The notes: generated from the sequence alone by a model not told the origin. Shown: positions 1 to 40,091, numbered from the stretch's first letter. The stretch: 40,091 nt of DNA from Acidimicrobiia bacterium (GCA_009838635.1 VXRE01000153.1:42153-82243), one strand, 5' to 3'. A program made the numbers and translations.

Positions 1-110
1 CCCCCCCCCCCCCCCTCCCCGCGCCTTTCTCCTCCCTTCCCTCCCCCCAACCTCCCCGGGTGGGGGCCCCCCCCCCCCCCCCCCGGCCGCGCCCGGGGGC
101 GCCCAGGAGC
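1..110. other. low-complexity poly-C/poly-G contig edge (probable assembly/sequencing artefact)
   Basis: Starts with 15 C, followed by C-rich runs and a long C run near 67-84; no coding signal. Confidence 0.8.
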
Positions 111-295
111 TAGAAGGGAAGCGGCTGGCGGCGGCGTTCGGCTCGTGCGAACCCGGCTATCCACAGCGCAGCCACGAGGATCAGCCCGCCACCGAAGGCC
201 GCCTGTCCCCACGTGCGCCAGATGAGAGCGAAGAAGAGCAGCACGATCCCCAATCCCATCGGCACCAGCGCTATCCATTTGACCAGCTTCAACAT
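110..295 (-). CDS. small hydrophobic membrane protein (about 61 aa)
   Basis: Minus-strand frame from internal Met: MLKLVKWIALVPMGLGIVLLFFALIWRTWGQAAFGGGLILVAALWIAGFARAERRRQPLPF; two TM-like segments. Confidence 0.45.
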   Translation of the reverse strand: MLKLVKWIALVPMGLGIVLLFFALIWRTWGQAAFGGGLILVAALWIAGFARAERRRQPLPF

Positions 296-326
296 CTCCG
301 GCCTCCATTCCGGTCGGGTCGGATTC

Positions 327-911
327 TCATGCGCCCACCTTTCGGAGGAGGAGATCACCGGTCCGCACCGTCGCGTAGCTCGGGATCCGGCTCGCGCCCA
401 TTGAGTATCCCCGCATCCCGGCCCCGAGGAACCTCCGGGCCCGTACCACCCGGCGAACCGACGTCCCCTCATCTCCGAGCAGGAACTTGCTGAAAGGCAC
501 GCACGAGTCGAGCACACTTGGAGGGTCCAGCTCCACATCGCCACCGGAAGTCCGGATCACGAACCCACCGGCCACATCCTGGTGGCGCAACCGCTCGGCC
601 GTGTCGACGATGATGTTCTCCCCTGCCACACCCGGGGGCACCCACCCGAACTCGTTCTCGATCAGCTTGTAATGCCTGCTGAATCCGATGCTGAGTATCC
701 GATCGGGGCGATGTGCTCGGGTCTCGGCGGGATGGGCCGCGTGGTGCCGGTCAAGAACCCAGCCACCGTCGACCTCGGCAATGATGCCGGCCCGGCCCAC
801 CTTCAGTTCTTCCACCCGTACCAGCGATGTGGTTCGGTAGACCTGGCCGTCCGGGGTGTCCCCGATGAGCTTTTCCTTCTGGATCTGGAGAAGCGAGATC
901 AGCCCGACCAT
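327..911 (-). CDS. MOSC-domain-like protein
   Basis: GVAGENIIVDTAERL...GGDVELDPPSVLDSCVPFSKFL resembles the MOSC core with its conserved Cys; internal Met start MVGLISLLQIQKEK. Confidence 0.5.
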   Translation of the reverse strand: MVGLISLLQIQKEKLIGDTPDGQVYRTTSLVRVEELKVGRAGIIAEVDGGWVLDRHHAAHPAETRAHRPDRILSIGFSRHYKLIENEFGWVPPGVAGENIIVDTAERLRHQDVAGGFVIRTSGGDVELDPPSVLDSCVPFSKFLLGDEGTSVRRVVRARRFLGAGMRGYSMGASRIPSYATVRTGDLLLRKVGA

Positions 912-967
912 GACCAGGCGTGAGGTGGAGGGAGTCGGCTTCGACGGCGAAGCCCTGCTCAACCGGC

Positions 968-2038
968 TCAAGCTACCGCCTCCAGGATCTGCTCGGGGGT
1001 CAGGTTGTCGATGCCCATATCCTCGAGGGAGCGGCCCTCGCTGCGGTAGTCCCTGCCGGTAGCCGCACCCGCGAGGGTGATAACCGAGTCGATCACGGGA
1101 GTGTGAACACCCGCCAGCCGGGCCATCCGGGTCATCGGCACCAGGCCGAGCGGCACGTCCTCGGTCACGTAGCGTCCGCGCATCCCTCCCGGGACGCCGA
1201 TGCCCCGCATCACGTTGGAGGCCAGTTGCCGCTCCGTATCCATCGGGTCGGATCCGACGATACCGTAGGAGCGCTCCAGCCAGGCGGGATGGCTCCGGAA
1301 GGGGATACCCAACGCGCCGGCGATCTCCATCCTCTCAGCATCAAGGGCCTCCATGGCCTGGACCACCGAGGGCGTCATCCCGTCGGCGTAGAAGTCGAAG
1401 TCGCCCCCGTCCATCGGTCCGGCGTTGAGCACCGCCACCACAGGGTGGGCCACAGGGTTTATGTTGTCGAAGCTGGTCTCGAGCACGGACGTGGCCGCCT
1501 CGACGTTGGGGAAGACGGGTTGGAGCACCCCGAGGACTTCGGGTGTCCCCGAGGCTCCGAGGGCCGCCGCGGAAAAGGCCCGCTTGACCCCGCCGATATG
1601 GACCGTTCCGGGCTCGACGACCCGGCAGGCATAAGCCAGGGTGTTGGTCTCGGCCAGCCGGACACCGGCCGGAACTCCGAGATCCGACCAGGTCTTTCGC
1701 ACCTCGAGGGCTCCGCCGAAGCCGCCCGGATGGAGAACCACCGTCTCATCACCTTGCAGCACCCCGGCCAGTTCCGAGGCGATGTAGCGGTGAGCGAAGC
1801 CGGGGACCGACACGAGTATCAGGTCGGCGCCCGAGACGGCTCTCGCCATGTCGGTGGTAGCCAGCTCGATGGGACCGGTCTCCTCCACCGCCCCGCCTGC
1901 CCGGATCTCGCCCAAGGACGCCAGAGGCTCGACAACCTCCGGGAATCGGTCGTACAGCCTCACGGAGTGACCTGCCCGACCGCAGCGCGCGGCGGTGGAC
2001 TGGCCACCGTTGCCCGCTCCCAGGATCGCTATCCGCAC
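968..2038 (-). CDS. NAD/NADP octopine/nopaline (opine) dehydrogenase family protein
   Basis: N-terminal Rossmann MRIAILGAGNGGQSTAA; LHPGGFGGALE, FDNINPVAHPVVAVLNAG typical of opine dehydrogenases; overlaps the upstream PrpD fusion by 10 nt. Confidence 0.8.
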   Translation of the reverse strand: MRIAILGAGNGGQSTAARCGRAGHSVRLYDRFPEVVEPLASLGEIRAGGAVEETGPIELATTDMARAVSGADLILVSVPGFAHRYIASELAGVLQGDETVVLHPGGFGGALEVRKTWSDLGVPAGVRLAETNTLAYACRVVEPGTVHIGGVKRAFSAAALGASGTPEVLGVLQPVFPNVEAATSVLETSFDNINPVAHPVVAVLNAGPMDGGDFDFYADGMTPSVVQAMEALDAERMEIAGALGIPFRSHPAWLERSYGIVGSDPMDTERQLASNVMRGIGVPGGMRGRYVTEDVPLGLVPMTRMARLAGVHTPVIDSVITLAGAATGRDYRSEGRSLEDMGIDNLTPEQILEAVA

Positions 2039-4776
2039 AGGTCCACCATCACTTCCAGGAGGGTCGAAGCGTCTCTCACCGTCTCGAGTGTCCCGACCAG
2101 ACGGATCGCCTCGTCAACCTTGCTGCGGTTACCGCCCCCTGCCGAATCTAGCAACAGGGTCCGTCTGTCGGGGAGGTGGAGCGGGAGAACGGAGCGGTCT
2201 CCTTCGAGGCTCTCGGTGTGGCCCGAAGCCATGGTCACCGTGACCCGGGCGAACCATGGGTCCCTTCCCGGCTCGTACCGGAGAGCGACACCGTCCGCCG
2301 GCTCCGCGCCCTCCGGGGCCCCGTTGGCCCCGTGGTCCTCTTCGCGGGGACCGCCTGCCAACATCTGCGCAAGGGCGCGGCGCAGGGCTGCGGCTTGGGA
2401 TACTTGGTGCTCTGAGCCTCGGAGGCGGGTTCGGGCGACGTGGTCCCAGCGTCTGCGGGTCTCGGGCAGCAGCACTTCCACCTCAACCGGCTCCCCGGCA
2501 TCGCCGGCCAGCCTCGCGCCCAGCCGGGAGGCCAGCTCCACCGGGACAAGATGGTTGGGATCAAGGCCATGGCGGCTGACCACGGCCCGTTCCAGCCCGA
2601 ACCTGGTCCCCAGTCCTGACAGCGACCGATCCAGATCTGTCGGAACCGTCCCGAGCGTCGATCTGTACAACCCGAACTCTCCCTCGATCATGAGATCGGC
2701 CGCCGGGAATCCCGCCTCGGCGAGGATGGCGGCGTACACGCCGTTGCGTGCCAACTGCGCATTGACGAGCGCCTCTTCCTCGACGCCCTCGATCAATCCC
2801 ATCGTCAGGTGGCAGGCCTGCCCGATGGCATCCGCCGTCCGCTCCTCGTCGAGCCCGAGCAGGCGGGCCGCTGTGCAGGCCACGGCCACGGGACCGAACA
2901 CGCAGTCGGCCCGGCGGGCGGTCGCGGCGCCCCAAGCCCATGTTCCGGCGGACAGCGCCAGGCCGGCGTCGTACCCCACCGCGATCGCCACCAGGAACTC
3001 CTGCCCGGATACCGCCCGGTCCTCGCTCAGCCCTAGCGCCGCCGGAATGATCAACGCCCCCGGACGCATCCCTCCGGCCATGCTGTCCTGCCGGCCCCGC
3101 GTCTGCATGCTCAGCGAGTTGGCGAACACCGCGTCGAGCAGGCGGAGCGAAGGCTTCCGGCCGATGGCGGAATAGTCGCCCGGTGGCCTGCCCGGGCAGG
3201 CGCCTTTGGGCGGCCGGTCCGCCAATGCCAACCCGAGGTGGTGGACGAGCAGATCCTTGCCGCGCTCGAGCACCGCCGGAGGGAAGTCCTCGTACCTGGC
3301 TCCGCTCACGTAGGAGGCGATCCGCCGGGACGCGGTCGAGCCGGGTTCCCGATCGAGACCCGGAGAGATCGCCGGTGTCGTATCAGGTCGGTCGGCGAAC
3401 CGGTCGAGCACTGTCCACAGCTCGGAGGCATGGCGGGACTCCTCGAGCCGCTCCACCGAGGCCACGAAGCCCTCGATCGCAGACGGGGAGGCTGCGGGAA
3501 GGAGGTCGGTCAACCACTCCCGGTAGTCCATCGGCGGGGTCGGGGTCGCGTGATGACCCTCCCGCACGTGCTCGTGGCCGTCGGTGGTCACAACCGTGAG
3601 GCGGGCCGAGCGCAGGGGTAGCCCCTCCACGAAGTCCATTGATGTCCGGGCGAGCAGGTCCACGAAGCCCGCCGGCATGTCCTCGCGGTAACGGGCCGGT
3701 TTCAGCTTGCCGTCCCACAACCAGGCGGCCGCCAGGAATCGGGGAGAGGCGTAGCGGGTGATGTACCGGCGTTCACCGTCCCGGTAGCGGCGGAAGTTCC
3801 GGTCGAAGTCCTCCTCGCGGGGCCGCCGTTCCTCGGGGAGGGCGAGCCGGATCGAGGCCACGTCCTCCACGGTCACCCCCGTGCTGCGGATGAGGTTGTC
3901 CATCAGCTCCACGGGCACCACATTGAAGCCACTGCACGCGTAACGCTTGCGGAACGCGTGCGCGAGCCCGTAGTCGCTTCCCAACCCGTCCATGGCTGCG
4001 ACCACCTCTCCGGGAACGGCCCCGAGGTAGGTCTCGTACAGCCCGTACGGGCCGTCCAGAACGCTCGGAGTGGAACGGTGTCCGTCCGCGGCCAGCAAGG
4101 TCGCCATGACGCCGTTGCGGGTCACATGGGGATACAGGATGCCGGCGAAGGGAGTTCCCTCGATGAGGCCGACCGCGCCGTTGGCGGCCAGCCCCAGCGC
4201 GTGCGCGGATCTGCGCGGTCCGAGGCCCAGCAGGCGGGACGCCACCGCCGCCACACCGAGCGGACCCACCACGCAACCGGACCGGCGCGGCGTACTCACC
4301 CCCCAGGTCCAGCCACCGCGTGCGGTCGCGACCAGGACGTCGTAGCCGGCCACCACCGCGGCCAGAAAGTCCCGGCCGCTGACGGTCCTGGTTTCCGGCA
4401 ATGCCAGGGCCGTGGGGTATACCAGCACCCCCGGATGGGTGCCGCCGAGAGCCGCGTCGTCGAGCGCGTCCGCACCCATGAGGAGGGAGTTGGCGAAGAC
4501 CGCATCGAGCAGGCCGTACCGGCCGGGTGTTCCGAGAATGCGGTGCCGCCCTCCCTCACCGGAAATCCTACGAGCCACCGCGCGGGCCCGCCGGGGACGC
4601 GGGTAGTCCACGGCAGCGAGGGCCAGACCGACATGGTGGACGAGGTGGTCCTTGGCCAGCCCGACGATCTCCGATGGGATCGTCTCGAACGCGAGGCCGG
4701 AGACGTGTTCGGCCAGCCGGTGGATCAGGGGAGTGCGGTCCTCTTCATCCCGCGCATCGGCGGTCGCCATCGACAT
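2029..4776 (-). CDS. tandem-fused double MmgE/PrpD family protein (about 915 aa)
   Basis: Two consecutive MmgE/PrpD-like halves: KDHLVHHVGLAL...LLDAVFANSLLMGADALDD...THPGVLVYPTAL and KDLLVHHLGLAL...LLDAVFANSLSMQTRGRQD...MRPGALIIPAAL; start MSMATADARDE. Confidence 0.82.
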   Translation of the reverse strand: MSMATADARDEEDRTPLIHRLAEHVSGLAFETIPSEIVGLAKDHLVHHVGLALAAVDYPRPRRARAVARRISGEGGRHRILGTPGRYGLLDAVFANSLLMGADALDDAALGGTHPGVLVYPTALALPETRTVSGRDFLAAVVAGYDVLVATARGGWTWGVSTPRRSGCVVGPLGVAAVASRLLGLGPRRSAHALGLAANGAVGLIEGTPFAGILYPHVTRNGVMATLLAADGHRSTPSVLDGPYGLYETYLGAVPGEVVAAMDGLGSDYGLAHAFRKRYACSGFNVVPVELMDNLIRSTGVTVEDVASIRLALPEERRPREEDFDRNFRRYRDGERRYITRYASPRFLAAAWLWDGKLKPARYREDMPAGFVDLLARTSMDFVEGLPLRSARLTVVTTDGHEHVREGHHATPTPPMDYREWLTDLLPAASPSAIEGFVASVERLEESRHASELWTVLDRFADRPDTTPAISPGLDREPGSTASRRIASYVSGARYEDFPPAVLERGKDLLVHHLGLALADRPPKGACPGRPPGDYSAIGRKPSLRLLDAVFANSLSMQTRGRQDSMAGGMRPGALIIPAALGLSEDRAVSGQEFLVAIAVGYDAGLALSAGTWAWGAATARRADCVFGPVAVACTAARLLGLDEERTADAIGQACHLTMGLIEGVEEEALVNAQLARNGVYAAILAEAGFPAADLMIEGEFGLYRSTLGTVPTDLDRSLSGLGTRFGLERAVVSRHGLDPNHLVPVELASRLGARLAGDAGEPVEVEVLLPETRRRWDHVARTRLRGSEHQVSQAAALRRALAQMLAGGPREEDHGANGAPEGAEPADGVALRYEPGRDPWFARVTVTMASGHTESLEGDRSVLPLHLPDRRTLLLDSAGGGNRSKVDEAIRLVGTLETVRDASTLLEVMVDLCG

Positions 4777-4792
4777 CGGACTACGATATCGG
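4770..4792. promoter_or_regulatory. putative operator site S1: TCGACATCG-GACTA-CGATATCGG
   Basis: Member of the 8-site inverted-repeat family; divergent intergenic region, overlaps the start region of the PrpD fusion. Confidence 0.7.
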
Positions 4793-4827
4793 TTACCGAG
4801 ATCAGGTTCAAGGGAGACCAAACCCGC

Positions 4828-6174
4828 ATGACCGACAGCGGCCCGTCCATCAGCGAGCGGCTGGCTCGCTACATCCGCTCGCTGCGGTTCGAGGACCTTC
4901 CCACCGAGATCGTGGAGCGCGTCAAGGATCACCTCGTCCATCACGTCGCCCTAGGGCTCGAGGGCCGGAACAGCGAGTACGGGCATTACGCACGGCGGAC
5001 GGCGGCGCGGTTGAGCGAGGCCGGCGGGCGCTTCTCCGCCATCGGCGAGAGGCCGTCGCTCGAGTTGCTCGATGCGGTGTTTGTCAACTGCCTGTACATG
5101 CACCAGAGCGGGCAGGACGACTCGGAGTCGGGCGGCACCCATCCCGGCGTGCTCGTATATCCCACAGCTCTCAACCTGGCGCAGGACCGTACCGTGAGCG
5201 GCAGGGAACTCCTCACGGCCTGCGCCATCGGCTACGACGTGGCGATGGTCCTCAGCGCCGGAACCTGGGCCTGGACTGCTCCCGCGCCGCGGAGACCCAA
5301 TGCGATCTTCGGTCCGGTTGCGGTGGCCGCCACCTCCGCCCGGCTGCTGGGCCTATCCGAGTCACGAACGGTCAATGCGCTGGGCCTAGCCTGCCACGGC
5401 GCGCTGGGCCTGATCGAAGGCACCCGGTTCATCTGGGTGGTGTACCCGTGGGAGTGCCAGGCCGGGGTGTTCGCAGCAGTACTGGCCGAGTCGGGCTTCC
5501 CGGCCGCGCCGAGCATGATCGAAGGAGACTTCGGCCTCTACCAGACCCTCCTCCAGGAGATCCCGGCCGAGATCGACGAGAACCTCGCCACCCTGGGATC
5601 CCGTTTCCGCATCACAGAAGCCCGGGTCAAGCAATACCGGGCCAGCAACCTGAACGCCGGCATCCTCGACACCACCAAGCGGGTGAGCGAGACGATGGAC
5701 CTGAGGCCGGAGCATGTCGAGTCGATCCTCATCGAACTCCCCGAGAGCAGGCGCCTGCGAGAGAAGCGCATGGAGGAGAACTTCTCCAAGTACACGGATA
5801 TCGTCTCGCGGATCGGCTCCCTACCCTTCCTCATGGCCCGGCTGATCCAGGACCGCGAACTGGACCACCGGACGTACCTCGACCCCATCTCGGATGACTT
5901 GCAGTCCCTGCTCGATTCGATCACCCTGAGCTTTGTCGACGAGGCGGTTCCCAAGTACTACGCGAGGGTCACCATACGGACCAGCGCCGGAGCGGTCGAG
6001 ACATTCGAACACGGCCGCGACGGCGTGCGTTATCCGAAGGTGGACCGGGAGGCATGGATGGCCAAGTGCGTGGGAGACGATCCGCCCATCGATGTAGGGC
6101 GCTTCCTCCGACTTGTCGACGAACTGGAGACACTGCCCGATGCGTCCGTGCTGCTTGACGCCATCGAGCATTGA
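4828..6174 (+). CDS. MmgE/PrpD family protein
   Basis: MTDSGPSISERLARYIRSLRFEDLPTEIVERVKDHLVHHVALGLEG...LLDAVFVNCLYMHQSGQDDSESGGTHPGVLVYPTAL. Confidence 0.82.
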   Translation: MTDSGPSISERLARYIRSLRFEDLPTEIVERVKDHLVHHVALGLEGRNSEYGHYARRTAARLSEAGGRFSAIGERPSLELLDAVFVNCLYMHQSGQDDSESGGTHPGVLVYPTALNLAQDRTVSGRELLTACAIGYDVAMVLSAGTWAWTAPAPRRPNAIFGPVAVAATSARLLGLSESRTVNALGLACHGALGLIEGTRFIWVVYPWECQAGVFAAVLAESGFPAAPSMIEGDFGLYQTLLQEIPAEIDENLATLGSRFRITEARVKQYRASNLNAGILDTTKRVSETMDLRPEHVESILIELPESRRLREKRMEENFSKYTDIVSRIGSLPFLMARLIQDRELDHRTYLDPISDDLQSLLDSITLSFVDEAVPKYYARVTIRTSAGAVETFEHGRDGVRYPKVDREAWMAKCVGDDPPIDVGRFLRLVDELETLPDASVLLDAIEH

Positions 6175-6238
6175 TGAGGTGGCGCACGGGCGTGGGATGG
6201 TTCGCATGACTCGAACGGAGATCTGAAAGGAGTACCGG

Positions 6239-6664
6239 ATGGATCGACCGGAACTGTTCATCGTTCACTGGCTTCACGTGTTCCTGGCCATCTACTGGTT
6301 CGGGGCGATCCTGTTCTCGCGCGTGAGCCTCTTTCCTGCGCTGCGCAGGCTGGGGCCCGAGTCCCTCGAGGAGGTACGCGGCGCCATGAAGGCGGGACAC
6401 GGCACCAAGATCACCTACACCGCAGCGATTGGAACGGTCACACTCGGATGGATCCGGGGATTCATCGACGGAGGGCTGGACGATCTGGGGAGCCTCTACG
6501 GGCAGCTGTACCTGACCGCGGGAATCCTCGGAATTCTGATGGTGGTCTACCTGGTCGGCCCTCTCTACGACAGGCCGGTCCTGAACATCATGTACGTCTG
6601 GGCCTTCCCGGTCATGTTCACCATGATGGTCATGATGAGGTTCGCCGGACTCTTCGGATGGTGA
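6239..6664 (+). CDS. small 4-TM CopD/DUF2269-like membrane protein (copy 1)
   Basis: FIVHWLHVFLAIYWFGAILFSRVSLFPAL...MYVWAFPVMFTMMVMMRFAG; upstream SD-like GAAAGGAG. Confidence 0.65.
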   Translation: MDRPELFIVHWLHVFLAIYWFGAILFSRVSLFPALRRLGPESLEEVRGAMKAGHGTKITYTAAIGTVTLGWIRGFIDGGLDDLGSLYGQLYLTAGILGILMVVYLVGPLYDRPVLNIMYVWAFPVMFTMMVMMRFAGLFGW

Positions 6665-6677
6665 CCGGCGCTTCCCT

Positions 6678-7439
6678 GTGATGACGACGTATGCCCGGCA
6701 GGACTCGACGACCATGACGCAAGGCGGAAGGACCGTCTACGGTCTGGCGCTCGGCATCATCATGCTCGACACCAAGTTCCCCCGGCTCCGGGGCGACGTC
6801 GGGAACGCCCGGACCTGGCCCTTCCCCGTCTCCTACCGGATCGTCGAGGGCGCACTCCCCGAGCGGATGGCCCAGGCCGATCCCGACCCCGACCTGCTCT
6901 CTCCCTTCGTCGAAGCGGCCCGGGCGCTGGAAGCGGAGGGCGCGCGGGCGATATGCACCAGTTGCGGGTTTCTGGCCGTGAACCAGCCCGAACTTGCCGC
7001 CGCGGTGGAGATACCGGTCTTCTCGTCCCCGCTCCTCCAGGTTCCGATGGCGGCCACTTCCGCGGGAGGCAGGAAGGTCGTGATCCTGACGGCCCGGACC
7101 GTGCTCACCGAAGCGCATTACCGGGGCGCCGGCTGGTCATCGGAGGACGTGGCGGTGGTGCAGATGGCGCCGCCCGAGGACAGCCACTTCTATGCCACCT
7201 TCGTGGGCAACTCCCCCGAGGCGGACATCGATCTTCTCGAGCGGGACGTGGCCGACCTGGCCCGGAGGGTGGTGGCGGAACATCCGGACGCCGGCGCCAT
7301 CGTCATGGAGTGCGCCAACTTCCCGCCCTTCGGCCAGATGGTGAGGACGATCACGGGACTGCCGGTGTTCGACCTGTACACGATGGGGATGCACGCCTAC
7401 CTGGTGGGGTCCGGCACCGACTTCCCGCGAACTCTCTAG
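6678..7439 (+). CDS. aspartate/glutamate racemase-fold protein (copy 1)
   Basis: GGRTVYGLALGIIMLDTKFPRLRGDVGNARTWPFPV; paired Cys motifs CTSCGFL and MECANFPPF; true start may be the Met at about 6714. Confidence 0.7.
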   Translation: MMTTYARQDSTTMTQGGRTVYGLALGIIMLDTKFPRLRGDVGNARTWPFPVSYRIVEGALPERMAQADPDPDLLSPFVEAARALEAEGARAICTSCGFLAVNQPELAAAVEIPVFSSPLLQVPMAATSAGGRKVVILTARTVLTEAHYRGAGWSSEDVAVVQMAPPEDSHFYATFVGNSPEADIDLLERDVADLARRVVAEHPDAGAIVMECANFPPFGQMVRTITGLPVFDLYTMGMHAYLVGSGTDFPRTL

Positions 7440-7443
7440 CCGG

Positions 7444-8043
7444 GTGAATACACCTACCGAGAGACCGGACGGACCCGCGCCGCTACGTCTCGGCATCGGT
7501 GCCATCGGCGTGATCTTCTTCCGGATGGGGCTGGTGGCGTTCGGAGGGCTCCTCCTCCTGCTCGTTCTGATCGAGCGCGAGCTGGTGGACAGGCGGCCCG
7601 CGCTCACCAAGCGGCAGATCACCGAGGCCGTGACCTACACCCGCTTGCTCCCGGGCTCCGGGGGTCCTCTCGTGGTCTCCTACCTCGGCTACGTGCTGCG
7701 GGGAGTGGGCGGATCGGGGGTCGCCACCCTGATGTACCTCCTCCCCGGGATACTCGTGATGACCGGGCTGGCAGTGGGCTTCGTGGCGCTCTCCACCCTT
7801 CCGCTGCTGGCCCCCGCCATCGAGGGCCTCCTGGCAGCCGTGGTAGGCATCCAGTCGGTGTATCTCTACCGCTTCGCCCGGAAGGCGATTGTCGATGCGG
7901 TCACCGCCACCATCCTCGTAGCGGGACTGGGCGCGACGTTCCTCCTGGGTGTCAGCGCGCCCCTCATCGTGCTGCTGGCCGGGGTGGTGGGGGTGTTCCT
8001 TTTCACGAAGGGGCTCGGATCCGAGGTTGCGGATGCCGGCTGA
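7444..8043 (+). CDS. chromate transporter (ChrA/CHR) half, N-terminal-type domain
   Basis: IFFRMGLVAFGGLLLLLVLIERELVDRRPALTKRQITEAVTYTRLLPGSGGPLVVSYLGYVLRG; hydrophobic; GTG start. Confidence 0.75.
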   Translation: MNTPTERPDGPAPLRLGIGAIGVIFFRMGLVAFGGLLLLLVLIERELVDRRPALTKRQITEAVTYTRLLPGSGGPLVVSYLGYVLRGVGGSGVATLMYLLPGILVMTGLAVGFVALSTLPLLAPAIEGLLAAVVGIQSVYLYRFARKAIVDAVTATILVAGLGATFLLGVSAPLIVLLAGVVGVFLFTKGLGSEVADAG

Positions 8044-8596
8044 ACTCTTCGACCTGTTCTGGCAGTTCATGCTGTTCAGCCTTCTCGCCTTCGGTGGAGG
8101 GGGGACGGTCCTGGGGCTGGTCGATCGGGTAGCCGTGGCGGACAAGGGATGGATCACGCCGGCCGAGTTCTCGGCGGCCGTCGGCTTTACCTTCATCACG
8201 CCGGGGCCGATCCTCGTGCTGGCGCCTTTCGTCGGCTACCTGGTGGCCGGTGCGGCAGGCGCAGTGGTGGCCACCCTTGGCGTGTTCCTGGCCCCTTGGG
8301 CACTGGCCATGGGATCGGCCCACCGGCTACGCCGCTACCTCCAGCATCCCCGTCTCAGGGCCTTCGGCAAGGGCGCCGGGCCGGCCATCGTCGGCCTCTT
8401 CAGCCTCGCCGTGCTCACCATCGCCAGGTCCAGCCTCTCCAACCTGGCGCTGGTTGCGGTGGCGCTGATCGCCGGCACGCTGATGGCCCGAACGAAACTC
8501 CACCCCATAATCATCCTGGCCGGAGGGGCGTTGGCGGGCCTGGTACTTGGTATCCCCGCCCTTGAGGGCGCGCTACCCGAGATCCGGATTCCGTAA
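8033..8596 (+). CDS. chromate transporter (ChrA/CHR) half, C-terminal-type domain
   Basis: LFWQFMLFSLLAFGGGGTVLGLVDRVAVADKGWITPAEFSAAVGFTFITPGPILVLAPFVGYLV; overlaps the preceding ChrA half by 11 nt. Confidence 0.75.
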   Translation: MPAELFDLFWQFMLFSLLAFGGGGTVLGLVDRVAVADKGWITPAEFSAAVGFTFITPGPILVLAPFVGYLVAGAAGAVVATLGVFLAPWALAMGSAHRLRRYLQHPRLRAFGKGAGPAIVGLFSLAVLTIARSSLSNLALVAVALIAGTLMARTKLHPIIILAGGALAGLVLGIPALEGALPEIRIP

Positions 8597-8638
8597 CCGG
8601 ATCCGACCCTTCATACCGGGAGGGCGGGCGCCGGAGTC

Positions 8639-9904
8639 CTACCTGCGTTCGAGGATGCGGAAACGGGTAGGCCGGAAGGGTGCCGGATCCAGGGAGGGTT
8701 CCTCGTTCGAGACCATCTGCCCGATGATCTCGCCGGTGATGGCCGCCAGGGTGAACCCGATGTGGCCGTGGCCGTAGGCAAGGTAGACATTGGTGTGGCG
8801 GGGCGCCCGGCCGATGACCGGAAGGGAGTCGGGGTGCGACGGCCGGTAGCTCATCCAACTCTCCGCGCCGTGGGTCCGCAACTCGGGGAACACCAGCCTG
8901 GTGGCGTCGACGAGGCGGTCCGCCCGCCGGAAGTCGGGTGGCGCTTCCAGGCCGGCCAACTCGTCCGTCCCGGCCAGGCGGAGGCCGCCGGGAAGCGGGG
9001 TCATGGCGAAGTGGTGGTCCATCGAGATGATGGGGAAGGGGAGGTCCACACCCGGATCAGGCAGGTCGACCCCGTAGCCGCGCTCGGTGTCCAGGGGAGT
9101 GGTGAAACCGAGCATCCTGGTGAGGTGCTTGGACCAGGCGCCGGCCGCGATCACCACCAGGTCGGCCGCGACCTTCTCCTCAGCGGTCTCCACCACCGTT
9201 ACCCGATCGTCCGACTGCGCGAACCCGCTGACTTCGGCGGACAGGCGGCGGCCGCCCTCCGAGACCAAGAGATCGGTCAGGGCCGCGCAGAGCAGCCGGG
9301 GGTCGGCCCACGGGCCTCTGGGAATGTAGACACCGTGCCGGAAGCGGCCCTCCAAGATCGGGGCCAACCCGGCAACACCCTCCGCATCCAGGATCCTCAT
9401 GTCGATGCCGCGCCTCCGCCTGGTCTCGATCGCGAAGGCCGCCTTGGCGAACACTGCGTCGGTGCCGTAACCGAGCAGGTGCCCGCCGTCGATCACAACC
9501 CCCTCGGAAGCGCCGGCCGGCAGCACGTCTTCCCAGGCCCTGAGCGCCTGCTTGACCAGTCCGGCGATCGCGACGGAAGCCCGCTCGACCTGAGCGGGCC
9601 GTCCGGACGCGAGAAAGCGCAACAGCCAGGGCAGCATCCGCGGCAGGTAGCGCCACCGGATGGCCAGGGGTGAGTGGGGATCGGTCAACATCCTGGGCAC
9701 CGAACGGATGACCCCCGGAGTGGAGGTGGGAAGGCAGTTCCCGACCGAGAACAGCCCGGCGTTGTGACCCGATGCGCCGTTGCCGGGGGCACTGCGGTCC
9801 ACGACCGTCACCTCGTAGCCACGCCGGAGCAGGTGCATCGCGCAGCAGAGGCCGACGGTTCCTCCGCCTACCACGACAGCGCGCGCCTCATGCGCGGACG
9901 ACAC
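8639..9904 (-). CDS. FAD-dependent oxidoreductase (DAO/DadA-like amino-acid oxidase family)
   Basis: ARAVVVGGGTVGLCCAMHLLRRGYEVTVVDRSAPGNGASGHNAGLFS; C-term GHGHIGFTLAAITGEIIGQM; GTG start at 9904 with GGAGG just upstream. Confidence 0.82.
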   Translation of the reverse strand: MSSAHEARAVVVGGGTVGLCCAMHLLRRGYEVTVVDRSAPGNGASGHNAGLFSVGNCLPTSTPGVIRSVPRMLTDPHSPLAIRWRYLPRMLPWLLRFLASGRPAQVERASVAIAGLVKQALRAWEDVLPAGASEGVVIDGGHLLGYGTDAVFAKAAFAIETRRRRGIDMRILDAEGVAGLAPILEGRFRHGVYIPRGPWADPRLLCAALTDLLVSEGGRRLSAEVSGFAQSDDRVTVVETAEEKVAADLVVIAAGAWSKHLTRMLGFTTPLDTERGYGVDLPDPGVDLPFPIISMDHHFAMTPLPGGLRLAGTDELAGLEAPPDFRRADRLVDATRLVFPELRTHGAESWMSYRPSHPDSLPVIGRAPRHTNVYLAYGHGHIGFTLAAITGEIIGQMVSNEEPSLDPAPFRPTRFRILERR

Positions 9905-9914
9905 CTTCAGACCT

Positions 9915-9937
9915 CCGATATTGGGATGCGATATCGA
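9915..9937. promoter_or_regulatory. putative operator site S2: CCGATATTG-GGATG-CGATATCGA
   Basis: Inverted-repeat family member in the divergent spacer between FAD oxidoreductase and CCG protein 1. Confidence 0.75.
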
Positions 9938-9988
9938 ACTTCGAGCATTATGGTACGCCGGACCGGGAGGAGCCAGAGCGGAGGGTCT

Positions 9989-11131
9989 ATGGGGTCCGGG
10001 TTCTCCCCCAAGGAGTTCTACGGCGGCATGATGAACAGCCTGGCCATGCAGGTGGCCAGGGACGAGGTGGCCTGGGTGGATCGCCACCGGACGCCCGATG
10101 CTCCGGTGGACACGCTGCTGGCGTTCGGATGCGCCGTCCAGCACACGCCTCATCTGATGCGCGCCGCGGTGAAGGTCTTCGAGGTGCTGGGGATCGAGCA
10201 CCAAGCCGTGGTCGGACGCCAGTTCTGCTGCGGGCGTCCCTTGCAGCGAACCGGCAGGGTGAGGGCGGCGGACAGCGTCGTGGCGACCTCCTATGCGCGC
10301 TTCGCCTCCTACCGACCGCAGACGATGGTGCAGTGGTGCGGGGCATGCATGATCACCTACATCGACGTGGCCAGCCGGCGCATGACCACGCCGTTCGAGG
10401 TAATCCACGTCTCCACGTACATGGCCCGCTTGCTGCGCGCGCGAGCAGGCGACATCCCTTGGAAGAACACGGATCGGCTACCCGTCCTGGTCCACCGCCA
10501 TGACCAGCCCAAGGTCCCCAACGACCGCGCCTACGAACATGGCGGCCGGCCCGGCCGCGAGTTGGTCAGCGGCGCCACTATCGACGCGGTCGACGAGATC
10601 TTGTCATACATCCCGGGTGTCGAGAACCTGGGGATTGTCGAACCGCCCTCGACTGGTGCGCCCTGCGATCTCAAGAAGATCAACGACCGTTTCGTGGGCC
10701 TGGGCGATATCAGTTCCGACGCCCATCGGGAGATCCTCCGGGATCTGGGGAAGCAGGCCGAACGCACCGGGGCGGAGATCGTGGTCACCCCCTATCACGC
10801 CTGCCAGAAGCAGTGGTCCAAGCTGGCCAGCCACCGGCTGGGGGTCCGTCATTGGATGTCCGTCCTCGCCGACGCTCTCGGTGTGGGAGTCGAGGACCGC
10901 TACCAGACCTACTGGCGGCTGGCCGATACCGACGCCATCGTGGAGGCGGCCCACCCGGCCTGGGGCTCGTGGGGGATCAGCCGCGAGGATGCCTACGACC
11001 ACGCTCGCACCCACTTCACGGCCGCTTTCTCGGAGAGCATCCACGACTGCGAGTGCGGCGGCTCCGGCTGCGGCGCCCCCTCCCCCGAGTTGGTCTGGCC
11101 CGGTACGGCCGAGGTGCGCCAACCGTCCTAG
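9989..11131 (+). CDS. CCG-domain (HdrB-like) Fe-S cluster protein, copy 1
   Basis: FGC-X31-CCG-X34-CGAC pattern (CAVQHTPHLM...RQFCCGRP...WCGAC) plus C-terminal CECGGSGC; GGAGGG before ATG 9989. Confidence 0.75.
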   Translation: MGSGFSPKEFYGGMMNSLAMQVARDEVAWVDRHRTPDAPVDTLLAFGCAVQHTPHLMRAAVKVFEVLGIEHQAVVGRQFCCGRPLQRTGRVRAADSVVATSYARFASYRPQTMVQWCGACMITYIDVASRRMTTPFEVIHVSTYMARLLRARAGDIPWKNTDRLPVLVHRHDQPKVPNDRAYEHGGRPGRELVSGATIDAVDEILSYIPGVENLGIVEPPSTGAPCDLKKINDRFVGLGDISSDAHREILRDLGKQAERTGAEIVVTPYHACQKQWSKLASHRLGVRHWMSVLADALGVGVEDRYQTYWRLADTDAIVEAAHPAWGSWGISREDAYDHARTHFTAAFSESIHDCECGGSGCGAPSPELVWPGTAEVRQPS

Positions 11132-11186
11132 GGGATCCTCCTACAGGCCGACGGCGATCATGGATAAGCGGCCGTTCCGGCTCGGG

Positions 11187-12407
11187 TCAGACGAGGTCGA
11201 GGACGGGGAGTTCCATACCGGCCTCGAGGGTGGCTGTCCAGGACGTACCGCAGTCCGCGCCGAGAGCAGCCGCGGCGGCGCCGGTACCGGCGACGGCCTC
11301 GGCGCAGTTCCCCTCGCAGGGGCACCGCTGCACCTGTGACGCGTACTCGGGCATGAAGTGGTGCTTCACGACATGGCGGGCGTCCTTCTCATCCATCCCC
11401 CATGACTCCCAATGGCGGCGGGTCTGCTGGAGCACCTTCTCGGGATCTCCGAGCTTCCAGAGCGTCTGGAAGCGATCGGGAATCCTGATCCCCAGTGCCT
11501 CGGCCAGCAACGACTGGTAGTGCAGGACCGGCAGACGGTTGGTCCCGAACTTGCACCACTCGCGGTGGCACATGTGGTGATGGGTCACGATCGCGTCCGC
11601 TCCCACCGCGTCCGCCTGGTCCTGGAGGTCCTGGCAGACCTCCAGGTACTGCTCGGGGGTGATGTCGTTGAGGACGCTGGGTTCTCCCGGGCCCTTGGTC
11701 GCGCAGGGCTGGCCGAGAGCAGGGCTCTCCACGATGCCCACGTACTCGATCCCGGGGATCAACTCGAGAGTTCGGATAGTCGCCGACTTGGCTGCCTCCT
11801 TGGTGGGATGGACCTCGGCGCCCTCCGCGTGCACCATCACCCGCCGGGGTATTGACTTGCGCCACGGAACGTCATCGCCCATCTCGATCAGCCGGTCGAC
11901 CAGGTAGTCCGTTATGTGGATCACCTCGAAGGGTGCCTCACCCCGCTCCTCTGCGACGACCCGCACGTGGTAGTTGAACTCGATCAGGCACGAGCCGCAG
12001 CACTGAACGTTGACCTCGGGCTGCCACGAGGCGAACCGGTCGATGGCGCGCGCCGCCATGGTGTCGCCAACCTGACCTTTCCCGAAACGCTGGAAGGGTC
12101 GGCCGCAGCAGTACTTGTTGCCGGCTGTCGCCACGAAGTCGACCCCTAGAGCTTCGAATAAAGCGACCTGGGTGAGCATCAGGTGGGGGGTGTTCTGCAC
12201 ACCGCAACTCAGGTTGAGCACCACCTCCGCAGGCTGGTCCGGCTTCGCGTAACGCTCCAGCCATGTCATCTCGTCCCGCGAGATCTGGAGGCGCTCCGAG
12301 TAGAGGTGATCCCGATAGAACTGGGTGAAGCTGAACTCGCTCGCCCTCGAGAGATCGAAGTCCTCGCCCGCTGCGTTCTTCGAGATCATCCGGTCGTCAA
12401 CCGCCAT
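11187..12407 (-). CDS. CCG-domain (HdrB-like) Fe-S cluster protein, copy 2
   Basis: LSCGVQNTPHLM...NKYCCGRPFQRFGKG...QCCGSC; C-terminal CPCEGNC. Confidence 0.75.
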   Translation of the reverse strand: MAVDDRMISKNAAGEDFDLSRASEFSFTQFYRDHLYSERLQISRDEMTWLERYAKPDQPAEVVLNLSCGVQNTPHLMLTQVALFEALGVDFVATAGNKYCCGRPFQRFGKGQVGDTMAARAIDRFASWQPEVNVQCCGSCLIEFNYHVRVVAEERGEAPFEVIHITDYLVDRLIEMGDDVPWRKSIPRRVMVHAEGAEVHPTKEAAKSATIRTLELIPGIEYVGIVESPALGQPCATKGPGEPSVLNDITPEQYLEVCQDLQDQADAVGADAIVTHHHMCHREWCKFGTNRLPVLHYQSLLAEALGIRIPDRFQTLWKLGDPEKVLQQTRRHWESWGMDEKDARHVVKHHFMPEYASQVQRCPCEGNCAEAVAGTGAAAAALGADCGTSWTATLEAGMELPVLDLV

Positions 12408-12446
12408 CAGTCCCTTCCTTCTCCTCGTCCCTCTGCAATCTAGCGT

Positions 12447-13445
12447 TCAGTCGCCATGGAGGGCTTGGCCAGGCCTTTTCGACCTGGTGATCCGTTCCAA
12501 TCCCCGCCGGATGGACTGCCTCTCGGCCGGTCCTCCGCCGGTTCCCATGCGGACCCCGAAGCGTTCCTGTACCAGCGCGAGGCGCTCGTCGAGGGTGAGC
12601 AGCGGGCAGTTCTGGCACAGGCGGCCCAGGCGGTCTTCCAACCGGTAGGTCAGGCAACACGCCAACCTGCGGTGGATACCGTGCGGGTAGCGGGGATCGG
12701 GAACCGGGTCCCACACCACCAAGCCGCGCAGGGGATTCTCCCCCGGGACCTGCGGCAGGGAAGGGGCTTTCATCAGGGCTTGGCGGTCCTCCACGTACGG
12801 TCGGCCGGCCCCCGCGAGGTACTCGTCGGCGGAGTCCGAGATCATCCCCAACCATTCGGCAGCGTTGGTCCAGAGCAGCCGCCTCGACACGCGGGTGATA
12901 CGCCGGACCGTCTCGAACAACGGAGCGAGATGCGTCCCGTACAGGGTCCGCCAAACGTGAGCGCGCGCCTCCGCCAGAGTCGTGACGCTGGGGGCCGTCA
13001 CCCGCCACGGCGTGGAACGCTCCGGGGTCACCACGGCGCCCTCCCCGAGGTGGTCCAGTACCAGAGTGAACGGAAGCCCCAGCCTGGTACGCAACCGGCA
13101 GTTCCGGGGCGACATGTCGAGCGCTACCCCATGGGCCAGCGCGGTGTAGGCAGCCACCGAGAGGCAGGCCGTGTAGTGGCGGGTGACGCGTGACACGGCC
13201 ACTCTCAGGTCGAGATCGACCTCGGTTTCGGGGGTGTCGGGCGCCGGTGGGTCCTGGAACAGGAACTCGGGTCGCACGGTGTGGGACGCGGCGATCGCTC
13301 CCCTCATGAAGTCGGGATCGAAGTAGAGGTCGGCAGGAACCGTCTCGGTCGGCTCGTCCGCCTCGAATCCGTAGCGTCCCTGGAACCAACGCCCGAGTTG
13401 GCCGATCCCGTCCGCCAGGGATCGCCTCCAGGACTCGGACGGCAT
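12447..13445 (-). CDS. FhuF-like putative [2Fe-2S] ferric/siderophore reductase-family protein
   Basis: C-terminal IHRRLACCLTYRLEDRLGRLCQNCPLL (CC-X12-CxxC) resembles the FhuF C-terminal CC-X10-CxxC; start codon overlaps ChrA stop (TGATG). Confidence 0.6.
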   Translation of the reverse strand: MPSESWRRSLADGIGQLGRWFQGRYGFEADEPTETVPADLYFDPDFMRGAIAASHTVRPEFLFQDPPAPDTPETEVDLDLRVAVSRVTRHYTACLSVAAYTALAHGVALDMSPRNCRLRTRLGLPFTLVLDHLGEGAVVTPERSTPWRVTAPSVTTLAEARAHVWRTLYGTHLAPLFETVRRITRVSRRLLWTNAAEWLGMISDSADEYLAGAGRPYVEDRQALMKAPSLPQVPGENPLRGLVVWDPVPDPRYPHGIHRRLACCLTYRLEDRLGRLCQNCPLLTLDERLALVQERFGVRMGTGGGPAERQSIRRGLERITRSKRPGQALHGD

Positions 13446-14692
13446 CAGAAGGTCGCTAGGAGACCACCGCCGGCCGCGGTCAGGATGACCACCAGCCATG
13501 GGGGGAGCTTCCAGAAGGCTAGGAGCCCCAGGGCGACCAGGGCCAGGCCGAAGTCCTCCGGGGTGAGGATGGCGCTCGACCAGAGAGGGTCGTAGAGGGC
13601 GGCTAGCAGGATCCCCACCACGGCGGCGTTGACCCCACGTAGCACCGCCTGCACCTCGGCGCGGGCGCGGAGCGCGCCGAACGACGGGAGCGTCGCGACC
13701 ACGATCAGGAAGGAGGGCAGGAAGATGGCCAGGAGAGCCAGCAGCGCGCCCCCGACCCCGTTCGGCGCCGTCCCCAGGGAAGCCCCGAGATAGGCCGAGA
13801 ACGTGAAGATCGGCCCCGGCACCGCCTGAGCCGCGCCGAAGCCGGCGATGAAGGTGTCCTCGTCAACCCAGCCGGGCCCCACCACTTCGCTCTCGAGAAG
13901 GGGCAGCACCACCGGGCCTCCGCCGAACACCAGCGCCCCGGAACCGTAGAAGGCGTCGGCTGTCGCGATGGCCTGCTCATCGGAGGCGGCCCGGGCCACC
14001 GGCAGCAGGGCCAGCAGGGCGAAGAACAGGACCGCGCTGATCACCGCGGCCCGGCGTCCGGACCCGAGTTGGTACGAACGGGGGGCGGTGGCCTCACGGC
14101 GCAGGAAGAACCAGCCCACGATCCCCCCCAGGATGATCACGATCACGATGGTGGTGCGGGCCGACGAGGGGAAGGCGATCACCGCCAGCGTGGCCACGAC
14201 CGCGATCGAGCTGCGGAACCGGTCCGGGGCCAGCTGCCGCCACAGCTTCCATACCGCGAGTCCGACCACCGGTACCGCCACCACGACCAGCCCGTGTATC
14301 CATCCGGCCGCCTGCTCTGTGAGCTCGGAGGCCGTCAGGCCGAGCACGGTCATGATCACAGCCGAAGGAAGGGTGAACCCGAGGAAGGCCGCGAAACCGC
14401 CCCACAACCCACCGCGTGCCATGCCGATCGCCATGCCGAGCTTGCTGCTTCCCGCCCCAGGAAAGGCCTGCGAAAGGGCGACCAGATCGGCGAAGGTCTC
14501 CTCGTCCACCCACCGGCGCCGCTGGACGTACTCGTCCTGGAAGTAGCCGATGTGGGCGATGGGCCCGCCGAAGGAAGTCAGCCCGAGGCGTAGAGCGACC
14601 CAGAATATCTCGATTACCGATCCCCGCTCGGGGTTGAAGGTTCCGGAACCGGCTCCCGCGTCCTGGTTGCTCGGCTTGCTATCGTCCGTCAC
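13445..14692 (-). CDS. chrA: chromate efflux transporter (ChrA, fused two-domain form)
   Basis: EIFWVALRLGLTSFGGPIAHIGYFQDEYVQRRRWVDEETFADLVALSQAFPGAGSSKLGMAIG...GGGPVVLPLLESEVVGPGWVDEDTFIAGFGAAQAVPGPIFTFSAYLG; GTG start with AGAGGAA upstream, alternative ATG at 14713. Confidence 0.88.
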   Translation of the reverse strand: MTDDSKPSNQDAGAGSGTFNPERGSVIEIFWVALRLGLTSFGGPIAHIGYFQDEYVQRRRWVDEETFADLVALSQAFPGAGSSKLGMAIGMARGGLWGGFAAFLGFTLPSAVIMTVLGLTASELTEQAAGWIHGLVVVAVPVVGLAVWKLWRQLAPDRFRSSIAVVATLAVIAFPSSARTTIVIVIILGGIVGWFFLRREATAPRSYQLGSGRRAAVISAVLFFALLALLPVARAASDEQAIATADAFYGSGALVFGGGPVVLPLLESEVVGPGWVDEDTFIAGFGAAQAVPGPIFTFSAYLGASLGTAPNGVGGALLALLAIFLPSFLIVVATLPSFGALRARAEVQAVLRGVNAAVVGILLAALYDPLWSSAILTPEDFGLALVALGLLAFWKLPPWLVVILTAAGGGLLATF

Positions 14693-14719
14693 CGGTTTCC
14701 TCTGACCATGCATCGCGTG

Positions 14720-14742
14720 CCAATATCGGGCTACGATACCAG
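14720..14742. promoter_or_regulatory. putative operator site S3: CCAATATCG-GGCTA-CGATACCAG
   Basis: Inverted-repeat family member between ChrA operon and padR. Confidence 0.75.
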
Positions 14743-14843
14743 GGGGCGTCGAGCGATCACCCGAGCTCGGAGTCCGAACTCGAACCGTCAGCCCGGAGCT
14801 GCCCGTTCGCGTGCCAAGCGAGTAGTAACGAACAGGTGCCCAA

Positions 14844-15221
14844 ATGATTAAGACCGACCGTATCGATGGTCATCCCACATTCGAAGGCCACAGCAAGCTA
14901 TTTCGCGACATCCTGCTGGGCTTCGTGAGGGTGCACGTGCTCGACTGTGCGAGCAGGGGTCCCGTGTACGGAGTAGCGCTCAACGACGAGCTGGCGACCC
15001 ACGGCTACAACCTGTCGCCAGGAACCCTCTACCCGCTCCTCCACGGACTGGAGGAGATCGGGTTCCTCGAACGCTCTCCCGAGGTGGTCGGCGGCAAGGT
15101 GCGGAAGTACTACTCGCTGACAGATCGCGGACAGCAGGCGCTGGAGGACCTGCGCCCCAAGATCCGCGAGCTCGTATCCGATGTCCTGGACGGCGAGGCT
15201 GTTGCCGCCGGATCCCGGTAG
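14844..15221 (+). CDS. PadR family transcriptional regulator
   Basis: VHVLDCASRGPVYGVALNDELATHGYNLSPGTLYPLLHGLEEIGFLERSPEVVGGKVRKYYSLTDRGQQAL. Confidence 0.88.
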   Translation: MIKTDRIDGHPTFEGHSKLFRDILLGFVRVHVLDCASRGPVYGVALNDELATHGYNLSPGTLYPLLHGLEEIGFLERSPEVVGGKVRKYYSLTDRGQQALEDLRPKIRELVSDVLDGEAVAAGSR

Positions 15222-15283
15222 GCGGCCCGGATCGGCGCCACGCCGGGCAGGAGGATGATGCTTCCGGATAACACCATGTCCGG

Positions 15284-16210
15284 ATGAGGATCGGGCTCAT
15301 GGCCTCGATCTCGGTTCCCGGGGAACCGACGCTCGAGAACGTGATCTCCACCATCGCCCGAGCCGAGGCAGCCGGCTTCGACACCGCATGGACGTCGGGT
15401 CGGATGGACGCCCTCACCCAGCTGGCTGTCGCCGGAGCAAGCACGACCCGAGTCGAGTTGGGAACGGCCATCGTGCCCACCTATCCCCGGCATCCCCAGG
15501 CGCTGGCCCAGCAGGCGTTGACGGTGCAGATCGGTTGCGCCGGAAGGCTGGCGCTTGGCGTGGGCGTGAGCCACGACACCTCGATGTCCTCCCTCGGCTT
15601 CGACTGGTCGGCACCGGTGCGTCACGCCCGCGAGTACCTCACCTGCCTCTCAGGGTTGCTGTCAGGTGCGGAGGTGACCTTCTCCGGGGCTGACTACTCC
15701 CTCTCGAAGGTGTCGCTGCCGCTCGCCACGCTTACGGCCGGCCCGCCTGTCCTCATGGCCGCGTTGGGTCCGAAGATGCTGCGAGTCGCCGGATCGCTGG
15801 CGGACGGGACCGTCCTCTGGCTCAGCGGTGCTCGCTACGTAAGAACGGTGGCGGTCCCCGAGATCGCGGCTGCGGCGGAGGGAGCGGGAAAGCCCCTGCC
15901 CAGGGTGGTGGCGGGAGCTCCGGTGTGGGTGACCGACGACAGGACATCCGCGTACGAGCACGCCGAGCGAGCTTTGGCGGGCATCGGGAGCAGGCCGGTC
16001 TATCGGGCGGTGCTGGACCTCAACGAGTCTTCGAGCCCGGCGCAGGTGGCGCTGATCGGTGACGAGGCCGCAGTTGGTGGACGCCTGGACGAGTTGGCCG
16101 AGGCAGGGGCCGCGGACTTCGCAGCCCAGATCCTCGCCTCCTCGCCCGAGGAGTACGACCGGACCCATGCCTTCCTGGCCGGTTATGCCCGGAGAAACGA
16201 CGTGTCATAG
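15284..16210 (+). CDS. LLM class (probably F420-dependent) oxidoreductase
   Basis: MRIGLMASISVPGEPTLENVISTIARAEAAGFDTAWTS...RVELGTAIVPTYPRHPQALAQQALTV...PVLMAALGPKMLRVAGSLADGTVLW. Confidence 0.82.
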   Translation: MRIGLMASISVPGEPTLENVISTIARAEAAGFDTAWTSGRMDALTQLAVAGASTTRVELGTAIVPTYPRHPQALAQQALTVQIGCAGRLALGVGVSHDTSMSSLGFDWSAPVRHAREYLTCLSGLLSGAEVTFSGADYSLSKVSLPLATLTAGPPVLMAALGPKMLRVAGSLADGTVLWLSGARYVRTVAVPEIAAAAEGAGKPLPRVVAGAPVWVTDDRTSAYEHAERALAGIGSRPVYRAVLDLNESSSPAQVALIGDEAAVGGRLDELAEAGAADFAAQILASSPEEYDRTHAFLAGYARRNDVS

Positions 16211-16343
16211 ACCGGTGATACGAGCCCCGGGGATGACGGGCGGCCCGTTGATGTTGGTCCCGATCCGGGGATCTAGAGCCGGCATGATCAGGGAATTCCC
16301 GGGCACGCGCTCGATTTGCAAGCCTTCCTACCGATTCCGGCTA

Positions 16344-16366
16344 CCGATATCGGGCTACGATACCGG
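16344..16366. promoter_or_regulatory. putative operator site S4: CCGATATCG-GGCTA-CGATACCGG
   Basis: Best consensus member; 40 bp upstream of the CopD-like copy 2 start; additional CCGATTCCGG half-site just 5-prime. Confidence 0.78.
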
Positions 16367-16406
16367 CTGGGCGTTTTGTGCGCCGGTATGAGTGGGGAGG
16401 CCGGTA

Positions 16407-16820
16407 ATGGCTTGGGACGTGTTCATAGTTCATTGGCTTCATGTGGCCTTCGGAATCTTCTGGGCGGGCTCGATCGCCTTCACCCGGGTCACCCTGTTCC
16501 CCGCCCTCGCCACCCTCCCGAAGGAGCAGGCGGAGGCGGCTCGCGGTTCGCTATTGACCGCCAAGGCCCGCCAGATCACGTTGATCACTGCGGGCGGGAC
16601 GGTCGTCACGGGAATCCTGCGCGGGCTGATGACCGGCGTGCTCGACCAACTCAACACCTCGTACGGGTGGATCTTCATCCTGTCGGGGGTACTGGGAATA
16701 CTCATGTTCGTATTCCTCCTCAACCGCGTGCCCACGCCCGCCTTCCTGAGGACTGTCTACGTTGCCGCCTTCCCGGTGATCTTCACCATGATGGTCCTCA
16801 TGCGCTTCGGCGGCTTCTAG
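16407..16820 (+). CDS. small 4-TM CopD/DUF2269-like membrane protein (copy 2)
   Basis: FIVHWLHVAFGIFWAGSIAFTRVTLFPAL...VYVAAFPVIFTMMVLMRFGGF, clear paralog of 6239-6664; GGGGAGG before ATG 16407. Confidence 0.68.
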   Translation: MAWDVFIVHWLHVAFGIFWAGSIAFTRVTLFPALATLPKEQAEAARGSLLTAKARQITLITAGGTVVTGILRGLMTGVLDQLNTSYGWIFILSGVLGILMFVFLLNRVPTPAFLRTVYVAAFPVIFTMMVLMRFGGF

Positions 16821-16842
16821 TCGTCTTGAGACCACTAGGCCG
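16811..16842. terminator. possible bidirectional terminator hairpin between convergent genes
   Basis: CGGC-tt-CTAGT ... ACTAG-g-CCG inverted repeat at the convergent gene ends. Confidence 0.35.
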
Positions 16843-18076
16843 CTGGTGGCCGGTCGGGCGTTTCCTCCTCCTCCCGGCCGGCCACCAGGCACAGGCCGAG
16901 GGCGACGGCGGGCGCCGCCAGGAAGCCGATGGACAGAGGGAGCACCGTACCGTCGTACGCCCGATCGATGAGCGAGCCGATCAGCGCTCCACCCCCGGTA
17001 GAGACAGCCCCGATGATCGAACCCGCTGTCCCGGCCTGGTCAGCCATCGGGTCCAGGGCGAGGCTGTTCAGGTTGGTGATGACCAGGCCATGCATGGCTG
17101 CGATCACCGAAAGGCACACCAGGAAGAACGCTAGGGCAGGCGTGCCACCCGCCCCCCAGGTCCCGATCGCCAACACGGCGGCGGTCCCCAGGTAGATCAC
17201 GAGGGTCCCCACCACCACTCGCCGGGTTGTCAGGGTCTCGACCAGCTTGGCGTTGGCGATCATCGCAACCGCCATCATCGCCGTTATGCCGCCGTAGATC
17301 CACGGGAACAGATGACCCCGGCCGTATGCGTCGGAGAAGACGAGTTCGGAGGTCGCTATGTAGGAGAAGAAGGCGCCGAAGCTGAGCGTCATGGCCAAGG
17401 TGTAAGAGACGGCCTTGCGGTTACGCAGGACCCGGAATACGGAGGGACCCAGGCGGAAGGCCGACGACCCGGCCGATGTCGTTGCCGGCCGCGTCTCTCG
17501 CAGGCGGGTGGTCCACAGCGCGACCACGGCCGCGAGCCCCAGGGCCAGCCCGTAGACACCTCGCCAGGAAGCAATACCCACGACGGTGGCGCCCGCTACC
17601 GGAGCGAGGATGGGAACGATGGTGAAGACTGCGAACACCGACGACATGATCCTCGCCATACGGTCACCGTCGTAGAGGTCGCGCACTATCGCCAGCGCCA
17701 CGATGCGGGGGCCGGCGGCCCCCACGCCCCATAGTGCCTGGGTTGCCAGGAGCAGGGATACCGAGCCGACGGCTACGGCGAGCACCGATCCGGCGGCGCC
17801 GGCCGCGTAGACCGAGAAACCCAGCCGGAGTGCCGGTTTCCTGCCGAATCTGTCGGACAGGGGCCCGTAGACCAGCGTTCCGACGGACAGGCCGAGGATG
17901 TAGGCGGTGATCGCCCGGGCGAGGCGGTTCGAGTCTTCGGCCAGTCCGAGGACCTGGCGCATCTCTTCGAACGCGGGCAGGATGAGGCCCACCCCGAGCG
18001 CTGAGAGGGCCATGGCGAAGGACAGGAGCAGAATCAGCTCCGCCTCGCGCATCCGTGCGGGTCGGGTGGCGGTCAC
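16835..18076 (-). CDS. Bcr/CflA-type MFS drug-resistance-like transporter
   Basis: YILGLSVGTLVYGPLSDRFGRKPALRLGFSVYAAGAAGSVLA...LWGVGAAGPRIVALAIVRDLYDGDRMARIMSSVFAVFTIVPILAPVAGA. Confidence 0.88.
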   Translation of the reverse strand: MTATRPARMREAELILLLSFAMALSALGVGLILPAFEEMRQVLGLAEDSNRLARAITAYILGLSVGTLVYGPLSDRFGRKPALRLGFSVYAAGAAGSVLAVAVGSVSLLLATQALWGVGAAGPRIVALAIVRDLYDGDRMARIMSSVFAVFTIVPILAPVAGATVVGIASWRGVYGLALGLAAVVALWTTRLRETRPATTSAGSSAFRLGPSVFRVLRNRKAVSYTLAMTLSFGAFFSYIATSELVFSDAYGRGHLFPWIYGGITAMMAVAMIANAKLVETLTTRRVVVGTLVIYLGTAAVLAIGTWGAGGTPALAFFLVCLSVIAAMHGLVITNLNSLALDPMADQAGTAGSIIGAVSTGGGALIGSLIDRAYDGTVLPLSIGFLAAPAVALGLCLVAGREEEETPDRPPAA

Positions 18077-18144
18077 AAGCCCTCCAGGCGGGTCCGTGGC
18101 CTGGGGCGAGAAACCTCGGCCAGGCCTAATTGATCGTTTCCCAG

Positions 18145-18167
18145 GCGAGATCGGATACCGATATCGG
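18145..18167. promoter_or_regulatory. putative operator site S5: GCGAGATCG-GATAC-CGATATCGG
   Basis: Inverted-repeat family member in MFS/CCG3 divergent spacer; followed by AT-rich GATAATATAAAG. Confidence 0.65.
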
Positions 18168-18204
18168 ATAATATAAAGAGCAGCGTGGCGGACGGAGACA
18201 CCTC

Positions 18205-19302
18205 GTGATCGACAAGACGAAGTTCGACGTAAAGGGCTACTACACGGCCATGGCCGAGAGCAAGTCGCTCCTAATCGCCCGCGACGACCTCAAGTGGACC
18301 GAAAGATGGGTCGAGCCCGACCGTCCCTACGACGCCCTGCTCGCCTACGGGTGCGCGGTCCAGCACACCCCGCATCTCATGCAGGAGGCCGCCAACGTCC
18401 TCGACTTGCTGGGCGTCGACTACTTCGCGGTTACCGGCCGCCAGTTCTGTTGCGGCCGTCCGTTCGAGAAGATGGGCAAGGACGGTGCGGCCGCCGACCG
18501 CATATCCGACAAGTCCTACCGGCGCTTCATGTCGTACCGTCCGAAGGTGGCGGTCCAGTGGTGCGGCGCGTGCATGCGCCAGTACCTCGACACCATCAGC
18601 TCGCAGCAGGATCCTCCGTTCGCGGTGGTGCATATCACCAAGTTCCTGGCCGATCTGCTCCAAGCGCGGGGCGACGATGTCCCGTGGGTGCGAGACGTGA
18701 GAACGCGGGTGCTCTTGGAGGCCCACCACGACCATGCGCAGGCCGACATCGACACCGCCGCGATCCTGCGGATCTTCGAGATGGTCCCGGGTGTCGAATT
18801 CGCCGGTTTCGTCGAGCCTCCGTCCGCCGGAACACCGTGCGACCTCGAAGGCCCCAAGGCCGTGGGCGTCCTCAACAAAGCCGACACCGAGACCTTCCAG
18901 GGCGCCATCAAGGAGCTGGAGGACCAGTTGGAGGCCGCCCGGGCCGACACCCTCGTCACCCCCTACCACAAGTGCCAGATGGAATGGTCGAAGCTCTCCA
19001 CCAAGAAGATGGCCATCCGCGAGTGGATATCGCTGGTTGCCGAGGCGATGGGGGTGGGGGTGCAGGACCGTTACACGATGTACTGGCACCTGGGCGACCC
19101 CGAGAAGATCGCCGAGGAGGCCCGGCCGCAGTGGGAAACCTGGGGTTGGACCGCGGAGCAAGCCATCGAGGCCGCTCGCCGGCATTTCGTTCCCGAGTAC
19201 GCAATAGACGTGCACCATTGCGACTGCGGAGGCAGCGGCTGCGGCAGCGAGGGCGCTGAGCTGCTCTGGCCGGGCCTGATCGACGTGGCCGCCCTGGTCT
19301 GA
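18205..19302 (+). CDS. CCG-domain (HdrB-like) Fe-S cluster protein, copy 3
   Basis: YGCAVQHTPHLM...RQFCCGRPFEKMGKDG...WCGACM; C-terminal CDCGGSGCGS; GTG start. Confidence 0.75.
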   Translation: MIDKTKFDVKGYYTAMAESKSLLIARDDLKWTERWVEPDRPYDALLAYGCAVQHTPHLMQEAANVLDLLGVDYFAVTGRQFCCGRPFEKMGKDGAAADRISDKSYRRFMSYRPKVAVQWCGACMRQYLDTISSQQDPPFAVVHITKFLADLLQARGDDVPWVRDVRTRVLLEAHHDHAQADIDTAAILRIFEMVPGVEFAGFVEPPSAGTPCDLEGPKAVGVLNKADTETFQGAIKELEDQLEAARADTLVTPYHKCQMEWSKLSTKKMAIREWISLVAEAMGVGVQDRYTMYWHLGDPEKIAEEARPQWETWGWTAEQAIEAARRHFVPEYAIDVHHCDCGGSGCGSEGAELLWPGLIDVAALV

Positions 19303-19329
19303 CAGGATCGCCACAACGAAGCCCTGTGC

Positions 19330-21039
19330 CTAGTCGGCGCCTTCTGTCGACGTACCACCATCGGGACGGTCCAGAACCACGTCGACAACGTAGGGTGTCG
19401 AGGCTTCCATTCCCCGTTTCATAGCCGGTCCCAGGTCTCGCGGCGTGTCCACCCTCTCCGCCGGAATCCCCAACGAAGCGGCCAGCGCCACGAAGTCGAC
19501 GTCCGGGCCTTGGATGTCGAGGCCGGGCAGATCCGACCCGGCTTCGCTCCAGGGTCCGCCCATGCGGTTCACTATCAGTTCGAGAACCCGGTATCCACCA
19601 TTGTTCAGGATTACGACGAGCACCGGCAAGTTCCGGTTCGCCAGGTTCCATAGCGCGTGCGGGTAGTAGAGGAACGACCCGTCTCCCACCGCCACCACGA
19701 CCTTCCGATCGGTCCGTGCCACCTGTAAGCCTGCCGCGGCCCCGACCGAGTACCCGAGGGATATCCCGTTGGCGCCGAAGTAGGAGAGCGGGTCGGGAAA
19801 CTCGAGGGTGTTCACGAACGAGGGCCGGTTCGAAATCGTCTCGTCCACGAGGATCCCGCCGGGCGGCATGTTGTCACGGATGGCCGCGGCGACCCCGACG
19901 GCGGTCGGCCTGCCGGTGGCAGCCTCTTCCTGGGTCTTTCGGTCCCAATCCGAGCGCCGCCTCGTTGCCTCATCGTGCAGCCCTCGGGCCCTACGGGCAG
20001 CGGCTGCCCGATCGAGCGGAGTTTCCTCGAGAGCAGTGCGCAGGCGCCGCAGGTTCGCTCCCACGTCGCCGAGCAGGGCTGCCGAGGCGGGGTGGTTCTT
20101 ACCGATCTCGCTCGGGCTGTCGTCCAGTACCACCGTCTTCACATGAAACGGGATCAAGGGGCCACCCTCGTCGTAACGGGAGACCGGCGCCGCCGAGGTA
20201 ACCCCGCACAGGAGTGCCACATCGGCTCGGGCGAAGTTGGCTCGCATGCCGGCCGCCAGGTTGGGCATGGGCCCTAGATACAGGGGGTGCCGGGAGGGGA
20301 AGTTCCAGAGTGTTGCATAACCCTCTGTGTACACACGGGCGCCGAGAGCCTCGGCAATGGCGACCAGTTCATCCCAGCCGTGGGCGAGGCCCACTCCGTC
20401 GCCGGCCACGATCATCGGCTGCTCGGCGGATGCCAGCACCCGGACGGCTACCTGGATTGCCTGGTCGCTCGCAATCGAACGTGTCGGCTCGGTGACCCGC
20501 GCCGGCCCGAAGCCGTCATGCTTCTCGAGCAGAACGTCCGGCGGTATCGATACGAAGACCGGCGCGAACGGGGGGGTGGCAAGTTCCTTGAAGGCCTTGT
20601 GCATGACCATGGGAAGCTCTTCGAGGAAGCGAACGTCGTACGACCATTTGGTGAACTGCCCGACCATGGAGAGAAGGTCCGAGCTGAGTATCGGGTCCTG
20701 GACCCGTAAGCCCGTGTGGTGCTGGCCTGCGGTCACCAGGAGCGGGACCCGGGCCCGGTGGGCGTTGTAGAGGTTGCCGAGGCCGTGGGCGACGCCAGGC
20801 GTAACATGGAGGTTCACGACCCCGACCTTGCCCGATGCCCGTGCGTAGCCGGTGGCTTGGGCCACCGCAACGTCCTCGTGGAGGGACAGGACATACTCGA
20901 TGGACGGGTAGTCGTTGCACCCGTCGACGAGGGGGAGCTCGGTGGTGCCCGGATTACCGAAGATGTAATGAACATCGTGGCTGACCAGGTATTCGAAGAA
21001 GATGTCCCGTCCGAGGGGCGTGAGCCCGGAACCCGTCAC
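19330..21039 (-). CDS. thiamine-diphosphate enzyme, benzoylformate-decarboxylase-like
   Basis: VHYIFGNPGTTELPLVDG...LSLHEDVAVAQATGYARASGKVGVVNLHVTPGVAHGLGNLYNAHRARVPLLVTAGQ; C-term VVAVGDGSFLYYPHALWNLANRNLPVLVVILNNGGY. Confidence 0.88.
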   Translation of the reverse strand: MTGSGLTPLGRDIFFEYLVSHDVHYIFGNPGTTELPLVDGCNDYPSIEYVLSLHEDVAVAQATGYARASGKVGVVNLHVTPGVAHGLGNLYNAHRARVPLLVTAGQHHTGLRVQDPILSSDLLSMVGQFTKWSYDVRFLEELPMVMHKAFKELATPPFAPVFVSIPPDVLLEKHDGFGPARVTEPTRSIASDQAIQVAVRVLASAEQPMIVAGDGVGLAHGWDELVAIAEALGARVYTEGYATLWNFPSRHPLYLGPMPNLAAGMRANFARADVALLCGVTSAAPVSRYDEGGPLIPFHVKTVVLDDSPSEIGKNHPASAALLGDVGANLRRLRTALEETPLDRAAAARRARGLHDEATRRRSDWDRKTQEEAATGRPTAVGVAAAIRDNMPPGGILVDETISNRPSFVNTLEFPDPLSYFGANGISLGYSVGAAAGLQVARTDRKVVVAVGDGSFLYYPHALWNLANRNLPVLVVILNNGGYRVLELIVNRMGGPWSEAGSDLPGLDIQGPDVDFVALAASLGIPAERVDTPRDLGPAMKRGMEASTPYVVDVVLDRPDGGTSTEGAD

Positions 21040-21066
21040 CGGAGAAAGTCTCCTTGAACTCGCGAA

Positions 21067-21089
21067 CCGATATCGGGATACGTTACCGA
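21067..21089. promoter_or_regulatory. putative operator site S6: CCGATATCG-GGATA-CGTTACCGA
   Basis: Inverted-repeat family member in the ThDP enzyme/acyl-CoA dehydrogenase divergent spacer. Confidence 0.72.
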
Positions 21090-21145
21090 TGCGGCTAACG
21101 TTGTGTCAATCGATGCCAGCGGTATGACTGCCGCCGAACCGTGGG

Positions 21146-22336
21146 GTGGACATGGAATTACCGGCTCGACAGAGCCCTCTCGCCCTGACCGAAGAGCAAC
21201 GCCAACTCCGCTCCCTGGCAGCTGACCTGGCGCGTGATGTGTACGCGCCCCGCGCCCAGGAATGGGACGCGGCCGGCATCCACCTCCCCCGCGAAGAGCG
21301 GAAGCGCCTCGGCGAACTCGGACTCCTCGGGATCACCCTTCCCGAGGAGTACGGCGGGATGGGCCGGCCTTTGATCGACGCCCTCATCGTCATCGAAGAG
21401 TTGGCCAAGGCAACCCAGGTGGCCGCCTGGCCGGTCTTCGAAGCCACCACCGGTCCCGCCCGCGTGATAGATATGTTCGGAACTGCCGAGCAGAAGCGCC
21501 GCTGGCTTCCGGCGGTTTGCAGCGGCGAGAGCACCGTAGCGGTCTCGATCTCCGAGCCGGATGCCGGCTCGGCCGCCACCGACATGTCCACCCGGGCGCG
21601 GGTGGACGGCGACGAGATCGTGATCGACGGCATGAAGCGATGGTGCTCGGGGGCCGGATTCTCGGAGCAGTATCTGGTCTACGTGCGCCTCGGGGAGGAA
21701 CTTGGCTCGCGGGGGATCGGCGCTGTGGTCGTCGACGGGGACACCCCCGGTCTTGAGTTCGGACCGCAGGAACGCCTGATGGGCTTCCGCGGCATCGGTT
21801 CGGCCGACATGTTCTTCAACGAGGTGCGGATTCCCCGTGAGAACCTGCTGGTGGGCAAAGGCGGCTTCTCGCAGCTGTTCACCGCGTTCTCCATCGAGCG
21901 GCTCGGCAACGCCACGATGGCCCTCGCTATCGGCCAGACAGCCCTGGACCGCTCCGCCCGCTACGTACAGGAACGTCGCCAGTTCGGACGCCCGATAGCA
22001 GAGTTCCAGCTGGTTCAGGCAACCATCGCCGACATGGTCATGCAGGTGGAGGCGGCGCGCCTGCTCATTCATAGGGCTGCTATCTCGGCCGGGCGGGGAT
22101 CACCACCGGCCCTGGAGGCGTCGGTGGCCAAGTGCTTCGCCAACGAGATGGCCAAGCGGGTCTCGGATCTAGGCATCCAGCTGCACGGCGGCTACGGCTA
22201 CTCCGTGGAGTTCGACATGGAGCGGCTCCACCGCGACGCTCACGGCTGGGCGCTGGCAGGGGGTACGACCAACATCCAGCGGGTGCGGATCGCCTCGGAA
22301 TACCTGGGACGACGCTTCGGCCAACGCAGGAATTGA
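21146..22336 (+). CDS. acyl-CoA dehydrogenase family protein
   Basis: LGLLGITLPEEYGGMGRPLIDALIVIEELAK...AVSISEPDAGSAATDMSTRA...QERRQFGRPIAEFQLVQATIADM...QLHGGYGYSVEFDMERLHRDAH. Confidence 0.93.
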   Translation: MDMELPARQSPLALTEEQRQLRSLAADLARDVYAPRAQEWDAAGIHLPREERKRLGELGLLGITLPEEYGGMGRPLIDALIVIEELAKATQVAAWPVFEATTGPARVIDMFGTAEQKRRWLPAVCSGESTVAVSISEPDAGSAATDMSTRARVDGDEIVIDGMKRWCSGAGFSEQYLVYVRLGEELGSRGIGAVVVDGDTPGLEFGPQERLMGFRGIGSADMFFNEVRIPRENLLVGKGGFSQLFTAFSIERLGNATMALAIGQTALDRSARYVQERRQFGRPIAEFQLVQATIADMVMQVEAARLLIHRAAISAGRGSPPALEASVAKCFANEMAKRVSDLGIQLHGGYGYSVEFDMERLHRDAHGWALAGGTTNIQRVRIASEYLGRRFGQRRN

Positions 22337-22360
22337 CTCCTATAGAAGAGTAGCTCCGGT

Positions 22361-22383
22361 GGTCAGTGGTCAGTGGTCAGTGG
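22361..22383 (+). repeat. short tandem repeat (GGTCAGT)x3
   Basis: ggtcagtggtcagtggtcagtgg in the convergent intergenic spacer. Confidence 0.8.
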
Positions 22384-22452
22384 TGAAACCTGGAAACCCC
22401 AAGGTGGCGACCGGAACTGGCCGCTGGGGATTGGACACCGGCCACTGGAACA

Positions 22453-23655
22453 TCAGGGCCTACCCGTCGGGGGGTGGAGGAGAGCGCCCCCGGCGGCTTC
22501 GACGCGGTCCATGGCCTCATCTAGGCGGGCATCGGGAACGGTTAGGGAGAACCTCACGTAGCCCTCGCCGTACCGCCCGTAGCCGATCCCCGGGATGGCA
22601 ACCACCGCGGTCTCTTCCAGCAGTCGGGTGAAGAACCTCATACTGCTGGTCCCGTCGGGTAGGGGTGCCCACACGTAGAAGGTCCCTTGGGGCGGCTCCA
22701 CGGCCAGGCCTATCCGGCGGAGGGCCGTTACGACCCGGTCGCGGCGGCGCCGGTATGTGTCCATCTGGGTGCTCAGTATGTGGTCGGGGGTCTCGAGGGC
22801 GGCGATCGATGCCTTCTGGACTGCGCCGAAGAGTCCCGCGTCGGTGTTGAGTTTCATGCTCCGCACCGCGCCGACGACGTCGGGGTTCCCCACCACCATC
22901 CCGCTACGCCAGCCGGTCATGTTGTATGACTTGGACAGGCTGTTGAACTCGACTGCGACGTCCTTCGCGCCGTCGACCGTGAGGACGCTGGCGGCCGGCT
23001 CGCCACCGAACGTGATGTCGGCGTAGGGGTTGTCGCTCACCAGGATCGTGTTGGTCCGCTGAGCGAAGTCGACCGCCATTTCGTAGAACTCGACCGGCGC
23101 CACCACCGCGGTCGGATTGTTCGGATAGGACATCCAGATGGCCCTTGCCCGGGCCGCGACGTCTCGGGGGATCGAGTCGAAGTCGATCAGGAACCCGTTC
23201 TCGGCAAGTAGCGGAACCTTCCGTACCTCGGCGCCCGCCAGGATGGCGGCGGCTTCATAGGCGGGAAAGGCCGGATCGGGAACCAATACCAGGTCACCCG
23301 GGTCGAGGGCGCCCAAGCAGAAGTGGAGGTTGCCCTCCTTGCTGCCCATCAACGGCAGCACCTCGGTTTCGGGATCGACATGAACATCGAACCGGCGCTT
23401 GTACCAGGCGGAGATGGCGGCGCGGAACTCCGGCAAGCCGCGCGCCAGGCCGAGGGGATACTGGTGGTTCACCGGATCCTGCGCCGCGTCACGGAGTGCA
23501 GCCACCACGTGGGACGGGGTCGGGGTGTCGGGGTCGCCCTTCCCCATGTCTATCACGTCCCGTCCGGCGCGGCGGGCCTCCGCCACAAGGCGGTGTATCT
23601 CGACGTAGACATACGGGGGTAGGGCGTCGAGGCGCTGAGATCTGGCCAGGTCCAT
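22453..23655 (-). CDS. class I/II PLP-dependent aminotransferase
   Basis: DVIDMGKGDPDTPTP...YPNNPTAVVAPVEFYEMAVDFAQRTNTILVSDNPYADITF...EFNSLSKSYNMTGWRSGMVVGN; likely start at MDLARSQRLDALPPYVY. Confidence 0.92.
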   Translation of the reverse strand: MDLARSQRLDALPPYVYVEIHRLVAEARRAGRDVIDMGKGDPDTPTPSHVVAALRDAAQDPVNHQYPLGLARGLPEFRAAISAWYKRRFDVHVDPETEVLPLMGSKEGNLHFCLGALDPGDLVLVPDPAFPAYEAAAILAGAEVRKVPLLAENGFLIDFDSIPRDVAARARAIWMSYPNNPTAVVAPVEFYEMAVDFAQRTNTILVSDNPYADITFGGEPAASVLTVDGAKDVAVEFNSLSKSYNMTGWRSGMVVGNPDVVGAVRSMKLNTDAGLFGAVQKASIAALETPDHILSTQMDTYRRRRDRVVTALRRIGLAVEPPQGTFYVWAPLPDGTSSMRFFTRLLEETAVVAIPGIGYGRYGEGYVRFSLTVPDARLDEAMDRVEAAGGALLHPPTGRP

Positions 23656-23689
23656 CGGTATGTCCCGGGGAGGCGGTCCTCGAGCGAGG

Positions 23690-23712
23690 CTAGCATCGAG
23701 ACCCGATATCGA
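23690..23712. promoter_or_regulatory. putative (weaker) operator site S7: CTAGCATCG-AGACC-CGATATCGA
   Basis: One strong CGATATCGA half plus degenerate partner, in the aminotransferase/PrpD divergent spacer. Confidence 0.5.
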
Positions 23713-23725
23713 CATGTGAGATCAG

Positions 23726-25153
23726 GTGGTAGGGGCGATGGGGACCGGCGCGCCGGGCCGAGGCCAACCGGAGAGAAGCGGCCGCGACTTCACACCGGTG
23801 CCCTACCCCACCCAGACCGAGCGGCTCGCCGCCCATGTGGTCGGGCTCCGCTACGAGGCCATTCCCCGGCCGGCCGTGGACAAGATGAAGGAGCACATCG
23901 TTCATCACCTCGGGCTCGCCCTGCGGGGTCTGAGCACTCAGGAGGGCCGGCAGGCGGTCAGGATCGCCGAGTCGTTCGGCCACGAGGGGTCTGCCACGAT
24001 CATCGGTAGGCGAGACCGGACGGCTCCGATGGAGGCCGCCTTCGCCAACACGACCCTGATGCGCTCCGACTTCCTCGACGACGTGCTGTTCCCCGCCGGT
24101 GTTCACGCCGCCCTCGTGACCCTCCCCCCGGCGCTCGCGGTCGCAGAGGAACGGCGCCGATCCGGCAAGGAGTTGCTCACCGCCCTCATCGCGGCCTACG
24201 ACGTGATCGGCAAGCTGGGAAGTCCCGCCGGGATGGCCTCGGCCAGGGCGCCGAGAAGGCCGACCATCCCCTTCGGGCCGTTCGGGGGCGCCGCGGCCGT
24301 GGCCCGCCTGCTCGGACTGTCAGAACACCGGACCGCGCACGCGCTCGGCTACGCGGCGCATTCCGGCATGGGTCTGAGCGAGGGCGATTTCGTGACCCAC
24401 TACTACGGCCTAGTGGCCCGCAACGGGCTGATGGCGGCTGTGGCCGCCGACCATGGCGGCCAAGCGGCTTTGGCTGTGATGGAGGGGCGGTTCGGGTTCT
24501 GGAACACGTTCTTCACGGGAGTACCGGCCTCCCTGGACGATTCGCTCGACACCCTCGGCACGGACTTCGAGATCATGAACGCCACCACCAAGCGTTACCC
24601 CGGTACGGGGCTGAACATCGTGCCGATCGAATTGGCCACCAGGCTGGTCCACGACCACGCCTTGGCTGCCGCGAACACCCGCTCCGTGACGCTGTTCCTA
24701 CCCGTGGAGCGGAAGCACTTCGTCACCGGTCACATGCATCCACCCTTCCAGAGCGAGGCGGCGGCCCGCAGCTCGTCGGTGCTGGCCATCGCCACCGTCC
24801 TCGCGACCGGACGGTTGGACCCCGACCTGGTCATGGATTACACCCGCCCTGGTCTGTTAGAGCTGTGCGACCGGATCAGCGTGGTGCTCGAGGAGGGCCA
24901 TCCCATCCGCTACGCGCGGGTCGAAATCGACACCAGTGACGGACGGCGTCTGGTAGCAGAGGGACACGACCATGCCTTCGATCCGGCCGATTGGCTCGAC
25001 TGGCTGTCGGTGGGCGGAACCGATGTCCTTGGATGGGATGCGCTCACCGGCCTGGTGACGGCGATGGAGCGCCTCGAGGACATCGACAACGTGGCCGATC
25101 TCACCGCCTTGCTCAGGCCACGCTACCGAGACCCGGTTCCCACCACGGACTGA
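23726..25153 (+). CDS. MmgE/PrpD family protein
   Basis: RLAAHVVGLRYEAIPRPAVDKMKEHIVHHLGLALRG...MEAAFANTTLMRSDFLDDVLFPAGVHAALVTLPPALAVAEE. Confidence 0.8.
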   Translation: MVGAMGTGAPGRGQPERSGRDFTPVPYPTQTERLAAHVVGLRYEAIPRPAVDKMKEHIVHHLGLALRGLSTQEGRQAVRIAESFGHEGSATIIGRRDRTAPMEAAFANTTLMRSDFLDDVLFPAGVHAALVTLPPALAVAEERRRSGKELLTALIAAYDVIGKLGSPAGMASARAPRRPTIPFGPFGGAAAVARLLGLSEHRTAHALGYAAHSGMGLSEGDFVTHYYGLVARNGLMAAVAADHGGQAALAVMEGRFGFWNTFFTGVPASLDDSLDTLGTDFEIMNATTKRYPGTGLNIVPIELATRLVHDHALAAANTRSVTLFLPVERKHFVTGHMHPPFQSEAAARSSSVLAIATVLATGRLDPDLVMDYTRPGLLELCDRISVVLEEGHPIRYARVEIDTSDGRRLVAEGHDHAFDPADWLDWLSVGGTDVLGWDALTGLVTAMERLEDIDNVADLTALLRPRYRDPVPTTD

Positions 25154-25848
25154 TGGACCGAGGTAACCAGGGAGTAAAGGTCGAAGATCGGCCGTCCGGT
25201 TGCTTGCCTCATGGCCTTTCCCCAAGGGACGAAGTTGGTGCACTCGAGCACGACTGCGCCCACTTCCGGATGCTCGCCCACCTGGCGGCGTGCCAACGTC
25301 ACCAGTTCGGCCTCCAGGACGCCGGCATCGGCAACCACGGCTTGGTCGATGTATACCTGCGGGAAGACCGCATCATCCGGCATCGAACTGACCACGATCT
25401 CGTACTCCTCGGGCGACCATCCCATCCCGAGGAAGTGGCGATCCGTCAAATGCGGGCGTTCGGTGAGGATCCCCACCTTGCGACCCGGCCCCACCAGCCG
25501 GGCCGCCAAGGGCACCTGGAGTAACGCCGAGGTGAGCATGGGTACGCCGACTTGGGCCTGCATCTCTTGTTGGAAGACCGACAAGAACCCGCAACTGGTC
25601 GTGATCGCCCGCACACCCATCGCCTCCAACTCCTGAGCCCCCTCGATGAATGGAGCCAGGAGGGTCGGATCGGGTTCCGAGCCCATGATCCGGCTGGTGT
25701 CCGCGCCCTGCACGACCTTGTAAAGCACCGGGAACGGCCAGGTCAGGGCGTTCCCTACGTCACCCGGCGGTCGGGGACAGGTGGTGTCGAGCATGAGGAT
25801 CCCGATGTCATGCCCGTAGACGGTGCGGCCGCCCTTCACGATCGCCAT
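25123..25848 (-). CDS. aspartate/glutamate racemase-fold protein (copy 2)
   Basis: GGRTVYGHDIGILMLDTTCPRPPGDVGNALTWPFPVLYKVV; TTSCGFLSVFQ and LECTNFVPWG Cys motifs. Confidence 0.7.
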   Translation of the reverse strand: MAIVKGGRTVYGHDIGILMLDTTCPRPPGDVGNALTWPFPVLYKVVQGADTSRIMGSEPDPTLLAPFIEGAQELEAMGVRAITTSCGFLSVFQQEMQAQVGVPMLTSALLQVPLAARLVGPGRKVGILTERPHLTDRHFLGMGWSPEEYEIVVSSMPDDAVFPQVYIDQAVVADAGVLEAELVTLARRQVGEHPEVGAVVLECTNFVPWGKAMRQATGRPIFDLYSLVTSVHQSVVGTGSR

Positions 25849-25904
25849 CGTCTACCTCCGGTCACCGGTCCGGCCCCTCCGATTCGAGAGCCCGAGCCTA
25901 TCAA

Positions 25905-25927
25905 CCAATTACGGATCCCGATATCAT
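25905..25927. promoter_or_regulatory. putative operator site S8: CCAATTACG-GATCC-CGATATCAT
   Basis: Inverted-repeat family member in the racemase/aconitase-X divergent spacer; a shifted register (CCGATATCA-TGATC-CGAGTTCGA) also possible. Confidence 0.55.
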
Positions 25928-25963
25928 GATCCGAGTTCGAGTTCCTAGACCAGGGCGGCCTGG

Positions 25964-27244
25964 GTGAAGCTGACATACGAAGACCTACAGATGCTGGACG
26001 GAAAGCAGGGAGAAGCCCGGCGCCGGGCGATGGAGGGACTCGTCCAGTTGGGGGAGGCCTTCGGAGCCGAGGACATGGTCTCGATCGGATACGCCCACGT
26101 GCATCCGGGCATGGCCATGTACGCGCAGGACGTCGAGTTGCTCGAGGAGTTGGTGGACCTGGGAGCACAGGTGGTGGTTCCGACCACCGCCAACGTCACC
26201 AACGTCGACACGGAGAACTGGCGGCAGACGGGAGCTCCCGAATCGCTGGCCCGGGTCCACATGCGAGGGGTACGAGCCCACAAGGCACTCGGGTGCGTGA
26301 GCGCGATGACCTGCACTCCCTACTGGGCCGGGCACTGGCCGACCTGGAACATGCACATGACCTCGATCGAGTCGGGGGTGACGGTGTTCTGTAACTCGGT
26401 GCTGGGCGCCAGGTCGAACCGGGACGGCTTCTTCAGCGTCTACGCAGCCCTGACCGGTCGCTACCCCCGCTTCGGCTACCACCTCGACGAGAACCGGGTC
26501 GGCACCCACCTGGTGACGGTCGAGGCGTCGCTGCACAACACCACCGACTTCAGCTGCCTGGGCTACCACCTGGGGCCGCTGGTGGGTACCGGCGTTCCGG
26601 TGTTCACCGGCTTCGCGAGACCCCCTACGCTCGACGAACTGGACGCTTTGGGAGCCGGTCTCGCCACAACCGGCGGGGTCTCCATGTTCATCGTCCCCGG
26701 GATCACACCCCCTTACAACTCGACAGACCAAGCGATGGCGGGCGCGCCCGCGCCGGTGGAGCTTCGTGTCGGGGGTTCCGACATCGACCGGGTGTACGGA
26801 TCATTCGCTTCGGCTCCTCCCGGGTCCCGGGTCGACTTCGTCCACATCGGCTGCCCGCATGCCTCCTTCCAGGAGATGAAGGAGTACGCCGCTCTGCTCT
26901 CCGGGCGAACGGTCCACCCCGACGTCGAGATGTGGATCACGACGAGCGGCGCTGTCAAGGCCTTGAGCGCCCGGGAAGGCCTGATCAGCACGCTCACGGA
27001 CGCCGGCGCCAGAGTCATCACGGACACGTGCCCGATGTCGTGCCACTTCGCGTTGACCACCTCGCCGGACCCCGGGATCGTGCTTCCCGAGCCGCGTATC
27101 CGCCGGATGGTCGTGGACTCCGCCAAGCAGGCCAAGTACACCCGCGACATGATCAGGTGCCAGACCCTGCTGACCACGACGGCCGCCGCGGTCGCGACCG
27201 CCACCTCCGGGCGGTTGGTGGCGAGAGGAGGCTCCCCGGGATGA
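25964..27244 (+). CDS. aconitase X catalytic (large) subunit (AcnX/DUF521 family)
   Basis: MKLTYEDLQMLDGKQGEARRRAMEGLVQLGEAFGAEDMVSIGYAHV...GCVSAMTCTPYWAGH...FVHIGCPHASFQEM...VITDTCPMSCHFAL; GTG start. Confidence 0.87.
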   Translation: MKLTYEDLQMLDGKQGEARRRAMEGLVQLGEAFGAEDMVSIGYAHVHPGMAMYAQDVELLEELVDLGAQVVVPTTANVTNVDTENWRQTGAPESLARVHMRGVRAHKALGCVSAMTCTPYWAGHWPTWNMHMTSIESGVTVFCNSVLGARSNRDGFFSVYAALTGRYPRFGYHLDENRVGTHLVTVEASLHNTTDFSCLGYHLGPLVGTGVPVFTGFARPPTLDELDALGAGLATTGGVSMFIVPGITPPYNSTDQAMAGAPAPVELRVGGSDIDRVYGSFASAPPGSRVDFVHIGCPHASFQEMKEYAALLSGRTVHPDVEMWITTSGAVKALSAREGLISTLTDAGARVITDTCPMSCHFALTTSPDPGIVLPEPRIRRMVVDSAKQAKYTRDMIRCQTLLTTTAAAVATATSGRLVARGGSPG

Positions 27245-27678
27245 GCGATCGGTACCGCATCGCGGCCCGAGGCGTGGTCCGCGGCAAGGCTTCGGGACCG
27301 GCCCTCGTCTCGAGTGAGGGCATCTCCTTCCTGGGGGACCTCGACATCGGGACGGGCCGGGTCGTGAACCGGACGCACCAGATCGAGGGGCACCGAGTGG
27401 CCGGGACCGTTCTGGTCCTCCCGCACAGCGTGGGCTCGGCCGGGGCATGGCGCTTCCTGTACCAGATGCAGGTTCACGGGACCCACCCGGTCGCGATCGT
27501 CCAGAACTCACTGCCCGACTCCTCGCTGGTTCAGGGCGCCATCCTGGGCGGGATACCGATCGTCTGCGAGCCCGAGGTAGACGTGACGACCTCGATCCGT
27601 TCGGGGGACATGGTCGACGTGGATGGAGACGCGGGAATGGTGACCGTGCGGCCAGCAGTCTCGGCGGACGGTCCATGA
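27241..27678 (+). CDS. aconitase X swivel (small) subunit (DUF126 family)
   Basis: RGVVRGKASGPALVSSEGISFLGDLDIGTGRVVNRTHQIEGHRVAGTVLVLPHSVGSAGAWRFLYQM; ATGA overlap with large subunit. Confidence 0.87.
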   Translation: MSDRYRIAARGVVRGKASGPALVSSEGISFLGDLDIGTGRVVNRTHQIEGHRVAGTVLVLPHSVGSAGAWRFLYQMQVHGTHPVAIVQNSLPDSSLVQGAILGGIPIVCEPEVDVTTSIRSGDMVDVDGDAGMVTVRPAVSADGP

Positions 27679-28403
27679 TCGCCGGGGGACGTACCGTATA
27701 CGGGCTCGAGCTCGGCGTGCTGATGCTGGATACCGTGTTCCCGCGGCTGGTCGGCGACGTGGGCAACGCCGGCACGTGGCCGTTCCCGGTCCGGTACCGG
27801 ATCGTCCCGGGGGCGACCGCCCGCCGAGTCGTACAGCAGCCGGACGATGCTCTGCTCGACCTGTTCATCGACGGCGCCAGGAGCCTGGAACGGGACGGCG
27901 TGCGCATGATCACCACCAGCTGCGGCTTCCTGGCCCTCTACCAGAAGGAGGTGGCGGCCGCCGTCTCCGTCCCGTTCCTGTCATCTTCCCTGCTCCAGGT
28001 GCCCCACGCCTCCCGGCTCGTGGGACCCGATAGGAAGGTCGGGATCCTCACGATGAGCCGCGACGACCTGACCGAGGCCCACTACGAGGGGGTGGGATGG
28101 TCCTCGACCGACCATCCGGTGGCGGTGTCCTCCTTCGCCCCCGGCGCAGCGTTCTGGGAGACCTATCTGGTAGGCCGGGAGACGGTCGATCCGCAAGAAC
28201 TCGAGACGGAATTGCTCGAACTCGGCAACGACCTGCTCGCCCGTTCTCCGGACGTGGGCGCGCTGGTGCTCGAGTGCACCAACTTCGCTCCGTTCGCCCC
28301 CGTCCTCCGCCAGGAGCTCGGCGTGCCCGTGTTCGACTTGGCAACGCTGGTGTTCCAGACCCACATGGCCATATCGGGCGCCGATTTCGAGGGACTCGGT
28401 TGA
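27675..28403 (+). CDS. aspartate/glutamate racemase-fold protein (copy 3)
   Basis: MIAGGRTVYGLELGVLMLDTVFPRLVGDVGNAGTWPFPVRYRIV; TTSCGFLALYQ, LECTNFAPFA; ATGA overlap with AcnX small subunit. Confidence 0.72.
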   Translation: MIAGGRTVYGLELGVLMLDTVFPRLVGDVGNAGTWPFPVRYRIVPGATARRVVQQPDDALLDLFIDGARSLERDGVRMITTSCGFLALYQKEVAAAVSVPFLSSSLLQVPHASRLVGPDRKVGILTMSRDDLTEAHYEGVGWSSTDHPVAVSSFAPGAAFWETYLVGRETVDPQELETELLELGNDLLARSPDVGALVLECTNFAPFAPVLRQELGVPVFDLATLVFQTHMAISGADFEGLG

Positions 28404-29473
28404 GCGACTCTGCCGGCGCGACCCCTCAGGGGGCCATCCTCGTGGCGGCTTCCCATCTCAAGGACTTCACCGTCCGGGTGTTCCGGGCACTGGGCATGCC
28501 GGAGGGCGATGCCGGGCTGATGGGTGACCACATCACGTGGGCTCACGCTCATGGTCACGCCTGGCTGGGCGCACCCAAGATCATCCAGTACGGAACGAGG
28601 ATCAGGACCGGTGCGTCGTCGCCGATCGACAGGACGGCCGTCGTGTCGGAGACCGGCGCCTTCACGCTGCTCGACGCCCGCGACGCCTTCAGCCAGATCG
28701 CCGGCGTCCGGGCCATGGAACTCGCCATCCGCAAAGCCGGGGAGATCGGCGCTGCGGTCTCGGTGGTGCGCAATACGACTTCCGCAGGATCCCTCGGGTA
28801 CTTCGCCCTTCTCGCAGCCGAGCGCGGCATGATCGGCATGGCCAACAACAACGCACCCGCTCTGATGCCGCCGTGGGGGGGAACCACCAAGCTGATAGGC
28901 AACCAGGCCTTCGCGGTCGCCAGCCCGGCCGGCCGCCACGACCCAGTGCTCCTCGACATGGCCCTGTCCGAGATGACCCTCGTCCGCTACCACGAGTACG
29001 AGGAGCGAGGGGAGCAACTGCCCGAAGGCGTCGCGCTCGATGCGACGGGCCGTCCCACCACCGACCCCACCGAGGCTTTGGCGGGGATGATGGTTCCGAT
29101 GGGTGGGCACAGAGGCTACGGGCTGGCGGTGATGTGGGAGGTGCTCACCGGGGTCCTCTCGGGCTCGCTGCGCTTCCTCGACGAAGTCACCATGCCGGGC
29201 GTGTTCGACCGCCCGCAGGCGGTGAGCATGTTCTTTCTCGCCATTAGCCCGGAGATGTCGATGCCCTACGAGGAGTTCGTCGATCGGGTCGACAGCCTGG
29301 TGGACAGGGTGCATTCGTCACCGCCGGCGCCGGGCGTCGAGCGGGTCTACGTGCCGGGCGAGCGGAGCGCGCGAGTCGCCAGGGACCGTATGCGGGACGG
29401 AATCCCCATGCCGCCATCCCTGGTGGCCGACCTCGCCGGCTTCGGCGCCGAGATAGGAGTCCCATGGGAATGA
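28400..29473 (+). CDS. Ldh family (malate/L-lactate/ureidoglycolate-type) oxidoreductase, copy 1
   Basis: VFRALGMPEGDAGLMGDHITWAHAHGHAWLGAPKI...NNNAPALMPPWGGTTKLIGNQAFAVASPAG...GGHRGYGLAVMWEVLTGVLSG; TTG start overlapping upstream stop. Confidence 0.8.
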   Translation: MSDSAGATPQGAILVAASHLKDFTVRVFRALGMPEGDAGLMGDHITWAHAHGHAWLGAPKIIQYGTRIRTGASSPIDRTAVVSETGAFTLLDARDAFSQIAGVRAMELAIRKAGEIGAAVSVVRNTTSAGSLGYFALLAAERGMIGMANNNAPALMPPWGGTTKLIGNQAFAVASPAGRHDPVLLDMALSEMTLVRYHEYEERGEQLPEGVALDATGRPTTDPTEALAGMMVPMGGHRGYGLAVMWEVLTGVLSGSLRFLDEVTMPGVFDRPQAVSMFFLAISPEMSMPYEEFVDRVDSLVDRVHSSPPAPGVERVYVPGERSARVARDRMRDGIPMPPSLVADLAGFGAEIGVPWE

Positions 29474-30522
29474 ACCCAACCGTCCGCCTCTCCCGAGAGC
29501 AGATCCGCAGCGTGGCGTTTCCGCTGCTCCGAGCGATCGGGATGCCGCCCGAAGATGCCGCCATCACCGCCGACGCGATGGTATGGAACGAGCTGCGCGG
29601 CGCGCCGGGGCATGGCCTCGGCCGGATCTTCCAGATCCTGGAGAGGTCCCGGGCCGGAGGGCTGAACCTGGCTGTGGACTGGACACCGTTGCGGGAGACA
29701 AGCGGAACCGCCTTGCTCGACGCCTGCGACGGGTGGGGGGTGGTCGCAGGAACCAGAGCCATGGGGATCGCGGTGGACAAGGCCCGTGATGCCGGAGTGG
29801 GCGCCGTGGTGGTACGCAACAGCGATGTCACCTCGGCGATGGGCTACTACCCCTACGTAGCGGTCATGGCCGGGATGGTCGGCCTCGCTATCACCAACTC
29901 GGTCCCGCTCATGCCCCCATGGGGAGGAACCGAGGTACTTCTCGGCAACCAGGCCTTCGCTATCGGGGCGCCGACGCGCGACCATCCGCCGCTGATCTTC
30001 GACTCGTCCTCCAGCGCCTACAACATGGGGAAGATGCGTAGCGCCGCGGCCCACGGCGAGAAGCTGCCACCGGGCGTGGCTCTCGACGACACGGGAGAGG
30101 AAACGGACGACGCGGCGGCCGCTCTCGAGGCGTTGCGCCTCCTACCCATGGGCGGCCACCGGGGCGGGGGCCTGGCCATCATGTGGGAGGTTCTGACCGG
30201 GATCCTCGCCGGCCGCCGTTCAACCACCGAGGTCGTCGGCATGCAGGAACTGGACAGGACGGCGGGGGTGAGCCTGTACGTCCAGGCGGTGGACCCCAAG
30301 GCCTTCCTGTCCTACGAAGAGTTCCTGGCCCGAGTCGACCGTCTCATCGACCAGATCCACTCCAACCCGCCTCGCTCGGGTGTCGACCGGGTGAGAGTGC
30401 CGGGCGAGAGCAAGGCCGGCTTCGAATCCGAGTACCGGGCGCGAGGCGTACCGGTCCCTGCCGACCTCTTGGAACGGCTGCGGGCACTCTGCGGAGACTT
30501 CGGCCTGGCATGGCCGTTGTGA
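29464..30522 (+). CDS. Ldh family oxidoreductase, copy 2
   Basis: LLRAIGMPPEDAAITADAMVWNELRGAPGHGLGRIFQILERSRAGG...MPPWGGTEVLLGNQAFAIGAPT...GGHRGGGLAIMWEVLTGILAG. Confidence 0.82.
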   Translation: MGMNPTVRLSREQIRSVAFPLLRAIGMPPEDAAITADAMVWNELRGAPGHGLGRIFQILERSRAGGLNLAVDWTPLRETSGTALLDACDGWGVVAGTRAMGIAVDKARDAGVGAVVVRNSDVTSAMGYYPYVAVMAGMVGLAITNSVPLMPPWGGTEVLLGNQAFAIGAPTRDHPPLIFDSSSSAYNMGKMRSAAAHGEKLPPGVALDDTGEETDDAAAALEALRLLPMGGHRGGGLAIMWEVLTGILAGRRSTTEVVGMQELDRTAGVSLYVQAVDPKAFLSYEEFLARVDRLIDQIHSNPPRSGVDRVRVPGESKAGFESEYRARGVPVPADLLERLRALCGDFGLAWPL

Positions 30523-31604
30523 GCACACGAGACCGGTCTTCCGCCGCACAGGAGACGGGCGTCGTCGAAGCGAGCGACCTGCGAGCCTTCACCGCCGCGG
30601 TCCTGGCGGCCCACAGCATGCCGGCTGCCGACGCCGCCCTCACGGCCGACGCCATGGTCTGGGCCGACCTGAGGGGAAGGTATGCGCACGGGGCCAGCAG
30701 CAAGCTGCCCCAGTGCGTGGCTCGTATCCGGGCCGGAGGGACGTCCCCTTCCGCCAACCTACCGGTACTCGGGGAGACCGGCGCCACCTTCGTGCTCGAC
30801 GGACGCAACGCATGGGGCCAGGTAGCGGCCTCGAGAGCGATGATGCGCGCCGTGGCCAAGGCTCGCTCGGTCGGCTTCGCCGTTGGTGTGGTCCGGGATT
30901 GCAGTTCCGCGGCCGCCATGGGCTATTACCCCCTGCTGGCGGTGGCGGAAGGCATGATCGGGATGGCCTTCACCAACGGACCCCCGCTCATCCCTCCCAC
31001 GGGCGGGACCACCAAGCTGCTGGGGAATCAGGCACACGCCATAGGCTGCCCGGCCGACCGCCACTACCCGATCGTGTACGACGCGGCGACCAGCGCCATG
31101 TCCACCTCGGAGATGGATCTCGTCCATGACCGCGGCGAACTCCTGCCACCAGGCGTCCTCTTCACCGCGGACGGACGGCCGACAAGAGATCCCTCGATCT
31201 GGGTGGACGGCCTGCTCGCTCCGGCGGGGGGACACCGAGGCTACGGGCTGTCACTCATGCTCGAGATACTCACCGGCGTCCTGGCCGGAGGCGCGAGGTT
31301 CGCGCCGGACGTGGGCCATCCGTTCCTGGGCGGGGAGCCCCAAGGCGTCGCCCTGTTCGTGGCGGCGATCGATCCGGAGCACTCGATCGGACACGAGGAG
31401 TTGACACGACGGGCCGACTCGCTGATCGAACGGCTGCATGCCTCAGAGGCCGCTCCCGGCACCGAGAGGATCTACGTACCGGGCGAGCGGAGCTTCATTC
31501 TGGCTGAGCAGCGGGAGCGGGACGGCATCCCGATGCCGACCGAGAGGCTGGAGGACCTCCGCCGGGTCGGTTCGGGCCTAGACATTTCGCTGACCTGGCG
31601 CTAG
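30510..31604 (+). CDS. Ldh family oxidoreductase, copy 3
   Basis: VLAAHSMPAADAALTADAMVWADLRGRYAHGASSKLPQCVARIRAGG...IPPTGGTTKLLGNQAHAIGCPA...GGHRGYGLSLMLEILTGVLAG. Confidence 0.82.
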   Translation: MAVVSTRDRSSAAQETGVVEASDLRAFTAAVLAAHSMPAADAALTADAMVWADLRGRYAHGASSKLPQCVARIRAGGTSPSANLPVLGETGATFVLDGRNAWGQVAASRAMMRAVAKARSVGFAVGVVRDCSSAAAMGYYPLLAVAEGMIGMAFTNGPPLIPPTGGTTKLLGNQAHAIGCPADRHYPIVYDAATSAMSTSEMDLVHDRGELLPPGVLFTADGRPTRDPSIWVDGLLAPAGGHRGYGLSLMLEILTGVLAGGARFAPDVGHPFLGGEPQGVALFVAAIDPEHSIGHEELTRRADSLIERLHASEAAPGTERIYVPGERSFILAEQRERDGIPMPTERLEDLRRVGSGLDISLTWR

Positions 31605-32299
31605 CCCGATGGCATCTCGTCCCGGTTAACCGACCGGATCAGGTCTAAGACGGCGCGCATGTCGAGGACCGCCACCACGTTCGTGTCCACTGTGGGGTCC
31701 CGATCATCCTCCGGTGACAGGATCCCCACCGCTCCCTTCGTCTCGATGGGTTGGCGGCCGAGGGTCACACCGATCACCACCGGCTCATCACCGTCCGGGG
31801 TGGCACACAGCACCGGACCCCCGACCATGCCAGGGTTGAACGAACCATCGAGGTAGAAGACCGGTCCGTCCTCCACCGACACCGCGGCCACCGTACCCGC
31901 GAGGACGAACGGGACGTTGGCAGCCGTGCCGAGACCCCGGACTCCCCGTGGGAACCCGAGCGAGAAGACCCTCTGTGAAACCCCAGGCAGCCAGTCAGGT
32001 CCCGCCATGCCGAGAGTCGGTACGAAGTTGGTGGACGTGACGGCGCAGACGGCTGCCCGGCCCGCTCCAACCTCTCCCAGATGCTCCACCTGAAGCATGC
32101 GGTTGGCCTGCTCGAACGTCACCAGCAGGCGTTGAGTGCTGATCCCGACCACTTCGGCTGCCGTTACCAGGAAGGGGGCATCACCCACCTCGATGACGAA
32201 GCCGCTGGCTTGCCCGCTCGGGCTGGTGGTTCTTACCACCCGTGCGACGAGCTGCCCGAGTGGAGAATCACCACGATCCTGCGGCCCGCGATCCGTCAA
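31601..32299 (-). CDS. trypsin-fold serine-protease-like protein, apparently lacking catalytic His and Ser
   Basis: ASGFVIEVGDAPFLVTAAEVVG (AAH to AAE) ... FYLDGSFNPGMVGGPVLC (GNSGGP to GMVGGP). Confidence 0.55.
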   Translation of the reverse strand: MTDRGPQDRGDSPLGQLVARVVRTTSPSGQASGFVIEVGDAPFLVTAAEVVGISTQRLLVTFEQANRMLQVEHLGEVGAGRAAVCAVTSTNFVPTLGMAGPDWLPGVSQRVFSLGFPRGVRGLGTAANVPFVLAGTVAAVSVEDGPVFYLDGSFNPGMVGGPVLCATPDGDEPVVIGVTLGRQPIETKGAVGILSPEDDRDPTVDTNVVAVLDMRAVLDLIRSVNRDEMPSG

Positions 32300-32335
32300 C
32301 GTAACTGCTGCCCGCTCCGGTGCCGCAGGATGGGC

Positions 32336-32998
32336 TCAAGCCTTGCGCGCAAGGAGGATCCCATCGCCGATCGGTAGGAGCGACACCTCGACCCGGGTGT
32401 CCCGGGCGGCCTTGCCGTTCATTTCACGGATCACGGACGTTATGTCATCGGTCCGCTCCGGGTCCGCTACCCGGCCTCCCCAGAGGGCGTTGTCGACGAG
32501 CACGAGACCCCCACTCCTCAGGAGCTGCAAGCAGCGGTCGTAGTAGCGGGGGTAGTTGCCCTTGTCGGCGTCGATGAAGGCGAAGTCGAAGGTCCCGGTT
32601 TCACCTCCGCTGATCAGCCCGTCGAGCGTGTCGACAGCGGGCCCTATCCGGAGGTCGATCTTGGCGGCCACTCCGGCCCTTTCCCAATAGCGCCGGGCGA
32701 TGTCGGTGTACTCGACGCTGACGTCGCAAGCCACCAGCCGTCCGTCATCCGGGAGCGCCCGGGCGACGGACAGGCTGCTGTACCCGGTGAAGACCCCCAC
32801 CTCTATGGCCCGGGTCGCTCCGATCAGCTTCACCAGCATCGCCATCAACTGGCCCTGATCAGCGGAGATCTGCATGCCCCCCTCCGACATCCGCGCGGTC
32901 TCCTCCCGCAGGTCGGAAAGCAGCGGATCGTCCCGGAGAGTGGTCGACAGGATGTACTCGTAGAGCCCCGGATCGATAAACGCGTTGCTACTGCTCAT
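32336..32998 (-). CDS. class I SAM-dependent O-methyltransferase (caffeoyl-CoA OMT-like)
   Basis: GQLMAMLVKLIGATRAIEVGVFTGYSSLSVARALPDDGRLVACDVSVEYTDIARRYWERAGVAAKIDLRIGPA...FDFAFIDADKGNYPRYYDRCLQLLRSGGLVLVDNALWGGRVAD. Confidence 0.92.
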   Translation of the reverse strand: MSSSNAFIDPGLYEYILSTTLRDDPLLSDLREETARMSEGGMQISADQGQLMAMLVKLIGATRAIEVGVFTGYSSLSVARALPDDGRLVACDVSVEYTDIARRYWERAGVAAKIDLRIGPAVDTLDGLISGGETGTFDFAFIDADKGNYPRYYDRCLQLLRSGGLVLVDNALWGGRVADPERTDDITSVIREMNGKAARDTRVEVSLLPIGDGILLARKA

Positions 32999-33126
32999 GG
33001 ATGGAGCCGCCTTTCCACGGATGATCACGGGAGGCTGATCGAGGTGGTCTTAGCGCTAGCCCGGTCGGTCAGCGCCGTTCCGGCGATCACTGATGAGTAT
33101 ACGTCGGAGTGTCCCGGAGCTGACCA

Positions 33127-33845
33127 CTAGCTCCCGGCCTTCCAGACGAAGCGGGGATGGGCGCCGTGGGGCGGCCAGTAGCTGTCCTTGCGGTAGGCCC
33201 AATATTCGAAGGGGTTGTCGTAGTAGGCGAAGGTCTCCACCACCGATCGCCAGTTGCGCCGGTCCATCACCAGCCCCACCAGCAGCCCGGCCGCGCCCGC
33301 CAGGACCAGCCAGGCGCCGTATCCGAGGACGTAGAGGGGACCGAAGGATCGGTTCTGGAGGACATGCGTTCCCTCGTGTACATCGATCAGGCGCCTTCGC
33401 CGTACCACCTGCGGTGAGTCTCCGCACAGGCCGGTTTCCCCCCCACCGGCTGAGACCACGTTGCCGAAGGTGATGGCGAACCGGGACCGGAAGGTGAACC
33501 CGCCCTCGTACACATGCCGGTTGGTGCGGTGGCTCATGCCGTCGAAGTACGAGGACGGGTAGAGGGCGTTGACCAGGTGCAGCACCACCCCGCCCGCCAC
33601 GCTGATCAACCCCCAGGTCGAGTCCAGCGCCCAGCACACCCAGCCGTGCGGCCGCCGCCACTGGTAGATGCCCTTCGCGCCGCTGATCGCCCCGTTCAGC
33701 CCGGCCGCGCCCACCGCAGCACCCGCCACCGCGGCCGGGACCAATCGGAGGGCCGCGATGAACAGCCAGGCCAGCACCGCCCCGCCGACCCCGACCCCGA
33801 CAGCTTCCACGGCCGAGACCAGGGGCCGTCGACCACCGGGCTCGT

Positions 33846-33849
<4 letters not shown>
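33127..33849 (-). CDS. membrane-associated protein with an HEGTH (HExxH) motif, unknown function
   Basis: LIDVHEGTHVLQNRSFGPLYVLGYGAWLVLAGAAGLLVGLVMDR; GTG start overlaps upstream CPBP stop (GTGA). Confidence 0.6.
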
Positions 33850-34646
<797 letters not shown>

Positions 34647-34797
34647 TGGAGAGCCGTGTGGCTATCGTTAGGGAGGGCTGCTGAGCAGTCCATCCGGGGC
34701 CAGTTGCCCCGCGCATGGTTCTCGGCTGGCGAGGCCCTCGTAATACTTCGATAACTACTGTTCTACTATTCTATTAGCTATTGAGAGAGAGGGTTCA

Positions 34798-35472
34798 ATG
34801 ACGCTACCTACTTATGCCGGCTTCGTGAACGCCGGGTTCCTGAGGGCCGAGGGCGCCCGAGCCCTTGATGAGAATCCCCGCAACGTGCGGATGGACAGCG
34901 AGGCCGTCGTCTCCTGGTTCCAGGACCTGACCTTCGACCGGGGGGCACGGTTCCTCCGGGCCTACTGGTACGACGCCCGGTTCGACAGCGGCCACGAGTT
35001 GGCGGATGGCCAGCGCCGCTTCTTCTCGGCCCTCGGCCAGACCCCGGGCATCCAACTCCGTCTCGGTCACATCGTTGAGTACCGGCCGTGGTTCGAGCAG
35101 GGAATCCGTGATGCCCTGACCCGCACTGCGGTTGCCCTCAACCTCGATCCGGACCGGGTGATGGACGAGTTTGACCAGCAGTGGACCTTCCGGCCCGAAC
35201 GTCGCCAGCGTGGGGTCGACACCATGCTGTGCTCCGACATCGTCCGGCTGTCCGGCCGCGGGGCATTCGACACGGCCGTGATCTTCTCCGGTGATCGGGA
35301 TCTGGCGGAAGCCTTGCGATCAGCCCAGGAGGTCGGAATCCGGGTGGTGATCGCCACGCCGGATCGACACAGCGTATCCCGCGAGATGAACGATCTCGCC
35401 GATGAGATACTCGAGCTGACCGAGGACGATCTCAGCTTGATGCTCCCGGAGAGGCTTCCCAGTTTGACGTAA
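34798..35472 (+). CDS. NYN (LabA/DUF88-like) domain protein
   Basis: AGFVNAGFL...ARFLRAYWYDARFD...QRGVDTMLCSDIVRLSGRGAFDTAVIFSGDRDLAEALRSAQEVGIRVVIATP. Confidence 0.78.
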   Translation: MTLPTYAGFVNAGFLRAEGARALDENPRNVRMDSEAVVSWFQDLTFDRGARFLRAYWYDARFDSGHELADGQRRFFSALGQTPGIQLRLGHIVEYRPWFEQGIRDALTRTAVALNLDPDRVMDEFDQQWTFRPERRQRGVDTMLCSDIVRLSGRGAFDTAVIFSGDRDLAEALRSAQEVGIRVVIATPDRHSVSREMNDLADEILELTEDDLSLMLPERLPSLT

Positions 35473-35577
35473 CGTCCGTTCCAAGGGGGTTGAAACTCCG
35501 GCGCCGCGTACCGATAGTCAGGTAGTGGCCGGCGCCGAGTAGCCGGCCCATCCCGGCTGCGAGGAGGATCGAGACCG

Positions 35578-37854
35578 ATGGCAAGTACTGACTTCCGGGA
35601 CCTGGTCTCGGGTTGGGAGAAGAGCGACCGCTTTCCCGGGGACCTGGTCCATGCCCGGATCTTCCCTGCCCGTCCGCCCCGCTTCGGGGATCTCGATCCT
35701 CCGCTCGATCCAACGCTCGCCGAACGGCTCGCCGGCAAGGGCATCGAGCGTCTCTACGGCCACCAGGCCCGGGCCATACACTCGATCAGGGGCGGTACCC
35801 ACACGGTCGTGGTCTCCGGCACCGCATCGGGTAAGACGTTGTGCTACCAGGTTCCGATTGCGGAACGAGCACTCGAGGATCGCACCAGCACCGCCCTGCT
35901 CATCTTCCCGACCAAGGCATTGGCGCAGGACCAGCTCGGTTCGATTCAGGCCCTGAGCCTCCCGCAGATGACGGTGTCCGCCTACGACGGCGACCTCCCA
36001 CGCGAGCAGCGCTCCCGGGTCCGGAGGCGCGCCAACGTCGTGCTGACCAACCCGGACATGCTGCATTACGGGATCCTTCCGAACCACGGCCTGTGGAAGG
36101 ACTTCCTGTCCCGCCTCGGTCACGTGGTAGTCGACGAGATGCACTACCTGCGAGGGATGTTCGGCAGCCACACCGCCAATGTCATCCGGCGCCTACGCCG
36201 CCTCGCCGCTCACTACGGCGCCGATCCGACCTTCGTGCTGACCTCCGCCACCATCGGCAATCCCGTGGATCTGGCCGAACGCCTTTGCGGCGTGGAGGTT
36301 TCGCTGGTGGACAGCGACGACTCCGCTGCCGGGGAACGGATGGTGGCGATATGGAACCCGCCGCTCAATGAGGAGTCGAGCGGTCGCCGATCTTCCATCG
36401 CAGAGACGACGGATCTGTACGTCGACCTGGTGCGCCGCGGCATCCACACCATCGCCTTCGGTCGCAGCCGGCGCGCCACCGAGTTGATCCACGTCAACGC
36501 CGCCCGCCGTCTCGGCGCCGCAGCCGACCGGATTTCTCCCTACCGGGCCGGCTACACGGCCCGGGACCGGCGGGACATCGAGGCCCGGCTCTTCTCGGGA
36601 GAGCTGGTCGGCATCTCCGCCACCAATGCCCTCGAGCTGGGTGTCGACATCGGGGGTCTCGATGCGGCCCTGTTGTGCACGTTCCCCGGCACCATTTCCT
36701 CGTTCCGGCAGCAGGCCGGGAGGGCCGGCCGGGAACAGGAGATGGCGTTGGTGGTCCTGGTGGCCGGAGAGGATGCTCTGGACCAGTACTTCGTCCACCA
36801 TCCCGAAGAGCTCTTCGGCCGGACACCCGAAGCCGCGGTCGTGAACCCGACCAACCCGAACGTCATGGATTACCACCTGAGCTGCGCTGCCCACGAGTTG
36901 CCTCTCGGCTGGCAGGATCGGCCCCTCTTCGGAGATGACCTCTGGGAGTCGGGGGCCCGCCTGGTCGGGGAGGGGGATCTGCGTCTCGAGGACCGCCGGC
37001 TGCTCTGGACCGGCCGGAGATCGCCCGCCCATGGCCGGAGCATCAGGTCATCCGACTCCCGCTCGTTCTCCATCTACGACCTCGGGACCCGCCGGGTGAT
37101 AGGTGAAGTGGACTGGGAACGGGCCTTCTCGGACGCGCATGAGGGGGCCGTCTACCTGCACAAGGGCCGGACCTACCTGGTGGAGGAACTGGATGTGGCG
37201 GGGCTGGAGGTCCGTGCCCGGAGCGCCCGGGTCGAGTACTACACCGAGCCGCACGTCCAGAAGGATCTCGATGTGATGGGGGTCTCCGACCGGGCTGGCG
37301 TTGGGGCGATGGGCAGTTTCCTCGGTCCCGTGCGGGTGTCGGCTCACGTGCTGGGCTACCGCCGCAAGTACCGGATCAGAGAGGGGCGCGACGACCGGCG
37401 AACCATCCCGTTGGACCTGCCTCCGACGCAGATCGAGACCGAGGCCTTCTGGTTCACCGTGCCAGGATCGGTCATGGACCGGGCCGGAATCGACCGGCGA
37501 GAGGCGCCCGGGTCGCTTCACGCTGCGGAGCACACCATGATCGCCATGCTCCCGCTGTTCGCGATCTGCGATCGCTCCGACATAGGTGGCCTCTCGATCA
37601 CTCGCCACCCGCAGACGGGCGAGGCCACCATCTTTGTCCATGAGGGCTACCGGGGTGGCTCCGGCATCGCTCCGGTGGCGTACCTGGCTGCCGAGGAATT
37701 GGTGAAGGCCACGGTGGCGGCACTCGCGCGGTGCCGATGCGTCTCCGGGTGCCCGTCCTGTGTCCAGTCGCCCAAGTGCGGCAACTTCAACGAACCTCTG
37801 TCCAAGGGCGGAGCACATCGCCTCCTGATGGCGGCCCTCAACGCCGAGGGGTAG
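35578..37854 (+). CDS. DEAD/DEAH-box helicase with C-terminal DUF1998 (YprA/MrfA-like)
   Basis: VVSGTASGKTLCYQVPI (Walker A), VVDEMHYLRG, LTSATIGNP, GRAGREQE; C-terminal four-Cys module CRCVSGCPSCVQSPKCGNFNEPLSK. Confidence 0.92.
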   Translation: MASTDFRDLVSGWEKSDRFPGDLVHARIFPARPPRFGDLDPPLDPTLAERLAGKGIERLYGHQARAIHSIRGGTHTVVVSGTASGKTLCYQVPIAERALEDRTSTALLIFPTKALAQDQLGSIQALSLPQMTVSAYDGDLPREQRSRVRRRANVVLTNPDMLHYGILPNHGLWKDFLSRLGHVVVDEMHYLRGMFGSHTANVIRRLRRLAAHYGADPTFVLTSATIGNPVDLAERLCGVEVSLVDSDDSAAGERMVAIWNPPLNEESSGRRSSIAETTDLYVDLVRRGIHTIAFGRSRRATELIHVNAARRLGAAADRISPYRAGYTARDRRDIEARLFSGELVGISATNALELGVDIGGLDAALLCTFPGTISSFRQQAGRAGREQEMALVVLVAGEDALDQYFVHHPEELFGRTPEAAVVNPTNPNVMDYHLSCAAHELPLGWQDRPLFGDDLWESGARLVGEGDLRLEDRRLLWTGRRSPAHGRSIRSSDSRSFSIYDLGTRRVIGEVDWERAFSDAHEGAVYLHKGRTYLVEELDVAGLEVRARSARVEYYTEPHVQKDLDVMGVSDRAGVGAMGSFLGPVRVSAHVLGYRRKYRIREGRDDRRTIPLDLPPTQIETEAFWFTVPGSVMDRAGIDRREAPGSLHAAEHTMIAMLPLFAICDRSDIGGLSITRHPQTGEATIFVHEGYRGGSGIAPVAYLAAEELVKATVAALARCRCVSGCPSCVQSPKCGNFNEPLSKGGAHRLLMAALNAEG

Positions 37855-37882
37855 CTAACAGGAACCGGCGGTCTGGACGCGA

Positions 37883-37911
37883 GAAACCCGAGGACCGAGT
37901 CCTCTGGTTTC
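37883..37911. terminator. putative bidirectional intrinsic terminator
   Basis: GAAACC-cg-AGGAC-cga-GTCCT-ct-GGTTTC hairpin just after helicase stop. Confidence 0.6.
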
Positions 37912-37926
37912 TTCAGGAAGATGTCC

Positions 37927-37956
37927 GCCTGGACGGAGTTACCGCTCCGTCCAGGC
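37927..37956. terminator. perfect 12-bp hairpin (second terminator-like element)
   Basis: GCCTGGACGGAG-ttaccg-CTCCGTCCAGGC. Confidence 0.55.
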
Positions 37957-37970
37957 CACCGGCCTACTAC

Positions 37971-38189
37971 TCAGTGACCGTGGTGCTCGTGCGTGTCGCA
38001 CTCGTGGGGGTCGTGGACGTGGCCTTCCTCGTCACCGTGGTGCTCGTGCGTGTCGCACTCGTGCTCATCATGCTCGTGCTCATCGGCATGGTGCTCGTGC
38101 GTGTCGCACTCGTGGGGGTCGTGGACGTGGCCTTCCTCGTCACCGTGGTGCTCGTGCGTGTCGCACTCGTGCGTGTCGTGGGCACCCAT
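37971..38189 (-). CDS. His/Asp/Glu/Cys-rich repeat protein (72 aa), putative metal-binding buffer/chaperone
   Basis: MGAHDTHECDTHEHHGDEEGHVHDPHECDTHEHHADEHEHDEHECDTHEHHGDEEGHVHDPHECDTHEHHGH; AAAGGAG upstream of ATG; downstream of znu-like genes. Confidence 0.75.
   Translation of the reverse strand: MGAHDTHECDTHEHHGDEEGHVHDPHECDTHEHHADEHEHDEHECDTHEHHGDEEGHVHDPHECDTHEHHGH
37981..38172 (-). repeat. 84-bp perfect direct repeat (37981-38064 and 38089-38172) inside the His-rich ORF
   Basis: Both copies read tggtgctcgtgcgtgtcgcactcgtgggggtcgtggacgtggccttcctcgtcaccgtggtgctcgtgcgtgtcgcactcgtgc. Confidence 0.9.
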
Positions 38190-38409
38190 CCGGGGCTCCT
38201 TTCGTGCTGACGGATCTCCGCCGGGTCCGACCCTTTACCATCAGGACCGGAGCCGACCAAGACTACGAAGGACCAAGGATAGCAGGCGCCGGTCTGGCCC
38301 CGATTCTGCATACATGAGGGTCGGTGCGGGTGGTTGGAGCGGGAGTTCCGGGGTGCCTGACCTGGATCATCGCTATTCGATGGCTCTGTCGCGGTATGAG
38401 GATCCAGGG

Positions 38410-39258
38410 CTATTTGCCGGTCGCGTTATCCGCACTCGACGCGATCCTCTCCCGGAGGTTGGTGACCGCCAGCACCAGGAAGAACAGGACCACCGGGAGG
38501 ACCGCCATGGTTGCCGACCCGGACGTGTTGGCGTGGTAGCTGATCACCAGCCCTCCGGCCACGCTGAAAACCCCGATAACGGCGCTCGTGACCATCATGG
38601 CCGGAACACGGCGCACCAGGAGAGCGGCCGTCGCGGGAGGCCCGACCAGCAGGCCGAACGCCAGCAAGGTTCCGACGGTGCGGTAGGAGCCGACGATGGA
38701 GAGGGTGACCAACGTCAGCAGCGCGGCGTTGGTGAGAGACGGGCGTAGCCCCAGCAGGCTGGCCTTGGTCTCGTTGAAGGACAGCACGAGGAAGGGTCGG
38801 TATAGGGCTACCGAGACCAGGACCACGACCGCGGTCACGATTACCAGGACCTGGATGTCCGCCGCCTGCACGCCCAGAGTGTCGCCGAACAGGATCGCCG
38901 CGATCCCGCCGCTGTAGGAAGGGGAGCGGGAGATGAAGATCACGCCCAGACCCAGCATTCCCACGAACAGCAGCCCGATGCCGGTGTCCTCGGAGAAGAC
39001 GGTCTGGCGGTGGACCAGGTTGATACCGGCGATCATGACCACCGCCGCCAGACCGGCCCCTATGAACACGTTGAAGTCGAGGAGGATGGCCAGCGTGATG
39101 CCCGGTATCACCCCGTGGATCAGGGCGTCACCCAAGAAGCTCATACCCCGGATCACCACCCAGGTCCCGACCACGGCGCCGGCGATGGCGGCCAGCGCGC
39201 CCCCCAGCATCGCGCGCTGCTGGAAAGCGAACACAAAGGGCTCGGTAAACCATTCCAA
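38410..39258 (-). CDS. znuB: zinc/manganese-type metal ABC transporter permease
   Basis: MLGGALAAIAGAVVGTWVVIRGMSFLGDALIHGVIPGITLAILLDFNVFIGAGLAAVVMIAGINLV...GSYRTVGTLLAFGLLVGPPATAALLVRRVPAMMVTSAVIGVFSVAGGLVISYHANTSGSATMAVLPVVLFFLV. Confidence 0.9.
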   Translation of the reverse strand: MEWFTEPFVFAFQQRAMLGGALAAIAGAVVGTWVVIRGMSFLGDALIHGVIPGITLAILLDFNVFIGAGLAAVVMIAGINLVHRQTVFSEDTGIGLLFVGMLGLGVIFISRSPSYSGGIAAILFGDTLGVQAADIQVLVIVTAVVVLVSVALYRPFLVLSFNETKASLLGLRPSLTNAALLTLVTLSIVGSYRTVGTLLAFGLLVGPPATAALLVRRVPAMMVTSAVIGVFSVAGGLVISYHANTSGSATMAVLPVVLFFLVLAVTNLRERIASSADNATGK

Positions 39259-39316
39259 TGGTTGTCAGACCTCACTCGGTGCGGGGCGCGACGGATGTCG
39301 ACCGTCCAACAGAACG

Positions 39317-39398
39317 CTGAGAGGTTACCCCGAACGGAGAGGGCCTCGAGGTAGCCGGCGAATCCTGAGTCAGGTGGCTGCCACCGGTGAACTCTCAG
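39317..39398. ncRNA. possible structured RNA/regulatory element in the znuA-znuB spacer
   Basis: Outer stem CTGAGAG (39317-39323)/CTCTCAG (39392-39398) enclosing TACC/GGTA, CCGG/CCGG and two overlapping hairpins. Confidence 0.3.
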
Positions 39399-39452
39399 GT
39401 CCTTCTCAGCGCCGCGCACCGTAAGCGGCGGCTCTCTCGTAGCAACCCGTCT

Positions 39453-40091
39453 TTAGGAAAGCGCGTCGGCGATCCTCATGGCGTTGCTTCTGAGCATTCC
39501 GACGATGTTGTCGGTCTCCGTTCCCGGCTCACCCAAAGATCCGGTGTGGAGCGTCACAACCGACACGTCGGTGCCGGCCTCGGCCGCAACCGCCTCCGCC
39601 AGAGCGGTGGAGTCGATGGTCTCGGCGAAGATCACCTTCACGCCTTCTTCCACGATCTCCTCGACCAACGCGGCGAGCTCCGCCGAACTGGGATCGGCCA
39701 GTGTTGAGCCGCCCGGAATGACCACGCCGATGACCTCGAACTCGTAACGATCAGCGAAGTAGCCGAGCGAGTCGTGGTTCGTGATCAGCACGCGGTTCTC
39801 GTGTGGGATCGGTGCGAGGATGTCCTGGATCTCTGCGTCCAGATCGGTCAGGGTGGCTGCGTAGGCCTCCGCCCGGGACATCCAGTCACCCGACGGGTCG
39901 ATCTCCGTTAGCGCCTCAGCGATCAGGAGAGCGGCCTTGGCGACTCGCAGCGGGTCCAGCCAGAAGTGGGGGTCCCCGCCGGTGTGGTCGTGGGCGTGTC
40001 CTCCATCGTCGGCGTGGTAGTCGTCCAAGGCGTGGGCGTGGGGGACGCCCGGGGAGGGGGGCGCGGCGGCGGATGGTGGGGGGTGGTGGAC
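39453..40091 (-). CDS. znuA: metal ABC transporter substrate-binding protein (ZnuA-like), N-terminus truncated by contig end
   Basis: His-rich loop HAHALDDYHADDGGHAHDHTGGDPHFWLDPLRVAKAALLIAEAL...NRVLITNHDSLGYFADRYEFEVIGVVIPGGSTLADPSSAELAALVEEIVEEGVKVIFAE. Confidence 0.88.
   Translation of the reverse strand, partial: VHHPPPSAAAPPSPGVPHAHALDDYHADDGGHAHDHTGGDPHFWLDPLRVAKAALLIAEALTEIDPSGDWMSRAEAYAATLTDLDAEIQDILAPIPHENRVLITNHDSLGYFADRYEFEVIGVVIPGGSTLADPSSAELAALVEEIVEEGVKVIFAETIDSTALAEAVAAEAGTDVSVVTLHTGSLGEPGTETDNIVGMLRSNAMRIADALS

Follow-up and report, generated by a model that had tools for sequence, protein, structure and literature searches.

A probable PadR regulon across a ~47-kb putative catabolic island in an Acidimicrobiia bacterium

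Twelve copies of one short inverted-repeat motif lie before the operons of a gene island in an Acidimicrobiia bacterium, and the comparisons described here make it very likely that they serve as operators of a single dedicated regulon under a PadR protein encoded in the cluster. The sites are confined to the cluster that encodes this protein, the distribution expected of a dedicated regulon. They are conserved in relatives, they co-occur with padR, and promoters of distant PadR homologues carry the same motif. The regulator of the sites is very probably the PadR protein encoded at 14844-15221, a prediction that we make from sequence.

Operator sites and the genes that they precede

The window, a stretch of 40,091 nucleotides (GCA_009838635.1 VXRE01000153.1:42153-82243), forms the right end of contig C78, which is 82,243 bp long and makes up 2.8% of a 2.9-Mb draft genome. 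Positions are those of the window unless C78 is named. The island extends from about C78 26131 to window position 31604 (~47 kb) and by our own count contains ~42 genes in ~21 transcription units, with a site at every island operon; nine sites lie in divergent spacers and three at single promoters. An earlier note on this DNA had listed eight sites, seven in divergent spacers and one at the promoter of a single gene. All eight sequences were recovered at the positions given there, and the arrangement is correct for the window; the family itself numbers 12, with four additional sites left of the window at C78 28426, 34828, 35315 and 39705. The note had also proposed one dedicated regulator for about 25 genes. 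The single regulator is supported by the phylum-wide PadR test below, but the gene number rises to ~42, as the regulon reaches 16 kb left of the window. Start codons lie 19-158 bp from the 12 sites, mostly 20-70 bp.

The sites in the window are as follows, with weight-matrix scores and the conservation of the 23-bp core in a relative from another genus (G010).

S1, 4770..4805: three units, 30.4 and 21.5 bits in overlapping registers, core 96%; between the PrpD/opine-dehydrogenase operon (minus) and the PrpD-racemase-ChrA operon (plus)
S2, 9915..9937: two units, 29.1 bits, core 96%; between the FAD oxidoreductase (minus) and a CCG-domain protein (plus)
S3, 14707..14742: weak left third unit, 28.3 bits, core 100%; between the chrA operon (minus) and padR (plus), the putative autoregulatory site
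S4, 16331..16366: three units, 31.0 and 16.2 bits, core 87%; upstream of a 137-aa gene (plus)
S5, 18145..18167: two units, 25.9 bits, core 91%; between the MFS transporter (minus) and a CCG-domain protein (plus)
S6, 21054..21089: three units, 30.1 and 15.3 bits, core 87%; between the TPP enzyme (minus) and acyl-CoA dehydrogenase (plus)
S7, 23690..23725: weaker, 22.1 bits, core 96%; between the aminotransferase (minus) and PrpD (plus)
S8, 25905..25940: weaker, three units, 24.0 and 15.0 bits, core 87%; between an Asp/Glu racemase-like gene (minus) and the AcnX-racemase-Ldh operon (plus)

The genes under these sites, with functions predicted by family searches where a family is given, are the following.

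327..4700, minus strand: S1 leftward operon, with a PrpD-family gene (start uncertain), an octopine dehydrogenase-like gene and an unknown gene (Pfam)
4828..8596, plus strand: S1 rightward operon, with PrpD, a 141-aa unknown protein, an Asp/Glu racemase-like protein and two ChrA half-proteins (Pfam)
8639..9880, minus strand: S2 leftward, FAD-dependent oxidoreductase (DAO; Pfam), true start at or below about 9880
9989..11131, plus strand: S2 rightward, cysteine-rich (CCG) domain protein (Pfam)
11187..13499, minus strand: downstream part of the S3 leftward operon, CCG-domain protein and FhuF-like protein (Pfam)
13445..14713, minus strand: ChrA, chromate-transporter family, divergent from padR (PF02417)
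14844..15221, plus strand: padR, 125-aa PadR-family winged-helix protein (PF03551), proposed regulator of the 12 sites
15284..16210, plus strand: luciferase-like F420-type oxidoreductase, 3' of padR (Pfam, NCBIfam TIGR03564)
16407..16820, plus strand: S4 target, 137 aa, no Pfam match
16835..18076, minus strand: S5 leftward, Bcr/CflA-like MFS transporter
18205..19302, plus strand: S5 rightward, CCG-domain protein
19330..21039, minus strand: S6 leftward, thiamine-pyrophosphate enzyme
21152..22336, plus strand: S6 rightward, acyl-CoA dehydrogenase
22453..23655, minus strand: S7 leftward, class I/II aminotransferase
23738..25153, plus strand: S7 rightward, MmgE/PrpD
25123..25848, minus strand: S8 leftward, Asp/Glu racemase-like protein
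25991..31604, plus strand: S8 rightward operon, AcnX, Asp/Glu racemase-like protein and three Ldh_2 dehydrogenases

Across the island as a whole, the predicted products include four MmgE/PrpD proteins, AcnX, three Ldh_2 dehydrogenases and Asp/Glu racemase-like proteins, together with an octopine-dehydrogenase-like protein, a 2-oxoacid dehydrogenase complex and an oligopeptide-type ABC transporter with its binding protein. This set of proteins suggests a catabolic pathway for a compound resembling an amino or imino acid.

The motif was strongly enriched on the contig and rare outside it. Scanning all 82 kb of C78 for dyads with 9-bp halves, spacings of 0-20 and at most four mismatches, we found spacing 5 alone to be enriched, with 18 places compared with 0.3 in first-order Markov DNA; the other spacings gave 0-5 places each. 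The two-unit pattern with at most two mismatches matched 15 times in the whole genome, 14 of them on C78, and a reversed-pattern control gave no match in the same genome. When a weight matrix was built from the 12 sites, all of them scored 22-33 bits. No match of 20 bits or more occurred in 20 Markov replicas of the contig; we note that the scores of the 12 are training data, and that independent support comes from the conservation and homologue tests. Profile matches were not equally common elsewhere: the genome-wide search gave 13 distinct places, of which 12 are the sites in the island and one is a weak match on contig C70.

S7 and S8 had the lowest scores among the window sites (22.1 and 24.0 bits), in line with their description as weaker in the earlier note. 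The doubt that it raised about their register did not hold, since their cores are conserved at 96% and 87% in a relative of another genus. That no comparable site follows 31.6 kb was borne out with the weight matrix: the last match of at least 10 bits past S8 falls at 28368 (12.2 bits), inside coding sequence, and nothing on the contig beyond 31.6 kb exceeds 10 bits. Beside the sites, a search for -10 boxes yielded scattered TATAAT-like hexamers at three sites only, so we claim no promoter map.

Architecture of the operator

The constant spacing of five reported earlier was retained, but the simple two-part dyad was not. At least seven of the 12 sites carry a third unit at a 13-bp period, matching at six or more of ten bases against a background mean of 2.6. 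The best-conserved parts of the sites are the inner halves. The orientation of the sites is not fixed, and we rejected a single orientation, as in a repeat or recombination array, because several sites had leave-one-out scores that were similar or higher in reverse.

A comparable architecture was seen at 25 autoregulatory sites of distant PadR homologues, whose consensus is ATATCG-N5-CGATATCG-N5-CGATAT. Its centre is a full palindrome and its outer elements are conserved in their inner halves only, although the conservation of the third element is somewhat inflated because the side on which it was placed was picked by score. The operator is usually composed of a half-site, a palindrome and a half-site at a 13-bp period.

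Conservation in relatives

Relatives that carry the island carry the sites as well. The island with all 12 sites is present in two genomes of the same genus (G001 and G004, ~95% DNA identity) and in G010, from another genus (~80% DNA identity). In the comparison with G010, 255 of 276 positions in the 23-bp cores were identical (92.4%), compared with 638 of 1139 (56%) in the rest of the spacers. Conservation of the core above that of its spacer was seen at all 12 sites, the weak S7 and S8 included.

Within the family, 10-14 site matches occur only in G000, G001, G004 and G010, and this PadR occurs only in these four genomes and in G013. Most family genomes without the island had no matches. Sites are therefore conserved in orthologous clusters and lost in the absence of cluster and regulator, with G008, G013 and G014 as exceptions. 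G014 has one weak match. G008 has the dehydrogenase complex, ChrA and one well-conserved site (28.8 bits) without PadR. G013 has a shortened cluster of cupin, M20 peptidase, dehydrogenase complex, FAD oxidoreductase, ChrA and PadR, with two sites kept, S3 among them. Its padR reads in two frames, yet the two sites persist; the gene is either broken by a frameshift or affected by an assembly error.

PadR as the probable regulator

The product of padR belongs to the PadR family by its match to PF03551 (65.6 bits against a cut-off of 27, E 3.9e-18), and its gene is the sole transcription factor recognised by family searches (Pfam) among the island genes. S3 sits in its own promoter, between chrA and padR, which predicts autoregulation. 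In a comparison with a structure database, most matches were PadR-family proteins, the best being Rv3488 (5zhc, E 1.6e-20). The best NCBIfam family was the Rv3488-type NF053635 (91.2 bits, E 3.8e-26), at a score short of the equivalog cut-off of 140 bits, which identifies the protein as a relative and not an equivalog.

The association between motif and regulator extends beyond the family. The motif and the protein were sought independently of each other in 396 genomes of the class: 19 have a two-unit match with at most one mismatch, and 12 encode a PadR homologue. Two distant genomes, G069 and G145, have the match next to the PadR gene. Of seven distant homologues at class level, six have a motif with the 13-bp period at the padR promoter or at that of the operon to which padR belongs. 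We extended the comparison to the phylum through the Rv3488-type family model, adding 30 loci that are the best-scoring homologues, not a random sample, a few of which share one genus. With a matrix made from the sites of this genome only, matches of 12 bits or more were found in the 600 bp upstream of 24 of the 36 usable homologue loci (40-58% identity, Rv3488-like), and in none of 36 downstream stretches of equal length. This result bears directly on the suggestion in the earlier note that PadR was a candidate regulator, and strengthens it. At 20 bits or more, the numbers were 20 upstream and 0 downstream (Wilcoxon p 2e-9 across the 36 loci). About one third of the distant homologues tested had no clear upstream site; in two of these loci padR follows a chrA gene, and a site lies upstream of that gene. 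Among 37 distant loci, 13 have a ChrA homologue next to PadR, and the ancestral module appears to be padR-chrA.

Proposed mechanism and alternative explanations

From the distribution of the sites we infer direct binding by PadR. The most likely target of a PadR dimer is the inverted repeat TATCG-N5-CGATA. The full operator would then hold two of these repeats with the central CGATATCG in common, so that two dimers could sit side by side with their centres 13 bp apart. Because the sites lie near gene starts, mostly in divergent promoters, PadR bound in a spacer would block the promoters on both sides, those of padR and chrA included. A pathway intermediate or substrate may then release PadR, and ~21 transcription units (~42 genes) would be switched on together. 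The regulon probably arose from an ancient padR-chrA pair under its own control, with the operator later added in front of every island promoter.

The direction of control is predicted from two considerations, namely that the sites are close to start codons and that most described relatives repress. It is conceivable, at a low probability, that PadR binds the sites and activates instead, or activates some promoters and represses others. AphA, a member of the family, first became known as an activator and represses as well (PMC6855506), and the range of distances from site to start, 19-158 bp, would fit mixed control. However, at 20-70 bp from start codons most sites fall in or downstream of any core promoter, a single site serves two divergent promoters, and LmrR and the cited Listeria PadR proteins are repressors. 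Repression by PadR thus remains the preferred reading.

We think it improbable, and clearly more so than activation, that a transcription factor from outside the cluster binds the sites and that padR is merely one of its targets. G008, with a site and no PadR, would agree with such a factor, and the family search for regulators covered the island genes; yet the motif accompanies distant PadR homologues from many families (upstream of 24 of 36, downstream of none), and within the present genome it is confined to the surroundings of the cluster. Least credible of all, with hardly any probability, is that the sites belong to a repeat family, as mobile or structural DNA that plays no part in transcription. 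Near-identical sites do recur in consecutive spacers, and their units are internally repetitive, as in such an element. Against this, conservation is limited to the 23-bp core while the flanks have diverged, the genome-wide profile gives no sign of spread beyond the island, the positions are promoter spacers beside start codons, and unrelated PadR loci carry the same motif. We rejected the repeat element on the core-only conservation and the confinement to promoters, and retain operators of a PadR regulon as the explanation.

Comparison with known PadR systems

The PadR box usually quoted is ATGT-N8-ACAT. The sites described here do not match this classical box, and their consensus is TATCG-N5-CGATA in arrays. 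Lack of the classical box does not exclude membership in the PadR family, because operators vary within it, as seen in AphA. AphA of Vibrio cholerae binds as a symmetric dimer to the inverted repeat ATGCAA-N4-TTGCAT, whose near-palindromic half mimics a direct repeat, and can occupy two adjacent sites cooperatively (PMC6855506). The two systems are alike in a two-fold dimer (predicted here) and a short inverted repeat with a near-palindromic half, but AphA has another half-site sequence and spacing and acts globally, in quorum sensing, instead of on a specific pathway.

LmrR of Lactococcus lactis, of the PadR-2 subfamily, is an autoregulated repressor of an adjacent transporter operon, and its own promoter is proposed to bind several dimers (PMC4534193). 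It differs in having two target promoters, compared with ~21 here, and the standard PadR motif instead of TATCG-N5-CGATA. A link between PadR and chrA is also reported for Bacillus cereus SJ1 (PMC2936356). Here too chrA adjoins padR, as in the distant loci above, but unlike pairs elsewhere this one lies within a 47-kb catabolic island with the same operator at other promoters.

By sequence, the closest solved structures are those of Rv3488-type PadR (NF053635; 5zhc, 5zhv, 5zi8, 7wh4), likewise a small PadR protein, although the padR product scores below the equivalog cut-off of that family. We found no description of an Rv3488 operator in the open literature. GATATCG/CGATATCG motifs likewise gave no operator description there, the strongest text match being cloning primers, and we found no earlier description of the present operator in the open literature. 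On balance, we favour the view that ATATCG-N5-CGATATCG-N5-CGATAT is the ancestral recognition site, so far undescribed, of Rv3488-like PadR proteins throughout the actinobacterial phylum, with two dimers sharing the palindrome, and that the padR-chrA module expanded here into the master switch of a 47-kb, ~42-gene catabolic island.

A dedicated PadR regulon of ~21 transcription units would be unusual in size, yet of a known kind. Each of the PadR regulators used for comparison governs one or a few promoters, while this PadR appears to hold ~21 transcription units. A phylum-wide operator would offer a way to predict the targets of many uncharacterised Rv3488-like PadR proteins. Additionally, the operator delimits an uncharacterised catabolic pathway, and may mark genes that belong together in uncultured bacteria, for which genetics is unavailable.

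Unusual genes within the island

Three genes for Ldh_2-family dehydrogenases lie in a row in a single operon of the island (window 28097-31604), and are probably the product of a local triplication. The longest open reading frame of one MmgE/PrpD gene (window 2029-4944) is 971 aa, approximately twice the normal PrpD length; two stretches of it match the PrpD domain, and a fusion or tandem protein is possible. The island also encodes three cysteine-rich (CCG) domain proteins (window 9989-11131, 11187-12407, and 18205-19302), each under a separate operator and with no obvious partner subunits.

Operator and padR in other genomes

Within the family, the reading of padR in the shortened G013 cluster is split over two frames (L105, L113; G013:C66:63508-63880), which reflects either a recent pseudogene or an assembly error. 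Despite this, the cluster keeps two sites, the autoregulatory operator at the padR promoter and one further site. In G008 (L080; G008:C63:74001-94000), all that is left of the island is ChrA and the dehydrogenase complex, with a single strong site (28.8 bits) between them; PadR is absent from this genome.

G320 carries a three-unit CGATATCGG-type array (26.5 bits; L098, G320:C16:141316), and no close PadR homologue from it was among the matches listed. In three distant genomes (L106, L107, and L109), the operator sits before a gene upstream of padR, possibly a glyoxalase-like gene as judged by eye alone, and this placement indicates that regulon content varies for this PadR type.
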